Below, one piece after another: positions 1-64,000 of a stretch of 64,000 nucleotides of DNA. A program made the translations under genes and the position numbers. The stretch's first letter is position 1. Every line of letters begins with the position of its first letter. This stretch comes from an uncultured Bacteroidales bacterium (lineage in GTDB: Bacteria; Bacteroidota; Bacteroidia; Bacteroidales; Muribaculaceae). The stretch spans positions 1-64,000 of the forward strand of contig CACWID010000008.1 in the NCBI GenBank assembly GCA_902760865.1, given 5' to 3'. The notes under the pieces were generated by a model. The model ran no database searches, was not told the DNA's origin, and worked only from the letters and a program-made list of their open reading frames with translations.

Positions 1-17
1 AAATCCCGGTTAAAAGG

Positions 18-46
18 AAAGAGCCCGGTGCAATACCGAACTCTTT
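18..46. terminator. imperfect hairpin near window start
   Basis: AAAGAG pairs with CTCTTT and CGGT with ACCG around a short loop, giving a two-part stem with an internal mismatch. It would suit a terminator at the end of a gene lying left of the window, possibly the transposase of the element whose end is suggested at 73-96. There is no clear T-run, so the call is weak. Confidence 0.3.
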
Positions 47-72
47 ACTCTTAAATCAATAATGTTTAACCC

Positions 73-96
73 GTCCAACTTTTTGGGGTCACTTCA
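73..96. mobile_element. possible terminal inverted repeat of an IS3-family (IS150-like) element
   Basis: Read on the minus strand this stretch begins TGAAGTGACCCCAAAAAG and continues TTGGAC, resembling the terminal repeats of IS3/IS150-type elements from memory. It ends in CA on the plus strand, so the element would lie to the left, outside the window. No transposase sequence is visible and the other end is missing, so this is a resemblance only. Confidence 0.35.
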
Positions 97-124
97 AAGC
101 GGGGGGGGGAGTGTTAAAATTGTG

Positions 125-943
125 TTAATTTTTGGTGGTGTCGGGGGCTATTTGTTGCGGGAAGTTGTGCTCGTTGATGGTGAAGGCGAAGTCAATGGGG
201 CATCGCTTGAAAGTCTTGTAACAGGAAACGCGTGTGATGGCGGATTCTTTTTTTGATCGCTCGCTGACGCGGTAAACAGTACTGGCAATGGGGTAGATGA
301 TATCACCAACGAGTCCTGTTGTCTTCTTGACTTTCCCGATGAGGTTGTGCCCGATGGCACATACGGCGGCATCGTTAGTAGTGACATAGTCGCGAAGATA
401 TTCAACGAATCCGTAAGAGAATCCATGTCCAGCGAGAGGGAATAGTTTGTCGAGGTTGTTGATGATGATGAAGTGAGGCGTGAAATCGTCGATGGCCTTC
501 ATGATGACATCCTTGACATTGTTATAGTAATCTTGATTGGTTCCAAGCGCAGTGAGTGCGGCGATATGGAAGTTACTGGCATTGGCATCGCAGAGTTGCT
601 TCATATCGATGGCGAGCTGGGTTGTAGCATGGAGCGAGTTGACGGAGTCGATCCAAAGGACTCTTCCATTGTGAAGTTGTGAGGTCATTCCTGTTGCAAA
701 GGGGTAGTTACGGGCGATAACGGTTGCTGCCAGCATCTTGGCGAAAAGGGCTGTTCTCGCTGCCTCTGTGCCAGTGATGATGGTGATTTCGTGCGCGTTG
801 ATGGTTGTCGCGCCGTCTTTGGTAATCAGGTCAGATGGTTGTGGTAGCCTGTCGATATCGTCAGGCGAGAAGATGCAGTCCATGTTGTCGTTGACTTCGG
901 GCTGCCTGTCGAAAATGTCGCTTGTGTTGATGATGGAAATCAT
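125..943 (-). CDS. RecA-like ATPase of mobile-element type, degenerate P-loop
   Basis: 272 aa, ATG start, no signal peptide or membrane segment. It resembles the RecA-fold helicase/ATPase domains found on Bacteroidetes mobile elements. 'ITGTEAARTALFAKMLA' (about residues 55-71) sits where a Walker A loop should be, but the invariant Lys-Ser/Thr is replaced by Arg-Thr. 'GRVLWIDS' and 'PHFIIINNLDK' look like the following beta strands and a Walker B-like strand. ATP binding may therefore be lost or altered. The 3' end is about 30 bp from the suspected insertion-sequence end, which fits a mobile or remnant context. The exact family is uncertain. Confidence 0.5.
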   Translation of the reverse strand: MISIINTSDIFDRQPEVNDNMDCIFSPDDIDRLPQPSDLITKDGATTINAHEITIITGTEAARTALFAKMLAATVIARNYPFATGMTSQLHNGRVLWIDSVNSLHATTQLAIDMKQLCDANASNFHIAALTALGTNQDYYNNVKDVIMKAIDDFTPHFIIINNLDKLFPLAGHGFSYGFVEYLRDYVTTNDAAVCAIGHNLIGKVKKTTGLVGDIIYPIASTVYRVSERSKKESAITRVSCYKTFKRCPIDFAFTINEHNFPQQIAPDTTKN

Positions 944-975
944 GGCATTAAGAATTATAGTTGTTATTGATGGTG

Positions 976-983
976 CAAAGGTA
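976..983 (-). promoter_or_regulatory. Bacteroidetes -7 promoter element
   Basis: TACCTTTG on the minus strand, 33 bp upstream of the ATG at 943. It matches the TAnnTTTG consensus. No clear TTTG -33 box is seen at the expected distance. Confidence 0.5.
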
Positions 984-1030
984 ATGTGAAGGGGGGCCTT
1001 TTTACTATGATAAAAAGCACGGGGAGTTAT

Positions 1031-1329
1031 GGGCTGGCAGCCCGTAATACCTTGACAGCACTGGAGGGGGCGGCGCCATGACGGGAGGGCCGCGGCAGAG
1101 CCGCGGCACGGGGGACTGGGCTGAGGGTGCCTTGACGGGGCTTTTTTACAAGCCGGTGGCTTGCACTACTACAACGGGGGTGGGAAAAAACTGGGTTGCG
1201 GTGCCATGACGGGAGGGGCCGCGGCTGAGCCGCGGCACGGGGGACTGGGCTGGCGCGGGGGAGGGGGCGGGGCTTTTTTGTTACTGAAATTCTAGATGCT
1301 CTAGATAATCTAGATGTTCTAGAGATGTT
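1031..1329. repeat. GC-rich intergenic region with a duplicated hairpin unit
   Basis: This gap of almost 390 bp has no gene. A roughly 48-bp unit occurs at 1075-1123 and again at 1203-1252. Each copy holds a 7-bp stem (CCGCGGC/GCCGCGG) with a 3-base loop (AGA or TGA), then CACGGGGGAC. A related hairpin, CAAGCC-GGT-GGCTTG followed by CAC, lies at 1149-1163, and GGGCT-GGC-AGCCC lies at 1031-1043. A GGGGCTTTTTT motif follows each copy and could terminate transcripts. 1292-1325 holds a run of CTAGAT/TCTAGA repeats. Confidence 0.7.
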
Positions 1330-2073
1330 TTAGCAGGGGTAGGGGTAGGTGATGTCCCAGAGGAAGAGGGCGTGGCCGGGCATTGAGGTGCCGGCGGCGC
1401 AGCGGTCCTTGCGGTCGATGACTTGGCAGAATTGCTCGACGGTCATCTTGTGGCGGCCGACCTCGACGAGGGTGCCGACGATGGCGCGCACCATGTTGCG
1501 CAGGAAGCGGTCGGCGGTGATGGTGAAGACCCACTGGCCTTCGTCCTCACGGGTCCACTGGGCGTGGGTGACGCGGCAGTTGTTGGTCTTGACGTCGGTG
1601 TGGAGCTTGGAGAAGGAGGTGAAGTCGGTGTAGTCGAGCAGGCGGGCTGCGGCCTGGTTCATGAGGTCGAAGTCAAGGTCGGGCGGACATTTCCATGCCA
1701 GGGGGTAGCGGAAGGGGTCTTTTCTCGTCACGGCGAAGTACTTGTAGGTGCGGCTGATGGCGTCGAAGCGGGCGTGGGCCTCGTCGTGGACGGGTGTGAT
1801 GCCGTAGATGGCGATGTCGGGCGGCAGCAGGGCGTTGAGGCTGTGGACGAGGCGGTCAAGGTCCTGGACGGGCTGCTGGGTGTCGAAGTGGGCGACCATC
1901 AGGCGGGCGTTGACGCCGGCGTCGGTGCGGCCGGCGCCGGTGACGGGCGTGGGGACACGCAACAGCGTGGCCATGGCTTCCTCGATGACCTGCTGCACCG
2001 AGGTGTCCTGGGGCTGCACCTGCCAGCCGTGGTAGGCGGCGCCCTTGTAACCCAATCTCATGAAATACCGCAT
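1330..2073 (-). CDS. truA: tRNA pseudouridine(38-40) synthase TruA
   Basis: 247 aa. Isomerises uridines 38-40 in the tRNA anticodon arm to pseudouridine. The N-terminus 'MRYFMRLGYKGAAYHGWQ' and the catalytic 'GAGRTDAGV' motif (Asp51 from this start) are diagnostic, and the length is normal. I chose the ATG at 2073 because it gives the family N-terminus. A GTG at 2094 would add seven residues and lies inside the arm of the adjacent inverted repeat. The gene follows speA on the same strand, with a long inverted repeat in the gap, so it may have its own transcript. Confidence 0.96.
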   Translation of the reverse strand: MRYFMRLGYKGAAYHGWQVQPQDTSVQQVIEEAMATLLRVPTPVTGAGRTDAGVNARLMVAHFDTQQPVQDLDRLVHSLNALLPPDIAIYGITPVHDEAHARFDAISRTYKYFAVTRKDPFRYPLAWKCPPDLDFDLMNQAAARLLDYTDFTSFSKLHTDVKTNNCRVTHAQWTREDEGQWVFTITADRFLRNMVRAIVGTLVEVGRHKMTVEQFCQVIDRKDRCAAGTSMPGHALFLWDITYPYPC

Positions 2074-2091
2074 TGCCTGTCGTTTATACCC

Positions 2092-2166
2092 CACGCTAAG
2101 GCGCTAAGACGCTAAGTTTTTTATAATATTATTAAATAATTCTTAGCGCCTTAGCGCCTTAGCGTG
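2092..2166. repeat. long intergenic inverted repeat (25-bp arms)
   Basis: Arms at 2092-2116 and 2142-2166 are reverse complements with a single mismatch in 25 bp and are built from iterated CGCTAAG/CTTAGCG units. They flank a 25-base AT-only loop. It sits between the speA stop and the truA start. It may act as a terminator or mRNA-stabilising hairpin, or be a dispersed repeat. Confidence 0.85.
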
Positions 2167-2179
2167 AGATGGTTGGGAA

Positions 2180-4096
2180 TTATTTCTCGAGGTAGGTGTA
2201 GCCGTAGAGGCCGCTGCGGAAATTGCGGACGAACTCGTTGCCCTCCTCGCTGGTGATCTTGCCGGAGCGGATGGACTCGCTGACCCAGGTCTCGACGTTG
2301 CGGACGAGCTGCTTGGGGTTGAACTCGACGTAGTCGAGCACCTCGGCGACGGTCTCGCCGTCAATCACCTGGTCGATCTCGTAGTGGTCCTTGAAGACGT
2401 TGATGTGGACGGCGTTGGTGTCGCCGAAGAGGTTGTGCATGTCGCCGAGGATCTCCTGATAGGCTCCCACGAGGAAGATGCCCAGATAGTAGTGCTGGCC
2501 GGGTTTGAGTTTGTGGACGGGCAGCGAGTGGGCCACGCCCTGTGCCGAGATGAAGTTGGTCAACTTGCCGTCGCTGTCACAGGTCATGTCCTGGAGGGTA
2601 GCGAAGTGGGTGGGGCGCTCGGTGAGGCGGTCGATGGGAATCACGGGGAACACCTGGTCGATGGCCCAAGCGTCGGGCAGGGACTGGAACAAGGAGAAGT
2701 TGCAGAAGTACTTGTCGGGCAGCATTCGGCTGACGGAGCGCAGCTCGTCGGGGGCATGCTTCATGTTGCGCACGATGCTGTCGACGTCGCGTGCGATGGA
2801 CCAGAAGAGTTTCTCGACCATAGCGCGGGTGCGCAGGTCGATCAGTCCCAGCGAGAAGCGGTCAAGGGCCTCGTCGCGGATCTGCAATGCATCATGCCAG
2901 TCCTCGAGCAGACGAGCCTGGTTGATCTTGTCCCAGATCTCGTACATGTCGCGCACCAGCTCGTCGTCGTTCTCGCTGACGGTGTCCACCTTGTCGTCCC
3001 ACTCGGGCAGTGAGGTAGTCTCGAGCACATCCACGACGAGCACCGAGTGGTGGGCCGTCAGTGAGCGGCCGCTCTCGTTGATGATGTTGGGATGCTTGAG
3101 GCCGTTCTTGTTGCTGGCATCGACGAGGGTATAGACGGCGTCGTTGACATACTCCTGGATGCTGTAGTTCATCGAGTGGCCGCTGCCGCTGGAGCGGGTG
3201 CCGTCGTAGTCGACGCCCAGCCCGCCGCCGATATCGACGTATTCCACCTCGAAGCCCAGCTTGGCGAGCTGCACGTAGAACTGTGCCGCCTCGCGCAGGG
3301 CGTTCTTGATGCGGCGGATCTTGGTGACCTGGCTGCCGATGTGGAAGTGGATGAGCTTGAGGCAATCGTCGAGCTTGTGCTCATGCATATAGTCGATGGC
3401 GCTGAACAGTTCGCTGGTGTTCAGTCCGAACTTGCTGCTGTCGCCGCCACTCTCTTCCCACTTGCCGCTGCCGCTGCTCGAGAGCTTGATGCGGAAGCCG
3501 ATGTTGGGACGGATGTGCAGTCGTTGTGCGACCCGGTCGATGAGTTCCAGCTCGCTCAGCTTCTCGACGACGACAAAGATGCGGCGTCCCATCTTCTGTG
3601 CCAGCAGAGCCAGCTCGATGTAGCCCTCGTCCTTGTAGCCGTTGCAGATGATGACGGGGTTGGCGTTCAGGTCGGTCATGTTGCTGGCCAGCACGGCATG
3701 CAGTTCGGGCTTGCTGCCGGCCTCCAGTCCGATGTTGAACTTCTTGCCGTGTCCGATGATTTCTTCTACCACCTGGCGCATCTGGTTGACCTTGATGGGA
3801 TAGACGATGAAGTTTGCCCCCTGGTATTCATATTCCTTGGCCGCCTTCTTGAAGCAGCTGGATATCTTGTCGATGCGGTTGTCCAGGATGTCGGGGAAAC
3901 GCAACAGCACGGGCGCTGTCACCTTGCGGGAGTGGAGTTCGTCCATCACATCGGCCAGGTCCACTGGCACGCAGCTGTGTTTAGGCGTCACGGTGACGTG
4001 GCCGTTCTCGTTGATGGAGAAGTACTTGAGGCCCCAGCCTCCGATGTTGTAGAGTTCGGCGCTATCCTCGATGCGCCACTTGTTGATTGCTGACAC
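2180..4096 (-). CDS. speA: biosynthetic arginine decarboxylase SpeA
   Basis: 638 aa, normal for the long biosynthetic type. This PLP enzyme decarboxylates arginine to agmatine, the first step of agmatine-based polyamine synthesis in the cytoplasm. The N-terminus 'KWRIEDSAELYNIGGWG', the PLP lysine in 'FIVYPIKVNQ' (Lys102) and the glycine-rich 'VDIGGGLGVDYDG' phosphate-binding segment are clear. The start used is GTG at 4096; no earlier in-frame alternative fits the family better. A -7 promoter box lies about 60 bp upstream. Confidence 0.96.
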   Translation of the reverse strand: MSAINKWRIEDSAELYNIGGWGLKYFSINENGHVTVTPKHSCVPVDLADVMDELHSRKVTAPVLLRFPDILDNRIDKISSCFKKAAKEYEYQGANFIVYPIKVNQMRQVVEEIIGHGKKFNIGLEAGSKPELHAVLASNMTDLNANPVIICNGYKDEGYIELALLAQKMGRRIFVVVEKLSELELIDRVAQRLHIRPNIGFRIKLSSSGSGKWEESGGDSSKFGLNTSELFSAIDYMHEHKLDDCLKLIHFHIGSQVTKIRRIKNALREAAQFYVQLAKLGFEVEYVDIGGGLGVDYDGTRSSGSGHSMNYSIQEYVNDAVYTLVDASNKNGLKHPNIINESGRSLTAHHSVLVVDVLETTSLPEWDDKVDTVSENDDELVRDMYEIWDKINQARLLEDWHDALQIRDEALDRFSLGLIDLRTRAMVEKLFWSIARDVDSIVRNMKHAPDELRSVSRMLPDKYFCNFSLFQSLPDAWAIDQVFPVIPIDRLTERPTHFATLQDMTCDSDGKLTNFISAQGVAHSLPVHKLKPGQHYYLGIFLVGAYQEILGDMHNLFGDTNAVHINVFKDHYEIDQVIDGETVAEVLDYVEFNPKQLVRNVETWVSESIRSGKITSEEGNEFVRNFRSGLYGYTYLEK

Positions 4097-4155
4097 GGCT
4101 ATAACAGGTTTGTTTTATATGTGATTGTTGTTATTGTTTTTAACTTTAGTGAGCG

Positions 4156-4163
4156 CAAAGTTA
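4156..4163 (-). promoter_or_regulatory. -7 promoter element for speA
   Basis: TAACTTTG on the minus strand matches TAnnTTTG. The predicted transcription start leaves a leader of about 50 bases before the GTG at 4096. The -33 box is not clear. Confidence 0.5.
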
Positions 4164-4279
4164 GGCATATTTATTGGTAACGGCAATAATGTGCCGGCGT
4201 TTTTCGGCAAGATGTGTAAAAAACAGGCAGGGGAGCCCTGATTGGCTCCCCCGCCATGATGATGTGCTGGAATCGCGGA

Positions 4280-6097
4280 TCAATCAGGCCACTGCTTGCT
4301 CAGGATGAAGTTGATCAGAGCGGTAACGTCGGCGATGCTCCACTTGCCGTCCTTGTTGCAGTCGGCATTGGCACTGCTGAAGTTATCACTGTCAGTGTAG
4401 TCGTTCATGAGCACGTGGTTGATGAGGGTGGTAACGTCGGAGATGTTGACCTGGCCGTCATTGTTCACGTCGCCACGGATGCCTGCGGGAACTTCAACCT
4501 TGGTCAGGGTGCAGGTAATCTTCTCGTCGGGCTGTGCGGGATCGAAGGTGATCAGGATGTCATAAACGCCGGCTCCGTCGGGCAGGTAGGCGTTCCAGTT
4601 GTTCTCATAGCCGATGGGCCACTCATAGTCCCAGCTGTGGTTGCCCACCACCTTGAATCCGAAGAAGTCGTCGAGCTGAACGCCCTGCTTGGTCCAGGTG
4701 TAGATGCCGTCTTCACCCTTTACCATGTCGTTGTTGGTGTCGGTGCAATCCCACTCGGAGCCGAAGACATGAGCGGGACCAACAACGGTGTAAACCATCT
4801 CGGGCTGAGGATCCTCGTGCTTGATCACGTCGATGCCCACGATGCCGCCATCGGGATTGAAGACGAATACCAGGTCGTAGATGCCATCCTCGCCGATGTA
4901 GTACTCGGCATTGAAGTCGGCGGGCCACCAGGTGCCGTCGGAGGTCACCTTGTACTCAATCATCGTGCCGGCAGTGAGCTCAACGTTTTCCTTGGTCAGG
5001 TAGTAGCAGCCGTCCTCGCCCAGGGTCATGTTGTTCTCCTCGCTGATTTCCCAGTTGTTGAAGATGTTGGCGGCAACGGTGTAAACCGGCAGTTCCTTGG
5101 TCAGGCGGTAAACCCTAAGATAACCACCGGGATAGTACTGATAGATGGTCACTCCATCCTCGTCGACCTCGGCATTCAACCAGTTGTTCTGATAGCCGTT
5201 GGCTGCAACGGTAACGGTTGAAGGAACCGCAACGAGAGGCTCGGCAGCACCATCCTCGGCGATTGCCCAGCCGTCCAGGTAGTTGGTGGCATCTGCACCC
5301 TTGTAGGGATAAATAAAGAGTTCCTTGCCGTCCCAAACCAGCGGGAATGCACCGTTGCTGTTGCCCTTACCAGGCAATGCGATACCCGTCTTGGAGTATT
5401 CGTTGCCATTTAATACTAATTTGTTTGGAGCACCGCTGCGGTATACATAAAGCAAGGCATCGTTACCCTGCAGGTCCTTGTAGTAACTGATGGTCGTTGA
5501 CGTTATACCATAAATGCCACCGTCAACGGGGGCGAGATAGCTATTGTCGTAGTCAACCTCGCCATCAGTAATAGCCATGATGGCAACACCCGGGGTGAAA
5601 GGCTCTGTGTTGGTATTGCCGCCGGTCAGATAGATGACGCCATCTTGGGTCATGTCCCCCTGTGCAATGCCGAAGAAGTCGCATCGGCCACTCAATCCAC
5701 ATTCCTCTGGAATCTCGTATTCAGCTAATACCTCCATTGTGTTGGGGTCGAGAACCTTGATGGTCGAGCCCGCAGCGTTAGCTGAAAAAGAAGCTGTGCT
5801 GACAAGAAGGTGTCCGGCCTGGTCCATGCCTACTGCCGTGTTGGAAAAGCCATCATATACGGCGGGTTCACCTTGCTCGCCATAGACATAGAAAACGGGT
5901 TCACCCGTACCGCCAGCAGTGGGCCATTCGGTGTCGTTGATGTAGAACTTCCCGTTGATGCCGACGCCTTGACGTACACCGGAGAGGAAAAGGTTTGCAA
6001 CATCGGTTCTCTCCCAGACTTTCTCGAGCTTGTAGCCGTCGGCGCTAGCACCGAGGGCCAGAGCTGCCATGGCAGCTAATAGTAATAGTTTCTTCAT
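4280..6097 (-). CDS. secreted propeller-like protein with C-terminal dockerin pair
   Basis: 605 aa with a signal peptide (MKKLLLLAAMAALALGASA). Residues about 20-340 look like a repeat-rich beta-propeller ('GISTT', 'GHLLVSTASF', 'GRCDFFGIAQGDMTQDG'). They are homologous to the two tandem proteins at 31689 and 33222, which share an RCDY...GDLT segment. Residues about 345-535 hold two similar beta-sandwich repeats (each with WxISEENN/xWDCTDTNN and 'GEDGxY' turns), resembling SusE/F-type starch-binding modules. Residues 542-605 are two dockerin-like calcium loops of the DVT...LIN class. No enzyme motif is recognised. It has its own promoter and is monocistronic. Confidence 0.75.
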   Translation of the reverse strand: MKKLLLLAAMAALALGASADGYKLEKVWERTDVANLFLSGVRQGVGINGKFYINDTEWPTAGGTGEPVFYVYGEQGEPAVYDGFSNTAVGMDQAGHLLVSTASFSANAAGSTIKVLDPNTMEVLAEYEIPEECGLSGRCDFFGIAQGDMTQDGVIYLTGGNTNTEPFTPGVAIMAITDGEVDYDNSYLAPVDGGIYGITSTTISYYKDLQGNDALLYVYRSGAPNKLVLNGNEYSKTGIALPGKGNSNGAFPLVWDGKELFIYPYKGADATNYLDGWAIAEDGAAEPLVAVPSTVTVAANGYQNNWLNAEVDEDGVTIYQYYPGGYLRVYRLTKELPVYTVAANIFNNWEISEENNMTLGEDGCYYLTKENVELTAGTMIEYKVTSDGTWWPADFNAEYYIGEDGIYDLVFVFNPDGGIVGIDVIKHEDPQPEMVYTVVGPAHVFGSEWDCTDTNNDMVKGEDGIYTWTKQGVQLDDFFGFKVVGNHSWDYEWPIGYENNWNAYLPDGAGVYDILITFDPAQPDEKITCTLTKVEVPAGIRGDVNNDGQVNISDVTTLINHVLMNDYTDSDNFSSANADCNKDGKWSIADVTALINFILSKQWPD

Positions 6098-6183
6098 AAT
6101 TCAATCAATAAAATAATGGTTAATAATATAGGTAATAAAAGTTATTTGTCCATCCTGAAACGTAATCGTAATCAATTGTGTCG

Positions 6184-6214
6184 CAAAAATAACAAAAAAA
6201 CGAAAACAATCAAA
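6184..6214 (-). promoter_or_regulatory. promoter of the 4280-6097 gene
   Basis: On the minus strand: TTTG (6211-6214), 19 bases, TATTTTTG (6184-6191). Both boxes and the spacing fit the Bacteroidetes consensus. The leader would be about 80 bases. Confidence 0.65.
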
Positions 6215-6339
6215 CAAAACTTTGTTTTTATCACCAAAGGGTGCTGTAAATTACTGCTTTTAGCGGTGGTAGGTCGGTGCCTGTCATCTGTGGCGTTCAG
6301 GTGAGGGATGAATTGTTGAAAAATATTTCCTGTGTGCGC

Positions 6340-6370
6340 TTTGCGAGACCGCAAAATTCACTTACCTTTG
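6340..6370 (+). promoter_or_regulatory. promoter of fba
   Basis: TTTG (6340-6343), 19 bases, TACCTTTG (6363-6370). This is a full consensus promoter located 50 bp upstream of the ATG. It supports the start at 6421 rather than the in-frame codons further upstream. Confidence 0.75.
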
Positions 6371-6420
6371 CAGCAGCAAATCAAACATCGTTAAGACCCA
6401 ATATTAATAATTTTAGAATT

Positions 6421-7422
6421 ATGGTTAATTTTAAGGATTTAGGCCTCGTGAACACCCGTGAGATGTTCGCAAAGGCAGTCGATGGCGGCTATGCCATTCC
6501 CGCATTCAACTTCAACAACATGGAGCAGTTACAGGCAATCATCAAGGCTTGTGCCGAGACCAAGTCGCCTGTTATCCTGCAGGTATCGAGCGGTGCCCGC
6601 AAGTATGCCAACCAGACGCTGCTGCGTTACATGGCCGAGGGTGCTGTAGAGTATGCCAAGGAGTTGGGCTGGGAGCATCCCCAGATTTGCCTCCATCTTG
6701 ACCATGGTGACACCTTCGAGCTGTGCAAGTCCTGCGTTGACTTCGGTTTCTCTTCGGTCATGATCGACGGTTCGTCGCTCCCCTATGAGGAGAACATCGC
6801 GCTGACCAAGAAGGTTGTGGAGTATGCCCACCAGTTTGACGTTACCGTAGAGGCCGAGCTGGGCGTTCTGGCCGGCGTTGAGGATGACGTTGTTGCTGAG
6901 GAGTCTCACTACACCAAGCCCGAGGAGGTCATCGACTTTGCTACCCGCAGCGGTTGCGACTCGCTGGCCATCAGCATCGGTACCAGCCACGGCGCTTACA
7001 AGTTCAAACCCGAGCAGTGCACCCGCGACCCGAAGACCGGCAAGCTCGTTCCTCCTCCCCTGGCATTTGACGTGCTCGAGGAGATCGAGAAGAAGTTGCC
7101 CGGCTTCCCCATCGTGCTGCACGGTTCGTCGAGCGTTCCCCAGGAGTATGTTGACATCATCAACAGCCACGGCGGCAACCTTCCCGATGCCGTAGGTATC
7201 CCCGAGGAGCAGCTTCGCAAGGCCGCCAAGAGCGCCGTTTGCAAGATCAACATCGACAGCGACAGCCGTCTGGCCTTCACCGCAGCTGTTCGCAAGGTCT
7301 TAGTTGAGAAGCCCGGTGAGTTTGACCCGCGCAAGTACTGCGGTCCCGCCCGCGACGAGATGGTACGCCTGTACAAGCACAAAATCATTGAGGTGCTGGG
7401 TAGCGACGGCAAGGCCGAGTAA
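6421..7422 (+). CDS. fba: class II fructose-bisphosphate aldolase
   Basis: 333 aa. Zinc-dependent, reversibly splits fructose-1,6-bisphosphate into DHAP and glyceraldehyde-3-phosphate in glycolysis. Metal-binding histidines are visible in 'HLDHGD' (His95), 'GTSHGAYKF' and 'VLHGSSSVP'. Translation can extend upstream to 6277, but the promoter lies inside that extension and the family N-terminus (MVNFKDLGLVNTREMF) begins at 6421. Strong codon bias fits a highly expressed gene. It is followed by a perfect palindrome that may end the transcript. Confidence 0.96.
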   Translation: MVNFKDLGLVNTREMFAKAVDGGYAIPAFNFNNMEQLQAIIKACAETKSPVILQVSSGARKYANQTLLRYMAEGAVEYAKELGWEHPQICLHLDHGDTFELCKSCVDFGFSSVMIDGSSLPYEENIALTKKVVEYAHQFDVTVEAELGVLAGVEDDVVAEESHYTKPEEVIDFATRSGCDSLAISIGTSHGAYKFKPEQCTRDPKTGKLVPPPLAFDVLEEIEKKLPGFPIVLHGSSSVPQEYVDIINSHGGNLPDAVGIPEEQLRKAAKSAVCKINIDSDSRLAFTAAVRKVLVEKPGEFDPRKYCGPARDEMVRLYKHKIIEVLGSDGKAE

Positions 7423-7460
7423 TGCCATCAACCTAAAAAATCCTGTTTGATTGGGATGAG

Positions 7461-7488
7461 GTAGAGACGCAAAATTTTGCGTCTCTAC
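7461..7488. repeat. perfect 28-bp palindrome, copy 1 of dispersed family
   Basis: GTAGAGACGCAAAA followed immediately by its reverse complement. The same core (GAGACGCAAAA/TTTTGCGTCTC) recurs at 40878, 40930, 50433 and 50487, always between genes. Downstream of fba it may also work as a terminator. Confidence 0.85.
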
Positions 7489-7556
7489 TATTTTATTAAT
7501 AATCAGACGATTACGGTGTAGTGGTAAATTTTTTGGAGAAAAAAGTCGCCAAAAAA

Positions 7557-7588
7557 TTTGGTCAGTATGTAAAACGGTATTACCTTTG
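7557..7588 (+). promoter_or_regulatory. promoter of tRNA-Pro
   Basis: TTTG (7557-7560), 20 bases, TACCTTTG (7581-7588), about 40 bp upstream of the mature tRNA. Confidence 0.7.
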
Positions 7589-7627
7589 CACCGCTTTACG
7601 AAACAAATGCGTTTCGGCAAGTGCGAT

Positions 7628-7702
7628 CGGGGTGTAGCTCAGTCCGGTTAGAGTACGCGTCTGGGGGGCGTGGGGTCGCTAGTTCGAATCTAGTCACCCC
7701 GA
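7628..7702 (+). tRNA. tRNA-Pro (anticodon GGG)
   Basis: A complete cloverleaf folds by eye: acceptor CGGGGTG/CACCCCG with discriminator A, D stem GCTC/GAGT, anticodon stem CGCGT/GCGTG with loop CTGGGGG (anticodon GGG), and T stem GCTAG/CTAGT with loop TTCGAAT. It reads CCC and CCU proline codons. CCA is not encoded. Confidence 0.95.
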
Positions 7703-7795
7703 CATCGCAAAGAAGTGCTGATGATCATATTGATTGTCGGCACTTTTTATTTTGACAAGGTGACAGATGAAACGGAATCAACAATTAGGATATAT

Positions 7796-8893
7796 ATGAT
7801 AAAGCGTTTGATTGTATTGGTGCTGGCGATGTCGGCTTGTTTGTCGGCATTGTGTCAGACGTGGCTGGGCGGCGACATCTCGATGATGACGTCCAATGCC
7901 CGCAATGGTGTGATTTACAAGGACTCCTGTGGCGTGACGGTTGACCCATACGACCTGTTCAAACAGCAGGGATGGAACATGATGCGCGTGCGCCTGTTCG
8001 TGGACCCGCAGAATGCGCCGGGCCGGCATCACGACGAGGGCGTGTGCCAGGATTTGGACTATGTCATCGACTTGTGCAAGACCATCAGGGCGCGCGGCTT
8101 TGAGGTGATGCTGGACTTCCACTACAGCGACACGTGGGCCGACCCCGCCAAGCAGTTTACACCCAAGCGGTGGGAAGGCCTTGGCGCTAAGGCGCTGGCC
8201 GACAGCATCTACCGCTATACCCGTCACTGCCTGCTGGCCCTGAAGGCTGCTGGCGTGGAGCCCGCCACCATCCAGGTGGGCAACGAGATCACCTTCGGCA
8301 TGGATTGGCCCGTGGGACGCGTGGACCCGATGAACGCGGACAATTGGGACGTGTTCACCGGCCTGCTCAAGGCGGGTTGCAAGGCGTGTCGCGAGGTGTG
8401 CCCCCAGGCCGGCATCATCATCCATACCGAGAAGGCCGGCGTGTGGGAGATGACCCGCAACTATTACGACCGCCTCAAGGCAGCCGGGGTGGACTATGAC
8501 ATCATCGGCCTGAGTTACTATCCCATGTGGCACGGCACGATTCCCAACCTGGGCAGGACGCTTGACTCGCTGGCTGAGCGTTTCCCGGACAAACCTGTGA
8601 TGATTGTCGAGGCCGCCTACTACTACCTGCACGACGGCGTGAACCGCGGCGAGGAGGACTTTTCTCATTGCTTGCCCGGCACCATCGAGGGGCAGCGCGA
8701 GTTCACGGCCCAGTTGGTCACCGAGTTGAACCGTCACAATAATGTGACGGGCCTGTTCTGGTGGTACCCCGAGGAGAACCGCTACGGCACCCGTTGGGAG
8801 AACAGCGGCTGGGGCTTGAACCGTGGCCTGTTCAATAGCGCCAACGGCCAGGCTCTGCCCGCCCTGTACGAGATGGGCCGCTTCAAGCGTTAG
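7796..8893 (+). CDS. GH53 endo-beta-1,4-galactanase, secreted
   Basis: 365 aa. Hydrolyses beta-1,4-galactan side chains of pectin/arabinogalactan. A signal sequence (MIKRLIVLVLAMSACLSALC) is followed by the GH53 start 'GGDISMM'. The catalytic pair is Glu164 in 'VGNEIT' (acid/base) and Glu272 in 'MIVEAAYY' (nucleophile). The whole protein is one GH53 domain. Translation can begin at 7715, but the ATG at 7796 gives the signal peptide. Whether the Cys residues near the cleavage site make it a lipoprotein is unclear. Unlike many secreted proteins here it has no dockerin. No SusC/D partner is adjacent. Confidence 0.92.
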   Translation: MIKRLIVLVLAMSACLSALCQTWLGGDISMMTSNARNGVIYKDSCGVTVDPYDLFKQQGWNMMRVRLFVDPQNAPGRHHDEGVCQDLDYVIDLCKTIRARGFEVMLDFHYSDTWADPAKQFTPKRWEGLGAKALADSIYRYTRHCLLALKAAGVEPATIQVGNEITFGMDWPVGRVDPMNADNWDVFTGLLKAGCKACREVCPQAGIIIHTEKAGVWEMTRNYYDRLKAAGVDYDIIGLSYYPMWHGTIPNLGRTLDSLAERFPDKPVMIVEAAYYYLHDGVNRGEEDFSHCLPGTIEGQREFTAQLVTELNRHNNVTGLFWWYPEENRYGTRWENSGWGLNRGLFNSANGQALPALYEMGRFKR

Positions 8894-8949
8894 GCGCTCT
8901 CCGTTGTGGCACCAACGTCTCCCCAGGGGGGCGCGACATGGTAGTATAA

Positions 8950-9059
8950 CCGCCCTGCGGGCGGGAAATTAAACAAATTTTTAATTAAAATTAAATATAA
9001 ATATTATCTTGTTTAATTTTTATACAAATTTTTGTTTAATTTCTCCGTGCGAAGCACGG
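8950..9059. repeat. composite palindromic element, copy 1
   Basis: Order: hairpin CCGCCC-TGC-GGGCGG, arm GAAATTAAACAAA, an AT-rich core, reverse arm TTTGTTTAATTTC, hairpin CCGTGC-GAA-GCACGG. A second, longer copy lies at 10148-10295, so the two bracket the transporter gene between them. Confidence 0.75.
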
Positions 9060-9144
9060 ACATTGATTTAGGCTTGATATATGAAACATCCCAACTGGAT
9101 ATCAGTGCATTACGTTCAGTAAATTCACTTCAAATCAACATACG

Positions 9145-10071
9145 ATGAAAAAGAACAAATCCATAGGCATCCTGTGCGCCATCTTGTCGGCTGTGTGTTA
9201 CGGCACGAACCCGTTTGGCGCGCTGCCGCTCTATGAGGAAGGTGTCAACACCGCGACGGTGCTGGCCCATCGCTTTGGGCTCGCCGTCATCCTGCTTGCC
9301 GTGGTGATGCTCATCAAGCGCATTGATTTCAGGGTGACGCGCCATGAGTTCAAGGTGCTGTTCTCGTTGGGCATACTGTTTGCCGCTTCGAGCATCACCT
9401 ATTATCAGAGTTTCCACTTCATGGATGCAGGCATCGCATCGACCATCCTGTTCGTCTATCCAGTCATGGTGGCGGTGATTATGGCGATGTTCTTCAAGGA
9501 TCGGGTGACGGCGATGACCGTTGTGGCCATCGTGATGTCGCTGGTGGGTATCGGTCTGCTGTACAAGGGCGAGACCGGGGCCTCGCTGAGTGCCGTGGGT
9601 ATCGTTCTGTGCGTGCTCTCATCGTTGGCCTATGCCGTCTATATCATCGTGGTCAATCAGTCGAGCATCAAGATGTCGTCGTTCAAGGTCACGTTCTATG
9701 CCATGCTGGTGTGTGAAATCACGTTGATACTCTATTCCTTCACGTCGCCGGAATTGTATCTGCATGCCCTTCCGTCGGCCCGTGCGTGGTCATTTGCCGT
9801 CTGGCTGAGCATTGTGCCCACGATTCTGTCGCTGGTATTCATGACCGTGGCCGTGCATCATGTGGGAGCGACGCCCACCGCCATCTTGGGCGCTCTTGAG
9901 CCTTTGACAGCAGTGGCTATCGGCGTGGTGGTCTTCGGAGAGGTGTTGACGCCCCGCTTGATTGTCGGTATCCTGTTCATCCTCTTCGCCGTGATGCTTG
10001 TGGTTCTGGGCAAGGATCTGCACCTGCGCACCATCACCCACGCCGTTTCCCGCCTGTGGCATTGGCGGTAA
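9145..10071 (+). CDS. DMT-superfamily (EamA) transporter
   Basis: 308 aa with about ten hydrophobic segments and two EamA repeats (roughly residues 5-140 and 150-290). It starts 'MKKNKSIGILCAILSAVCYG' and contains the typical 'YYQSFHFMDAGIASTILFVY' and 'LEPLTAVAIGVVVFGE' segments. It is an inner-membrane carrier for small metabolites, probably an exporter; the substrate cannot be told from sequence. It is flanked on both sides by copies of a composite palindromic repeat and is not in an operon. Confidence 0.9.
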   Translation: MKKNKSIGILCAILSAVCYGTNPFGALPLYEEGVNTATVLAHRFGLAVILLAVVMLIKRIDFRVTRHEFKVLFSLGILFAASSITYYQSFHFMDAGIASTILFVYPVMVAVIMAMFFKDRVTAMTVVAIVMSLVGIGLLYKGETGASLSAVGIVLCVLSSLAYAVYIIVVNQSSIKMSSFKVTFYAMLVCEITLILYSFTSPELYLHALPSARAWSFAVWLSIVPTILSLVFMTVAVHHVGATPTAILGALEPLTAVAIGVVVFGEVLTPRLIVGILFILFAVMLVVLGKDLHLRTITHAVSRLWHWR

Positions 10072-10147
10072 TGCGTACTTGAAACAAGGCATTGATAATC
10101 AGCCTCCTAAAAAAGGTTTTGTTGCAAAGCCATTGCTAGAATTATAA

Positions 10148-10295
10148 CCGCCCTGCGGGCGGGAAATTAATCAAATTAATTATAAAATTTTATTTTAAAA
10201 ATTTGTTTAATTTGAATAATCTTGGCTACACCTCAGTAAATCGAGCAAGCTCGTTTGCATTCGGTTTGCACAAGATTTCCCGTGCGATAGCACGG
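10148..10295. repeat. composite palindromic element, copy 2
   Basis: Same CCGCCC-TGC-GGGCGG hairpin and GAAATTAA arm as at 8950, and a closing CCGTGC-GATA-GCACGG hairpin. About 60 bp of extra sequence, bounded by AATCTTG and CAAGATT, sits before the second hairpin. Differences between the copies suggest repeated mobility or decay. Confidence 0.7.
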
Positions 10296-10357
10296 TTATA
10301 TTACCGTGTCGCAATGATGACACATCGCCATGTCATCAGATGTTTAACTACTGGAGA

Positions 10358-11392
10358 TTACATGCCCAGGTGGTCGCGGAGGATGTCGAGGGCTGCGGTG
10401 ACGTCGTCTGGGGGGGCGGTCTGGTCGATGCGGTAGTCGCCGATGGCGGCGAGCAGGGTGCAAGTGATTTCGCCGTCGCGACTTTTCTTGTCGTGGCGCA
10501 TCAGGGCCAGCAGTTCGTCGTAATCGTCGCAGGTGAAGGGGAAATCACGGTAATTGTCGCGCACGAAGTTGCCCAGCAGATGCACGTCATCGCTGGGGAA
10601 TTTCAGCAGTAGATGTGAAAGGACGGCCTCGGTCACCAGTCCCCAAGCGACGGCATAGCCGTGTGGAACGGGCGTGCCGCACTGCATCGCCAGGCTCTCG
10701 AAGGCGTGGCCGACGGTGTGTCCCAGGTTGAGGGCCTTGCGTTCGCCTTGCTCGTTGGGGTCACGGGCGACGATATCCACCTTGACCTGTACCGAGCGGC
10801 GCAGCCTTTCCAGCAGGTCGTCATGGTCGATGGGTGCGTTGAAATCATGGTCCAGCAGGCGCAAGAACTCGCTGCGGTCGCTCAACATCGCATGCTTGAG
10901 GACCTCGGCGAAACCCGACTTCATTTCTTCGATGGGCAGTGTGTCAAAATAACGTGTCGAGATGATGACGTCGCTGGCGGGAGCGAAGGCGCCGATCTCG
11001 TTTTTCAGCCCGTTGTAGTTGAAGCCCGTCTTGCCGCCGACGGCGGCATCGACAGCGCCTAATAGGGTAGTGGGCACATTGATGAACCTCACGCCGCGCT
11101 TGAAGGTTGCTGCGGCAAATCCGCCCAGGTCGCACACCATGCCGCCGCCCAGGTTGATGACCAGCGAATGGCGCGTCACGCCCATGTGCTCCATCTCGTC
11201 CCACACACGGGTGACGGTCGCCAGCGTCTTGTTGTCGTCGCCGTCGGGGATGGTGATGAGGCGGGCATCGGCCGGGGCAAAACGGGCGGTGTTGACGTCG
11301 GCAATCCACACCGTGAGGTTATGGTCGCCTGTTGCCGTCAAGCGTTCAATGGCCGCCGTGACGTCGTTGGTGAAAATGAGGTTCTGTCCCAT
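10358..11392 (-). CDS. aroB: 3-dehydroquinate synthase AroB
   Basis: 344 aa. NAD- and metal-dependent, converts DAHP to 3-dehydroquinate in the shikimate pathway. Conserved segments are clear: 'NLGGGMVCDLGGFAAATFKRG' overlaps the NAD site (only part quoted in family alignments), then 'VPTTLLGAVDAAVGGKTGFN', and a metal-binding 'LGHTVGHAFE' region. ATG start at 11392. It is monocistronic. The region upstream is an 82-bp tandem repeat array, so no standard promoter was found. Confidence 0.95.
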   Translation of the reverse strand: MGQNLIFTNDVTAAIERLTATGDHNLTVWIADVNTARFAPADARLITIPDGDDNKTLATVTRVWDEMEHMGVTRHSLVINLGGGMVCDLGGFAAATFKRGVRFINVPTTLLGAVDAAVGGKTGFNYNGLKNEIGAFAPASDVIISTRYFDTLPIEEMKSGFAEVLKHAMLSDRSEFLRLLDHDFNAPIDHDDLLERLRRSVQVKVDIVARDPNEQGERKALNLGHTVGHAFESLAMQCGTPVPHGYAVAWGLVTEAVLSHLLLKFPSDDVHLLGNFVRDNYRDFPFTCDDYDELLALMRHDKKSRDGEITCTLLAAIGDYRIDQTAPPDDVTAALDILRDHLGM

Positions 11393-11396
11393 TTAA

Positions 11397-11739
11397 AAAC
11401 TACGAATTACGCGAATTTTACGAATTTAGCATCCGCATTCTTATTGTTTCAAATTACACGAATTGTCTCTGCGTTTAGAAACTACGAATTACGCGAATTA
11501 AACTAATTTAGCATCCGCATTCTTATTATTTCAAATTACACGAATTGTCTCTGCGTTTAGAAACTACGAATTACGCGAATTTTACGAATTTAGCATCCGC
11601 ATTCTTATTGTTTCAAATTGCACGAATTGTCTCTGCGTTCAGAAACTACGAATTACGCGAATTTTACGAATTTAGCATCCGCATTCTTATTGTTCCAAAT
11701 TACACGAATTGTCTCTGCGTTTAGAAACTACGAATTACG
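11397..11739. repeat. 82-bp tandem repeat, four copies plus a partial fifth
   Basis: Units begin AAACTACGAATTACG at 11397, 11479, 11561, 11643 and (partial) 11725, exactly 82 bp apart and almost identical. Each unit is non-coding. The first unit and GCGTAATCCGTAGTT at 11852-11866 form an inverted pair that brackets the region. The array fills the gap between aroB and the HAD gene. The rest of the gap (11740-11873) shows nothing else recognisable. Confidence 0.92.
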
Positions 11740-11873
11740 TTAAGGGTATCGCATTGTGTTTTCTTTACGTGAATTATCGCGAATTTATCATTAATTAATT
11801 CATGATCAATTGACGGTAATTATATGTAAAAAAACGAGTGCGTCGGCCTTAGCGTAATCCGTAGTTCAAAACA

Positions 11874-12614
11874 TTAGGCTTTGACGAGGCTCAGGGCCAC
11901 GAGCAGTGAGGGCAGTGCGGCAGCCAGCTCGTCCATGTTCTTGTAGACGAGGTCGGCGCCAGCCTTGTAGAGGTCTTTCTCGGGGATGGGGCCCGTCGTC
12001 ACGCCGATGGTGAAGCAGCCGGCAGCGTGCGCGGCCTGTACGCCCAGGGGAGCGTTCTCGATGACGATGCACTGGCTGGGCTTCTTCTCGGCCTTGCTCA
12101 TACCCTTCAGGAAGGGCTCAGGATTGGGCTTGCCCTTGCGCACGTCATGGCCGGTGACTTTTGCCTCGCTGAAGAGTCCTGGGAAGTCATTCTCGATGCG
12201 TTGCAGCAGAGTGTCCTGCTGTGAACCGGTGACCAGAATGCGGTCCACGCCGGCATCCTTGAGGGTCTGCAGCACCCGAGAGGCACCAGGCATCACGGGA
12301 GCCTCTCCCAGCTCATGGAAGTAGCGGGTCTTCACGCCATAGAGGGCGCGTGCCTCGTCGTCGGTGATGTTCTTGCCGGCGCCGGTCTTGAACTTCATCT
12401 TGATGATCTCGCTACCCGTCATACCCTCGAGCTCATAGAACTCGTCACGGGTGCACTTGATGCCGTTCTTTTTCATGAGTTTCACCCAAGCCTGGGTGTG
12501 GAACTTCATGGAATCATAGAGAACGCCGTCGCAGTCGATGAGTGCGGCGCTGATGTCTAAGCCTTTTTGTCCTGTATATTTCAGGTATTCGGCTATCGTC
12601 TGTTGTAAGGTCAT
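11874..12614 (-). CDS. HAD-family phosphatase (beta-phosphoglucomutase-like)
   Basis: 246 aa. HAD motif I is 'ALIDCDGVLYDS' (nucleophile and acid/base Asp pair), motif II is 'ILVTGS', and motif III/IV lie around 'GKPNPEPFLKG' and 'CIVIENAPLGVQAAHAAG'. A helical cap follows motif I, as in subfamily I phosphatases and beta-phosphoglucomutases that act on sugar phosphates. The substrate is not predictable. It lies 40 bp downstream of the M15-like gene on the same strand and is probably co-transcribed. Confidence 0.88.
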   Translation of the reverse strand: MTLQQTIAEYLKYTGQKGLDISAALIDCDGVLYDSMKFHTQAWVKLMKKNGIKCTRDEFYELEGMTGSEIIKMKFKTGAGKNITDDEARALYGVKTRYFHELGEAPVMPGASRVLQTLKDAGVDRILVTGSQQDTLLQRIENDFPGLFSEAKVTGHDVRKGKPNPEPFLKGMSKAEKKPSQCIVIENAPLGVQAAHAAGCFTIGVTTGPIPEKDLYKAGADLVYKNMDELAAALPSLLVALSLVKA

Positions 12615-12654
12615 TGGTTTGAAAATTAGGATTGAGTATTCTAAATGTAAATTA

Positions 12655-13410
12655 TTATCTCACGGTGATGTGCAGGCAGCCCGACTTGCGCTCAAAGATG
12701 GCGTAGCATCGACCCTGCCGCCTGAAGTCCTGCACGACCTCGGCCAGGATGTTCTTCAGGTCCTCGAGCGAGACGACCATGGTCGGGTCGAGGCAGTCGA
12801 ACTTCACCCAGCTGATATCGACCGTCGTGCCGTACTGGTGGCACGAGTTCTCGGTCGCGGCACGGTTGCGGCGCATCAGTTTGGACACGCTATAGACGGT
12901 TCGCGTGACGCTGGTGACCTTGATGCGATAGGCTTTGCCGCCGCGCTTGCGGACGCTGTCCTGGAAGGCATAGCCGATTTCCTTGAGCAGCTGTGCCGCC
13001 TTGGGCACCAGGTAGGGCACCGATGCGCTCAGGTCATCGAGCATATAGGCGTCACAGGAGTAAATCCTGATGAGAGGGCGGTCGATGTGATAGGCATCGC
13101 TCAGGCTGGTCACAGGCTTGAAGCCGTTCATTTCGGCCGCTTGAAGCTGCAGTGCGTTGGAGTCGTTGAAGATTTCCTTGAGCGGGCGTTGCTCGATATA
13201 GGTGGGCAGGCGGTGTATCTCGGCATCGTCGATGAGTCCCATGCTGTCACCTGTCAGGGCGCGGTTCATAGGCATGGCGGGCGGCGCCTTGTAGTCCCAT
13301 GCAGTGGTATCTTGTTGCTGCTTGCTGCCATGTCCGCACGATGTGCCGCTAGCCAGGGCAATACCCATCAGCAGCAACAACGGCAGTAGGCGCAAGATGT
13401 TTCGGTTCAT
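12655..13410 (-). CDS. M15-like (DUF5715-type) putative peptidase lipoprotein
   Basis: 251 aa. Hydrophobic N-terminus ending 'SGTSC', so probably exported and lipid-anchored. 'SCHQYGTTVD' (His191, Asp198) matches the SxHxxGxxxD zinc motif of M15/VanY D,D-carboxypeptidases, and a third ligand could be His247 in the C-terminal 'CLHITV'. A role in trimming peptidoglycan stem peptides is inferred, not shown. It is the first gene of a probable two-gene unit with the HAD phosphatase and has its own promoter. Confidence 0.7.
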   Translation of the reverse strand: MNRNILRLLPLLLLMGIALASGTSCGHGSKQQQDTTAWDYKAPPAMPMNRALTGDSMGLIDDAEIHRLPTYIEQRPLKEIFNDSNALQLQAAEMNGFKPVTSLSDAYHIDRPLIRIYSCDAYMLDDLSASVPYLVPKAAQLLKEIGYAFQDSVRKRGGKAYRIKVTSVTRTVYSVSKLMRRNRAATENSCHQYGTTVDISWVKFDCLDPTMVVSLEDLKNILAEVVQDFRRQGRCYAIFERKSGCLHITVR

Positions 13411-13444
13411 CTTAGTTATTCAGGTAGTTTCTAGTTTCAGCAAG

Positions 13445-13476
13445 CAAAGATAGTGCAAGTCGCCCACAAAACCAAA
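13445..13476 (-). promoter_or_regulatory. promoter of the M15-like/HAD unit
   Basis: Minus strand TTTG (13473-13476), 20 bases, TATCTTTG (13445-13452). This fits the consensus, with a leader of about 30 bases. Confidence 0.6.
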
Positions 13477-13546
13477 AAAAACATTCTTTTTTGTACCAAA
13501 GCAAATCATCCAAAGCGCTCAGTAATGACTCAAATTTGCCTCTTTT

Positions 13547-13578
13547 TTTGGTGATTTCGCCAAATGTGACTAATTTTG
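13547..13578 (+). promoter_or_regulatory. promoter of the toxin-antitoxin unit, near-leaderless
   Basis: TTTG (13547-13550), 20 bases, TAATTTTG (13571-13578). The ATG of the first gene is only 4 bases beyond the -7 box, so the transcript would start at or next to the start codon. Confidence 0.65.
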
Positions 13579-13582
13579 CGAC

Positions 13583-13864
13583 ATGACCAAGCAAGAATGT
13601 GTACAGCAGTTGTCTGCGCCGTGTTTTTGGGATACCGACCGGCAGACTTTTGACATGGACCAGTACCCGGCGTTCATCGTCTCGCGCGTGTTTGAGATAG
13701 GGACGCTCAATGACTGGCGCTTGCTTGTGTCGTATTATGGGCTTGCCCGTATTGTAGATGTTTGCAAACAGTTGCGCAATCTCGACCCAGTGAGTCTATC
13801 CTTTATTACTACTGTCTCTGACACCAATCCAGCCGATTACCGATGCTATATTTCAAAACAATAG
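13583..13864 (+). CDS. DUF6922-like putative antitoxin
   Basis: 93 aa, no signal or membrane segment. 'PCFWDTD' followed by 'FIVSRVFEIGTLNDWRLLV' and 'YYGLARIVDVCKQLRNLDP' is the pattern of small proteins encoded before AbiEii-type nucleotidyltransferases in Bacteroidetes. Its 3' end overlaps the toxin gene by 22 bp. The start could be leaderless. It is inferred to neutralise the downstream protein; the family call rests on recognition and context. Confidence 0.7.
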   Translation: MTKQECVQQLSAPCFWDTDRQTFDMDQYPAFIVSRVFEIGTLNDWRLLVSYYGLARIVDVCKQLRNLDPVSLSFITTVSDTNPADYRCYISKQ

Positions 13865-14457
13865 AGCCGTCAACCCTTGAGTTACTCCAAGGATTGATGC
13901 AGGAGCCCTTGTTGAAGGATACTCGTCTGGTGGGCGGAACGGCATTGGCATTGCAGCTTGGGCATCGCAGCTCCGTTGACTTGGATCTTTTTGGGCATTT
14001 TTCCTGCGATGACATTCAGTTAAGACAGATGCTAGCAACTCATGGTAAAATCCAGGTTATCAGTTGCTCGCCAAATGTGAAGATTTTCACAATCAATGAT
14101 GTGAAGGTGGATATAGTGAATTATGATAGCCCATGGATAGAGGAAATGGTAGTGCATGAGGACTTGAGACTGGCGTCAATAGCCGAGATTGCGGCGATGA
14201 AGGTGCGTGCCATTATGGGGCGCGGGACAAGAAAGGACTTCGTTGACATGTATTTCTTGTTGCAGCAATTCTCGATATTCCAGATCATGGATTTTTATCA
14301 TAAAAAATACCCTGATTTTAATGACTTTATTGCAGTTAAAAGCTTGACTTATTTTGACGATGCAGAACAAGTCCCGATGCCCTTGATGCATGATAAGACA
14401 TCTTGGGAGACGATGAAAGCGCTGATAATAAAGTGCGTAAAACAATTGGTGGAATGA
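13843..14457 (+). CDS. AbiEii-like nucleotidyltransferase toxin
   Basis: 204 aa. 'LVGGTALALQLGH' then 'SVDLDLF' (Asp46, Asp48) and 'VKVDIVNY' (Asp90) are the GG...DxD...D signature of the MNT-fold AbiEii/MenT toxin family. Those proteins add nucleotides to targets such as tRNA 3' ends and halt growth. All three catalytic acids are present, so it should be active. It follows its likely antitoxin with a 22-bp overlap and itself overlaps the next gene by 4 bp (ATGA). The two TA genes look more AT-rich than their neighbours, which fits acquisition. Confidence 0.85.
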   Translation: MLYFKTIEPSTLELLQGLMQEPLLKDTRLVGGTALALQLGHRSSVDLDLFGHFSCDDIQLRQMLATHGKIQVISCSPNVKIFTINDVKVDIVNYDSPWIEEMVVHEDLRLASIAEIAAMKVRAIMGRGTRKDFVDMYFLLQQFSIFQIMDFYHKKYPDFNDFIAVKSLTYFDDAEQVPMPLMHDKTSWETMKALIIKCVKQLVE

Positions 14458-14948
14458 ATGACGATAAACGATATAGCATCCTTTTTGTCTGTCTGGGGAA
14501 CATTTGTCGGTCCCCGGCGGCGCAGGCTGTGATGCAGCGCATGGTGGATGAGCGCGGCCTGACAGAGCGCTTTTTCATCGACTCGGCGGGCCTAGGGGGC
14601 TGGCATACCGGTGACCTGCCCGACAAGCGCATGCGCGTGCATGCCCGTCCGCGCGGCTATGAGCTGACCCATCGGGCACGATGCGTGCGGGGTAGTGACT
14701 TTGAGGACTTTGACTTAATTGTGGGTATGGATGCCGCCAATGTTGACGACCTGCGCTCCCGGGCGCTGACCCTGGAGCAGCAGGACAAGGTGGTGATGAT
14801 GGGCGGTTACATCCGCCAGTACCCGCACTATGACCACGTGCCCGACCCCTACTATGAGGGCAGCGAGGGCTTTGAACTCGTGCTTGACCTGCTCGAGGAC
14901 GCGTGTGACAACCTGCTGAATCAGATTATTCAACAAAACAAGATATAA
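14454..14948 (+). CDS. low-molecular-weight protein tyrosine phosphatase
   Basis: 164 aa, cytoplasmic. The active-site loop 'FVCLGNICRS' (Cys13, Arg19) begins right at the N-terminus, and 'VPDPYYEG' near residue 128 supplies the general-acid Asp. The family removes phosphate from tyrosines or small phosphoesters. The ATG at 14454 overlaps the toxin stop (ATGA), so translation is probably coupled to the TA genes. In turn the GH20 gene starts 2 bases after this stop. Whether the phosphatase belongs functionally to either neighbour is unknown. Confidence 0.92.
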   Translation: MNDDKRYSILFVCLGNICRSPAAQAVMQRMVDERGLTERFFIDSAGLGGWHTGDLPDKRMRVHARPRGYELTHRARCVRGSDFEDFDLIVGMDAANVDDLRSRALTLEQQDKVVMMGGYIRQYPHYDHVPDPYYEGSEGFELVLDLLEDACDNLLNQIIQQNKI

Positions 14949-14950
14949 CA

Positions 14951-17428
14951 ATGAAGACAACCAAGTTATTGACAACACTCGCCTGTCTGCTGGCAGCCGT
15001 GACGATGAGCGCCCAGTCGCCCATCGCCGTGGACTGGCACATGGGGCAGAACAACACGGCTGCGAACAATTATAGTTCGCGCTTCGTCATCAAGAATGTG
15101 TCCAAGGCGCCCCTGAACGCCGATTGGCAATTCTTCTTCAACCAGTTCTCGCGTTCGGTGATTCTGCCCGCAGGTTCTCCGGTGAACGTTGAGGAAGTCT
15201 CAAACGGCTATTACCGCATCCAGCCTAATGCCAACTACAAGCCTATCGCTGCCGGCGACTCTCTCGTGGTCGAGATGTTGACGGGCGGTGAGTTGCTCAA
15301 CAGGAATTACATGCCCGAAGGCGGCCACCTGGTATTGAACGGCGACATGGCTCACCCCATCGTCGTGAATATCAACCGCGCTGCACTCGACAAGCCGGGT
15401 CAGTGGCGCGACCACAAGATTTATCCCGACGGCAACTACATGTACGGTTTCAACGAGGCCATCAACGGCTTCGGTGACGGCTACACGGGCAACGACTACG
15501 ACATCTTCCCGATGCCCAAGCAGGTGGACATCGAGGACGGCTTTACCCAGGTGGGCAGCCTCGTGACCATCAAGACGGGCAAGTGGTTCCAATGGGGCGG
15601 TTATCGTCGTGCCAAGAACCTGCTTACCAGTGAGTTGCAGAAGCGCGGCATCTATGCCACCAGTGGCCAGGGCACTGTTATCCGTCTGTTGCTGGACAAG
15701 AAGATGAGCGACAACCGCGAGTATTACAGCCTGCGTGTCCATAACGGCGAAATCACCATCTTGGGCAGAACTCAGGCCGCCCTGGTCAACGGCGTGTTGA
15801 CTCTCATCGCCGCCCTGGACCATAGCAAGGGCCACCGCCTGCAAAATTGCTTTGTCATTGACTGGCCCGACTTCGGTTACCGAGGTCTGATGCTTGACAT
15901 CTCGCGCAATTATGTGGCTAAGGGTCAGGATTTGTACCGATTCATCGACCTGATGTCCTATTATAAGTTCAATGCCCTGCAGTTCCACTTCGCCGATGAT
16001 GAAGGTTGGCGACTTGAAATTCCTGGCTTCCCCGAGTTGACGCAGGTGGCTTCTCGCCGCGGTTGTACCCTTGATGAGAAGGATTTCATGGCTCAGTCCA
16101 TCTCGGGCAACGGCAACCCCGATGACCAGTCCCAATGTGCTAACGGCTATCTCACACGTGCCGAGTTCATTGATTTCCTGAAATATGCATGGGCCCATGG
16201 TGTGCGTGTCATCCCCGAGATTGAGACCCCCGGACATGCCCGTGCCGCCATCGTGGCGATGAAGAGTCGCTCCATCAATAATCCCACTGCCGAGCAGTTC
16301 CGCCTGTGGGACGATAAAAACACTTCGGTCTATACGTCGGCACAGGGCTTCCATGATAACGTGCTCAATGTCGCCAGCGACGACGTTTACCGCTTCATCG
16401 ACCGCGTGGTCGAGGAGTTGCAGAAGATGTATAAAGAAGCCGGCCTGAAGCTCGAGATCGTCCATCTGGGCGGTGATGAGGTTCCCGACAATGCCTGGTC
16501 CAAGAGTCCCGATGTGCAGGCGCTCATGCAGCGAGAGGGCCTGAAAACCCAGCATGAGGTGAGCGAGTATTACATCAAGCGCATCAGTACCCTGCTCGAG
16601 GCCCGCAAGATACGCATCGAGGGCTGGCAGGAAGTCGCACTCGACCATAAACCTGAGTTTAACGCTGCTGTCGCTCCGCGTGTAGCCGGCGTGAATGCCT
16701 GGAGCACTGTGGGTTCGCGTGCCGATGTGCCCTATCGTCTTGCCAATGACGGCTATCCCGTCATCCTGTCGAACGTGACCAACTTCTACATGGACATGGG
16801 CTACAGCTGGCACCAGAACGAGCAAGGTCTGCACTGGGGCGGCAAGGTCGATGAGTTTGACGCCTGGAGCGCTCTGCCTGCCAACATCTATGCCAGCGCC
16901 CGCACTGCCGTTGACGGTACTCCTATCAATATCACTACTGCTGCCGATGGTAAAGTCAAGTTGGAGAAGCCTGAGAACATCATTGGTGTACAGGCACAGT
17001 TGTGGAGCGAGACAATACGCTCCTTTGACGAGGTGCAGTACTTGTTGCTGCCCAAGATGATGGGCGTGAGCGAGAGGGCCTGGACCGCCATTCCCGAGTG
17101 GAGCAAGGACCTGACCGACATCAAGGCCTATAACGAGCCCCGTCACCAGTATAACCTGAAGATCGGAACCCGCGAGTTGCCGCTGCTGCATGGCATGGGC
17201 TACAACTTCCGCGTGGGACCTCCGGGCATCAAGCTGGAAGATGGCAAACTGCTCATCAACACGCAGTATCCCGACGAGCTGGTGACCTATACCCTCGACG
17301 GCAGCGAGCCCGCCATCGACTCGCCCCGCTGGACGGCCCCGGTGCCCATCAAGACGCAGCCCCAGGTCATCAAGGCCAAGGCCTTCTACCTGGGCCACGA
17401 GAGTGTGACGACCTACCTGTTCAAGTAA
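14951..17428 (+). CDS. GH20 beta-N-acetylhexosaminidase, secreted
   Basis: 825 aa with signal peptide (MKTTKLLTTLACLLAAVTMSA). Order: chitobiase-type N-terminal beta domain (about 25-165, 'IAVDWHMGQNN'), GH20b domain (about 180-290), GH20 barrel (about 300-700), and a C-terminal chitobiase/HEX_C-like domain ('LVTYTLDGSEP', about 770-820). The catalytic Asp509-Glu510 pair is in 'HLGGDEVPD'. It releases terminal GlcNAc/GalNAc from glycans using substrate-assisted catalysis and acts in the periplasm or at the surface. It has no dockerin. Its last 24 bp are repeated at 18761-18784, beyond the next gene. Confidence 0.94.
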   Translation: MKTTKLLTTLACLLAAVTMSAQSPIAVDWHMGQNNTAANNYSSRFVIKNVSKAPLNADWQFFFNQFSRSVILPAGSPVNVEEVSNGYYRIQPNANYKPIAAGDSLVVEMLTGGELLNRNYMPEGGHLVLNGDMAHPIVVNINRAALDKPGQWRDHKIYPDGNYMYGFNEAINGFGDGYTGNDYDIFPMPKQVDIEDGFTQVGSLVTIKTGKWFQWGGYRRAKNLLTSELQKRGIYATSGQGTVIRLLLDKKMSDNREYYSLRVHNGEITILGRTQAALVNGVLTLIAALDHSKGHRLQNCFVIDWPDFGYRGLMLDISRNYVAKGQDLYRFIDLMSYYKFNALQFHFADDEGWRLEIPGFPELTQVASRRGCTLDEKDFMAQSISGNGNPDDQSQCANGYLTRAEFIDFLKYAWAHGVRVIPEIETPGHARAAIVAMKSRSINNPTAEQFRLWDDKNTSVYTSAQGFHDNVLNVASDDVYRFIDRVVEELQKMYKEAGLKLEIVHLGGDEVPDNAWSKSPDVQALMQREGLKTQHEVSEYYIKRISTLLEARKIRIEGWQEVALDHKPEFNAAVAPRVAGVNAWSTVGSRADVPYRLANDGYPVILSNVTNFYMDMGYSWHQNEQGLHWGGKVDEFDAWSALPANIYASARTAVDGTPINITTAADGKVKLEKPENIIGVQAQLWSETIRSFDEVQYLLLPKMMGVSERAWTAIPEWSKDLTDIKAYNEPRHQYNLKIGTRELPLLHGMGYNFRVGPPGIKLEDGKLLINTQYPDELVTYTLDGSEPAIDSPRWTAPVPIKTQPQVIKAKAFYLGHESVTTYLFK

Positions 17429-17469
17429 ATCATAGCAAGAGGATAAATTAATCTTTAATATTTAATACA

Positions 17470-18747
17470 ATGAAAAATTTTTGGATTTCTATCGTGTTGT
17501 TGGGTCTCTTGCCGTTGCCAGGATGGGCTTATGCCGAGCAACAGTCAGATGTAGAGAATGTGACCCCAAATGAAAAAAATGTGGGAAAAACCGGACTGAC
17601 GAGCAAAGATAATGTCTCGCTAAGGGGTCGAACTCTTCGTTGGGATGTGAATATGGATGGCGAAGTGAGCATTGCTGATGTGAATGATGTCATTGATTAT
17701 ATCCTCTATGGCAGTCAACAAGAAATATCTTCGGCTTACTACTATGTGGGCACTAGCAATGATTGGACTCCTTGTGATCCCACCTATAAGCTGGATAACG
17801 GCGGTGGTGATGTGTATGCTAATCCCGTATTCACTGTTGTGGTTCCCGCTACCGGTGAGGATAACTGGTTCAAGATCTATTCTCAGGAGACCATGGACCT
17901 GGGTACCGACGGTTTCTGGAATGGCGACTTCATCGGCTTTGCCGAGAATGGCGCAAACGGGTTGAGCGGTAACTTCGTGGAGGGCACTAACGATCAGATC
18001 GCATTCAACTTCAAGATTCCCGCCGACATCCGTGCCGACAAGTATCGTCTGACTTTCGACATGATCAACCGCACCTTCAAATTTGAGGCTATCAGGGAAA
18101 CGCCTGACCTGTGGTATCTTGTGGGAAGCTGCATCGGTGACGGCTCATGGGATAATAATAACTATTATTCCTTGGGCACCTCGCTTGTTCCTCTGTACCC
18201 TCAACCTGGCAACAAAGATATGTTGAGCTACGTTGGTTATTTCCCCGCTGGTAAGGGCTTTAAATTAATTCATACGCCTGGCAGCTGGGATGAGCAATGG
18301 GGTCTGGGTAATGATGGCCACCTTGTGAAGAACGATGGCTATAGTGCTGGCATTGAGGTTGCTGAGGACGGTTACTACCAGATTACTTACAACTTGAATA
18401 TGGACGTTGTCACAATTGCCAAATACATAGGTGTTGTAGACGTTTTCACATCAATGGGTATGCCTGGCGCCTATCAGGATTGGGATCCTGCTACTGCACC
18501 ATTGATGAGTCCTATGGGCACGGTCTATGAGAACCATGACTGGATCAAGAAGAAAATGATCTTTGGCTCCGATACAGAACTCAAGTTTACTGCTGATGGC
18601 AGCTGGATGATGAACTGGGGAAGCGAAGCATTCCCAGTTGGCGTCGGTATTGAATATGGTCCCAACATTCCTATTAGTGCTGGAACTTATACGGTCGTTT
18701 TCAATGACATTTTAGGAATATATTATTTTATTGAGGACCTTGAGTGA
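17470..18747 (+). CDS. SusE/SusF-like secreted glycan-binding protein with an N-terminal single dockerin loop
   Basis: 425 aa with signal peptide ending near 'GWAYA'. A lone dockerin-like loop, 'WDVNMDGEVSIADVNDVI' (from residue 58), precedes about 345 residues of repeated beta-sandwich modules. These have 'YYVGTSNDWTP', 'WYLVGSCIGDGSW' and 'TSMGMPGAYQDWDP' starts, the pattern of SusE/SusF starch-binding domains. It probably binds glycan at the surface and has no catalytic motif. Codon use is visibly more AT-rich than its neighbours. A 24-bp duplication of the GH20 3' end lies just after it, suggesting insertion. The tag position and single loop are unlike every other dockerin protein here. 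Confidence 0.75.
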   Translation: MKNFWISIVLLGLLPLPGWAYAEQQSDVENVTPNEKNVGKTGLTSKDNVSLRGRTLRWDVNMDGEVSIADVNDVIDYILYGSQQEISSAYYYVGTSNDWTPCDPTYKLDNGGGDVYANPVFTVVVPATGEDNWFKIYSQETMDLGTDGFWNGDFIGFAENGANGLSGNFVEGTNDQIAFNFKIPADIRADKYRLTFDMINRTFKFEAIRETPDLWYLVGSCIGDGSWDNNNYYSLGTSLVPLYPQPGNKDMLSYVGYFPAGKGFKLIHTPGSWDEQWGLGNDGHLVKNDGYSAGIEVAEDGYYQITYNLNMDVVTIAKYIGVVDVFTSMGMPGAYQDWDPATAPLMSPMGTVYENHDWIKKKMIFGSDTELKFTADGSWMMNWGSEAFPVGVGIEYGPNIPISAGTYTVVFNDILGIYYFIEDLE

Positions 18748-18760
18748 TTTTCTAATGATC

Positions 18761-18784
18761 GTAACGACCTACCTGTTCAAGTAA
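18761..18784 (+). repeat. 24-bp direct repeat of the GH20 gene 3' end
   Basis: Matches 17405-17428 with one mismatch, including the last codons and stop of the GH20 gene (core ACGACCTACCTGTTC, then AAGTAA). The pair brackets the SusE/F-like gene like a recombination scar. Confidence 0.9.
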
Positions 18785-18788
18785 CTGC

Positions 18789-18910
18789 CACACAACAGTA
18801 GAAGGAAGACAATAAGTACAATAAATACAATGCTGTCCAGCGCGTGCCTACCGCTGAGAAACAATTGTATTTGTTGTACTTATTGTTTTCTTTTTTGGTG
18901 TGTTGTATGG
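18789..18910. repeat. long imperfect inverted repeat, probable terminator
   Basis: The inner arms 18808-18831 and 18864-18887 pair over 24 bp with two mismatches. Outer CCACACAACA and TGTTGT segments extend the stem, and a T-run lies at 18888-18896. It occupies the 339-bp gap before susC. The rest of the gap is AT-rich leader with a promoter. Confidence 0.75.
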
Positions 18911-19016
18911 TTGTTTAATTCGTGAAAATTATTGAAAAGTTGTTGTTAAATATAAAATATTTGGATTTTGAGTGTTAAAAAGGTACATTATATATAAATG
19001 ATTGAAAAAAAATGTG

Positions 19017-19024
19017 TATGTTTG
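19017..19024 (+). promoter_or_regulatory. -7 element upstream of the susC-like gene
   Basis: TATGTTTG matches TAnnTTTG and leaves a leader of about 57 bases. No good -33 box was found, which may indicate activator dependence. No regulator gene is adjacent. Confidence 0.45.
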
Positions 19025-19086
19025 TAGTTCATTCGCAAACACGTTTCAGAAACATCACTTTACCTAATCAATAAAACCTATTAAGA

Positions 19087-22000
19087 ATGAGAAAACAGTT
19101 ACTATTGCTACTCTGCCTCAGCCTCTTGTCGCTGCCGGGCCTGGCCCGCGTGGTGACAGGCGTGGTGACGCAGTCGAGCGACGGCGAGCCGATTATCGGC
19201 GCGTCGGTCAAGGTGCACGGCACGACGCGCGGCACGGCGACCGACTTTGACGGCCGTTTCTCGATTGAGGCCAGCGACGGCGACGTGCTCGACGTGAGCT
19301 ACGTGGGCATGAATCCCAAGAGCGTGAAGATTGCCGCCGGACAGACGGTGGTGAACATCGCCCTTGAGGACAACGCTCAAGTGCTGGGCGAGGTCGTGGT
19401 GACAGCCATGGGCCAGACCCAAGAGAAAAAGAAACTGAACTTTGCCGTTCAGTCCCTTGACGAGGAGGCGGTGACCGCCGGCGGTTCGACCAACTTCGCC
19501 AACACTCTGCAGGGCAAGATTGCCGGTCTGCAGGTGAGCACGGGCGGTAGCTCGCCCAACTCCTCGACGCAGGTCATCATCCGCGCCATCTCGTCGATGA
19601 ACAACTCCCAGAGCAACGAGCCGCTGATGATTGTTGACGGTATGGCCATCCGTGGCGGTGCCTCGACACTGGCCGACATGAACCCCAACGACATCGAGAA
19701 CATCACCGTGCTCAAGGGCGCCGCCGCATCGGCCCTCTATGGTCAGGAAGGTGCCAACGGTGTCATCATGATCACCACCAAGAGCGGAGGCAAGGGCGGA
19801 GAAGTCACTGTCACCGCATCGGCCTCGTTGGAGCTGAATGTGCCGGCCCGCCTGCCCAGAATTCAGAGCACCTTCATTCCTGGTGCCAAGGGTATGTACA
19901 AGGAAAACATGGGCAGCGGTGGCTGGGGCCCCTACCTGGGCGAGAATGACGCCTATTACAACAACCTGAAGGACTTCCTCAAGACGGGCATCCTGCAGAA
20001 GTATGACGTGAGCGTGAGCGGCGGTACCGAGAAATTCACGTCCTATGCCTCTATCTCCTATACCGACAACCAGGGTATCGTTCCCAAGGATTACCGCAAG
20101 CAGGTGAATGCCCTGATCAAGGGCATCTATAAGCCCAGTGACAAGGTGACCATCCAGCTGAGCGCCAACTTCATGAACCGCAAGTCGCGCGGATTCGGCA
20201 ACTCGATGTCCACCATCTACAACTGGGGTATCAACAAGGACATGAGCGACTACCGCACCCTCGAGGGACACGTGAACTGGTGGGCCTACTACGACCACTG
20301 GGAGAACCTGCTCGACACCGAGCGCATCAACGGTGCCGTGTCGCCCTACTTCGGCCGCTACATGGACTGGAGCCAGACCGAGGGCAACCGTTTCATCATC
20401 AACGGCCAGATCAGTTACGAGCCCATCAAGAACCTGGTGTTCACCGGCAAGATGGGCTACGACAAGAGCTACTCGATGTATGACTCCTACACGGTGCCCC
20501 GCCTGTATGACGGCGACCTGGTGGATCCCACTGCCGAGGACGTGCAGACCAAGCTGTCGGACATGCAGGACCGCTACGGTTCCTACAGTTTCCAGCCCTC
20601 GCGCGGTGCCCTGCTCAACATGCAGCTGCTGGCCACCTATCAGCACACCTTTGCCGAGGATTATACCGTCAGCGCCCTCTATGGCGTTGAGTTCAAGGAG
20701 ACCAAGGGCCTGGAGTCATCCATCTATAATGAGCACTTCCAGCTGGGCGGTGAGTTCTACAGCTTCAACAACACCGACTTCACCAACGGCGACCTGCTCA
20801 TCAGCAACCATCCCACGCTCTACCACAGCAAGTATAACAAATATGGCCACTTCGGCGAGCTTCGCTTTGACTACAAGGGCATGGCACAGCTGTCGGTGAC
20901 CGGCCGCATGGACGGTTCATCAGCCTTCAAGCAGGCCAGCAAGACCAACTACTTCTACCCCTCGGTCACTGCAGGTGTCATCTTCAGCGAGCTGTTCAAC
21001 CTGACCAATGACTGGTTCAGCTACGGCAAGCTGCGCGGCAACTGGGCCAAGGTGGGTAAGGACAGCCCCCGCTACCTGTTTACCGACACCTACAAGCAGT
21101 GGACCCTGTTCCCCGATGCCGGCTACGGTGTGGATCCCACCACCTCGCGAGCCATCGACCTGGAGCCAGAGATGACCAAGTCGTGGGAGATCGGCGCCGA
21201 CCTGCGCTTCTTCCGCAACTGGACGCGCCTCGACATCGCCTACTACTCGACCACCGTCGATAACCAGATTGTCAGCGTGCGCGTATCGCCCGCCTCGGGT
21301 ACCATCCTTCAGACCCGCAACGAGGGTAGCCTGAAGAACCACGGTATGGAGATCTCGTTGAATCAGGACCTCATCAAGGCAACCGACTTCTCATGGAGCG
21401 CTCTGGCCAACTTCTCGTTCAACCGCAGCAAGGTGCTCTACCTGCCCAACGACATCATCGAGATTCAGGGCACGCAGTATGGCGACATCTTCCCCGTCGC
21501 CCGCCTGCATGAGTCCTCGACGGGTATCTCGGGTAAGGACTACGTGCGTGACCCCGAGGGCCGTGTCGTGTGTGACGAGAACGGTTACCCCATCATCGAC
21601 AGCGCCAAGGGCATCTACATCGGCAACCGCGAGCCCGACTGGCTGTTGGGTATCGGCAGCACGCTGCGTTACAAGAACGCCACGCTGTCGTTCCTGTTCG
21701 ACGGCCGCAAGGGCGGTGACGTGGTCAACGTCACGGGCCGCAGCCAGATCACCAACGGCATGAGCAGCCTCTATGACAAGTACCGCAACCGCGAGTACAT
21801 CATCAACGGCGTGCAGGCCGTGCCCGGTCCTGACGGAACGACGACCTATGTCAAGAACACCACGCCCATCGTGCTTGACTCCTACTTTATCAACACCTAT
21901 TACTCGACCGTCTCATCCAACTTTATCGAGGACGGTTCCTACATCCGCTTGAGCTATGTGACGCTGAGCTATGACTTCGGCAAGCACTTCAAGCGCACCT

Positions 22001-22182
22001 GGCCCGTCAAGGGCTTGTCATTGACTGCTACAGCCCGTAACCTGCTGATGTTGACCAAGTATCGCGGCAACGACCCCGCCGTGCTTGCCTCGACAGCAGG
22101 TGGTACCGGCGGTGCCGGCATCGACAATTACAACGTGCCCAGCACGCGCAGTTTCAATTTCACGCTTAAAGCAACATTCTAA
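19087..22182 (+). CDS. SusC-like TonB-dependent outer-membrane transporter
   Basis: 1031 aa, normal length. Signal peptide, then a carboxypeptidase-regulatory-like beta domain (about 22-105, 'GVVTQSSDGEPIIGASVKV'). Next is the plug ('EVVVTAMGQTQEKKKLNFAV' ... 'VLKGAAASALYGQEGANGVI') and a long beta-barrel ending 'FNFTLKATF', with the terminal Phe expected of BAM substrates. It imports oligosaccharides with its SusD lid, powered by TonB-ExbBD. It is the first gene of a probable susC-susD-lipoprotein-lipoprotein operon with 17-100 bp gaps. The glycan is not predictable from this gene. Confidence 0.96.
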   Translation: MRKQLLLLLCLSLLSLPGLARVVTGVVTQSSDGEPIIGASVKVHGTTRGTATDFDGRFSIEASDGDVLDVSYVGMNPKSVKIAAGQTVVNIALEDNAQVLGEVVVTAMGQTQEKKKLNFAVQSLDEEAVTAGGSTNFANTLQGKIAGLQVSTGGSSPNSSTQVIIRAISSMNNSQSNEPLMIVDGMAIRGGASTLADMNPNDIENITVLKGAAASALYGQEGANGVIMITTKSGGKGGEVTVTASASLELNVPARLPRIQSTFIPGAKGMYKENMGSGGWGPYLGENDAYYNNLKDFLKTGILQKYDVSVSGGTEKFTSYASISYTDNQGIVPKDYRKQVNALIKGIYKPSDKVTIQLSANFMNRKSRGFGNSMSTIYNWGINKDMSDYRTLEGHVNWWAYYDHWENLLDTERINGAVSPYFGRYMDWSQTEGNRFIINGQISYEPIKNLVFTGKMGYDKSYSMYDSYTVPRLYDGDLVDPTAEDVQTKLSDMQDRYGSYSFQPSRGALLNMQLLATYQHTFAEDYTVSALYGVEFKETKGLESSIYNEHFQLGGEFYSFNNTDFTNGDLLISNHPTLYHSKYNKYGHFGELRFDYKGMAQLSVTGRMDGSSAFKQASKTNYFYPSVTAGVIFSELFNLTNDWFSYGKLRGNWAKVGKDSPRYLFTDTYKQWTLFPDAGYGVDPTTSRAIDLEPEMTKSWEIGADLRFFRNWTRLDIAYYSTTVDNQIVSVRVSPASGTILQTRNEGSLKNHGMEISLNQDLIKATDFSWSALANFSFNRSKVLYLPNDIIEIQGTQYGDIFPVARLHESSTGISGKDYVRDPEGRVVCDENGYPIIDSAKGIYIGNREPDWLLGIGSTLRYKNATLSFLFDGRKGGDVVNVTGRSQITNGMSSLYDKYRNREYIINGVQAVPGPDGTTTYVKNTTPIVLDSYFINTYYSTVSSNFIEDGSYIRLSYVTLSYDFGKHFKRTWPVKGLSLTATARNLLMLTKYRGNDPAVLASTAGGTGGAGIDNYNVPSTRSFNFTLKATF

Positions 22183-22199
22183 ACAGGAGGCCAACGACT

Positions 22200-24119
22200 A
22201 TGAAAAAGATTAAGTTTTTAGCATTGTTGATGCTGGTTGGCCTGATGTCGGTGAGTTGCAATGACATGCTCGACGAGAATGTCAACCCCGACAGGGCCCA
22301 TGATATCGAAGCCAAGGACGGTCTGCCCGTCATCATCTATTATGCCCAGCAGATTGTCTATGACCATAGTGAATACTACGCCTACTTCTCCCAGATGCTC
22401 ACCACCGGCGGCAAGAGTTCGGTGGGTGCCTACAGCTACAAGTGCGAGTGGGAGATGCTGACGATGAACCGCCACCCGATGTGGCGCCGCCACTTCTATG
22501 ACATCGGCAAGAACACCGTCAATCTGGTCAACAACTCCAAGGCCATCAATTCGCCCAACTACGAGCTGATAGGCCGCACCATCATGCTGATGTCCACCCA
22601 GTTGACGACCGACGCCTTTGGCGACATTCCCCGCAGCGAGGCTTACCAGAGCATCGCTCCGACCTACGACACCCAGGCCTCCATCTATGCCTGGATGATG
22701 CAGGAGTGTGAAGACCTCATCAAGATGTATGAGGACCCCGCTATCGTCAATAACCCCGACAACCAGCCGTTGACTGCCAAGGAGGACCGCGTCTATGGCG
22801 GCGACCTCGAGAAGTGGAAGGGCCTGGTGCTGGCCGTCAAGGCCCGCCTGCTGCTGCGCAACATCCCCAACGTGGACCGCAGCCCCGCCATGTGCCAGAA
22901 GATCATCGCCGCTGCCGATGCTGCCATCAACCAGTGGCGCAAGGGTGACGTGTTCGACTACCAGGGAGGCCGCGATGCGTGGTTCGGCAACGAGCCGCGC
23001 TACTACTGGGACGGCGGCACGGGCACACAGAACGCCGTGTGGAGCGTCGCCCAGCCCGTCATCAACTCGTGGGAGTCGCGCGGCAACCTCTTGGGCAGCG
23101 CCATCCCGAGCAAGTTCTTCATGGTGGACCTGATGGGTATCAGTAAGCCTGACAACGAGATGACCTGCGGCATGTTCAATGCCGAGGGCGCCCACGACGG
23201 CTTTGCCAACGACCCGCGCTGCGGCCTGCTGATGATTGCCCGCACGGGACCTGCCAGCCCCTCGGTAGCCAGCGAGCGCATCAAGATGCGTTACCTGGAG
23301 AACAACATCGGCATGGGTACATCCTACAAGATTGCCAACTATCCCAACCTGTACATGGGAGCCTATGCCGGAGCGGCAGATGCCTACAACCCCATCTTCA
23401 CGATGGAGGAGCTCTACTTCATCAAGGCCGAGGCCCTGTACTGGATGGGCAACAAGACCGAGGCGTGCGCCCTGGCCAAGGAGGCCACGAAGTGGAACAT
23501 CCAGCGCCACCTGGCCGCCTTCCTGCGCAACTACCCCAACGAGAACTACAATCCTAACACCGACAACAAGTACCCCGGCAACTCGGTAGCCGGCGGCAAG
23601 CCCGGTTATCAGGCCGCCGAGTACTGGGACGGTCAGGTGGCCGCCTTCCTCGACAATGAGGACTACTTCCGCGGCACGAGCACAACGCCCGCCGTGCACA
23701 AGGTGACCGACCGTGGCAACAAGCACTGGTTCTTCAATCCCAGTGAGTTCACGTTGAGCGACCTGATGCAGCAGAAGTACATCGCCATGTACCTGCAGCC
23801 CGAGCAGTGGACCGACATGCGCCGTTACCACTACAGTAACAACCGCAACCACTACGGCATCGGTGACAACCAGGAAATCATCTATCCGACCCTGCGCAGG
23901 CCCTACAACCTGTATGCGGCCTACTGGATCGACGGCCTCACCGAGGAACAGAAGGAGAACACCTGGATCCAGCGCCTGAACTATGACACCGAGACCGAGG
24001 AGAAGTACAACCGCGGCGAGCTTGAGCGCCTGGGAGCCTACAAGAACTACAAGTGGCTGCAGGAACCCATGATCTGGGCCCACAGCTATGGCGAAGTCAC
24101 CTCCTTGACTCAAGAGTAG
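22200..24119 (+). CDS. SusD/RagB-like surface glycan-binding lipoprotein
   Basis: 639 aa. Lipobox with Cys20 ('GLMSVSCNDM') followed by acidic residues typical of surface-exported Bacteroidetes lipoproteins. The helical TPR-like SusD fold is evident in segments such as 'TMEELYFIKAEALYWMGN'. It forms the lid of the SusC barrel and captures oligosaccharide. It starts 17 bp after susC, so co-transcription is expected. Confidence 0.94.
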   Translation: MKKIKFLALLMLVGLMSVSCNDMLDENVNPDRAHDIEAKDGLPVIIYYAQQIVYDHSEYYAYFSQMLTTGGKSSVGAYSYKCEWEMLTMNRHPMWRRHFYDIGKNTVNLVNNSKAINSPNYELIGRTIMLMSTQLTTDAFGDIPRSEAYQSIAPTYDTQASIYAWMMQECEDLIKMYEDPAIVNNPDNQPLTAKEDRVYGGDLEKWKGLVLAVKARLLLRNIPNVDRSPAMCQKIIAAADAAINQWRKGDVFDYQGGRDAWFGNEPRYYWDGGTGTQNAVWSVAQPVINSWESRGNLLGSAIPSKFFMVDLMGISKPDNEMTCGMFNAEGAHDGFANDPRCGLLMIARTGPASPSVASERIKMRYLENNIGMGTSYKIANYPNLYMGAYAGAADAYNPIFTMEELYFIKAEALYWMGNKTEACALAKEATKWNIQRHLAAFLRNYPNENYNPNTDNKYPGNSVAGGKPGYQAAEYWDGQVAAFLDNEDYFRGTSTTPAVHKVTDRGNKHWFFNPSEFTLSDLMQQKYIAMYLQPEQWTDMRRYHYSNNRNHYGIGDNQEIIYPTLRRPYNLYAAYWIDGLTEEQKENTWIQRLNYDTETEEKYNRGELERLGAYKNYKWLQEPMIWAHSYGEVTSLTQE

Positions 24120-24161
24120 TACAGTTAATAGTTAATAGATAACAGATAATAGTTGACAACT

Positions 24162-25208
24162 ATGAAACGATATAAATTATATGGACTGATAGCTCTGGTA
24201 GCGTTGCTCACCACCTCGTGTGCGATACATGACCCGTTTGCCGACAATGGCGAGCTCGGACAGGTACTGCCCACGGTGGACTGGGAACAAGGTTCCACCG
24301 TGGTCAAGGCGGGCCGATATGCCACGTTCAAGGGCAAGTACTACACCACCAGCGAGAAGGCCATCGACCACAGCGAGGTGTGGTGCCTGATCAAGCGTCA
24401 GCAGAGTGCCGCCGCTACCAGCAAACTGACAACCTCGCTGGCCTATACCAAGACCTACTCGCTGACCGACACCGTCCGCTCCAGCCAGATGGTAGCCACC
24501 TATCCCCACAGCAAAGCCGAGTGGGACGGCTACGAATATGTGCTGACCGACAGTTTCCCCACCTCGCGCACCCTGGCCCCCGTGACCTGGGTCAATCCCG
24601 AGGAGTGGGACCAGGAGAAGTTTGACAATTACTATCCCTCGACGTTCCAGCAGGAGTTCATGGCCTATATGGTCAACGCGTTGACCAAGGACAGCACCTA
24701 TTACAACGACCTGCGCAACGTCTATATCAACTATGACTTCCCTGCCGAGCTGTTTGCGCAACTGAATGCACAGTACAACGTTGACTTCCCGACCGAGACC
24801 GCCAACGCCGACAAGTCCAACGCCTGGTTCACGACCGATGAGGTGGATCACTACTACTACATCACCGTGGGCGAGGACGGCAAGGCCGTCTATCACGAGA
24901 TTACCGACGAGAGCAGCGCTCCCGCCGGCGTGAACGTGCAGCCGGTTTACAAGTCAGCCTTCTGGCTCTTCTCGCGCTATAGCGACGACACGGGCGGCAA
25001 GATCACTACCGTCCGCCGCCAGTACATGCCCTACTTCAAGAGCATGCTCGAGACGATACCCTTCACGTCGTGGATCTACAACACCTCGGACAAGGCCTAT
25101 ACCGTGAACTTCTCGCGCACCTACTTCCTGGAGCCCGAGTTCCGCGTGTATGACTCCGACGGCAAGGTGGGTGTGACGACCGACAACAAAGAAGTTACAC
25201 TTAATTAG
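24162..25208 (+). CDS. surface lipoprotein of the Sus-like operon, family not recognised
   Basis: 348 aa. Lipobox with Cys20 ('ALVALLTTSCAIHDP') and acidic residues after it. No catalytic motif is seen; Trp/Tyr-rich beta segments ('WVNPEEWDQEKFDNYYP') fit a binding protein in the SusE position. Start chosen at 24162, where the signal peptide begins. The 40 bp before it are iterated AGTTAATA/GATAACAGATAA. Its place third after SusC/D suggests a glycan-binding accessory protein; this is inference from context. Confidence 0.65.
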   Translation: MKRYKLYGLIALVALLTTSCAIHDPFADNGELGQVLPTVDWEQGSTVVKAGRYATFKGKYYTTSEKAIDHSEVWCLIKRQQSAAATSKLTTSLAYTKTYSLTDTVRSSQMVATYPHSKAEWDGYEYVLTDSFPTSRTLAPVTWVNPEEWDQEKFDNYYPSTFQQEFMAYMVNALTKDSTYYNDLRNVYINYDFPAELFAQLNAQYNVDFPTETANADKSNAWFTTDEVDHYYYITVGEDGKAVYHEITDESSAPAGVNVQPVYKSAFWLFSRYSDDTGGKITTVRRQYMPYFKSMLETIPFTSWIYNTSDKAYTVNFSRTYFLEPEFRVYDSDGKVGVTTDNKEVTLN

Positions 25209-25252
25209 GAGTTAGAAGTTAGAAGTTAGGAGTTAGGAGTTAGAAGTTAGGA
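25206..25252. repeat. short iterated repeat (AGTTAGAA/AGTTAGGA units)
   Basis: About six degenerate 7-8-base units between two operon genes. A similar run lies at 36974-37016, and a related run of CAGTTTT/TTAGTTTT units lies at 47735-47772. Confidence 0.7.
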
Positions 25253-25303
25253 GGCATCAGCATCCTAAAACCTAAATCCTAAAAAAAAGAAAATTAAAAG
25301 AAG

Positions 25304-27034
25304 ATGAAGACATACAATAAAATAGCATTCTTTATCTGGATGGCGGTGATGGCCGTGTCGTGCGTTGACAAGACGCCCGACTATGGCAACTTCCCCACCA
25401 AGGATGTGGACTTCACCTACAGGGTGGACGATGACCGCTATGGTCTGGACTTCTATGTGGTATCTACCATTGAGTTCACCAACACCTCGTCCCGCTCGGG
25501 GCAGGCGTCGTGGGACTTCGGTGACGGCACAAGCTCCACCGACCAGAACCCCTCGCACAAGTATGCCAAGGCGGGCATCTATCAGGTGACCCTGACCATC
25601 GACGGCGTGGGTAGCCGCACCTACCCGCTGCTCATCTATGACATCGCTCCCGTGCTGAGCGTTGCCGAGCAGAGCGCCACCCCCGTGGTCATCAACGACG
25701 TGGATGTGTCGCTCGACATCGAGTTGCCGAACCCCGAGAACCTGACGTGCAAGTATGTGTGGACCTTCCCCGACGGCACCCGCGATTCCCAGGGCAACGT
25801 GATCACGACCTTTGAGGGCTACAGCCACGCCGACGGTTCGATCGACAATCCCGGCAAGCTGACGTTCAGCAACATCGGTTCGCAGCGCATCACGTTGCAG
25901 ACGTGGTTTGACATCAACGGCGAGAACCGCCGCCTGGAGGACAGCTACGTCAACGTGCAGGTGGGCTCGTCGGTACCGGCGCCCACGCTCTACTATGCCA
26001 CCCAGGGCGGCAACATCATGGCCGTCAAGCTGGTGGATCCGAGCCAGCTGCCAGCGGGGACCAAGAATTTGCCGTTTGACATGGGCGTCAGCTCGGGCAA
26101 CATGCCCACCACGCTGGTGTTTGCCACCGAGAAGACGGTGACCGACAGCGCCACCATCGAGCAGGACAACGTCTATATCCTGGACTGCGGCAAGCAGTAC
26201 TACTACATCAACGACGAGGCCGGCAACCTGGGCGACGGCAAGATTACCGTCATGAGTGCCGACGGCTCGACGACCAACGTGATGATCACCAATGTGGGCG
26301 GCCAGGCCTTCAACGACCCCTTCCAGGGCTGTACCGACGGCACCAACCTCTACTACACTGACCGCAACACAGGCATCCGCCGCATCCCGCTCTCCACGCG
26401 CGGCGAGACCGAGCAGACCGTCTTCAGCAGCACGGCCGGCTACTTTGTGGTCAACAACCAGTTGAGCTACTACGGTCAGGGTATCGCCTACGGCGCTATC
26501 CACACGGGTCTCTACCTGGACCGCAGCGGCAAGTTCTGGTGGGGCAAGAACTACTCGGGTAACGGCATCTACCGCTTCACCACTGCCGACATTGGCAAGA
26601 CCGGCACTGGAGTGAAGATACCTTATCCCATCGTGCTCGAGACCACCCAGCCGCGCGCCTTCACGCTCGATGAGGACCTGGGTTACCTCTACGTGTGGAT
26701 GACCAAGGGCACCACGCCCGGCGTGGGCTTCACGCAGTATGCCATCCCGGCCGACAACGCGACGGTGACCTACGACAAGTACATCACCTTCATCACCATG
26801 GAGGCCGACCCGATCAACACGACCGATGCCGAGGGCGTTTACACGACCCAGTTCGCCGTGGATGCCCAGACCCACTACGTCTATTTCGGCTTCCGTGCCG
26901 CATCGACCGAGAAGACCTACACCTCGGGTCTGTACTACTTCAATCCCGAGGACGGCAAGGTCTATAACTTCAACGGCAACAAGGACAAGATCCTGGGCGT
27001 GTGCATCAACCCGCGCCTGACCAACCTGTTCTAA
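25304..27034 (+). CDS. PKD-domain surface lipoprotein of the Sus-like operon
   Basis: 576 aa. Lipobox with Cys20 ('MAVMAVSCVDKTPD'). A PKD domain with the hallmark 'ASWDFGDGTSSTDQNPSHKY' (about 68-90) is followed by a second PKD-like segment ('YVWTFPDGTRDSQGN'). A C-terminal propeller-like region has repeats such as 'NLYYTDRNTGIRRIPL' and 'LGYLYVWMTKG'. It is probably a glycan-binding or spacer protein displayed with SusC/D. It is the last gene of the susC operon and is followed by a long inverted repeat that may end the transcript. Confidence 0.75.
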   Translation: MKTYNKIAFFIWMAVMAVSCVDKTPDYGNFPTKDVDFTYRVDDDRYGLDFYVVSTIEFTNTSSRSGQASWDFGDGTSSTDQNPSHKYAKAGIYQVTLTIDGVGSRTYPLLIYDIAPVLSVAEQSATPVVINDVDVSLDIELPNPENLTCKYVWTFPDGTRDSQGNVITTFEGYSHADGSIDNPGKLTFSNIGSQRITLQTWFDINGENRRLEDSYVNVQVGSSVPAPTLYYATQGGNIMAVKLVDPSQLPAGTKNLPFDMGVSSGNMPTTLVFATEKTVTDSATIEQDNVYILDCGKQYYYINDEAGNLGDGKITVMSADGSTTNVMITNVGGQAFNDPFQGCTDGTNLYYTDRNTGIRRIPLSTRGETEQTVFSSTAGYFVVNNQLSYYGQGIAYGAIHTGLYLDRSGKFWWGKNYSGNGIYRFTTADIGKTGTGVKIPYPIVLETTQPRAFTLDEDLGYLYVWMTKGTTPGVGFTQYAIPADNATVTYDKYITFITMEADPINTTDAEGVYTTQFAVDAQTHYVYFGFRAASTEKTYTSGLYYFNPEDGKVYNFNGNKDKILGVCINPRLTNLF

Positions 27035-27048
27035 GGTCTGGCTTTGTT

Positions 27049-27122
27049 TAAACGCTGATTACGCGAATTATCACGGATTATAAAAATAAAAAATCAGTGA
27101 TAATCAGCGTAATCAGCGTTTA
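27049..27122. repeat. inverted repeat with perfect 16-bp arms
   Basis: TAAACGCTGATTACGC (27049-27064) and its exact reverse complement (27107-27122), with an inner TTATCAC/GTGATAA pair. It belongs to the same style of element as 33125-33187 and the outer ends of 11397-11866 (ATTACGC/GCGTAAT core). Confidence 0.85.
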
Positions 27123-27154
27123 AAATAAATGAATCTAGTAGCTAAAAAGAGTTT

Positions 27155-29728
27155 ATGAAAAAGAGGTTAATCATCATGGCATTGCTGGTGACAATAATCG
27201 CGGGTAGTGTCATTTGGGCCAGCGATGTTCCGCCCAAGCGCGAGCAGCGCGGCATCTGGATGACGGCCTACCTGAGCGACTGGCCGAGCGGCGCCATCAC
27301 CGAGCGCAACACGCCCACGATGCAGAATGCGTGCCGCAAGATGCTGGACACCATGCTCGTCAACCACATCAACGTGGTGTATTATCACGTCAGGGCGATG
27401 TGTGACGCGATGTATAATTCGGCCTACGAGCCCTGGTCGAGCTATGTCTCGGGCACGCGTGGCGTAGCCCCGGCGTTCGACCCGTTTGAATACCTCGTCA
27501 ACGAGGCCCACAAGCGCGGCATCGAGGTCTATGCCTGGGTCAATCCTTACCGCTACGGGCACGGCGACAACCTGTGGGGCCAAAGCGACCTCGACTACAT
27601 CCATACCCATCCCGAGTGGCTGTTGACGACCAGCTATGAGACGGTGCTCAATCCCGGCCTGCCCGAGGTGCGTCAGCGCGTGGTGGACGTCTGCAAAGAC
27701 ATCCTCGTGAAGTATGACGTTGACGGCCTGGTGTTTGACGACTACTTCTACAACCAGGACAACCCGTCGTTCTCGCTCGATGCCGACCTCTACAGCGCCT
27801 ACAGGGCTGCGGGAGGCACGATGAACCAGGGCGACTGGCGCCGCGAGAACGTCAACCAGATGGTCAAGGACGTCAACGACATGGTCAAGGCGACCAAGCC
27901 GTGGGTGCGCTTCGGCATCGGGCCTGCAGGTGTGGCTTGCACCTCCCAGGCCGTGGCCGACCAGTATGGCGTGGAACCATGCCCCGTGGGCAGTGACTGG
28001 CAGTATAGCCAGATCTACAGCGACCCGATGGCGTGGCTCACACGCGGCACCATCGACTTCCTGGCGCCGCAGGTCTATTGGAAGACGACGGGCACCTTCA
28101 CCGGCGTCACCACCTGGTGGGGCCAGATGGCAGCGCGCTTCAACCGCCACGTCTATATCAGCCAGTGGATTCCCGACGAGGAGGGCTGGACGCTAGACGA
28201 GTTCGTCAAGCAGGGACACGTCATGCGCGAGGCGATGGCCGCCGGCGGCAACCCCGGCATGGTCTATTTCCGCTACTACACGTGGCGCAACAAGAAGGAG
28301 GTCATCGACGGCAAGGTGCGCCAGCTGCGCAACTGGCTGCGCGACAGCCTCTACTCGACCATCGCCCTCAATCCCGTCCCCGCATGGCTCAAACCCGACC
28401 AGACCTATACCACCGTCACCAATCTGACCTATAGCGACGGCACGCTCTCGTGGGACAGCATCCCCAATGTGCGCTATGTCGTGTATGCCATCCCCGATGA
28501 GGTGGAGGACAAGGACTTCCGCTGTCAGGCCCAGTACATCGAGGGCGTGAGCTATTGGGCCTCCTACACCATTCCCGAGGCCAAGCGCACAGGCTACCGC
28601 TATGCCGTGTCCATCCTTGACCGATGGGAGAACGAGTATGCCCCCGTCATGCCCGGCATGGTGCCCGTCCAGGCCTCCCGTCCGGTCCTTGTCTATCCCG
28701 AGGATGGCGGCTTGATGCCCGAGCTGGCAGCATTGCAGTGGGAGTGTGACGCGTCAAACTATGTGGTGCAGATATTTGCCGATGCCGAGATGAACACGAT
28801 GGTGGCGCAGGTCGAGACCGACTCGACGAGCTGCCCCTTGTCGCGTATTCCGCACCTGCAGGAGAGGAACTACTGGTGGCGCGTGGTGGCACGCGGCCTG
28901 GGCCAGTGGGACAACGTCAGCGAGCTGCGTTGTTTCTCGTTGGGGAGGATGCGCATCATCTCTCCCACGACGGGTGAGGATGAAGTCCCGTTGACACCCC
29001 TCATCACCTGGACGGCCGGTGCCGAAGGTTCGCAGTACCTGCTGGAGCTGTCCACCTCTCAGCTGATGAACAATCCCGACACCATCCGCCTCACTGAGGC
29101 CCAGTGGCAGACACCCCGATACCGCCTTGCCGGAGCGACCACCTACTATGCCCGTGTGACCATCACCAGCGGCGGCGTCAAGGTGGTTACCCCTAAATCG
29201 TCGTTCACTACCGTCGAGGTCATCCCGCCCGTTCCCGTCCTGATATCGCCGGGAGAAGGGGTGCCCGTGCTCTACAGCCGCGACGTGGTGTCTGTCGAGC
29301 CCGTCGATGGCGCCGCCTCGCTGCGGGTGCAGATCAGCGCATCAGAGAGTTTCCCGTCGCGTACCACCTACAGCGGCATCATTGAGGGCGCCTTCGAGAC
29401 GACCCCCTTGTGGGCCATCAGGGGCGCCGGCAAACTCACCAACGGCAAGACCCACTACGTGAGGGCGCGCTATGCCTATCGCACGCTGGCCACGGGCAGC
29501 ACCTTGCAGTACACCGACTACTGCGATGTGCGCTCCTTTGTCTATCGTGAGGGCATCCAGGGCGACGTGAACAGTGACAACGAGGTGAACATCGCCGACA
29601 TCAACGCCGTCATCGACATCATCCTGTCAGGCAGCAGTGATGGCGCCAGCCCGCTGGCCGACGTCAACGGCGACGGCGAAATCAACATCGCCGACATCAA
29701 CGCCGTCATAGATTTGATACTCAAATAG
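27155..29728 (+). CDS. GHL10 (DUF187/YngK-like) glycoside hydrolase with C-terminal dockerin pair
   Basis: 857 aa with signal peptide (MKKRLIIMALLVTIIAGSVIWA). Residues about 25-400 are a GHL10 TIM barrel: 'REQRGIWMTAYLSDWPSG', 'EVYAWVNPYRYG', and 'VDGLVFDDYFYN' with the conserved Asp pair, then 'LAPQVYWK'. Several Ig/FN3-like beta modules follow (about 410-795), then two DVN-class dockerin loops (803-857). Known relatives act on carbohydrate, but the bond is not established here. Twelve bases separate it from the CotH gene, so they are probably co-transcribed. Confidence 0.85.
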   Translation: MKKRLIIMALLVTIIAGSVIWASDVPPKREQRGIWMTAYLSDWPSGAITERNTPTMQNACRKMLDTMLVNHINVVYYHVRAMCDAMYNSAYEPWSSYVSGTRGVAPAFDPFEYLVNEAHKRGIEVYAWVNPYRYGHGDNLWGQSDLDYIHTHPEWLLTTSYETVLNPGLPEVRQRVVDVCKDILVKYDVDGLVFDDYFYNQDNPSFSLDADLYSAYRAAGGTMNQGDWRRENVNQMVKDVNDMVKATKPWVRFGIGPAGVACTSQAVADQYGVEPCPVGSDWQYSQIYSDPMAWLTRGTIDFLAPQVYWKTTGTFTGVTTWWGQMAARFNRHVYISQWIPDEEGWTLDEFVKQGHVMREAMAAGGNPGMVYFRYYTWRNKKEVIDGKVRQLRNWLRDSLYSTIALNPVPAWLKPDQTYTTVTNLTYSDGTLSWDSIPNVRYVVYAIPDEVEDKDFRCQAQYIEGVSYWASYTIPEAKRTGYRYAVSILDRWENEYAPVMPGMVPVQASRPVLVYPEDGGLMPELAALQWECDASNYVVQIFADAEMNTMVAQVETDSTSCPLSRIPHLQERNYWWRVVARGLGQWDNVSELRCFSLGRMRIISPTTGEDEVPLTPLITWTAGAEGSQYLLELSTSQLMNNPDTIRLTEAQWQTPRYRLAGATTYYARVTITSGGVKVVTPKSSFTTVEVIPPVPVLISPGEGVPVLYSRDVVSVEPVDGAASLRVQISASESFPSRTTYSGIIEGAFETTPLWAIRGAGKLTNGKTHYVRARYAYRTLATGSTLQYTDYCDVRSFVYREGIQGDVNSDNEVNIADINAVIDIILSGSSDGASPLADVNGDGEINIADINAVIDLILK

Positions 29729-29740
29729 CTTGATGCCGTT

Positions 29741-31327
29741 ATGCGTGTAGTGGTACTGTTGTGGGTTGCGGTGATGGGCATCTTCCATGCCCTGGGACAG
29801 GGGGCCTATGCTCCCACCAACCGGTATGTGAAGTTGACCAACACCAACATGCCCATCGTGTGGCTGACGGTCGATGCAACAGTCAGCCACGACCACAATG
29901 TCACTGCACACATGAAGGTCATCGACAACGGACAGGGCAGGACCAACTATGCCGACACGGTGAAATATCCTGACCAGCACGTTGATTATGAGGGCTATAT
30001 CGGCTTGCGTTACCGCGGCCACTCGTCCTACTCCATGAGTTTGAAGCCGCCCTTCTCATTCAGGCCCCTCAACCGACCGCTGGAGCAGGGCGGTTCCTGG
30101 CAGCGGGTGTCCTTCCTGGGAATGCCCCGAGACAACAGGTGGGCGCTGCTGGCCCCGTTCAACGACCGGAGCATGCTGCGCGACCTGCTGGCTTTTGAGA
30201 TTTCCAGGCCGTGGATGGAATATGTGCCGCAAGGGCGATACTGCGAACTCATCTACAACGGAATCTATTACGGCGTGTATATCCTGGCCGAGGTCGTCTC
30301 CAAGGGGAGCAGCCGCCTGGACCTGGCCGACCCCGGCGAGTCGGGCGACGAACTGACCGGCGGTTACCTGATGGAGGTGGAGCGCGATGACGAGGAATAC
30401 TATGTCTCCAAGTACCGCCCCGTGCGCAGCGACGGCACGGTCATCAACACGGCCAGAATCTGCTTTAAATACAAGATACCGGACTATGAGGACCTGACCG
30501 ACGCCCAGTTTGACTACATTCACGGCGCCATCGACAGGATGGAGGACGCGCTGGTGTCCCGCAGCTACCGTAATGCCACGACAGGGCAGTGTGACTACAT
30601 CGACGAGATGTCGTTCATCGATTATCAGCTGGCCATCGAGCTGGGGCATAACGTTGACGGTTATCGCTTGAGCGGCAAGTTCTTCAAGCATCGTGACAGC
30701 CGTGACAGCCGCTTCAAGATGGTGCTCTGGGACATGAACCTGGCCTATGGCAACGCCAACTACCACGACGGCTGGCGCACCGACACCTGGATCTATCAGT
30801 CGAACGATATCCTGGTCGGCAAATCGCGCGAACTGGTCCCCGTCTGGTGGTATAAGCTCAACAAGGATGCTAAATATGTGGAGCACCTCAAGGAGCGCTG
30901 GGCCGAGTACCGCCGCACCAACCTGCGCATGGACCGCCTGATGGCCACGGTGGACTCGCTGGCCAGGGTGATCACTGCCGGCGGGGCGGAAAAGCGCAAC
31001 AGCCGTGCCTACCCCTATTGGGGTATGCTCATCTGGCCCAACTACTACATCCCTGCCAACTATGAGGATGAAATTGCCTACCTCAAGCAGTGGCTCATGC
31101 GGCGCGTCTCGTGGATGGACCGTCAACTGGGCTTCGTCCCCGATTCTCCCCCGGGTGACGTGAACGGCGACGGCGAGGCCACCATCAGTGACGTGAATGC
31201 GCTCATCGGCATCACGCTGGGCGAGGCCGCCGACGAGTCGATGACCGACCGTGCCGACGTGAACGGCGACGGCGAGATCAACGTCAGCGACGTCAACGCC
31301 CTCATCGACATCCTCCTCGCGTCTTGA
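29741..31327 (+). CDS. CotH-like kinase-fold protein with C-terminal dockerin pair
   Basis: 528 aa with a short signal peptide (MRVVVLLWVAVMGIFHALGQG). CotH domain about 55-445: 'IGLRYRGHSSYSMSLKPPF' near the N-side, 'NRWALLAPFNDRSMLRDLL', and 'MVLWDMNLAYGN' (about 326-337), the metal-binding region of the fold. CotH proteins are atypical kinases that can phosphorylate proteins; some sit in cellulosomal gene sets with dockerins. Dockerin pair at 472-528, the second loop reading 'NVSDVNALID'. It lies directly after the GHL10 gene. Substrate unknown; it is exported, so any ATP-dependent reaction outside the cell would be puzzling. Confidence 0.85.
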   Translation: MRVVVLLWVAVMGIFHALGQGAYAPTNRYVKLTNTNMPIVWLTVDATVSHDHNVTAHMKVIDNGQGRTNYADTVKYPDQHVDYEGYIGLRYRGHSSYSMSLKPPFSFRPLNRPLEQGGSWQRVSFLGMPRDNRWALLAPFNDRSMLRDLLAFEISRPWMEYVPQGRYCELIYNGIYYGVYILAEVVSKGSSRLDLADPGESGDELTGGYLMEVERDDEEYYVSKYRPVRSDGTVINTARICFKYKIPDYEDLTDAQFDYIHGAIDRMEDALVSRSYRNATTGQCDYIDEMSFIDYQLAIELGHNVDGYRLSGKFFKHRDSRDSRFKMVLWDMNLAYGNANYHDGWRTDTWIYQSNDILVGKSRELVPVWWYKLNKDAKYVEHLKERWAEYRRTNLRMDRLMATVDSLARVITAGGAEKRNSRAYPYWGMLIWPNYYIPANYEDEIAYLKQWLMRRVSWMDRQLGFVPDSPPGDVNGDGEATISDVNALIGITLGEAADESMTDRADVNGDGEINVSDVNALIDILLAS

Positions 31328-31435
31328 CAGGATTTTGCGGAGTTGTAGCATATTGATAATCAGCTATTCTTGTAAAGCTGTGGAGGTAGCACGGAGCGCT
31401 GGGAGAGTTTGATACGCTACTAGCCGAAACCGTCG

Positions 31436-31500
31436 GTAGCATCAACGCCCCCTGGCCCCCTCTAATCTTAGAGGGGGAATTTCTAACGCGCTGAGTGACA
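31436..31500. repeat. GC-rich dispersed element, copy 1
   Basis: GTAGCATCAACGCCCCC, then the palindrome CCCCCTCTAAT/CTTAGAGGGGG (31456-31477), then CTAACGCGCTGAGTGACA. Near-identical elements lie at 41118-41183 (same orientation) and 61796-61851 (reverse). The surrounding 31328-31688 gap holds otherwise only AT-rich leader and a promoter. Confidence 0.8.
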
Positions 31501-31596
31501 ATAAATAAATTGACGTTATCGAGTTAATGGGTCATTTTATTCATGCTGTTTAGGGACTTGTGAGGCGGTTTTTTTTGTAATTATTGGCGGTGGCAT

Positions 31597-31627
31597 TTTG
31601 AAAGTAAAGAAATTTTGTGTTACTTTG
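31597..31627 (+). promoter_or_regulatory. promoter of the 31689 gene
   Basis: TTTG (31597-31600), 19 bases, TTACTTTG (31620-31627). It separates this transcript from the GHL10/CotH unit. Confidence 0.6.
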
Positions 31628-31688
31628 CTAAGTTATAAGAATAGGGAATGAATTAATAACAATATAACAACTTAAAAACCAACCGATT

Positions 31689-33086
31689 ATGAAGAAATTT
31701 CTACTCACTTTCCTGCTGTTAGCCGCAGCCGTGTCCACAGCCCAGGCGGTGACCGACGGCGTGAACTATGAGCCGGTCAACGGCATCAAGATCGTGAACC
31801 TGTGGATTCAGGATCGTGCCCACACAGGCGATGTGTGGTCCAGTCAGCCCTATTGCAACACCAGCGCCCGCACGTCGGTGATGACCAACGGCTACATCTA
31901 CATTTCCCGCACCAATGCCAACGCGATCATCCAAGGCACCGACACACTCTCCCAGAGTGTGGTCTATAAACTGGATGCCAAAAACGGCAACCTGGTCAAG
32001 GAGCTGCCGCTGACGCTCGACGGCGCCATCTATGGCAACTCTGTGCTGAACGCCAATACCGTCGGCGTGGACAACTTCGGCCACCTCTATATCGCTCCCT
32101 ATACCAGTGAGCTGGCCACCGAGCAGCCCGTCTATCTGCTTGACGGCGAGACTGGCGAACTGACGCTCGTGGCAACGATGGACAAGGGCGACGCGCTGGC
32201 ACGTTGCGACTATATCGACGTGATGGGTGACCTGACGCGTGAGCAGGCCGAGTGTAACATCATGACCGTGGGTGCCAGCTCCGAGCTGCTTTACCGCTGG
32301 CATGCCGACCAGGGTGGTGACTTTGAGGGCGGCTTTGAGGGCGACCCCTACCTGGCCATTATCGACTTCTATCCCGAGACGGTGACCCAGTGGGGCTATG
32401 CTCCCGTGGTGAAGATGATCCTGGGCGAGGACGAGGACACGCGCTACAGCGGCGAGCTGTTCTATGTGGACGGCTTCACCTCGTCGCCCATCCTGTATGA
32501 CGTGACGGGTACGATGGTAGAAAACTTCGAGAACGTCGATCCCACCTTCTGGCCGATGGACGTGGGCGCCAACGGCGTGTGCGAGTTTACGCTCGAGGGC
32601 CGTCACTTCATCGTGTTTGTCGCTGCCCAGTACACGGGCGTTGACGAGGCTACACTGGTCAACAAGGCCTGCCAGGTCTATATCTGCGAGCTGGGCGGCG
32701 GTGACAGCATGACCCTTGAGGGCATGCAGCGCTACTGGATGGTACCCGACGAGCTGGGTGCCGTGAGCGACGGTGGAACGCGCGTGCAGAGCATGAACGT
32801 GGAGTATGGCACCGACAGCGAGGGCAACGAGGAAGTGACCCTCTATATCTACAAGTGCTACAACGGCATGGCTGTCTATAAGATCGGCACCAACGTGGGC
32901 GGTGACGTAGAGCCCGGCCTGCCCGGTGACGTGAACGGCGACAACGAGGTGAACATTGCCGACGTCAACGCGCTCATCGACATGATTCTGGGCGCCAGCC
33001 AGAGCCTGGTCGGCGACGTGAACGGTGACGGTGAGGTGAACATCGCCGACGTGAATGCGGTGATCGACCTGATTCTGGGCGACTAA
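31689..33086 (+). CDS. secreted propeller-like protein with C-terminal dockerin pair (paralogue A)
   Basis: 465 aa with signal peptide (MKKFLLTFLLLAAAVSTAQA). The body (20-400) is rich in propeller-like repeats ('GHLYIAPYTSE', 'PVYLLDGETGELTLV') and contains 'ARCDYIDVMGDLTREQAECN'. It is clearly paralogous to the next gene and more distantly to the protein at 4280-6097. Dockerin pair of the DVN class at 413-465. I do not recognise an enzyme family; a binding or scaffolding role is possible. Confidence 0.7.
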   Translation: MKKFLLTFLLLAAAVSTAQAVTDGVNYEPVNGIKIVNLWIQDRAHTGDVWSSQPYCNTSARTSVMTNGYIYISRTNANAIIQGTDTLSQSVVYKLDAKNGNLVKELPLTLDGAIYGNSVLNANTVGVDNFGHLYIAPYTSELATEQPVYLLDGETGELTLVATMDKGDALARCDYIDVMGDLTREQAECNIMTVGASSELLYRWHADQGGDFEGGFEGDPYLAIIDFYPETVTQWGYAPVVKMILGEDEDTRYSGELFYVDGFTSSPILYDVTGTMVENFENVDPTFWPMDVGANGVCEFTLEGRHFIVFVAAQYTGVDEATLVNKACQVYICELGGGDSMTLEGMQRYWMVPDELGAVSDGGTRVQSMNVEYGTDSEGNEEVTLYIYKCYNGMAVYKIGTNVGGDVEPGLPGDVNGDNEVNIADVNALIDMILGASQSLVGDVNGDGEVNIADVNAVIDLILGD

Positions 33087-33124
33087 GCCATCCTTTCCTC
33101 CACGATAACAACGAATAAATTTAA

Positions 33125-33187
33125 AAACTACGGATTGCGCGAGTTTCAAGGAATGATGATTCATGGGATGAGCGTAATCCGTAGTTT
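33125..33187. repeat. inverted repeat, 12-bp arms
   Basis: AAACTACGGATT (33125-33136) and AATCCGTAGTTT (33176-33187), extended by GCGC/GCGT. The arm sequence matches the outer ends of the 11397-11866 region. It lies between the two paralogous genes. Confidence 0.8.
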
Positions 33188-33221
33188 CTTTTCATAACCT
33201 ATCTAAAAAACTTCATAAGCA

Positions 33222-34607
33222 ATGAAAAAATCAATACTTCTTATCGCAATGGTGGCCGTTGCGGCACTCAGTGCCCTGGCCGTGACCGATGGCCAGACCT
33301 ACCCCGAAGTGAACGGCATCAAGATTGTCAACCAGTGGATTTTTGACCGTGTACATAGCGGCACGGCCTATACGAGCAACGACATCTGCAACCAGCGCGC
33401 CCGCACGGCGACGATGGACCAGGGCATCATCTATGTGGCCCGCAGCGAGGAGCGCGCCGTGATTATCGGCACCGACACCATCTCACAGTCGGTCATCCAC
33501 CGCTTCAAGGCCGCTGACGGTAGCCAGTTGCCCGACCTGCCGCTGACGCTCGACGGCGCGCCCTATGGCCGCTTCCTGGGTGTTGCGAGCATCGGCAAGG
33601 ACGATTTCCACCACATCTGGGTGGCACCGATGACCAGCACGGTGCAGCAGTATGTGCCCGTCTATCAGGTGGATGTCGAGACCGGTGAGCTGACGCTCAT
33701 CGTCGAGCTGGACAAGGGCGACGCACCGCAGCGCACCGACTACCTGGACGTGGTGGGCGACCTGACGCGTGAGCAGGCCGAGTGCAACATCATGACCGTG
33801 TCCGGCTCGACGGCCGACCCCGGTTTCCCGACGTTGTACCGCATGCATGCCGACCAGGGCGGCGATTGGGAAGGTGGCTTCGACGGTGACCCCTACATGG
33901 ACATCATCAACTTCTACCCCGAGACCAAGACGGGTTTCTCGCTGGCACCGGTCATCAAGATGATCGAGGGTCCCGACGAGGACTCGCGCTACAGCGGCGA
34001 GATGTTCTATATCGACTGCTTTGACACGGCACCGGTGGTGTATGACTTCTCGGGCTCGGTGATCGACTCGTTTGAGGATGTCGATCCCGCTCTGTGGCCC
34101 CAGTCCACGCCTAACGGCTGTATCGAGTTCAAGCTCGAGGACAAGGTATTCTTCGTCTATGTCAATGCCGACATGAACGGTAACGGTCACGGTTGCCAGG
34201 CCAACATCTGCGAGCTGGGTGATGCCCAGTCACTGGCCGGCATGACCAAGTACTGGAAGATTCCCGCCGACAGCCTCGGCAAGGTCAACGACAGCGGCCT
34301 GAGGGTTCACTGCTTCTCGGTGGAATATGGCGTTGACAGCGAGGGCTATGAAGAGGTGACCCTGTTCACCTTCAAGGCCTATAACGGCATGGCGGTCTAT
34401 AAGATCGGCCGCAACGTAGACGCTGGTCAGCCCGGTGGCGGCCTGCCCGGTGACGTGAACGGCGACGACGAGGTGAACATCGCTGACGTGAACGCGCTCA
34501 TCGACCTGATTCTCGCTGGCCGGACAACAGATCCTGCCGACGTGAACCATGACGGCGAAGTCAATATCGCCGACGTCAATGCGGTGATCGACTTGATATT
34601 GAAGTGA
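33222..34607 (+). CDS. secreted propeller-like protein with C-terminal dockerin pair (paralogue B)
   Basis: 461 aa with signal peptide (MKKSILLIAMVAVAALSALA). It matches the preceding protein along its length ('EVNGIKIVNQWIFDRVHSG', 'VVGDLTREQAECNIMTV', 'DEDSRYSGEMFYIDCF'), so the two arose by tandem duplication. DVN-class dockerin pair at 410-461. The stop overlaps the next gene's start (TGATG), so it is translationally coupled to the phosphodiester glycosidase. Function unknown. Confidence 0.7.
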   Translation: MKKSILLIAMVAVAALSALAVTDGQTYPEVNGIKIVNQWIFDRVHSGTAYTSNDICNQRARTATMDQGIIYVARSEERAVIIGTDTISQSVIHRFKAADGSQLPDLPLTLDGAPYGRFLGVASIGKDDFHHIWVAPMTSTVQQYVPVYQVDVETGELTLIVELDKGDAPQRTDYLDVVGDLTREQAECNIMTVSGSTADPGFPTLYRMHADQGGDWEGGFDGDPYMDIINFYPETKTGFSLAPVIKMIEGPDEDSRYSGEMFYIDCFDTAPVVYDFSGSVIDSFEDVDPALWPQSTPNGCIEFKLEDKVFFVYVNADMNGNGHGCQANICELGDAQSLAGMTKYWKIPADSLGKVNDSGLRVHCFSVEYGVDSEGYEEVTLFTFKAYNGMAVYKIGRNVDAGQPGGGLPGDVNGDDEVNIADVNALIDLILAGRTTDPADVNHDGEVNIADVNAVIDLILK

Positions 34608-36976
34608 TGAGAACGGCCCGAACGCTTTTCTGCCTCGCAGCGCTGCTGCTGACCTCTGTAACAGGCCTGTCGCGTGACCAGTGGGTCATCGGCGACAGGG
34701 CCTACGAGGTGGACACGCTCATCTTCCCGCATCTGGCAGGCCCGGGCGTGACGGCGGCGAAATATGACATCCCGGCGTTGCCGCTCAAGGTGAGCGTCGT
34801 CGAGATGGACCTGACCAATCCCTACATCGTGATGGAGACCTGCCTGGGCGCCGACAAGTCGGTGGGCAGCGAGACGCCTGTCAACATGGCGAAACGCAAC
34901 ACGCGGCCCGGGCACGAGGTGGTGGGCGCCGTCAACGGTGACTTCTTCATGACCTCGCCCACCAACGAGGTGGGGCTTCCGCTGAGCGGCCAGGTGCGCA
35001 ACGACGAGCTTGTCCTGAGCAGCCACAACCGTGCCTGCCTGGTGATGGACACCGACAACCGCCCCTATATCGACCGCCTGACCTTCACGGGCCGGGTGAC
35101 CTGTGGCGAGACGGAGTTTGCTCTCAACCTGGTGAACCGCATGCGTTATGCCTACGAGAACATAGCGGCTAACCAGTCCATCCTGTTCACCCGCAGCTAC
35201 GGACCCGTGACCTATGACGCCTCCTCGTCGGGCAAGATGGTGCTGCTGCGCCCTGCCGGCGACCCCTTCAAGTGGAATGCCAACGGCATGGAGCAGTGTG
35301 TCGTCGAGTCGGTATTCGATGCCAAGGGCTCCACGACCATCCCCGACGGCAAGGCCATCCTGTGGCTCAAGGGCACCTATGCCAACTATGCCGAGGCCCT
35401 GCACGAGGGCGATGAACTGTCTGTCAGCTTCAGGCTCACGCTCAACAACGAGTCAGCTGACATCAACATCCATCAGCTCATCGGCGGCAGCAACCATATC
35501 ATCATGCAGAACGGCGAATTCCGTGAGGACTGGGCCGAGCGCCATCCGCGCACGGCCATCGGCTTCAATGCCGACAGCACGCGCCTCTACTTCGTCGTCG
35601 TCGATGGCCGTCACCTGACCTCAACGGGCGTGACCCTGTGGGAGATGAAGGGCATCTTCGACGCCCTGGGCGCCGTCAATGCCGTGAATCTGGACGGCGG
35701 CGGCTCGTCGTGCATCCTGGTCAATGACGAGGTGATGAACCATCCCAGCGACGGCTCGGTGAGGGCCGTGGGCAACGGCTGCCTGTTCGTCTCGACTGCT
35801 CCCGAGGACGATGCCATCGGCATCATCAACTTCGAGCCGCGGTGCTACAACCTGTCGATCTCGGCGACGACGGCCTTTGACGTGTGGGGGTACAACCAGT
35901 ATGGCGTGCTGAAGACGCGTGACCTGCAGGGCTGCACCTTCACCTGCGACCCGTGGGTGGGTCACTTTGACGATGAGGGTAACTTCCATGCCGTTTCCAC
36001 GCCTGCCGTGGGCAACCTGTATGCGAGCTATAACGGCATCACCGCCAGCCAGCCCGTTACCATCATGGAGGCGCAGTGGCTGCTGGTGAGCGACAGCGTG
36101 GTCATCGACAGTTTTCACCCTTATGCCATCAACATCAACGGCGTCAGCGGCTATGGTCTGGACAAGGTGGACCCTTCGGTAGTGGCGTGGACCTCGGCCG
36201 ATGAGAGTGTCTGCGCCGTTGACAATCAAGGTATTATCACCGCTGTGGCCGACGGACATACGTTTGTCGGCACCAGCCATCCCCTGCTGGCCGACTCGCT
36301 GCTGGTGAGTGTCGAGAATCCCAAACGCCGCATCGCTACCGTCGAGAACGCCCCCATCGACCCTGCCACCTGGGACATCGCCCAGAGCGGCGGTAAGAAC
36401 CGCGTGGTGACCGCACTTGACAACGGCCTGCAGATCGACTTCACCGGCTCCTCGTCGCGTAACCCTTACATCAAAATCAGCAAGGCCGTGAGGATGTGGG
36501 GCCTGCCTGACACCCTGCGCGTGCGCATCGTGCCCGGAAACCTGCAGCTCAAGTCCTTGAAGATGCTGTTGGAGAGCGGTTACGGCGAGCGCATCACCGT
36601 GGAGTATCCCATCAACGCGGCTGCTGAAGGCGAAATCACCATCGACGCTCCGGTGACCGACATCTGCAACGCCCAGGACTTGGGCAACTTCCCGCTGCAT
36701 CTGGTGTACTACTACATCACGTATAATTCGCCGACAACCGATGAACCCTACAGCCTGAAGATTCCCGGCATGGAACTCATCTATGCCAGCATGCCGCCCG
36801 ATGAGCAGCCTGCCGTGGGCGACGTGAACCTTGACGGCGAGGTGAACATCGCCGATGTCAACGCCGTCATCAACCTGATACTCGCGGGCATTTACGCCAC
36901 GCCCGGGGACGTGAACGGTGACGGCGAGGTCAATATCGCCGACATCAATGCCCTCATCGACCTGATACTTTCTTAG
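34607..36976 (+). CDS. NAGPA-like phosphodiester glycosidase with C-terminal dockerin pair
   Basis: 789 aa. Signal peptide (MRTARTLFCLAALLLTSVTG). The phosphodiester glycosidase domain (about 40-400) shows 'EVVGAVNGDFF' and 'ERHPRTAIGFN', then 'VNLDGGGSSCIL', the signature of the family that includes the human uncovering enzyme, which removes GlcNAc from a phosphodiester. Ig-like modules follow (about 430-600), then a carbohydrate-binding-like region (about 600-725). DVN-class dockerin pair at 738-789. Start set at the ATG overlapping the previous stop by one base; a GTG three bases earlier is possible. Together with GH20 it hints at a GlcNAc- or phosphate-containing glycan. Confidence 0.85.
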   Translation: MRTARTLFCLAALLLTSVTGLSRDQWVIGDRAYEVDTLIFPHLAGPGVTAAKYDIPALPLKVSVVEMDLTNPYIVMETCLGADKSVGSETPVNMAKRNTRPGHEVVGAVNGDFFMTSPTNEVGLPLSGQVRNDELVLSSHNRACLVMDTDNRPYIDRLTFTGRVTCGETEFALNLVNRMRYAYENIAANQSILFTRSYGPVTYDASSSGKMVLLRPAGDPFKWNANGMEQCVVESVFDAKGSTTIPDGKAILWLKGTYANYAEALHEGDELSVSFRLTLNNESADINIHQLIGGSNHIIMQNGEFREDWAERHPRTAIGFNADSTRLYFVVVDGRHLTSTGVTLWEMKGIFDALGAVNAVNLDGGGSSCILVNDEVMNHPSDGSVRAVGNGCLFVSTAPEDDAIGIINFEPRCYNLSISATTAFDVWGYNQYGVLKTRDLQGCTFTCDPWVGHFDDEGNFHAVSTPAVGNLYASYNGITASQPVTIMEAQWLLVSDSVVIDSFHPYAININGVSGYGLDKVDPSVVAWTSADESVCAVDNQGIITAVADGHTFVGTSHPLLADSLLVSVENPKRRIATVENAPIDPATWDIAQSGGKNRVVTALDNGLQIDFTGSSSRNPYIKISKAVRMWGLPDTLRVRIVPGNLQLKSLKMLLESGYGERITVEYPINAAAEGEITIDAPVTDICNAQDLGNFPLHLVYYYITYNSPTTDEPYSLKIPGMELIYASMPPDEQPAVGDVNLDGEVNIADVNAVINLILAGIYATPGDVNGDGEVNIADINALIDLILS

Positions 36977-37016
36977 AAGTTAGGAGTGAGGAGTTAGGAG
37001 TGAGGAGTTAGAAGTG
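36974..37016. repeat. short iterated repeat (GAGTTAGGAGTGAG units)
   Basis: Degenerate tandem run between the phosphodiester glycosidase and cutC, like that at 25206-25252. Non-coding. Confidence 0.65.
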
Positions 37017-37080
37017 TGGAGTGCTTTTTAGGTCCATAAAGTCCTTAAGGACCTTAACGACAAATGATAACTTTCAGAAC

Positions 37081-37833
37081 ATGAGACGAGAGGAATTTAT
37101 GGTAGAGGTGTGTGCCAATGGGGTGGAGTCCTGCTTGGCCGCACAGGAGGGTGGGGCCGACCGCGTGGAATTGTGTGCCGGCATCCCCGAGGGCGGCACG
37201 ACGCCCAGTTATGGAGAAATCAAGGTGGCGCGGCGCGTGTTGACGACAACGCGCCTGCATGTCATCATCCGTCCCCGTGGCGGAGACTTCCTATATACCG
37301 ATCTGGAGGTGGAGCGTATGGCGGCAGACATCGCCGTGTGCCGCGAATTGGGCGCGGACGGCGTGGTGTTCGGTTGCCTGAATGCCGACGGCACCGTCAA
37401 TGAGGCCCAGAACCGCTATCTGCTGGAGTGCAGCAAGGGGATGAGCGTGACGATGCACCGCGCCTTTGACCGCGCTGCCGATCCCGAGCAGGCGTTGGAA
37501 ACCATCATCGACCTCGGTTTTGACCGCATCTTGACCTCGGGCCAGCAGCCCAAGGCCATCCAGGGCGCAGAATTGCTGGCAAAGCTCAACCGCCAGGCGG
37601 CAGGCCGCATCATCCTGATGGCCGGCAGCGGTGTGACCGAGCAGAACATCCGCGAGTTGCGTGAACAGACGGGGCTGCACGAGTTCCATTTCTCGGGCCG
37701 CGAACCCTTTGCTAGCGCGATGCAATATGTCAACCCCGACCTCTATATGGGCCGTCCTGGTGCCAACGAGGCCGCTCTGGACTACACCACCGCCCGACGT
37801 GTCAAGGACACCATCGCCCAGTTGCTCGACTGA
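37081..37833 (+). CDS. cutC: CutC family protein
   Basis: 250 aa, cytoplasmic TIM barrel. The N-terminus 'MVEVCANGVESCLAAQEGGA' and 'RVELCAGIPEGGTTPSYG' are diagnostic, with 'MTVTMHRAFD' style segments and 'LTSGQQPKAIQGAELL' further on. Historically linked to copper homeostasis, although the biochemical role is unsettled. ATG at 37081 chosen over in-frame codons upstream because it gives the family N-terminus; 37099 is also possible. It stands between secreted-protein clusters and is probably unrelated to them. Confidence 0.93.
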   Translation: MRREEFMVEVCANGVESCLAAQEGGADRVELCAGIPEGGTTPSYGEIKVARRVLTTTRLHVIIRPRGGDFLYTDLEVERMAADIAVCRELGADGVVFGCLNADGTVNEAQNRYLLECSKGMSVTMHRAFDRAADPEQALETIIDLGFDRILTSGQQPKAIQGAELLAKLNRQAAGRIILMAGSGVTEQNIRELREQTGLHEFHFSGREPFASAMQYVNPDLYMGRPGANEAALDYTTARRVKDTIAQLLD

Positions 37834-37857
37834 CAGCTTGCATCAGGGGTGATCTGA

Positions 37858-38166
37858 TTGCTGTTGCCCGTTGTTCTCCACCGACCTGCCAAGCGGCTTG
37901 ACCCTGTCGCCCAGCCTGCTACTTTCCGCATTGTTATGGCAGACGGCGGCTCTGGAGCAACCTACGTTGATGATATATCCCTGTACTATATCGATGTGGT
38001 GGGTGATGTGAACGGGGACAGGGAAATCAATATCGCCGATATCAATGCGGTTATCGACCTGATCCTGAATGATGACCTGATACCTGTCGCCGACGTGAAC
38101 GGAGACGGCGAGGTCAATATCGCTGATGTCAACGCCCTGATTGCTTTAATACTCAGCAAAAGATGA
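37858..38166 (+). pseudogene. C-terminal remnant of a dockerin-tagged C10 protease gene
   Basis: A 102-codon open frame with no signal peptide or catalytic domain. From 'PATFRIVMADGGSGATYVDD' onward it matches the end of the intact C10 proteases at 38236 and 43009 ('RIAMTGGGSAAAYVDD', 'RISMIGGGTGATYVDD'), followed by a full DVN-class dockerin pair (49-102). The 20 or so preceding codons do not match. It is best read as what remains after deletion of an upstream tandem copy. Production of a free dockerin module is possible but there is no sign of a promoter or export signal. Confidence 0.8.
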
Positions 38167-38185
38167 GTTTTTCAATCTTTTGTTA

Positions 38186-38193
38186 TACCTTTG
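38186..38193 (+). promoter_or_regulatory. -7 element of the 38236 protease gene
   Basis: TACCTTTG, 42 bp before the ATG. No good -33 box. Confidence 0.5.
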
Positions 38194-38235
38194 TGAAAAT
38201 TTTTGGTATAGATTTTTAATATTTCTTGAAAAATA

Positions 38236-40827
38236 ATGAAGAAGCGATTTCTTTTCATCCTTGCCATCACGATGGCGGCAGTGTGCAGCCTGCAGGCTGC
38301 ACAGGTCAGCGAGTCTGCAGCCCGTCAGGTCGCCGACCAGTTCTTTACAGCCAGGGCAGCACGCCTAGCGGCCCGTCCTGGACAGTCGTCGCTGCGTCTT
38401 GCCTACACCGCCGAGCAGGAGCGGTTTTATGTCTTTGACCGCAGCAGCGGCAGCGGATTTGTTGTCGTTGCCGGTGACGACCGGCTGCCTCAGGTGCTGG
38501 GTTACAGCGACACCGGTGTTTTCAACACGGGCAACATCCCGCCCTCGATGCGGGCCTGGATGGAAGAGATGAGCCGCGAGATTGCCTACCTGCAGTCACA
38601 TAGCGGCGTCGTCGCGCATCATCCCGTCAAGCCGGCGAATGTCGTCGAGCCGTTGCTGACGACCATATGGAATCAAGGCTGGCCTTACAACTTGCTGTGC
38701 CCCACCTATGGAGGGGAAGAGGCCATCCTTGCCGTGACCGGCTGTATAGCCACGGCCACGGCCCAGATTATGAACTACCATCAGTGGCCCTTGCAAGGCA
38801 CCGGCAGCCACAGCTATTACTGCAATGTGAATGATACTGACCCCGTGGAACTGAGTGCTGACTTCAGCCAGTCGTTCTATGATTGGGACAATATGCTCGA
38901 CTACTATGACCAGAGCAGCAGTGCGGAGTCGTGTCTTGCCGTCGCCAAGCTGATGAGCGATGTGGGCATCTCGGTCGATATGGGTTATGGTGCCTCCAGT
39001 GGCGCTCAAGAGACAGCCGTTGTGAAGGCACTGACCCGTTACTTCGGCTACAGCAACAGGCACTACCTGCTGGAGCGTGACCTGTTCGGCGCCGACGAGT
39101 GGGACCAGTTACTTATCGATGAGCTCAACGCCGGCCGTCCCATGCTCTACTGCGGTTACACTTATACCCAAGGTTCGATGAGCGGTCATGCCTATGTGCT
39201 TGACGGCGTGGACGACCGGGGGTATTTCCATATCAATTGGGGCTGGGGAGGCGACAATGACGGCTACTTCATGGTCTCGCTGCTCGCTCCGGGTTCCGGC
39301 ATGAATTTCAAGTATGGCCAGGACTGCCTCTTCGGAGTCGTTCCGGCCCCTGATGCCGATAAAGTGGCCGGCGTGCTCTACGTGCGCGGCCTGCTGCATC
39401 CTGAGATGAAGAGTGTTACGCGCGGCGGCAAGGTGACTCTGAAGTTCTCTGACATCTATGCCCATGGCAACCTGGTGGATACCGCCGGCGTTGAGTACTC
39501 GGGCTACTGGCCTGCTTCTTATGACCTGATACCCATGGAGCTGCGCGTCATTGACCGTGATGGCGTGGTGCGGCAGTCCAGCCGATTCAACTATAAGGTT
39601 TACATCGAGGGTTGGGGCACGACACCACCTAAGATTGACTTCGTTCCCGACATCACCCTCGGCGAAGGAGACTATACGGTCAAGATCGCCTATTCCGAGA
39701 ACAAAGACGGCAATTATGGCAGCTGGGTGCGTGATGATTATGGCAATGACGTGTATTGCAACATGCACGTCACCAATGACATGGTATACGTGTCGGACTG
39801 CTTCTTGTCCGACAGGTATGACCTGCAATCCATGGAACCCGACCAGAACATCTTTGTCGGCGAGCCCTTCGAGGCGGAAGTGACGTTGTCCAACATGAGG
39901 CGATATGGTCCTTCGGGCGGCCAACCCGAGGCAGACATCGCCGGCAACATCCGCTTGGCCCTGCAGAAGAACGGCAAGGTGGTGGCCACCGGTGAACCGA
40001 TTACCATATCGTCGATACCTAGAGACTCGACGGCGACCTATCGCCTGCAGATGACGGCTCCTGAGCAGTGGGGACGTTATGAACTGATGGTGGTAGACGA
40101 CTGCGGCAGGACGTTTACGCCCCAGATGGGCTGGTATGACCTGGAAGAGCAAAGCGGCGCCATCAACATCATTGTCGTGCCCAAGAGCGATGCCCTGGTC
40201 GAGGACTTCGAGTCGATGCATGCCAACAGCAGCACCAGCGAGAAGAATGTGCAGGGCGCTTTCACCAAGTGGAGTTTCAACAAGAGTGGCGTGCGCGCTC
40301 CGGGTGAGGGCAAGTGCCATGGTACCAATTCTGTGATGATGAAGAAGCCGAGCACTTTCTACAGCGTCGAACCCATCAATCATCGCATCTTCATGGCCGA
40401 GGCCACTTTCTTTAACAACTCCTCGACTGACGCGAAGTTCACTCTGGAATACTCGGTGGATGGTGCCGCCACGTGGAAGAAGGCCATGACCATCGAAGAC
40501 GAGCTTGCCGCTGATGTCCCTGCAACGAGCGTTGTGCAGGCCATCTGGCAGCTCAACCTGAGGGCCACTGAGAATGCCCTGTTCCGCATTGCCATGACCG
40601 GCGGCGGCTCGGCAGCGGCCTATGTTGACGACTTCATCTTGCGCTATAATGATGAGTCAATCGCTGGCGATGTCAACGTTGACGGCGAGGTGAACATCGG
40701 CGACGTGAACGCAGTCATCGACCTGATCTTCAGCGAGTCGGCTTCTGCCGTCGGCGACGTGAACGGTGACGGCGAAATCAACATTGCCGACGTGAACGCC
40801 ATCATCGACATCATCATGGGCGAGTAA
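38236..40827 (+). CDS. C10 (streptopain-like) cysteine protease with C-terminal dockerin pair
   Basis: 863 aa. Signal peptide (MKKRFLFILAITMAAVCSLQA), Spi/SpeB-type propeptide (about 22-130), and C10 catalytic domain (about 135-375). Cys170 is in 'AVTGCIATATAQ' and His318 in 'SGHAYVLDG', then 'FHINWGWGG'. Beta-sandwich modules (about 380-640) precede a jelly-roll-like domain (about 650-805, 'VEDFESM' to 'AAYVDDFILRY'). DVN-class dockerin pair at 811-863. It is presumably exported as a zymogen and activated by removal of the propeptide. Closest paralogue is the gene at 43009. Confidence 0.93.
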   Translation: MKKRFLFILAITMAAVCSLQAAQVSESAARQVADQFFTARAARLAARPGQSSLRLAYTAEQERFYVFDRSSGSGFVVVAGDDRLPQVLGYSDTGVFNTGNIPPSMRAWMEEMSREIAYLQSHSGVVAHHPVKPANVVEPLLTTIWNQGWPYNLLCPTYGGEEAILAVTGCIATATAQIMNYHQWPLQGTGSHSYYCNVNDTDPVELSADFSQSFYDWDNMLDYYDQSSSAESCLAVAKLMSDVGISVDMGYGASSGAQETAVVKALTRYFGYSNRHYLLERDLFGADEWDQLLIDELNAGRPMLYCGYTYTQGSMSGHAYVLDGVDDRGYFHINWGWGGDNDGYFMVSLLAPGSGMNFKYGQDCLFGVVPAPDADKVAGVLYVRGLLHPEMKSVTRGGKVTLKFSDIYAHGNLVDTAGVEYSGYWPASYDLIPMELRVIDRDGVVRQSSRFNYKVYIEGWGTTPPKIDFVPDITLGEGDYTVKIAYSENKDGNYGSWVRDDYGNDVYCNMHVTNDMVYVSDCFLSDRYDLQSMEPDQNIFVGEPFEAEVTLSNMRRYGPSGGQPEADIAGNIRLALQKNGKVVATGEPITISSIPRDSTATYRLQMTAPEQWGRYELMVVDDCGRTFTPQMGWYDLEEQSGAINIIVVPKSDALVEDFESMHANSSTSEKNVQGAFTKWSFNKSGVRAPGEGKCHGTNSVMMKKPSTFYSVEPINHRIFMAEATFFNNSSTDAKFTLEYSVDGAATWKKAMTIEDELAADVPATSVVQAIWQLNLRATENALFRIAMTGGGSAAAYVDDFILRYNDESIAGDVNVDGEVNIGDVNAVIDLIFSESASAVGDVNGDGEINIADVNAIIDIIMGE

Positions 40828-40877
40828 CAGCTCAAGATAAGACAAAAAGAATTTTAATAATCAGCTGATTAAAAATG

Positions 40878-40953
40878 TAGAGACGCAAAATTTTGCGTCT
40901 CTTTTTTTGGGCGATACAGTATTTATTCCAGAGACGCAAGATTTTGCGTCTCT
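40878..40953. repeat. dispersed 22-bp palindrome, copies 2 and 3
   Basis: AGAGACGCAAAA/TTTTGCGTCTCT at 40878-40901, followed by a T-run that makes it a plausible terminator, and a one-mismatch copy at 40930-40953. Same family as 7461-7488. Confidence 0.85.
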
Positions 40954-41047
40954 ACAGGTTTTTTGTCAACTAGGTTGCTTATATTTCCGTCGATTGCTCA
41001 TTTGTTTACCATGAGTTCGACGATAATAAAGTGCTGATACTCAATTT

Positions 41048-41183
41048 CTCCCCTAAGATAGGGGAGGTGGCGCGTAGCGCCGGAGGAGTATGATTCACCC
41101 TCAAAGCACTTACTCTTGTAGCATCAACGCCCCCCGGCCCCCTCTTATCTAAGAGGGGGAGTTGCTAACGCGCTGATTGACAG
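41048..41183. repeat. GC-rich dispersed element, copy 2
   Basis: CTCCCCTAAGATAGGGGAG (41048-41066), a GGCGC-GTA-GCGCC hairpin, then GTAGCATCAACG and the palindrome CCCCCTCTTAT/CTAAGAGGGGG (41138-41159), ending CTAACGCGCTGATTGACAG. With the two palindromes before it, this fills the 385-bp gap between convergent genes; nothing else is seen there. Confidence 0.8.
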
Positions 41184-41212
41184 TTGGTATTACCGTTGAA
41201 TGCGCATCGTGG

Positions 41213-42553
41213 TCAAGACTGACGGAGCAGGTTGTTGATAAGCGTTGTCACGTCTGTGATGTTGACGGCTCCGTCACCGTCCACATCGGCATTGGTCCTA
41301 TTGATGGGTGTCGTATTTCCGCTTAACAGATAGTTAATGAGTTCGGTCACGTCCTGGATGTTGACCTTGCCATCGTCGTTGACATCCCCAGGAGTGCCCA
41401 CCAGACTGGCGTCGGGCATGAAATTGATGGCCATGTCTTGATAGGTGTTGAACTGCAGGCCCCGCACGTCAAGCACGGCGATGTCGAAGTAGCCATCGTA
41501 GTTGCCATACCATCCCCAGTTGACGTGGACCATTCCCTGCTCGTCGTATCCATCGATGATGAATGAGTGGCCGGCAGCCATCAGGCCCACCGCCGGGTCG
41601 AAGTTCACATAGACGCCCTGATAGTACAAGGGGCGCCGATGGCTTAATTCGTTATAGACCATGTCCATCCACTCGGGTTCGCTGTAGTCGCTGCGCACGA
41701 CGATGGTAGCGTCCTTGTTGTAACCGAAGTAGTTCTTTGCGCCCTCCAGTGCCGCCTCGTTACTTGACCCTGACTCGTTGGTGGCATAGTTCATCCAGCT
41801 GACCAGTCCACAGACATAGGACAACAGGGCGGCAGCGCGTCCCTGGGCCTCGGTGTACTGGCCCTCGGGGTAGGAGTCCAGCATATTGTCCCAGTCAAAG
41901 GTCGCGTCAAAGCTGGCGGTGGCATCCTTGTTGCCGATCAGGAAGTTGGCCGTGCCCGCAGCATGGTCGGGAAAACGGTAGTAGCTGACGATTTGGGCCA
42001 GGGCGGTGGCCACGCAGCCCACACAGCAATGGACTACATCGGGCGTGTAGTCGTCGCAGATTTCGCCATAGCCGGTCGGGCACCAATAGCTATAAGGGGC
42101 ATCCTGGCCCCATTGCGACGTGATCAGGGCATCCACCTTGGCGGGATACTTGGCAGGGTCGGGCAGGGTGGTCGAGAAGGTCATGTCCCTACTGGTGAGG
42201 ATGCGTGACACCTGCTCGATACTGTTACAGAACCACTCGAATCCCGGATTGGGCTGCGCTGTGGCCGGCGATGCACCGCTGCCCACTGCCAGCACTGCCG
42301 GCAGGCGGTCATCGGCCGCGATCATGGCAAAGTCGCCTTGACGGGTCTGATAGAGGGTGTAGGCACTGGTCGTCCTGGACTCGATCAGGGGCGAGGAGGC
42401 ATTGAAACGATGGCCGCCTGTATTCATTGTCATCAAGGCTTGCCTGGCCGACTGCAGCATGGCTTGCTTGTCGCGCGGTGCGCTCCATGCGGGCGCGCTC
42501 AGCAGGAGCATAGCCATCAACAGCATGATGTGTCGTGATAATTTATTAGACAT
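41213..42553 (-). CDS. C10 cysteine protease, minimal form with C-terminal dockerin pair
   Basis: 446 aa, the shortest protease of the set. Signal peptide (to 'APAWSA'), a short propeptide (about 27-140), and catalytic domain with Cys180 in 'CVGCVATALAQ' and His329 in 'AGHSFIIDG', then 'VHVNWGWYG'. It then goes straight into a DVT-class dockerin pair (389-446), with no accessory beta domains. It is the only protease of the cluster on the minus strand. Its 'VVHCCVGC' triple-cysteine context before the nucleophile is unusual. Confidence 0.92.
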   Translation of the reverse strand: MSNKLSRHIMLLMAMLLLSAPAWSAPRDKQAMLQSARQALMTMNTGGHRFNASSPLIESRTTSAYTLYQTRQGDFAMIAADDRLPAVLAVGSGASPATAQPNPGFEWFCNSIEQVSRILTSRDMTFSTTLPDPAKYPAKVDALITSQWGQDAPYSYWCPTGYGEICDDYTPDVVHCCVGCVATALAQIVSYYRFPDHAAGTANFLIGNKDATASFDATFDWDNMLDSYPEGQYTEAQGRAAALLSYVCGLVSWMNYATNESGSSNEAALEGAKNYFGYNKDATIVVRSDYSEPEWMDMVYNELSHRRPLYYQGVYVNFDPAVGLMAAGHSFIIDGYDEQGMVHVNWGWYGNYDGYFDIAVLDVRGLQFNTYQDMAINFMPDASLVGTPGDVNDDGKVNIQDVTELINYLLSGNTTPINRTNADVDGDGAVNITDVTTLINNLLRQS

Positions 42554-43008
42554 GGTTTGAAAAATTTGATGGTGTTAATAATAGGTGAGTTCGATGAGTT
42601 TTTATGAGTTGAAATGAGTAACAAAGCGGAATTATCAGCAATTCTGAAGCGGTAAATAACAACAAGAACACCCGCGATGTTTCCTGAGGGCAAAAATAGA
42701 GAAATGTTTTCAATGTGTGATGATTTCAGCAACAATTGTGACAGCATCAACCAGAAAATTCAATCGATGCCGAAGAATTACCCATGAAACGCCAGTGTCG
42801 CCAGTTTGACACCATGCCCGCTGCCGATTCTTGCGACATTCCATGGTTCAGCCTGTGCGATTGTTTCTGGTAGTTTGTGCGGCTAAACGGTAGCAATTTT
42901 CCTGTAATTTTGCTATTTTTCTTGCAAAATACTTTGTATTGATTAAAAAGTCATTACTTTTGTAAACTCCTGTTATGGTTTAACCTAATTATTTAAAATC
43001 TAAATGTT
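42554..43008. other. divergent intergenic region between two protease genes
   Basis: 455 bp, AT-rich at both ends. It holds a plus-strand promoter (42933-42962) and a possible minus-strand -7 box (TATTTTTG at 42691-42698). I find no open reading frame with coding character and no repeat. Confidence 0.55.
42933..42962 (+). promoter_or_regulatory. promoter of the 43009 protease gene
   Basis: TTTG (42933-42936), 18 bases, TACTTTTG (42955-42962), giving a leader of about 40 bases. Confidence 0.55.
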
Positions 43009-45585
43009 ATGAAGCGTGTGTTTTTTACCTTTTTTGCTGTCGCCATGACGGTGGCATGCGCCGTGCATGCCGCTTCTGTCAGTGTGACGGCAGCCCGTCA
43101 GGTAGCCGACAATTTCTTCTCGTCGGCTGCTTCCCGTTTACCGTCCCGTGACGGTGAGTCTGTGATACGCCTAGCCTATACGGCTCCTGAGGGGCGTTTC
43201 TTCGTGTTTGACCGCGGTGTCCACGGCGGTTTTGTGATCGTGTCGGGCGATGACCGCTTGCCCCAGGTGCTGGGCTACGGCGCCGAGGGTGACTTCTCGT
43301 CGCCGGACCTCCCCCCGGCATTGCAGTATTGGATGGAATATATGGACCGGCAGATTGCGTTCCTGCAGGCGCATGGTGACCTGCCGGTCCGTCATCCCGT
43401 CCCTCGTGCGACGGCCGTCGGTCCGCTGTTGAAGTCACAGTGGGATCAGAGCACCCCCTATAACAACTACTGCCCCACCTACGGCGGTGGTCAGCGTTCC
43501 GTGACCGGTTGTGTGGCGACGGCGACGGCCCAGGTGATGTATTACCACCAGTGGCCGCCCGTGGGCCGGGGGAGTCATTCCTATGTCTGCAATATTAACA
43601 ATGACTATACAGAATTCGTTGAACTCGGTGCCGACTTCAGCCAGTCGGTCTATCGCTGGGACCTGATGCAAGACACCTACGACGAGAACAGCAGCGAGGA
43701 AGCCTGTGATGCGGTAGCCAGGCTGATGTCAGACGTGGGCATCTCGATGGACATGACTTACGGCTCCAACAGCGGAGCGAGCGAGGATGACGCTTTGATG
43801 GCGTTGAAGCGTTATTTCGGCTACAGCGGCAAGGGTTATAAGCTGAATCGGGACATCTATGGTGCCGACGAGTGGGACCAATTGCTGATTGACGAAATCA
43901 GTAAGGGACGCCCCATCCTGTATGGAGGAAAACAAGATAACAGACATCCGGGCCACGAGTTTGTCGTTGACGGCTTTGACACCGAGGGCTATTATCACAT
44001 CAACTGGGGCTGGAGCGGCCGTGAGGACGGTTTTTTCCTCCTGACGGCACTGACCCCTTACTCCTATAATTTCAATAATTATCAGCATGCCATTTTTGGT
44101 CTTGTTCCCGAGACGCAGGACGATGAAGTCGATGACGTGCTGTACCTCCACGGCCTGTTGGAATCCGAAAAGTCAGCGGCCCCGTTAGGGAGTACTATCA
44201 GCCTGTATCCCTTGGTTTTCGCCGAGGGCAACATGCTCGACACCGTCGGTTATGAAATGGGTGAGTATGATAATATATTATACTATACCCAGGTCCCGAT
44301 GACACTGAGCCTGTATGATCGGGATGGTGTGGAGCGTATCAGTAAAGATTTCCTTGTCCACTATGTGTTTGACACTTATGAAGCGCTCTCAAGCACAGAC
44401 GTTTTTATTGACTTGCCCGAGTCGCTCGAGGATGGCGAATATCGCTTCAAGGTGTATTCCCCTCTCGGTAGCAGCGGGAGCCATAAGAACTACATGATGG
44501 ACTACAGTAGTGGAAAAGAACTGTTTGTCAAAATGATTGTGCGCAACGATACGGCCTATCTGAGTGATGGTTTCCTGTATCATACCTATGGCGTTCAATC
44601 GTTTGACGTGCCACGAGGCGTCAGGATGGGTGATACCTTTGACGTGGGCGTGAATGTGAGCTTTACGGTCCCTGGGCTTCCTGCGGATGAGCAAATCGAC
44701 GGGCCGATAGGCAAGGTCTATCTGTCCTTGCTGAAGGACGGCGTCGAGGTGGCTACCAGTTCGATGTGTGAGGTACAGGTACCTTCCAACACCGTGAAGA
44801 CCTACATGATGCAGCTAACGGCACCATCCGAGCCCGGGCTCTATGAGCTGGTGCTGAACGACGAGACCGGCAACCGCATCGTCACGCATGATGGCTACCT
44901 TGACGGGCTTGTCGATTTCTCGGCCCTGGTCTATATCCTGCCTCACTGTCAGGAACTTGTCGAGGACTTTGAGACCATGACCGCCAACAACAGTACCAGC
45001 GACAAGAACGTCGAGGGACGCTTCACCAGCTGGTCCTTCAACAAGAGCGGCGTGCGCGCCCCGGGCGAGGGCAAATGCTATGGCACCAATGCGGTGATGA
45101 TGAAGAAACCCAGCACCGTTTACACCACCCGTCCCATCAGCCACAACTTCATCTGGGCTCAGGCCACATTCTTCAATCCTACCGCGACTGTGTCGAAGTA
45201 TCGCCTGGAATATTCTCTGGACGATGGCACCACATGGCAGGTTGCTCGCACCATTGACGACCTTGATGCCGTTGACGTGCCTGAACGGAGCCAGATTCTT
45301 GCCTCGTGGTATCTGAATCTGACTACCACCCAACCGGCCTATTTCCGCATCTCGATGATTGGAGGCGGCACGGGAGCGACCTATGTGGACGATATCGCCC
45401 TGTACTATCTCGACCAGGCAGTCGATGTCAATGGTGACGGCGAAATCAGCATCGCCGACGTCAATGCAGTCGTCGGCATGATTCTTGGCAGCCCGGGTGA
45501 CGCGTCAGGTGACGTGAACGGTGACGGCGAAGTCAATATCGCCGACGTCAACGCCATCATTGATATGATTCTGGGTGGCGATTGA
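43009..45585 (+). CDS. C10 cysteine protease with C-terminal dockerin pair
   Basis: 858 aa, paralogue of the gene at 38236 across its full length. Signal peptide (MKRVFFTFFAVAMTVACAVHA), propeptide, and catalytic Cys168 ('SVTGCVATATAQ') and His316 ('PGHEFVVDG', then 'YHINWGWSG'). Beta modules follow, then a jelly-roll-like domain ('WSFNKSGVRAPGEGKCYG' is nearly identical in both paralogues). The DVN-class dockerin pair (805-858) has a slightly divergent first loop ('ISIADVNAVVGM'). Confidence 0.93.
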   Translation: MKRVFFTFFAVAMTVACAVHAASVSVTAARQVADNFFSSAASRLPSRDGESVIRLAYTAPEGRFFVFDRGVHGGFVIVSGDDRLPQVLGYGAEGDFSSPDLPPALQYWMEYMDRQIAFLQAHGDLPVRHPVPRATAVGPLLKSQWDQSTPYNNYCPTYGGGQRSVTGCVATATAQVMYYHQWPPVGRGSHSYVCNINNDYTEFVELGADFSQSVYRWDLMQDTYDENSSEEACDAVARLMSDVGISMDMTYGSNSGASEDDALMALKRYFGYSGKGYKLNRDIYGADEWDQLLIDEISKGRPILYGGKQDNRHPGHEFVVDGFDTEGYYHINWGWSGREDGFFLLTALTPYSYNFNNYQHAIFGLVPETQDDEVDDVLYLHGLLESEKSAAPLGSTISLYPLVFAEGNMLDTVGYEMGEYDNILYYTQVPMTLSLYDRDGVERISKDFLVHYVFDTYEALSSTDVFIDLPESLEDGEYRFKVYSPLGSSGSHKNYMMDYSSGKELFVKMIVRNDTAYLSDGFLYHTYGVQSFDVPRGVRMGDTFDVGVNVSFTVPGLPADEQIDGPIGKVYLSLLKDGVEVATSSMCEVQVPSNTVKTYMMQLTAPSEPGLYELVLNDETGNRIVTHDGYLDGLVDFSALVYILPHCQELVEDFETMTANNSTSDKNVEGRFTSWSFNKSGVRAPGEGKCYGTNAVMMKKPSTVYTTRPISHNFIWAQATFFNPTATVSKYRLEYSLDDGTTWQVARTIDDLDAVDVPERSQILASWYLNLTTTQPAYFRISMIGGGTGATYVDDIALYYLDQAVDVNGDGEISIADVNAVVGMILGSPGDASGDVNGDGEVNIADVNAIIDMILGGD

Positions 45586-45611
45586 GGGCAGGTGTCATCT
45601 GTTGATAGTGG

Positions 45612-45638
45612 CTATAGTAACTATAGTGACTATAGGGA
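45612..45638. repeat. 9-bp tandem repeat x3 between convergent genes
   Basis: CTATAGTAA, CTATAGTGA, CTATAGGGA in series. The units are partly self-complementary (CTATAG) and could form a small hairpin between the protease gene and miaA. Confidence 0.7.
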
Positions 45639-45644
45639 TTATTG

Positions 45645-46535
45645 CTACAGGAGGTTGAGGGCTGTCGTGACGGCGTCGTCGGGGGTGACCCAGGTGATGT
45701 CGGGGTCGCGGCGGTACCAGGTGAGTTGCTTTTTGGCATAGACGCGGGTGTTTTTCTTCATGCGTTCGATGGCCGTGTGGCGGTCCATGGAGCCGTCAAA
45801 GATGGCGAACATCTCCTTCATGCCCACGGTGTTCAATGAGTTGAGGTGCCGCAGGTGATAGACGCTCCGGGCCTCCTGTTCCAGCCCGTCCTCAATCATG
45901 CGGTCCACGCGCCGGTTGATGCGGTCGAACAGTAGCTCGCGCTCGATGTTGAGCGCCAGCTTGATGATGTTGAAGTCGCGCTGCTTGGCGGCGCCGGTGC
46001 GCAGGGTGGAGTAGGGCACGCCTGCCTGGCGGCAGATTTCTACGCCGTGGCACACACGGCTGGTGTTCTTGCGGTCAATCGTCGCGGCATACTGCGGGTC
46101 CAGCTGCTCCAGCTCTGCCACGAGGCTTTCCAGGCCCTGGGTGTGCAGCTTCTCCTTGACGGCGCTGCGCACCCCGGGGCTGATGTCGGGCAGCTGGTCA
46201 ATGCCGCGGCACACGGCATCGACATAGAGCATCGAGCCGCCGCACATCACGACGCAGTCGCCCTGTTGCCACAGCGAGGGCAGCAAGGCCATCACGTCGG
46301 CCTCAAACTGGGCGGCGCTGTAGGTCTCGTCCAGGTCCTTGACGGCGACGAAGTGGTGGCGCACGGCAGCGAGTTGCTCGGGCGTTGGGGCGGCGGTGCA
46401 GATGGGGATGCCGCGGTAGATCTGGCGCGAGTCGGCGTTGATGATGTCGCAGCCGAGGCGTTGCGCCAGCCCGATGGCTGCCGCCGTCTTGCCCACTCCT
46501 GTGGGCCCCGTGATGACGATCAGTGTCTTGGTCAA
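45645..46535 (-). CDS. miaA: tRNA dimethylallyltransferase MiaA
   Basis: 296 aa. Transfers a dimethylallyl group to N6 of A37 in tRNAs reading UNN codons. P-loop 'VITGPTGVGKTAAAIGLA', then 'IINADSRQIYRGIPICTAAP' with the conserved DSRQ, and 'RKNTSRVCHGVEI'. The best start is the TTG at 46535 (LTKTLIVITG), five bases beyond the upstream permease stop. No ATG in frame gives a normal N-terminus, and the longer reading runs back into the permease gene. It is translationally close-coupled to that permease. Confidence 0.94.
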   Translation of the reverse strand: MTKTLIVITGPTGVGKTAAAIGLAQRLGCDIINADSRQIYRGIPICTAAPTPEQLAAVRHHFVAVKDLDETYSAAQFEADVMALLPSLWQQGDCVVMCGGSMLYVDAVCRGIDQLPDISPGVRSAVKEKLHTQGLESLVAELEQLDPQYAATIDRKNTSRVCHGVEICRQAGVPYSTLRTGAAKQRDFNIIKLALNIERELLFDRINRRVDRMIEDGLEQEARSVYHLRHLNSLNTVGMKEMFAIFDGSMDRHTAIERMKKNTRVYAKKQLTWYRRDPDITWVTPDDAVTTALNLL

Positions 46536-46539
46536 GATG

Positions 46540-47730
46540 TTACTTGTTATTCTCTTTTTCCTCGGCGTTGCGGTAGCTGGAGAAAATCGACGAGGTGAGG
46601 GCCAACGGCGATTTATGGTTCTTGATGTCTTTCTGCTGGCCCTTGCGCAGCGGGTTGGGCTGATGGAGGACAAACTCGCAGTAGTAGGAGATGATGAGCG
46701 TCGTCAGCGGCAATCCGATGATCAGGCCGATAAAGCCCAGCACATAGACCCACAACGAGAGTGACAGGAAGATGATGGCGGGATTGAGGCCCATCTGCGA
46801 CTTCATGATGGTGGGGATGAGCACCATGTCCTGGATGACTTGACAGATGATGTAGGCGAGGATGACCCAGCCGAACATCACCCAGAAACTGCCTCCTGTC
46901 GCAGCGGTTGCCACCAGGCACAGGAAGGCGGCGATGGGGATGGAAATCAGCTGCAGATAGGGAACCATATTGAGCAGGCCCACGAACATGCCGAAGGCTA
47001 TCGCCATGGGCAACCCGATGATATAGAACTCGATGGCAAAGATGACGCCCACGAAGAACGACACGGCGGCCTGGCCGCGGAAGTAGCGGCTCATCGTGTC
47101 GGCCACATCGCCGAAGATGCGCAACGCCATGCGGCGGTAACGGGCGGGGATGGCGCCCTTGAAGGCGTGAGACAACTTATTGAAATCCAGAAGGATGAAG
47201 AACATATACAACAGCACGATGAACCACGACAGCACGCTGAAGATGACACTCATCGTGCCGCCGACCACCGACCATGCGCCCGAAGCCGCCTTGTTGATGA
47301 TTTCCATCCACTGCTGTTTGGAGAAGATCTCGTTGAACTTCTCCAGGTCGATGTAACGCTGGATGAAGTCGTTGACCTCGGCGGGGATGTAGGGCACGTT
47401 GAGCGAGGACTTGGCATAGGCTGCCAGTTGCTTGGACATGGTCGAAATCTCGGCAATCAGGTAGGGGATGACGAGCCAGCACAGGCCAGCAATCACAGCA
47501 ATGACAATGATGAGCGCGAGCACCACGGCGACGCCTCGCGACCTGATGCGCACCTTGCGCTGCAACCACTCGACCAACGGTTCGATGATGTAGGCGAGGA
47601 TGAAGCCCACGACAAAGGGCATGAGCACGGGACTCAGGTAGTTGACGAGCCACACGCCAACGACGACGCTAATGAGGGAAAGCACCATCCTCACCACGCG
47701 GTCAAAGTCATATTTCTTCTGTTCGGCCAT
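46540..47730 (-). CDS. AI-2E/PerM family membrane protein
   Basis: 396 aa. About seven to eight membrane segments: an N-terminal pair ('LISVVVGVWLVNYLSPVLMP', 'ALIIVIAVIAGLCWLVIPYL'), a soluble helical stretch, then a C-terminal bundle ('IVLLYMFFILLDF', 'GLPMAIAFGMFVGLLNMVPY', 'VLGFIGLIIGLPLTTLII'). The family exports small molecules or ions; the autoinducer name is historical and the substrate is unknown. It lies upstream of miaA with only a few bases between them. Confidence 0.9.
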   Translation of the reverse strand: MAEQKKYDFDRVVRMVLSLISVVVGVWLVNYLSPVLMPFVVGFILAYIIEPLVEWLQRKVRIRSRGVAVVLALIIVIAVIAGLCWLVIPYLIAEISTMSKQLAAYAKSSLNVPYIPAEVNDFIQRYIDLEKFNEIFSKQQWMEIINKAASGAWSVVGGTMSVIFSVLSWFIVLLYMFFILLDFNKLSHAFKGAIPARYRRMALRIFGDVADTMSRYFRGQAAVSFFVGVIFAIEFYIIGLPMAIAFGMFVGLLNMVPYLQLISIPIAAFLCLVATAATGGSFWVMFGWVILAYIICQVIQDMVLIPTIMKSQMGLNPAIIFLSLSLWVYVLGFIGLIIGLPLTTLIISYYCEFVLHQPNPLRKGQQKDIKNHKSPLALTSSIFSSYRNAEEKENNK

Positions 47731-47734
47731 TATT

Positions 47735-47803
47735 TGTTTTTCAGTTTTCAGTTTCCAGTTTTTAGTTTTTAGTGGGCTGTGACGGAGTCACAGCACGGTG
47801 GAC
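47735..47803. repeat. short iterated run and constant-tail hairpin
   Basis: CAGTTTT/TTAGTTTT units (47735-47772), then the hairpin CTGTGAC-GGA-GTCACAG (47777-47793) followed by CACGGTGGAC. The tail and 3-base loop match the hairpins at 1090-1116 and 1219-1245, although the stem sequence is entirely different. Confidence 0.7.
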
Positions 47804-47808
47804 CTGTT

Positions 47809-48564
47809 CTAGTCCTTGAGGTCTAGCTCGACGGGGCAGTGGTCGCTGCCGAAGATCTCGGTGTGGATCTTGGCATCGGTCAGTTGCTCGCGCAGGCGGT
47901 TGCTCACCAGGAAGTAGTCGATGCGCCAGCCGGCGTTCTTCTCGCGGGCCTTGAAGCGGTAACTCCACCAGGAATAGACGTCGGCCACATCGGGGTTGAA
48001 GAAGCGCCACGTGTCGGTGAAGCCGGCATCGAGCAGCTGGGTCATCTTGGCGCGCTCCTCGTCGGTGAAGCCGGCGTTGCGGCGGTTGGTCTTGGGGTTC
48101 TTCAGGTCGATTTCCTGATGGGCCACGTTGAGGTCGCCACACACGATGACGGGTTTCTTCTTGTCCAGTTTGAGCAGGTAGTCGCGGAAGGCGTCCTCCC
48201 AGGTCATGCGGTAGTCCAGCCGTCGCAGTTCGTCCTGGCTGTTGGGCGTGTAGCACGTCACGAGATAGAAGTCGGGCATTTCCAGCGTGATGACTCGCCC
48301 TTCCTGGTCATGCTCGTCGATGCCCAGTCCGTAAGTCACCGACAGCGGTTCATGGCGGCTGTAGATGGCCGTGCCCGAATAGCCTTTTTTCTCGGCGTAG
48401 TTCCAGTAGGAGCGGTAGCCCTCAAACTGCAGGTCGAGCTGACCGGCTTGCATCTTGGTCTCCTGCAGGCAGAAGAAGTCGGCGTCCAGCTCCTTGAAGA
48501 TGTCGCTGAAGCCCTTGCCTACCACGGCCCTGAGGCCATTCACGTTCCACGAGATGAATTTCAT
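47809..48564 (-). CDS. xth: exodeoxyribonuclease III / AP endonuclease
   Basis: 251 aa. Cleaves DNA at abasic sites and degrades 3' ends in base-excision repair. Motifs: '[10 protein letters not shown]', 'CLQETKM' (metal-binding Glu), 'CGDLNVAH' (Asp-Asn), 'WRIDYFLVS', and 'SDHCPVEL' with the catalytic Asp-His. Full length. It is divergent from the pseudouridine synthase gene, and the two promoters abut. Confidence 0.95.
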
Positions 48565-48589
48565 TGAATTTCAGTTTTATTAAATCGTT

Positions 48590-48605
48590 TATCTTTGCAA
48601 ATGTA
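48590..48605. promoter_or_regulatory. abutting divergent -7 boxes
   Basis: TATCTTTG (48590-48597, plus) is immediately followed by CAAATGTA, which is TACATTTG on the minus strand (48598-48605). They would serve the pseudouridine synthase and xth respectively. The plus -33 box is weak (ATTG at 48563-48566). Confidence 0.45.
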
Positions 48606-48663
48606 CTACATTTCTCGCGCTAAATGGCCATAATGGATGATAAAAAATGTAATTTTGCACTTG

Positions 48664-50292
48664 ATGACTGAAAAGTTCCATCTTCTCGAAGTTGACACGG
48701 CGGCCGTACAGTTGCCGCGGCAGTTCACGTGCCCGTTCTGCTATGAGCCGCATCGGCTGGCGCTGATGGCGGCCGGGCAGGTGCAGCGCTATGTCGCCTC
48801 CCGCACCGATTGGGCCGATGAATTGGGCGCCGGCAAGATGCTGGGCGTGCTGGTGGCACAGGACGACGAGGGCCGGTTGGGCTATCTGGCCGCCTTCTCG
48901 GGCAACCTGGCGGGCAGCGTGAGGCATGACTACTTCGTCCCGCCCGTCTATGACCTGCTGGATCCTGATGGAGAGTTCAAGCGCGGCGAGGCACAAATCA
49001 CGGCCATCAACCATGAGGTGGAACGCCTGGAGCAGTCTGCCGAACTGGCCGACATGCGTCGGCGACTGGCCGAACAGCATCGGCAAATGTCCGATGAAAT
49101 CGACGATTTCAAAGCGATGATGGCGCAGCACAAGCGTGAGCGCGACAAGCGGCGCGATGCCGGAGGCCTCACCGCCGAGCAGCAGGAGGCGCTGTTGGAC
49201 CAGAGCCGGTTTGAGAAAGCTGAACTGCGTCGCATCCGTCAGCGCCACGAGCGGGCATTGGCCGATTTGTCCGATGAAATGGGCACATTCTGTCGGGAAA
49301 TAGACACCTTGAAGGCTCGCCGCAAGGCCATGAGCGAAGCCCTGCAGGAAAGGATTTTCAGGCTCTTTGTCGTGAGCAACGCCCTGGGAGAGCGCCGTGA
49401 CCTGGTCGAGGTGTTCAAGCCGTTGGGCACATTGCCGCCGGCCGGGGCAGGGGAGTGCTGCGCTCCGCGCTTGCTCAACTATGCCTACAACCATGGCTTG
49501 CGGCCCGTGTGCATGGCGGAGTTCTGGTGGGGGGCATCGCCCGTGGGCGAGGTGCGCCATCACGGTCACTTCTACCCCGCCTGCCGCAGCAAGTGCAAAC
49601 CCATCCTTGAGTTCATGCTCCAGGGCCTTGATGTCGAGGACAATCTGCTGGAGAAACCCATAGCCGACGTGCAGCCGCTTGATGTCGTGTACGACGATGA
49701 GTGGCTCACGGCGCTGAACAAGCCCTCGGGGATGCTCTCAGTGCCGGGCAAGGCCCTGGAGGACAGCCTGCTGTCGCGCTACCGCATCGCGCACCCCGAG
49801 GCGACAGGGCCCATCGTGGTGCATCGCCTGGACCAGGAGACGTCAGGACTCGTGGTCTTTGCCAAGGACAAAGCGACGCACAAGTCGCTGCAACAGCAGT
49901 TTGAGCAACACACCATCCAGAAGTGCTACTGCGCCCTGCTTGACGGCATCGTGCCGCAGGATGAGGGCGTCATCGACCTGCCCATCATGCCCGATGTGGA
50001 CGACCGTCCGCGCCAGCGGGTGGACTACGAGCATGGCAAACCCGCCGTGACCCGTTACCGCGTGCTCGAGCGCTGTGACGGCAAGACCCGCATCGCCTTT
50101 TTCCCGCTCACGGGACGCACCCACCAGCTACGCGTCCATGCCTCCCATCCCCTGGGCCTCAACTGCCCCATCTCGGGAGACCGCCTCTACGGCAAGCCCG
50201 CCTCCCGCCTGATGCTGCACGCCCAGTCCATCACCTTTACCCATCCGGCGACGGGACAGCCCGTCACGCTCGAGTGCCCGCCCCCGTTCTGA
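48664..50292 (+). CDS. RluA-family RNA pseudouridine synthase with long N-terminal coiled-coil
   Basis: 542 aa, about twice the length of a core RluA enzyme. The catalytic domain (about 335-540) has 'VYDDEWLTALNKPSGMLSVP' and 'VVHRLDQETSGLVVFAKD' with Asp390, and 'PLTGRTHQLRVH'. The N-terminal third has a 'TCPFCYEPHRLAL' segment and a charged coiled-coil (about 115-235). This architecture exists in other RluA relatives. The RNA target (23S or tRNA) is not predictable. ATG at 48664 fits better than the in-frame codon at 48637, which lies in the leader. Confidence 0.92.
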   Translation: MTEKFHLLEVDTAAVQLPRQFTCPFCYEPHRLALMAAGQVQRYVASRTDWADELGAGKMLGVLVAQDDEGRLGYLAAFSGNLAGSVRHDYFVPPVYDLLDPDGEFKRGEAQITAINHEVERLEQSAELADMRRRLAEQHRQMSDEIDDFKAMMAQHKRERDKRRDAGGLTAEQQEALLDQSRFEKAELRRIRQRHERALADLSDEMGTFCREIDTLKARRKAMSEALQERIFRLFVVSNALGERRDLVEVFKPLGTLPPAGAGECCAPRLLNYAYNHGLRPVCMAEFWWGASPVGEVRHHGHFYPACRSKCKPILEFMLQGLDVEDNLLEKPIADVQPLDVVYDDEWLTALNKPSGMLSVPGKALEDSLLSRYRIAHPEATGPIVVHRLDQETSGLVVFAKDKATHKSLQQQFEQHTIQKCYCALLDGIVPQDEGVIDLPIMPDVDDRPRQRVDYEHGKPAVTRYRVLERCDGKTRIAFFPLTGRTHQLRVHASHPLGLNCPISGDRLYGKPASRLMLHAQSITFTHPATGQPVTLECPPPF

Positions 50293-50432
50293 CCACGGGC
50301 GGGACAGTATGTTTTCCCCCGAATAGTCTCATCTGTAGAAGGGTTATTGTATCGTGATGTCGATGAACCTTTAGGTCATGGAATCCAAGACACACGCTGG
50401 ATTTCAGCAGTTTAGCCACCTGGTTGCCTTTA

Positions 50433-50508
50433 GAGACGCAAGATTGTGCGTCTCCAATCGTTAGACATTACCAAAATGCTGCCCTTGAGACGCAAAATTT
50501 TGCGTCTC
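50433..50508. repeat. dispersed 22-bp palindrome, copies 4 and 5
   Basis: GAGACGCAAGATTGTGCGTC (50433 onward, imperfect) and a perfect GAGACGCAAAA/TTTTGCGTCTC at 50487-50508. In the rest of the 530-bp gap (50293-50822), ATTCAATTTGAAT occurs at 50563 and 50591, and there is a promoter at 50732. No gene is seen. Confidence 0.85.
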
Positions 50509-50731
50509 TACATGGTTTAATGGATTTTGAATCAGTACTTTATCTTTTTATCAGCTCAAATTATTCAATTTGAATTATGCAAATCAAATAATTCAATTTG
50601 AATAAAAACTGGCAGATGGTTACCATAAGGGCCTGAAAAATTGAAAATATTTACATTTTTTTGAAATTGAGCGCCTTTTAGTCAAAAAGACTGAAACAAT
50701 GCTAATTGTTTACAAAAATAAATTAAATCGT

Positions 50732-50762
50732 TTTGAAGTTTGCAACTGTAACTCTATATTTG
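50732..50762 (+). promoter_or_regulatory. promoter of the TonB-C gene
   Basis: TTTG (50732-50735), 19 bases, TATATTTG (50755-50762). Leader about 55 bases. Confidence 0.65.
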
Positions 50763-50822
50763 CGGCATAAAAAGCAGGTCCAACCGGCTTCTTTATCATT
50801 GACGCAATAAACTAAATGGCCT

Positions 50823-51263
50823 ATGCTTAGACAATTACGCTATGTTTTGTTGACATTGATGACACTTTCGGCCGCATTGCCCTTGGCAGCGCAGGTGCGT
50901 CATGTCACGACGGTCAATCCCATGTCCAAGCAGTCCTATATGGAGGTCTATGAGTATGACTATGTGGACATACAGCCCCAGTTCCCTGGTGGCGAGCGCG
51001 GATTGATCAACTTCATCAACAAGACGCGTGAATATCCTTACCATGCTTACAAGAAGGGCATCCAGGGCCGTGTGCTGTGCAGTTTCATTGTCGGCATTGA
51101 CGGTCGCGTGAGCGACGTGCGCGTCATCCGCGGCTCCGGTGACGAGAGCCTGAACCGCGAGGCCATCCGCGTCATCGGCGAGATGCCCAAGTGGAGCGTC
51201 GGCAAGGTGGGCAAGCATGCCGTCCCCGTCAGGGTCGTGTTGCCCATCAACTTCCGCCTGTAG
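50823..51263 (+). CDS. secreted stand-alone TonB C-terminal-domain protein
   Basis: 146 aa. Signal peptide (MLRQLRYVLLTLMTLSAALPLAAQ), a short linker, then a TonB C-terminal domain: 'PQFPGGERGLINFI', 'YPYHAYKKGIQGRVLCSFIV', 'DGRVSDVRVIRGSGDESLN'. It lacks the cytoplasmic tip and Pro-rich spanner of true TonB, so it should be a free periplasmic domain rather than an energy transducer. It has its own promoter and stands just before the second protease group. Confidence 0.85.
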   Translation: MLRQLRYVLLTLMTLSAALPLAAQVRHVTTVNPMSKQSYMEVYEYDYVDIQPQFPGGERGLINFINKTREYPYHAYKKGIQGRVLCSFIVGIDGRVSDVRVIRGSGDESLNREAIRVIGEMPKWSVGKVGKHAVPVRVVLPINFRL

Positions 51264-51387
51264 TGTAGCCCCTCGGCCAATCATTCCCATTTTCCGCTGT
51301 CCAGTGTGTTCCCGAAGTCGTGATTTTCGGGCGCATTTGCTATTGCAGTTTTTCAGCAAATTACTTGCACATTTCCAAAGAGTTGTA

Positions 51388-51395
51388 TAATTTTG
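51388..51395 (+). promoter_or_regulatory. -7 element of the 51499 protease gene
   Basis: TAATTTTG with CTTG 20 bases upstream (51364-51367). The leader of about 95 bases contains ACCGACTATTGTATC (51421) and ACCACTATTGTACTAA (51466), a motif shared with the 54199 gene. Confidence 0.5.
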
Positions 51396-51498
51396 CCGCA
51401 TATAACTCTCATTGACATAGACCGACTATTGTATCGATATCAATCACAAATACTGTTTTAATACAACCACTATTGTACTAATATTAATCTTTCTGCGT

Positions 51499-53934
51499 AT
51501 GAAAAAAATGACAATCTTTGCCGCCCTGATGTTGGTGGCAATTCAGGCACTTGCAGCCAGTGTTGATCTGAGGACAGCTAGCGCCAAGGCCACTGACTTT
51601 ATGCGTGCCAAGGCCGTTAATGGCCGTCTGATGACCTCTGAGCCTACCGTGAAGTGGGTTCATCAGGAGAAGAACTCTAGCAATGTCGCCCTGACAGCTT
51701 TCTACATCGTGAACACCGACAGGGGTTATGTCATTGTTTCCGGTGACGACCGCGCCAAGGACGTCCTCGCCTACGGCGAAGGCTCCCTCTCGAGCGTGAA
51801 TGACCTGCCCGAGGCCGTGCAGTACTTCCTCAACATCTACCAGAAGCAGATAGAATACCTGCAGGCCCATCCCGGACTGGTGGTGAAGAAAACTGCTGGC
51901 ACCCGTGGCGTCTCGGTTGAACCCATGCTGCAGACCGCATGGGCACAGGACAAGCCCTACAACAAGCAGTGTCCCAAGGTGGGCAATACTTATTGCAAGG
52001 TGGGTTGCACCGCTGTTGCCCTGGCCCAGGTGATGAGGTACTGGGAATTTCCTGCTGTTGCCCCCGCCCTGCCGGCCTACACATGTGAGGAGTCGGGCAT
52101 CAATGTGCCTGCCCTGCCCGGTAACTACACCTTTGACTGGGATAACATGTGGGATACTTATTATAATGTTGATCTTGACCGTGTGCCCGAGGTGAATGAG
52201 AACGCTATCGCTTACCTGATGCGCTATGTGGGCCAGGCCGAGAAGGTGGATTATAATACCAATCAAACCGGTACCAGAAATCCTGAGATTCTTACTGCTA
52301 TCAACACTTTCGGTTTTGACGAGGGCGCATGCATTGTAAAGAAATGTGACTCCCCTGATACCCCCGAAGAACTCGCAGCTGGTGCCTATACCGAAGAACC
52401 GTATTACACTGATGAAGGTTGGGCTGAAGCCATCCAGGCCGAGCTGCGTGCCGGTCGTCCGCTGATTTATTGTGCTTATGACATGTCGTCTGACTCAACA
52501 CAGCTCGCTGGCCATGCCTTCAATGTTGACGGTTATAACGCCGAGACCGACATGTACCACGTGAACTTCGGTATGAGGCCCGACTTGAATACCTACTATG
52601 CGCTCGATGCTTTCTCGACCGATGGTTGGATGATGGTTTATGACTTCTGGCCCATCTTCTTCGCTGGCGTGCAGCCTCCCGGCCTGAATACCGATCCCCG
52701 CATCCTGGTCAGCCCGCAGGAACTCACGATGGAGTGCTATACTGGTGAGACCACTACTGCAACCTTCGATGTGGTAGGTGAGAGACTGAGCGAGGACATC
52801 ACGGTTGCCCTTAATGATGCCAATGGCGTCTTCAGTGTAGATGTCACCACCATTGCTGTAGAAGACGGTGCCGCTAGTGCGACTGTCACTGTGACCTATG
52901 CTCCCCAGGCTGTCGGTACCCATAATGCCACCATCACCCTGAGCAGCGAAGGCGCCGCTGATAAGGTCATCACCCTCAAGGGTGTCGCCACCAACGCTCC
53001 TCTCGTAGTCTATGATCCCGTCATGCTTCCCGCAGCCGAGAACTACATCACGCTGACCTCCTTCCGTGCCGACTGGACCGACCAGACCGTTGCCGAGAAC
53101 GTTGAAAGTTACACTCTCGAGGTAAGCCAGAAGCCCGAAACTCCCGCTGGACTTCTTGCCGAGGCCGACTGGAGCGAACTGCCCATTGTCAGTGGCAATC
53201 AAGCATCTCATGCCCTCGACTATCTGCCCGAGGGTTGGGGATTCAGCGGCTCTGACATGTATCTTGACAAGGGCGGTTCCATTTCGTTATCGACCGAAGA
53301 CTATGTCATGACGCCCACTCTGGATCTGACAGGTGTTGATAAGATTACCGTTGTCGTTCGTGCAATGGGTTATGGCGGCTGGCGCAATTCTGGCTTCACC
53401 GTAGCAACCAGTGTTGACTCCAAGACGGTAGAGCTTACCAACAACGACGATTACGTTGACTATACCCTGGTGCTGAATTGTGGTGAAACAGAGAGAGTCA
53501 GGGTCATTGCTGACTACTATCCTTACTTCCAGCTTGTACAGGTCTATGCTGGCGAGATGGCTGCACCGCAGCTGCGTGCCACCAAGGCTGATAGCGAGAC
53601 CTATCGCCTGATCGAGGGCATCACCGGCAAGTCCTGCACCGTTGAGAACCTGGCTGAAGGCGGCACCTTCCTCTACAAGGTGAAGGCCCTCTACACCGAT
53701 GGCACCGAGAGCGCTTGGAGCAACGTCGAGGAGGTAACCCTGGCAGGTACCGGCTACCAGATCGGTGACGTGAACCATGACGGCAAGGTGAACATCCAGG
53801 ACGTTACCGCCCTGATCAACATCCTGCTCACCCAGGTTATAGCTCCCGACGAGGCCAACGTGAACGGTGACAACATCATCAATATCTCAGACGTTACCGC
53901 CCTGATCAACAAGCTGCTCACGGCGGGTGTATAA
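51499..53934 (+). CDS. C10 cysteine protease, FN3-with-insert type, C-terminal dockerin pair
   Basis: 811 aa. Signal peptide (MKKMTIFAALMLVAIQALA), propeptide (20-130), and catalytic Cys170 ('CKVGCTAVALAQ') and His339 ('AGHAFNVDG'). The usual NWGW after the histidine is changed to 'YHVNFGM', so one conserved Trp is lost while the Asn remains. An ASH/Ig-like domain (about 405-500) is followed by a fibronectin-III-like domain split by an inserted beta domain (about 510-750). DVT-class dockerin pair (756-811), the second loop with 'DNII' in place of DG. Activity is likely but the loop change could alter specificity. Confidence 0.92.
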   Translation: MKKMTIFAALMLVAIQALAASVDLRTASAKATDFMRAKAVNGRLMTSEPTVKWVHQEKNSSNVALTAFYIVNTDRGYVIVSGDDRAKDVLAYGEGSLSSVNDLPEAVQYFLNIYQKQIEYLQAHPGLVVKKTAGTRGVSVEPMLQTAWAQDKPYNKQCPKVGNTYCKVGCTAVALAQVMRYWEFPAVAPALPAYTCEESGINVPALPGNYTFDWDNMWDTYYNVDLDRVPEVNENAIAYLMRYVGQAEKVDYNTNQTGTRNPEILTAINTFGFDEGACIVKKCDSPDTPEELAAGAYTEEPYYTDEGWAEAIQAELRAGRPLIYCAYDMSSDSTQLAGHAFNVDGYNAETDMYHVNFGMRPDLNTYYALDAFSTDGWMMVYDFWPIFFAGVQPPGLNTDPRILVSPQELTMECYTGETTTATFDVVGERLSEDITVALNDANGVFSVDVTTIAVEDGAASATVTVTYAPQAVGTHNATITLSSEGAADKVITLKGVATNAPLVVYDPVMLPAAENYITLTSFRADWTDQTVAENVESYTLEVSQKPETPAGLLAEADWSELPIVSGNQASHALDYLPEGWGFSGSDMYLDKGGSISLSTEDYVMTPTLDLTGVDKITVVVRAMGYGGWRNSGFTVATSVDSKTVELTNNDDYVDYTLVLNCGETERVRVIADYYPYFQLVQVYAGEMAAPQLRATKADSETYRLIEGITGKSCTVENLAEGGTFLYKVKALYTDGTESAWSNVEEVTLAGTGYQIGDVNHDGKVNIQDVTALINILLTQVIAPDEANVNGDNIINISDVTALINKLLTAGV

Positions 53935-53996
53935 GGGTTAAAGAATTGCCGACATCAGTCACTATAAACTGACGTTTGAAAATTGATAACTGAGAA

Positions 53997-54030
53997 GGCC
54001 TGAGGCGCAACGGCGCTTCAGGCCTTTTTT
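53997..54030 (+). terminator. rho-independent terminator
   Basis: Stem GGCCTGAGGCGC / GCGCTTCAGGCC (12 bp, one G-T pair), loop AACG, then TTTTTT. Follows the 51499 protease gene. Confidence 0.85.
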
Positions 54031-54114
54031 CGTTTTTTCGGCGTTTTTTATGAGAAAATGTCGTTTTGGGGCAAGTTTTGCCTAATAAATGTCTTGGGGT
54101 TGTGAATTATTATT

Positions 54115-54122
54115 TACCTTTG
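54115..54122 (+). promoter_or_regulatory. -7 element of the 54199 protease gene
   Basis: TACCTTTG with CTTG 18 bases upstream (54093-54096). The leader carries ACCACTATTGTATTAA at 54162-54177. Confidence 0.55.
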
Positions 54123-54198
54123 TCAGATATTCAAAACGTGATACCATTCTTGACCGAATTAACCACTATTGTATTAACCAAATAAAACCAAATCATTT

Positions 54199-56304
54199 AT
54201 GAAAAAGATGCTTCTGCTGGCCGCTGTCCTGATGGCGGCACTGCATGTGACAGCTGCCGATGTTGACTTGCAGGCGGCCAAGTCCATTGCACAACAGTTC
54301 CTGGCCGGACCGTCAGCCGGACCGAGTATTAAAGCTCCGAATCCTGCCGTCAAGTGGGTCTATCAGGAAATGAATTCGTCCAACGCCGCCCAGACGGCCT
54401 ACTACGTCGTCAACACCGACGGCGGCTTTGTCATCGTTGCCGGTGATGACCGTGCCCGCCAGGTGCTCGGCTACGGTGACGCTCCCCTGGCCGACATGAA
54501 GTCGCTGCCCGAGAATATGCGCTTCTGGCTCAGCTACTACAAGAAGCAGATGGAATGGCTCGAGGCCCGTCCTGGCATGAAGGTCGATAACTCCAAGCTG
54601 CGCGCCTCGCAAGTCGGTGAAATCGAGGCTCTGCTCGAGGCCGAGTGGAACCAGGGTGATCCCTACTACGGCCAGTGCCCGATGGACGGCGACCGCCGTT
54701 CCCAGACGGGCTGCGCCGCGACATCGCTGGCCCAGGTGTTCTACAAGTGGAAATATCCCGTCGATCTCACGCCTGTCGTTCCCGGCTACACCACACGCAC
54801 CAGGGGCTTTGTCCTTGATCCGTTGCCCTCAACCAGGTTTGATTGGGAAAACATGTTGCCGACCTACACGATTTTCTCCCCTAATGCCAGCAAGACTGCC
54901 GTGGCCCAGCTGATGCGTTACATCGGCCAGGCCGAGGAGATGGACTATACCAACGAGGGTAGCGAGGCATGGGAGGAAGATGTCTTGAGGGCCTGCAAGC
55001 TGTTTGGCTATAATGATGCCCACATCTCCTACAAGAGCTTCCTCAACAATGAGTATGTCGAGATCGTTTACTACACCGATGCAGAATGGGAAGTCATGCT
55101 CCAGGAAGAGCTGGCTGCCGGACGCCCCGTTGTGTATTGCGCTTACGCTTACAACACCGGCTATGAGAAATACTACGGTCATGCCTTCAATGTTGACGGA
55201 ATTGACGCCAATGGCTTCTACCACATCAACTGGGGATGGAGTGGCACCGGTAACGGACACTTTGCGTTCAATGCATTCAGCAACCAAGGCAATACCTACA
55301 ATATCGGCCAGCTGATGGTCATGGGCATCGAGCCCCCGGCTCCCCTTGACGCTCCCGTGCTGCAACCCGCCGACACGACCCAAGTGACCGCTACCTCGTT
55401 CACGGCCCAGTGGACCGCAGTCGAGGGAGCCGCCACCTATACCCTCGATGTGTACAAGGCCGGTTCCGGCGAACAGCCGCCGACGGGTGTGTACGAGAAA
55501 GTGTTCAGTGAGTCATTCCCTTACTGCCAGAGCAATGGCCCCTCGCCTATCACCAGATATGATAACTTCTGCCAGAACCCTGGCTGGACAGGAACCAACG
55601 GCTATGAGGCCAAGGGCGGCATTCGCCTGGGTTCGGCCTCACAGGTGGGCCGCATCGTCACTCCAGACTTGGACATGACCCAGAGCGGCGGCAAGATGAC
55701 TGTCAAGGCCACCATGAAGCCCTACAGCAGCGATACCGATGTGCCTGTCGCCTTCTCTTGCGGCAACTCCATCGTTGAAGTAACGGTCAGCACCGAGGCT
55801 ACCTATACCGTTGTCCTGGATTGCGAGGAAGCCGAGGGACAGAAGGTGACCATTGCCACGACGACCGGCGGCAAGCGTGTCGTGGTTACCCAGGTTGACA
55901 TCTACAGTGCTGTCGAGGGCGCAACGGGAATGCGCTTTACCGTGCCTGTCAAGGAAGGCGGCGACACCCAGCGCCTGATCACCGGCATCGAGACGACGAG
56001 CTACACTGTGACCGGCCTGCTCACCGATGAGTATGAGTTCAGGGTGAAGGCCGTGAGTGCCAACGGCACCGAGAGCCCCTGGAGCAACGTCGAACTGGTG
56101 ACCCTGTTCGATTATGCGCCCGCCTATCAGCTCGGTGACGTGAACCACGACGGCAAGTTGAACATCTCGGATGTTACCGCTCTGGTCAACATGCTGCTCA
56201 CCCAGGCCGAAGCTCCCGCCGAGGCCAACGTCAATGGCGACAGCACCGTGAATATCTCGGATGTGACCTATCTGATCAATATGTTGCTCACGACATCAAA
56301 TTGA
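54199..56304 (+). CDS. C10 cysteine protease with C-terminal dockerin pair
   Basis: 701 aa. Signal peptide (MKKMLLLAAVLMAALHVTA), propeptide, and catalytic Cys172 ('SQTGCAATSLAQ') and His328 ('YGHAFNVDG', then 'YHINWGWSG'). It lacks the ASH-like domain of its neighbours. The split fibronectin-III-like domain with inserted beta domain spans about 385-640. DVT-class dockerin pair (646-701). The next protease gene follows after 35 bp without a terminator, so the two are probably one transcript. Confidence 0.93.
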   Translation: MKKMLLLAAVLMAALHVTAADVDLQAAKSIAQQFLAGPSAGPSIKAPNPAVKWVYQEMNSSNAAQTAYYVVNTDGGFVIVAGDDRARQVLGYGDAPLADMKSLPENMRFWLSYYKKQMEWLEARPGMKVDNSKLRASQVGEIEALLEAEWNQGDPYYGQCPMDGDRRSQTGCAATSLAQVFYKWKYPVDLTPVVPGYTTRTRGFVLDPLPSTRFDWENMLPTYTIFSPNASKTAVAQLMRYIGQAEEMDYTNEGSEAWEEDVLRACKLFGYNDAHISYKSFLNNEYVEIVYYTDAEWEVMLQEELAAGRPVVYCAYAYNTGYEKYYGHAFNVDGIDANGFYHINWGWSGTGNGHFAFNAFSNQGNTYNIGQLMVMGIEPPAPLDAPVLQPADTTQVTATSFTAQWTAVEGAATYTLDVYKAGSGEQPPTGVYEKVFSESFPYCQSNGPSPITRYDNFCQNPGWTGTNGYEAKGGIRLGSASQVGRIVTPDLDMTQSGGKMTVKATMKPYSSDTDVPVAFSCGNSIVEVTVSTEATYTVVLDCEEAEGQKVTIATTTGGKRVVVTQVDIYSAVEGATGMRFTVPVKEGGDTQRLITGIETTSYTVTGLLTDEYEFRVKAVSANGTESPWSNVELVTLFDYAPAYQLGDVNHDGKLNISDVTALVNMLLTQAEAPAEANVNGDSTVNISDVTYLINMLLTTSN

Positions 56305-56339
56305 TTCAAACACAGTGAATATCGTCGTCAACCGAATTC

Positions 56340-58697
56340 ATGGTGAAACGAATCGTATTATTCTTGTTGGCAGCCCTGCTGATGGCGACATGGACCAGGG
56401 CTGCACATGTCAATGAAACGGCTGCACGTGCCACGGCCGGACGTTTCCTGTCCGGCCTGGCCGCAGACGGCCGCCTGCGGGCTCCCGCCCAGGGTGGTTT
56501 GCGACTCGCCCATGCCGAGGTGAGCACCACGGCTGGCGCGATGCCTGTCTATTACATCTTCAATGCCGCCGACGCCTTTGTCGTAGTGGCTGGTGACGAC
56601 CGCGCCAGGGAAGTGCTGGCGTGGGGTGACCAGGCGCTTGACATGGCCCGTGTGCCCGACAACATGCAGTACTGGCTTGACACTTACAAGCGTCAGCTGG
56701 AGTACTTGCTGGCCCATCCCGATGTTCAGGTTTCTGCTCCACAGCGTGCCGGCCAGGTGGTGAACCCCTTGCTCACGGCCAACTGGAGCCAGGCCACACC
56801 TTACTGGAACGAGTGTCCCGTCTTCGGCAGTGACACCTGCTACACGGGCTGCCCTGCCACGTCACTCTCGATGGTGTTCCATTACTGGCGGTATCCGCGG
56901 CAGCAGACGCCCGCCGCCCCGTCCTATATGATACCGACCTATGGCGTGGTATTGCCCGAGCTGCCGCCCACGACCTTCGACTGGGACAATATGCTCGATA
57001 ACTACACCGGCGCTTACACCGCTGCCGAGGCATCGGCCGTAGCCCACCTGATGCGTTACATCGGCCAGGTGGAACAGATGGACTACACCATCTCGGGCAG
57101 TGGTGCCTATGGCAAGGACGTCCTGCGTGCCGTGAAGCACTTCGAGTATGACCAAGACGCCCAGCTGCTGTTCAAGACCGACGACTTGGGCTATGACAAC
57201 TATAGCGATGCCCAGTGGGCCGCATTGATCCAGGCCGAACTCGAGGCAGGCCGCCCGATTGTCTATTGTGCCTATGACAACTACACGGGTGCGGGCCACG
57301 CCTTCAACGTCGATGGATATGACGGCAATGGCGGTTACCATATCAATTGGGGTTGGAACGGCCGTGGCAACGGCCACTTTGCCTTGAACGCCTTCACCTA
57401 TGAAGGCTACACCTTCGGCACCGGCCAGCAGATGGTCATCGGCATTCAGCCGCCCGAGGACTATCAGATGCCTCGTCTGCAGGCTTATCCCATGTCCCTC
57501 GCCCTGCAGTGCTACATCAATCAGACGGCCGTCGGGACGGTGAGCCTGAAAGGCACTAACCTGACGGGTGACGTGACCCTCACGCTCGATGACCCGGATG
57601 GCGTGTTCGCCATTGACGCTACTACACTGGCCAGGGATGTCGCCGAGGGTGGTCACGACATCACGGTGACCTATACTCCCACCGCAGTGGGCACCCACAG
57701 CGCTACCTTGAGGCTGGAGAGCCCCGATGCCGATCCGGTGACCGTCACGCTTACAGGCACGGCACCGCTTGAGGTGTATGCTCCCGTGATGCTGCCCGCT
57801 GCCGAGGCCAGCATCAACCTGACCTCATTCCAGGCCGTCTGGACCGATTCGACGCCGGCCGCCAATGTCGCCGGCTACACCCTCGAGGTGCAGGCCAAAC
57901 CCGCCTATAGTCTGCTCGAGGAGGCCGACTTCAGCGACCTGCTTCGCATGTCGCCCACCAACCAGGCCTCACACGCCACCGATTATCTGCCCGACGGCTG
58001 GACCTTCAGCGGTTCGGAGTTCAACCTGGAGGGAGGCTGCGTCATGCCTCGCCGCAATAGTGTCATCACCACCGATGACCTCAATCTGACAGGCTATGAC
58101 AAGGTGACGGTCGTGGTGACGGCGCGCAGTTATGGCTCGTGGGGTGACCCGTCAGAGCTGACCATCGCGACCAGCCTCGCCAGCGAGACGATTGCTTTGC
58201 CGTTCTCTTATGCTGAGACCGCTGTGGTCCTCGACTGTGCCGAGACCGACAAGGTCCGTTTCACGGCAGGCTATTACCCGATGATCCAGGCCATCCGTAT
58301 CTATGCCGGCGATGCCAGCGGGCTGGTGTCGCTCAGGGACACCGAGCAAGGCGATGCCGGTTACCGCCTGATTACCGGTATCACCGGCAAGGCCTATACC
58401 GTCGAAAATCTCACAGCCGGTGGCGTCTTCTTCTACAAGGTCAAGGCGCTCTATACTGATGGCAGCGAGAGCGAGTGGAGTAATACCCAAATGGTGACCC
58501 TTACTGAGAACACCCACAACTTCCAGACCGGTGATCTGAACCACGACGGCAAGTTGAACATCGCCGACGTGACCGCATTGATCAATGCACTGTTGACCCA
58601 GATTGTTCCCTGTCAGACCTGTGCCGACGTCAATCACGATGGCATCATCAACATCGCCGATGTCACTGCCCTGATCAACCGCCTGCTGACGCAGTAG
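56340..58697 (+). CDS. C10 cysteine protease with C-terminal dockerin pair
   Basis: 785 aa. Signal peptide (MVKRIVLFLLAALLMATWTRA), propeptide, and catalytic Cys171 ('CYTGCPATSLSM') and His320 ('AGHAFNVDG', then 'YHINWGWNG'). ASH/Ig-like domain (about 385-480), then the split FN3-like domain with inserted beta domain (about 485-720). DVT-class dockerin pair (731-785), both loops reading 'IADVTALIN'. Second gene of a probable two-protease transcript ending at a terminator at 58707. Confidence 0.93.
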   Translation: MVKRIVLFLLAALLMATWTRAAHVNETAARATAGRFLSGLAADGRLRAPAQGGLRLAHAEVSTTAGAMPVYYIFNAADAFVVVAGDDRAREVLAWGDQALDMARVPDNMQYWLDTYKRQLEYLLAHPDVQVSAPQRAGQVVNPLLTANWSQATPYWNECPVFGSDTCYTGCPATSLSMVFHYWRYPRQQTPAAPSYMIPTYGVVLPELPPTTFDWDNMLDNYTGAYTAAEASAVAHLMRYIGQVEQMDYTISGSGAYGKDVLRAVKHFEYDQDAQLLFKTDDLGYDNYSDAQWAALIQAELEAGRPIVYCAYDNYTGAGHAFNVDGYDGNGGYHINWGWNGRGNGHFALNAFTYEGYTFGTGQQMVIGIQPPEDYQMPRLQAYPMSLALQCYINQTAVGTVSLKGTNLTGDVTLTLDDPDGVFAIDATTLARDVAEGGHDITVTYTPTAVGTHSATLRLESPDADPVTVTLTGTAPLEVYAPVMLPAAEASINLTSFQAVWTDSTPAANVAGYTLEVQAKPAYSLLEEADFSDLLRMSPTNQASHATDYLPDGWTFSGSEFNLEGGCVMPRRNSVITTDDLNLTGYDKVTVVVTARSYGSWGDPSELTIATSLASETIALPFSYAETAVVLDCAETDKVRFTAGYYPMIQAIRIYAGDASGLVSLRDTEQGDAGYRLITGITGKAYTVENLTAGGVFFYKVKALYTDGSESEWSNTQMVTLTENTHNFQTGDLNHDGKLNIADVTALINALLTQIVPCQTCADVNHDGIINIADVTALINRLLTQ

Positions 58698-58706
58698 AAT
58701 CCATAC

Positions 58707-58763
58707 TTCCGGCTATGGGCTCCGACGGCTGACACTTGGAGCCTGTAGCCGGGAGTTTTTTTA
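58707..58763 (+). terminator. rho-independent terminator
   Basis: CTTCCGGCTATGGGCTCC pairs with GGAGCCTGTAGCCGGGAG with few mismatches, followed by a run of seven T. Ends the two-protease transcript. Confidence 0.75.
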
Positions 58764-58901
58764 TTGTGTATTTGTAATTGTTTTTCGTCTATTCGCTGAA
58801 AATAGTTGCAAATTCATTTGAAATAATTTTACTTAGCAAGCTATAAATTAGTTATAACGTGACTTTATTAACATCTAATTAAAATTAAATCTGTAAGGCT
58901 T

Positions 58902-61673
58902 ATGAAGAAATTCCTATTGTTATTGACAGCGGCCATTACGGCCATGTCATTGTCGTCGGCTCCCGTTGATCAAGCGACGGCACAACGTAAGGCAAAGAGC
59001 TTTCTGACACAACACATGTATGCCGGGAAAACCATGTCGGCCTCGGCCCTCAACCCTGTTCTTGTCAAGACCGAGATGGGAAGTGCCAAAATTAATCAGC
59101 CTGTCTATTACATTTACAACACATCCACGACTTTTCTCGTTATTGCCGGTGATGACCGTGCCGAGGAAATCCTCATGATCGGCGATCGTCCCCTGAAGGA
59201 CGTCAACAACCTGCCGCCGGGCATGCTGGACATGCTCCGTCAGTACAAGGAGGAGATTTCATTCTTGCAAGAGAATCCTAATTTGAAGGTGGCTCCCATT
59301 GTCAGCCCTGAGAATACACCCATGCTGCGTGCAACGAATGTCGGCCCGCTGCTGACCGCCAACTGGGACCAGCAAGAACCCTATTACAACCAGTGCGTGT
59401 TCAAGTACAACAACCGGAACTATCAGTGCTTGACGGGCTGCCCTGCCACCTCGGCCTCGATGGTGCTGTACTTCTGGAAGTACCCGACTACTCCGACCGG
59501 AAATCTTGATTCCTATCAAGGATACCTCGACCTCTCAAGCGGTTATACCTCTAATGAGGTCAGTTTTACCTATCCTGCCCTGTCGTCCACCACATTTGAC
59601 TGGGCCAACATGAGGGATGATTATACCGGCGAATACACCACTGCTGAGGGTAATGCCGTGGCAACGCTGATGCGCTATGTGGGCCAGGCCGAGCAGATGA
59701 TATATGGTCCCAACGGCAGCGGCATCAGTGTCGATGACGCTCAGCATGTGGCCGACATGTTCATCCGTTTCGGTTATGATGCCACCACAACCCGCCTTGT
59801 GAAGCAGTATGAGAAAATGGACAATTCTGGCAACGTGTCGGGCCGCATCTATACCGATGCACAGTGGGCTGCCATGATTCAGGAGGAGATGGCTGCCGGC
59901 CGCCCCATCGTGTTCATGGCAGTGGACTTGAGTAATGGTGGTCATGCCTTCAACGTCGATGGCTACCGCAGCAGCGACAACAAGTACCACATCAACTTCG
60001 GCTGGAGTGGCGAGGGAAATGATTGGTGCGCACTGAATGCTTTCGGATATACCACATCCTCGGGCTGGTGGAGCACATCTTATAATTTCAATACTTATCA
60101 GCAGATGATTATCGGCATCCAGCCGCCCTCAACCGCTACTCCCGAACTGACTGTCAATCCCACTTCGCTGAGCTTTACCGGCCAGACAGGTGAGACCTAT
60201 ACCAAGACCTTTACCGTGACGGGTACTGACCTGCGCGGTGATGTGAACGTTTCGTCCAACAGCGGTGTCTTTGCCGTATCGCCCACTACGATCACTGCCG
60301 CCCAGGCGGCAGCCGGCGCCACGGTGACTGTCACCTACATCCCGACGACAGCGGGCACCCAGAACGGCACGATTACCATCTCGAGCAGTGCTGCCGAGGA
60401 CAAAACCGTCACCGTAACGGGTACCGCAACCAGCGTTCCCAAGCTCGTTGCCGATCCCTCGACGCTGAACTTCAACACCGTGATGGGCACCCCCGTCACC
60501 CAGTCGTTCATGCTCACTGGCCTGAACCTGACGGGCGATGTTGACCTGTCGGTCAGCGGCGCTGAATTCACGATCAACAAGACCCACGTGGACAAGGCCA
60601 ACGCCAGTGCGGGCGCCGTGGTCACCGTTACCTATTTCCCGACTGTCGCCGGCACTCACACCGGTACCGTGACCATCACCAGCGCCGACTGTGCTGACGT
60701 GACTGTTGCCCTCAACGGTGTCGCCGACATCGTGAAGGCCGTTCCCGTGATGCTGCCTGCCAACGAGGAATACATCAACCTGACCAAGTTCCGTGCCGAC
60801 TGGACCGATGCTACCCCCGATGAGAATGTGGCCAGCTACACCCTCGAGGTGAACGGCAAGCCCGAGGTGGTTGAATTGCTCGGCTCCATCGACGGTACTT
60901 CTTACACCAACCAGAGCTATCAGGCAGTGACGCTCTCTGCTCCCTGGTCGGGCAACAACGTCTATGGCGGCTATGGAGCCATCTACTTCCGCAACGCTAC
61001 CCACCAGTCGGCAACCACCGATGGCTACATCAAGTTCACCATCCCCGCAGGCTACCAGAACCAGACCTTCACCGTGAAGATTACCACGGCCAGCGGTCAG
61101 TATGGCAGCGGCAGGTTTGTAGTGGGCTCGAACCAGACGGCAGCCGTTGAGTACAACATGAGTGCGACCGAGACTCACAGCTGGCTCGTGACCGGCAACA
61201 GCGGTGAGGTGATTACCGTCACTTCGCCCGAGAATCAGTACTCACCCGACATCGCCCTGATCGAGGTTTATGCCGGTGACGCTACTGCTGCCACCCTCAA
61301 CGCTACCAGGGACGTCGATCCCGACTATCGCCTGATTGAGGGTATCACCGAGAAGTTCTTCACCGTTGAGGACCTGACTGCCGAGGGCACCTTCCTCTAC
61401 AAGGTGAAGGCTATCTACATCGACGGCACCGAGAGCGAGTGGAGCAACATCGAGGAGGTTACGCTGTTTGAGAATGGCCACGGCTATGAAGTGGGCGACG
61501 TGAACCACGACGGCAAGCTGAACATCTCTGACGTGACTGCTCTGACCAACTATCTGTTGACCAATGGCGAGGGCGACGGATGTGCCATCTGCGGTGACAT
61601 GACAGGCGACGGCAATGTGACCATCGCCGACGTGACCGCGCTGATCAACTACCTGTTGACGCACTCAAATTAA
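58902..61673 (+). CDS. C10 cysteine protease, two ASH-like domains, C-terminal dockerin pair
   Basis: 923 aa, the longest complete protease here. Signal peptide (MKKFLLLLTAAITAMSLSSA), propeptide, and catalytic Cys180 ('CLTGCPATSASM') and His348 ('GGHAFNVDG', then 'YHINFGWSG' with Phe for the first Trp). Two consecutive ASH/Ig-like domains (about 410-505 and 505-605) reflect an internal duplication. They are followed by the split FN3-like domain with insert (about 610-860) and a DVT-class dockerin pair (865-923) whose second loop is 'GDMTGDGNVTIADVT'. Confidence 0.93.
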   Translation: MKKFLLLLTAAITAMSLSSAPVDQATAQRKAKSFLTQHMYAGKTMSASALNPVLVKTEMGSAKINQPVYYIYNTSTTFLVIAGDDRAEEILMIGDRPLKDVNNLPPGMLDMLRQYKEEISFLQENPNLKVAPIVSPENTPMLRATNVGPLLTANWDQQEPYYNQCVFKYNNRNYQCLTGCPATSASMVLYFWKYPTTPTGNLDSYQGYLDLSSGYTSNEVSFTYPALSSTTFDWANMRDDYTGEYTTAEGNAVATLMRYVGQAEQMIYGPNGSGISVDDAQHVADMFIRFGYDATTTRLVKQYEKMDNSGNVSGRIYTDAQWAAMIQEEMAAGRPIVFMAVDLSNGGHAFNVDGYRSSDNKYHINFGWSGEGNDWCALNAFGYTTSSGWWSTSYNFNTYQQMIIGIQPPSTATPELTVNPTSLSFTGQTGETYTKTFTVTGTDLRGDVNVSSNSGVFAVSPTTITAAQAAAGATVTVTYIPTTAGTQNGTITISSSAAEDKTVTVTGTATSVPKLVADPSTLNFNTVMGTPVTQSFMLTGLNLTGDVDLSVSGAEFTINKTHVDKANASAGAVVTVTYFPTVAGTHTGTVTITSADCADVTVALNGVADIVKAVPVMLPANEEYINLTKFRADWTDATPDENVASYTLEVNGKPEVVELLGSIDGTSYTNQSYQAVTLSAPWSGNNVYGGYGAIYFRNATHQSATTDGYIKFTIPAGYQNQTFTVKITTASGQYGSGRFVVGSNQTAAVEYNMSATETHSWLVTGNSGEVITVTSPENQYSPDIALIEVYAGDATAATLNATRDVDPDYRLIEGITEKFFTVEDLTAEGTFLYKVKAIYIDGTESEWSNIEEVTLFENGHGYEVGDVNHDGKLNISDVTALTNYLLTNGEGDGCAICGDMTGDGNVTIADVTALINYLLTHSN

Positions 61674-61724
61674 GGCGCGCGGCAGTTACGGTTTGTAACA
61701 ACCGACAACTCTTGAAATAATCAG

Positions 61725-61761
61725 GTTCCCGAGGGAAATCTCCCTTCGGGAACTTGTTTTT
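61725..61761 (+). terminator. rho-independent terminator
   Basis: GTTCCCGAGGGA / TCCCTTCGGGAAC stem, short loop, then TTGTTTTT. Follows the 58902 protease gene. Confidence 0.75.
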
Positions 61762-61795
61762 ACATTAATACCAGTCCTACAAATATATCGTTTGG

Positions 61796-61851
61796 GAATC
61801 AATGCGTCAGCAACTCCCCCTCTAAGGGGGCCGGGCAGGCGTCGATGCTAC
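61796..61851. repeat. GC-rich dispersed element, copy 3 (reverse orientation)
   Basis: CAACTCCCCCTCTAAGGGGG then CCGGGC and CGATGCTAC, the reverse complement of the elements at 31436 and 41118. The rest of the 502-bp gap (61674-62175) holds the terminator, a CCTGGCG-TT-GCGCCAGG hairpin near 61988, and a promoter. Confidence 0.75.
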
Positions 61852-62087
61852 CGATGAAAGTCGTTAGCTGCAGTAGCACGAACGCCCGCGCCCTGACAGG
61901 TGCTCCCTATTGGTCAAGAAGGGGTGTTGTTAACGCATTCATTCTCAGCTGATACTCTGTCTTTACACGAGCTGGATGTCCATCGGCCTGGCGTTGCGCC
62001 AGGTGTCATTTTGAAGCCCTGCGGCCCGCCACGATGTCATTTTCGTGTAAAAAAATGGTTTTTCTGAATAATTTATTAGAACAAATA

Positions 62088-62119
62088 TTTGGTTGTTATT
62101 ATTGGTTTTTGTTATTTTG
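62088..62119 (+). promoter_or_regulatory. promoter of the last protease gene
   Basis: TTTG (62088-62091), 20 bases, TTATTTTG (62112-62119). Leader about 55 bases. Confidence 0.6.
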
Positions 62120-62175
62120 CGGCGTATTCAAGAAACATCTTTTTTTCGTTTTATAATTATCAAAATTCAGTGCTT

Positions 62176-64000
62176 ATGAAGAAAATTCTATTGCTTGTTG
62201 TGGCCGTTCTTATGGCCCTTCAAATGTCGGCTGGCGACGTCACTGCCTCGCAGGCACAGGCCGCAGCCAATGCGTTTCTTAGAAAACAGGTAGCCGCAGG
62301 TCATCTTAAAGCCTCGGCAGTATCTAACCTGCAACTTGTCAAGTCTGAAGCCTCGGTGGCTAAACCCACGGCCGTGGACTACTACATCTTCAATTCGGCT
62401 AAATCCTATGTGGTAGTTTCCGGTGATGACTTGGCACCCCAAATCCTGATGTACGGTGAGGAGGGTTCTCTCGACTTGAACAACATCCCTCCCGGCATGC
62501 AGTGGTTACTCAACAAGTACAAATATCAGATCGACGGCCTCAAGGCTGGTACCATGGTGCCGGTGAAGCTCCCCAAGTTTGCCACCACACCCGTTGCACC
62601 GCTGGTAAACGCCAACTGGGACCAGAGCGCACCTTATAACAACCAGTGCCCCTCCAGTGGCGGCAGTCACGCTGTCACGGGTTGCCCGGCCACTTCGTTG
62701 GCCATGTGCTACTACAAGTGGAAATGGCCCGAGACCTATCCCGCAGTAGCAGCACTCTCGGGTACTGGCGGCCTCAGTGCCGCTGCTCTGCCTGAACGTG
62801 CAGCCGACTGGGCTAACATCATCGACGAGTACACTGGTCCGACCAACTATACTTCCACAAGTGAACAGAAGGACGCTGTGGCATGGCTGATGCGCTATGC
62901 AGGCCAGTCAATTCCCGATTACCAGTACAGCACCAGTGCCAGCGGTGCCAACGACCCCGAGATCTTCCAGGGCTGTAAAAACATGGGTTATACTGATGCA
63001 CAGTACCTCCTGCTCACCGAGCTCGAGAGTTCGGGTTGGACCTACACCAATGGCCCGCAGCAGTATACCGACGCCGAGTGGAACGAATTTATGTTGAACG
63101 AGCTGCACAACGGCCGTCCCATCGAGTATCTGGCTTATGATATCCAGAATGGCTATAACGTTTCGGGTCACGCCTTCAATGTGTTTGGCTGCAATGCCAG
63201 TGGCCAGTACTACGTGAACTGGGGCTGGAGCGGCGACAGCAACGGCTATTGCACGCTGCACAACTTCACCACCGCTACTGGTGCAACGGGTCAGGCTGGC
63301 GCCTACGTCTTCAAGTATGGCGAGGCCATGATTATCGGTATCGAGCCTCCCGCAGGAGCCCTCAACACTCCCAGGATTAAGGTTAACCCCACCTCGCTCA
63401 TAATGAACGCTATTGTGGGCAATCCTGTCACCGCCACCTTCACCGTTACCGGTTACAACCTCACCGACAGGGTGAATCTGGCCCTCAGCGGTAGTAACGC
63501 TTTCTCGCTGAGCACCACCAGCATCAGCGCTGCCCAGGCCGCTAACGAAGTGACTGTCACTGTGACCTATAACCCCACAGTGTCAGGCACCGATGAGGCC
63601 ACCGTTACGTTGACCAGCGCCGAGGCCGAGGCCGTGACGCTCAAGATTAACGGTACTGCCGACCTGGAGACCTATAAACCCGTGATGCTCGATGCCCGCA
63701 ATATCACATCCACCTCGTTTACCGCTGCCTGGACCGACGAGACCCCTGCTGCCAACGTGGAGAGCTACACCCTCTATGTGAGCGACAAGCCGTTCCGTCC
63801 TCCCTATGCTCTGCTTGACAGCGTCGACTGGAGTAGTAACAACAACGTACCTTCTGGCTGGACGCAAAGCGGTCTGAATTATTGGAGTTCCAATAGCGCA
63901 AGCTACCTGAGCGACGGCGGCTATGTGCAGACCAAGACCTACGATCTCACGGGTTATGACAAGGTGACCGTGATGGTTTACTCTGAGCCTTATCAAGGCA
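62176..64000 (+). CDS. C10 cysteine protease, truncated by window end
   Basis: At least 608 residues, open to the window edge. Signal peptide (MKKILLLVVAVLMALQMSA), propeptide, catalytic Cys170 ('AVTGCPATSLAM') and His332 ('SGHAFNVFG', then 'YYVNWGWSG'). An ASH/Ig-like domain (about 395-495, 'FTVTGYNLTDRVNLALSG') and the start of the FN3-with-insert domain ('TSFTAAWTDETPAANVESY') follow. The architecture predicts a DVT-class dockerin pair beyond the window. The ATG at 62176 is supported by the signal peptide and promoter. Confidence 0.92.
   Translation, partial: MKKILLLVVAVLMALQMSAGDVTASQAQAAANAFLRKQVAAGHLKASAVSNLQLVKSEASVAKPTAVDYYIFNSAKSYVVVSGDDLAPQILMYGEEGSLDLNNIPPGMQWLLNKYKYQIDGLKAGTMVPVKLPKFATTPVAPLVNANWDQSAPYNNQCPSSGGSHAVTGCPATSLAMCYYKWKWPETYPAVAALSGTGGLSAAALPERAADWANIIDEYTGPTNYTSTSEQKDAVAWLMRYAGQSIPDYQYSTSASGANDPEIFQGCKNMGYTDAQYLLLTELESSGWTYTNGPQQYTDAEWNEFMLNELHNGRPIEYLAYDIQNGYNVSGHAFNVFGCNASGQYYVNWGWSGDSNGYCTLHNFTTATGATGQAGAYVFKYGEAMIIGIEPPAGALNTPRIKVNPTSLIMNAIVGNPVTATFTVTGYNLTDRVNLALSGSNAFSLSTTSISAAQAANEVTVTVTYNPTVSGTDEATVTLTSAEAEAVTLKINGTADLETYKPVMLDARNITSTSFTAAWTDETPAANVESYTLYVSDKPFRPPYALLDSVDWSSNNNVPSGWTQSGLNYWSSNSASYLSDGGYVQTKTYDLTGYDKVTVMVYSEPYQG

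Follow-up and report, generated by a model that had tools for sequence, protein, structure and literature searches.

What role could a dockerin tag play on proteases, glycosidases, a CotH kinase-like protein and proteins of no named family, all encoded in one stretch of bacterial DNA, and where is the partner that would receive it? The window considered here is the whole 64,000-nucleotide stretch that was analysed (positions 1-64,000 of contig CACWID010000008.1), and its host is probably a member of a rumen-type Bacteroidales genus of the Muribaculaceae. The dockerin features of the window are as follows, with Pfam E-values as the measure of significance.

4280..6097 (-): 605 aa protein, dockerin at the C terminus, 4301-4474 (PF00404 E 3.4e-11)
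17470..18747 (+): 425 aa exported protein, single N-terminal dockerin-like loop DVNMDGEVSIAD at 17644 (motif scan)
27155..29728 (+): GHL10 glycosidase-like (PF02638 9e-50), C-terminal dockerin 29561-29719, N14/D18 type (PF00404 5.1e-8)
29741..31327 (+): CotH kinase-like (PF08757 2.3e-38), C-terminal dockerin 31151-31318, N14/D18 type (PF00404 3.8e-9)
31689..33086 (+): 465 aa unknown, C-terminal dockerin 32922-33074, N14/D18 type (PF00404 1e-6)
33222..34607 (+): 461 aa unknown, C-terminal dockerin 34446-34598, N14/D18 type (PF00404 4.4e-7)
34604..36976 (+): NAGPA-like phosphodiester glycosidase (PF09992 2.2e-30), C-terminal dockerin 36818-36967, one loop N14/D18, the other N14/N18 (PF00404 1.8e-8)
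38002..38151 (+): remnant, dockerin pair after a fragment without an intact gene (PF00404 E 4.7e-7, 102 aa frame)
38236..40827 (+): C10 protease with I69 prodomain (PF01640 6.2e-66), C-terminal dockerin 40663-40809, N14/D18 type (PF00404 2.5e-6)
41213..42553 (-): C10 protease (PF01640 8.4e-56), C-terminal dockerin 41225-41392 (PF00404 2.8e-17)
43009..45585 (+): C10 protease (PF01640 3.3e-66), C-terminal dockerin, loops at 45424 and 45511, N14 type (PF00404 1.2e-5)
51499..53934 (+): C10 protease, C-terminal dockerin 53764-53919, T14/N18 type (Pfam search)
54199..56304 (+): C10 protease with fn3, C-terminal dockerin 56131-56289, T14/N18 type (Pfam search)
56340..58697 (+): C10 protease, C-terminal dockerin 58530-58688, T14/N18 type (Pfam search)
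58902..61673 (+): C10 protease with Ig-like stretches, C-terminal dockerin 61494-61661, T14/N18 type (Pfam search)

The 13 intact genes that the initial annotation described as carrying a dockerin pair all match PF00404 (Dockerin_1) above its curated threshold of 22.9 bits (whole-protein E-values 1.2e-5 to 2.8e-17), and in each of them the last matched residue lies 2-6 residues before the end of the protein; two calcium loops are present in the window dockerins, and that of 41213..42553 (-) is the best PF00404 match among the genome matches listed. The remnant and the single N-terminal loop named in that annotation were also recovered, and we note that the remnant's translated frame resembles, by eye, the C-terminal tail of the neighbouring C10 protease. 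The annotation's cargo names agree with Pfam (seven C10 proteases with I69 prodomain, GHL10, CotH, NAGPA and unknowns). A further gene crosses the right edge of the window and has its dockerin beyond it, at C8:65446-65610. Among other observations, the 33222..34607 product resembles by eye a paralogue of the 31689..33086 product, and the 4280..6097 (-) protein has a weak pullulanase X25-like stretch that falls below the cut-off.

No cohesin was matched inside the window with either PF00963 or a home-made profile, and no Por_Secre_tail is listed in the Pfam search of the window dockerin proteins. A sorting-domain profile, built from the tails of sister-genus C10 proteases, matches none of the seven window C10 proteases at E<=0.01 and none of the 18 other window genes. 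The annotation's statement that cohesins, scaffoldins and type IX secretion system (T9SS) domains are lacking thus stands for the window but fails for the genome, in which genome-wide searches found all three. The 3.35 Mb genome has about 150 dockerin places or more (at least 154 PF00404 matches, a lower bound in that 150 of 301 first-look candidates were scored, and with a few entries that are halves of one pair). All 12 chosen genomes of the genus have 61-154 dockerin matches (median 131). Of 18 other genomes of the family (median 0.5), 17 have 0-9 matches and the remaining one (G001, of another genus) has 32.

Cohesins are about twelve-fold fewer than dockerins in the host genome, numbering 12-13: six PF00963 domains lie above the curated cut-off, in three frames, and the home-made profile finds 13 places, one of them partial. 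In 5 of 12 genomes of the genus there is no PF00963 match at E<=0.01, and the assignment of cohesins there comes from the home-made profile. The domains lie in a small set of candidate receptors. Receptor A has the order cohesin, dockerin, cohesin and then a T9SS-type tail; receptor B, adjoining A, is a small cohesin-dockerin adaptor with up to six cohesins in some relatives; receptor C has leucine-rich repeats, a dockerin and a cohesin, followed by a T9SS-type tail; and the genome also encodes a scaffoldin with four cohesins and a dockerin, whose likely signal peptide is in a different frame from the cohesins. The A gene is followed by a B gene of 211-232 aa in 14 of 17 named loci and by a longer second gene in one more, and a profile confirms the dockerins in 15/15 A and 14/14 B proteins. 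Receptor C has a listed BLAST match extending from the dockerin through the cohesin region in 57 of 61 genomes of the genus.

The AF2 model of a relative's adaptor (L047, pLDDT 85.9), which stands in for the host's own protein, shows dockerin helices, and the titles of its PDB matches at ranks 1-44 refer to cohesins, to complexes of cohesin with dockerin or to pieces of cellulosomes and scaffoldins (at ranks 30 and 37 without the word cohesin), with an adhesin domain at rank 45 and TM-scores by target of up to 0.81. In this model the adaptor domain has a cohesin fold. Genera of the family that have few dockerins or none also encode cohesin-like domains, and at the two loci looked at the proteins bearing them lack the dockerin motif, so that the fold alone is no proof of a dockerin partner. 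An explanation that draws on this gives the dockerins a calcium-dependent role in stability or dimerisation, or a binding partner other than a cohesin, and treats the cohesin-like domains as unrelated adhesin modules. The small number of cohesins relative to dockerins, and G001, in which 32 dockerins and endonucleases bearing a dockerin occur without any cohesin match, are in keeping with it; the co-occurrence of both domains throughout the genus, their fusion in small adaptors and anchors, and a predicted fold nearest to cohesins count against it, and we regard it as unlikely.

The presence of a T9SS was judged by the SprA translocon alone, for which the host genome has a TIGR04189 match of 2615.7 bits and none of 14 control genomes has a match. 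Receptors A and C combine a signal peptide, assigned by eye, with a C-terminal sorting domain, as T9SS cargo does. Against the sorting-domain profile, the host's own tails gave E-values of 5.5e-11 (P0002), 1.9e-6 (receptor C) and a marginal 0.02 (P0001); 12 of 26 receptor-A tails match at E<=0.01 and 21 at E<=1, as compared with 0 and 10 of 1120 shuffled sequences, and the reverse profile recovers only 5 of 30 sister tails. For the weaker tail type, the first-ranked PDB match of an AF2 model is the C-terminal domain of RgpB, at a weak Foldseek E-value (5.7e-3) and with many Ig/FN3 matches besides. TIGR04183 tails have a median of 10 per genome in the genus versus 22.5 in the comparison.

Homologous proteins of sister genera show what else can stand at the dockerin position. 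Dockerin_1 is found in none of 30 sister-genus C10 proteases and in 17 of 19 from the genus, while the sorting profile matches 29 of the 30 (leave-one-out) and one of the 19. One C10 protease of the genus retains a T9SS tail alone, and a pair of C10 proteases in genome G109, which fall in one group, carry one tag each. Among 13 endonuclease I proteins of the genus, six have a dockerin only, four a dockerin and then a sorting tail, and three a tail only; sister endonucleases outside G001 have a dockerin in 0/15. In both families, sister genera mostly have a T9SS tail and the genus mostly has a dockerin at the same position, and the proteins with both fit an intermediate state. The initial proposal of a general assembly or surface-anchoring tag with its receptor elsewhere is supported by the cohesins and tail-bearing receptors of the genome and genus, and the sorting domain of the sister homologues at the dockerin position points to a more specific role.

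These data bear on two other explanations. One takes the tag for a neutral domain that has been copied repeatedly, on proteins that stay in the periplasm or are secreted freely; repetitive modules do spread easily, but the presence of dockerins instead of T9SS tails on homologous proteins, together with two intact-looking calcium loops in 55 of the 58 proteins examined, argues for a selected function and makes this very improbable. The other is that the dockerin is itself read as an export signal by the T9SS or another outer-membrane exporter, the cohesins serving otherwise. It does occupy the sorting-tail position, and tail-less cargo has to cross the outer membrane somehow; however, a pair of calcium-loop helices is unlike the beta-sandwich sorting domain, and dockerins, although mostly C-terminal, also lie near the N terminus, before a T9SS tail and inside the cohesin receptors, such that we give this little credence.

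The cargo bears on whether dockerins and cohesins belong to a cellulosome or amylosome of the conventional kind, directed at plant polysaccharides. In a sample of 40 proteins from higher-scoring places the commonest families are LRR_8 (10), DUF285 (7), C10 protease (4) and CotH (3), and the 25 families shown, out of 33, include none of cellulases or hemicellulases. The Pfam scan for a CBM covered the four receptors P0001-P0004 and found none. Such an assembly would be compatible with the ruminant foregut origin that record titles give for relatives, the tandem cohesins and dockerin within one scaffoldin, and alpha-amylase matches in 2 of the 40 proteins, but the composition of the sample and the lack of CBMs on these four receptors make it improbable. 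Cellulosome membership was rejected on the same two grounds.

Given the parts, their architectures and predicted folds, their occurrence across the genus and the finding of either tag at one and the same position in homologues, we think it reasonably probable that a genome-wide cohesin-dockerin surface-display system, part of which lies in the window, has largely replaced individual T9SS sorting in this genus. Exported proteins with a signal peptide and a type I dockerin, mostly C-terminal (BspA-type leucine-rich repeat and DUF285 proteins, C10 proteases, endonuclease I, CotH, amylase and others), would be the cargo, and a small set of cohesin-bearing proteins (A, B, C and the four-cohesin, dockerin-bearing scaffoldin) the receptors. 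The T9SS would export receptors A and C and anchor them through their sorting tails, and the cargo, mostly tail-less, would be held at the surface by receptor cohesins, directly or through adaptors. The dockerin would have taken over the place of the individual sorting domain that sister genera keep, this being the presumed direction of change. Dockerins where relatives have a sorting tail, and cohesins on proteins that keep one, may thus amount to plug-in surface display. We infer the binding of cohesin to dockerin, the surface location and the export route of tail-less cargo. As to that route, a tentative and rather doubtful suggestion is that throughout the genus a few cohesin-bearing T9SS carriers form complexes with folded, tail-less dockerin cargo and bring it to or across the outer membrane, with dockerin types routed to different cohesins.

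The role of dockerins in rumen Bacteroidetes was described as undefined (PMC7480376), and cohesins were reported as lacking from one rumen Muribaculaceae genus (PMC9863278). There is now a candidate receptor set, found here partly because the cohesins of some genomes are too divergent for Pfam's model. If the proposed display system is correct, it would be a large Gram-negative cohesin-dockerin system for general surface display, with tail-only, dockerin-plus-tail and dockerin-only states occurring naturally among homologous proteins. It makes testable whether the T9SS can deliver cargo non-covalently, and offers many natural cohesin-dockerin candidates for engineering.

The T9SS type A sorting domain (TIGR04183; the RgpB C-terminal domain) lies at the C terminus of sister homologues and of receptors A and C; the window dockerins do not match it, but occupy its place. 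Clostridial and ruminococcal cellulosomes use type I cohesin-dockerin pairs and adaptor scaffoldins with a dockerin, anchored by SLH domains or sortase. The present system shares with them the type I dockerin family, the cohesin fold and dockerin-bearing adaptor scaffoldins, but has a Gram-negative host, a T9SS-type tail in place of the SLH or sortase anchor, sampled cargo that is non-cellulolytic, and no CBM on the four scanned receptors. For Ruminococcus albus, the accessible text of PMC6118326 proposes a dockerin-rich, cohesin-poor strategy, in which a cohesin is believed to fix single enzymes to the surface instead of assembling them into a large complex; the many dockerins and few cohesins are alike, while phylum, anchor type and cargo differ. 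Within the rumen Bacteroidetes, the portions available of three sources report dockerin domains (PMC7480376, PMC6071333, PMC9863278); they tabulate cohesins in two bins, 129 and 136 (PMC6071333), propose cellulosomes in Prevotella (PMC9863278), and call the dockerin role in polysaccharide utilization loci (PULs) not yet defined (PMC7480376). The rumen Muribaculaceae C941 is described there as dockerin-rich and without cohesins (PMC9863278), whereas the present genus, whether or not it is C941, has them. The closest precedent, as far as the available text of PMC8542988 goes, is Candidatus Stygibacter (Cloacimonadota), in which a cellulosome-like system was inferred from MAGs. It likewise has C-terminal dockerins on enzymes including peptidases, but these enzymes are few and there is one scaffoldin, of 3,755 aa, with CBMs (PMC8542988), whereas the genome studied here has some 150 tagged places or more, sampled cargo that is mostly non-CAZyme, several small receptors with internal dockerins, and dockerins that stand where homologues have T9SS tails.

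The C-terminal dockerin tags that the initial annotation placed on 13 window genes are borne out, in that the Pfam Dockerin_1 model matches the end of all 13, above its curated cut-off in each case, and the match stops 2–6 residues short of the C-terminal end; the tagged remnant it described (38002-38151) is likewise confirmed, as is the lone loop at 17644. That loop lies close to the N terminus of an exported protein encoded at 17470-18747. All 13 tagged proteins have a hydrophobic N terminus, as do 37 of 37 sampled tagged proteins from the rest of the genome, and a crude lipobox pattern is present in none of the 13 and in five of the 37. Dockerins are absent from neighbouring genes such as that for GH20 at 14951 and those identified by eye as SusC/SusD-like. 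The region 51499-64000 contains a tandem of four C10 proteases, and an exported gene from near 62180, with an N terminus resembling theirs, continues past the window edge; downstream of its start, beyond the window, a dockerin lies in a frame reaching C8:65446-65610 of the same contig.

Cohesins are the binding partners of type I dockerins, and the view that none exists is rejected for the genome as a whole: the Pfam cohesin model finds six domains above threshold in three frames of the window's own genome (G000), and the whole-genome search, run with a profile built from eight of its own domains, identifies 13 places, one of them partial. The architectures, written with Coh for cohesin, Doc for dockerin and tail for a T9SS sorting domain, are:

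C7, G000:C7:125470-127278 (locus L009, 7471-9279): scaffoldin with four cohesins and a C-terminal dockerin
C13 and C17: Coh-Doc-Coh-tail proteins P0001 and P0002 (receptor A)
C13 and C17, directly after each of the P0001 and P0002 genes: gene for a 220 aa signal peptide-Coh-Doc adaptor (B)
C30: LRR-Doc-Coh-tail protein P0005 (receptor C; LRR assigned by eye)

A likely signal peptide lies just upstream of the C7 scaffoldin in a frame that differs from that of the cohesins, which would point to either a misassembly or a disrupted gene. The Coh-Doc-Coh-tail/Coh-Doc gene pair is present at 14 of the 17 loci of named MAGs, where the profile confirms the dockerins of both A and B; goat, roe deer and water buffalo appear in the record titles of these MAGs, and those with RUG names are cattle rumen MAGs. 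The second gene of the pair bears two, four or six cohesins in other genus members. Of 61 genus genomes, 57 have a BLAST match to the C30-type receptor that runs from the dockerin through the cohesin, and in 28 it extends as far as the tail. Two loci without the genus pattern (L061 and L063) encode proteins of about 2000 aa with paired cohesin-like domains and T9SS-like C-terminal tails, in which the dockerin motif is absent; this form is possibly the ancestral type of the receptor pair.

A PDB sequence search with the cohesin alignment A3 returned just two weak and irrelevant matches (E 0.021 and 0.35); it was the fold search that bore out the cohesin identity. With the AF2 model of the adaptor at locus L047 (mean pLDDT 85.9, pTM 0.63), PDB ranks 1–44 are titled as cohesins, their complexes or cellulosome pieces, although ranks 30 and 37 do not name cohesin. 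The P0001-type tail of the same locus is predicted to be a seven-stranded sandwich (pLDDT 88.9), and in the PDB it matches the C-terminal domain of RgpB best (rank 1, E 5.7e-3); a second RgpB C-terminal domain stands at rank 12 and that of mirolase at rank 25, alongside many Ig/FN3-like and other matches.

The own genome (3.35 Mb, 61 contigs) has at least 154 dockerin matches, a lower bound because 150 of 301 candidates were scored; all listed matches are above the cut-off, one of them only together with its neighbours, and a few are halves of one domain pair. Dockerin, TIGR04183 and Pfam cohesin counts were compared across 30 family genomes (12 of the genus, six others with a cohesin match and 12 without), which were hand-picked once cohesin counts were known and are not a random sample. 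Dockerin matches number at least 61–154 in all 12 genus members, and at least 0–9 in 17 of the 18 others; the remaining one, G001, is of another genus and has at least 32. Cohesin counts across genomes with our own profile are likewise minimum values.

The T9SS passes folded proteins through SprA, and many are then attached to the surface. Among C10 proteases outside the genus (31 of 47 matches fetched and 30 counted, the one omitted being the first gene in L066, which has its start cut off and a tail that is also T9SS-like by eye), NCBIfam TIGR04183 recognises 10 of the 30 tails. Because it misses most of them, a local sorting-domain profile was built; trained on the others, it recognises 29 of the 30 (E<=0.01), and at the same threshold none of 1120 shuffles and none of 18 other window genes. 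Dockerin_1 is found in none of these 30 proteases, and in 17 of the 19 genus members (12 of 47 matches fetched plus seven window genes); of the other two, L091 has one loop at its end and L088 retains a T9SS tail. The same sister-C10 profile matches 12 of 26 receptor A tails at E<=0.01. A quick tree of the prodomain and catalytic domain requires at least six tag changes, two of them forced by starred branches, and does not give their direction; L087 (dockerin) and L088 (tail), both from genome G109, cluster with the tail-bearing L081 with support of 99. Three C10 proteases of G001 have T9SS-like tails.

Endonuclease I, examined at 30 loci with full ends re-fetched for 14, offers a second case of tag exchange. 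The 13 genus copies comprise six with a dockerin at the end, four with a dockerin and then a sorting tail, and three with the tail only; the 15 sister-genus copies outside G001 have no dockerin, and the profile recognises a tail in 12 of them (E<=0.02); in L167 the tail is seen by eye only, and L170 and L171 have none. Both G001 copies, of the 17 non-genus copies examined, have a dockerin; these (L186 and L187) carry a different loop sequence, DVSALLEMVL. TIGR04183 matches per genome have a median of 10 in the genus (n=12) versus 22.5 in the others (n=18; Mann-Whitney p 0.0016, with kinship between genomes ignored). In the open-access literature we found no report of dockerins standing in for T9SS tails.

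Cargo was sampled as 40 proteins, the even-numbered rows 2–84 of the G000 dockerin list, leaving out row 40, which belongs to the window, and row 70, which is at a contig edge; the sample is biased to strong matches and includes one receptor (L108, which is receptor C). Dockerin_1 matches all 40, and the most frequent other families, among the 25 of 33 listed, are LRR_8 (10), LRR_5 (9), DUF285 (7), C10 (4) and CotH (3), followed by alpha-amylase and FGE-sulfatase (2 each), and endonuclease I and subtilase (1 each). On this cargo, as far as the families are listed, we reject a conventional cellulosome as an unlikely reading. The dockerin is C-terminal in 33 of the 40, though in L122 an extension of 11 residues is present. 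Its start falls among the first 30 residues in three proteins (L107, L111 and L120); it begins at residue 132 in L131, precedes a sorting-like tail in L126 (profile E 0.0025), and in L104 is followed by sequence that runs off the fetched stretch.

Two loops are present in 55 of 58 proteins by the pattern used, and three dockerin types can be distinguished: T14/N18, the commonest, which accounts for both loops in 38 of the 55; N14, mostly with D18; and a V-type within the own receptors A. Seven window genes have the N14 type, against none of the 40 proteins sampled elsewhere, and an endonuclease I of the own genome (L173), outside that sample, also has N14-type loops. These differences raise the possibility of more than one binding specificity. 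The seven N14 dockerins (DVNALID...; 27155-36976, 38236-40827 and 43009-45585) adjoin a SusC/SusD-like locus, named by eye.

We thus find the parts, their positions, their predicted folds and their co-occurrence throughout the genus, and suggest that cargo would dock on the cohesins of T9SS-anchored receptors, either directly or via the Coh-Doc adaptors. Another dockerin partner or role has room here because the cohesins are few, and in some genus genomes absent by Pfam; because cohesin-like domains occur in genera with few dockerins; because G001 gives no cohesin match with Pfam or our own profile despite its 32 dockerin matches; and because the receptor A tails are only partly recognised by profile.

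Dockerins are already known in rumen Bacteroidetes, with a role not yet defined according to PMC7480376, and the Bacteroidetes bins in the table of PMC6071333 have at most 11 dockerins each, with cohesins in two. Muribaculaceae C941, which may belong to the same genus as the window, is reported in PMC9863278 as dockerin-rich and without cohesins. The nearest published case that we found is Ca. Stygibacter (PMC8542988), which has enzymes with dockerins and a cohesin scaffoldin with a surface-attachment C-terminal domain.
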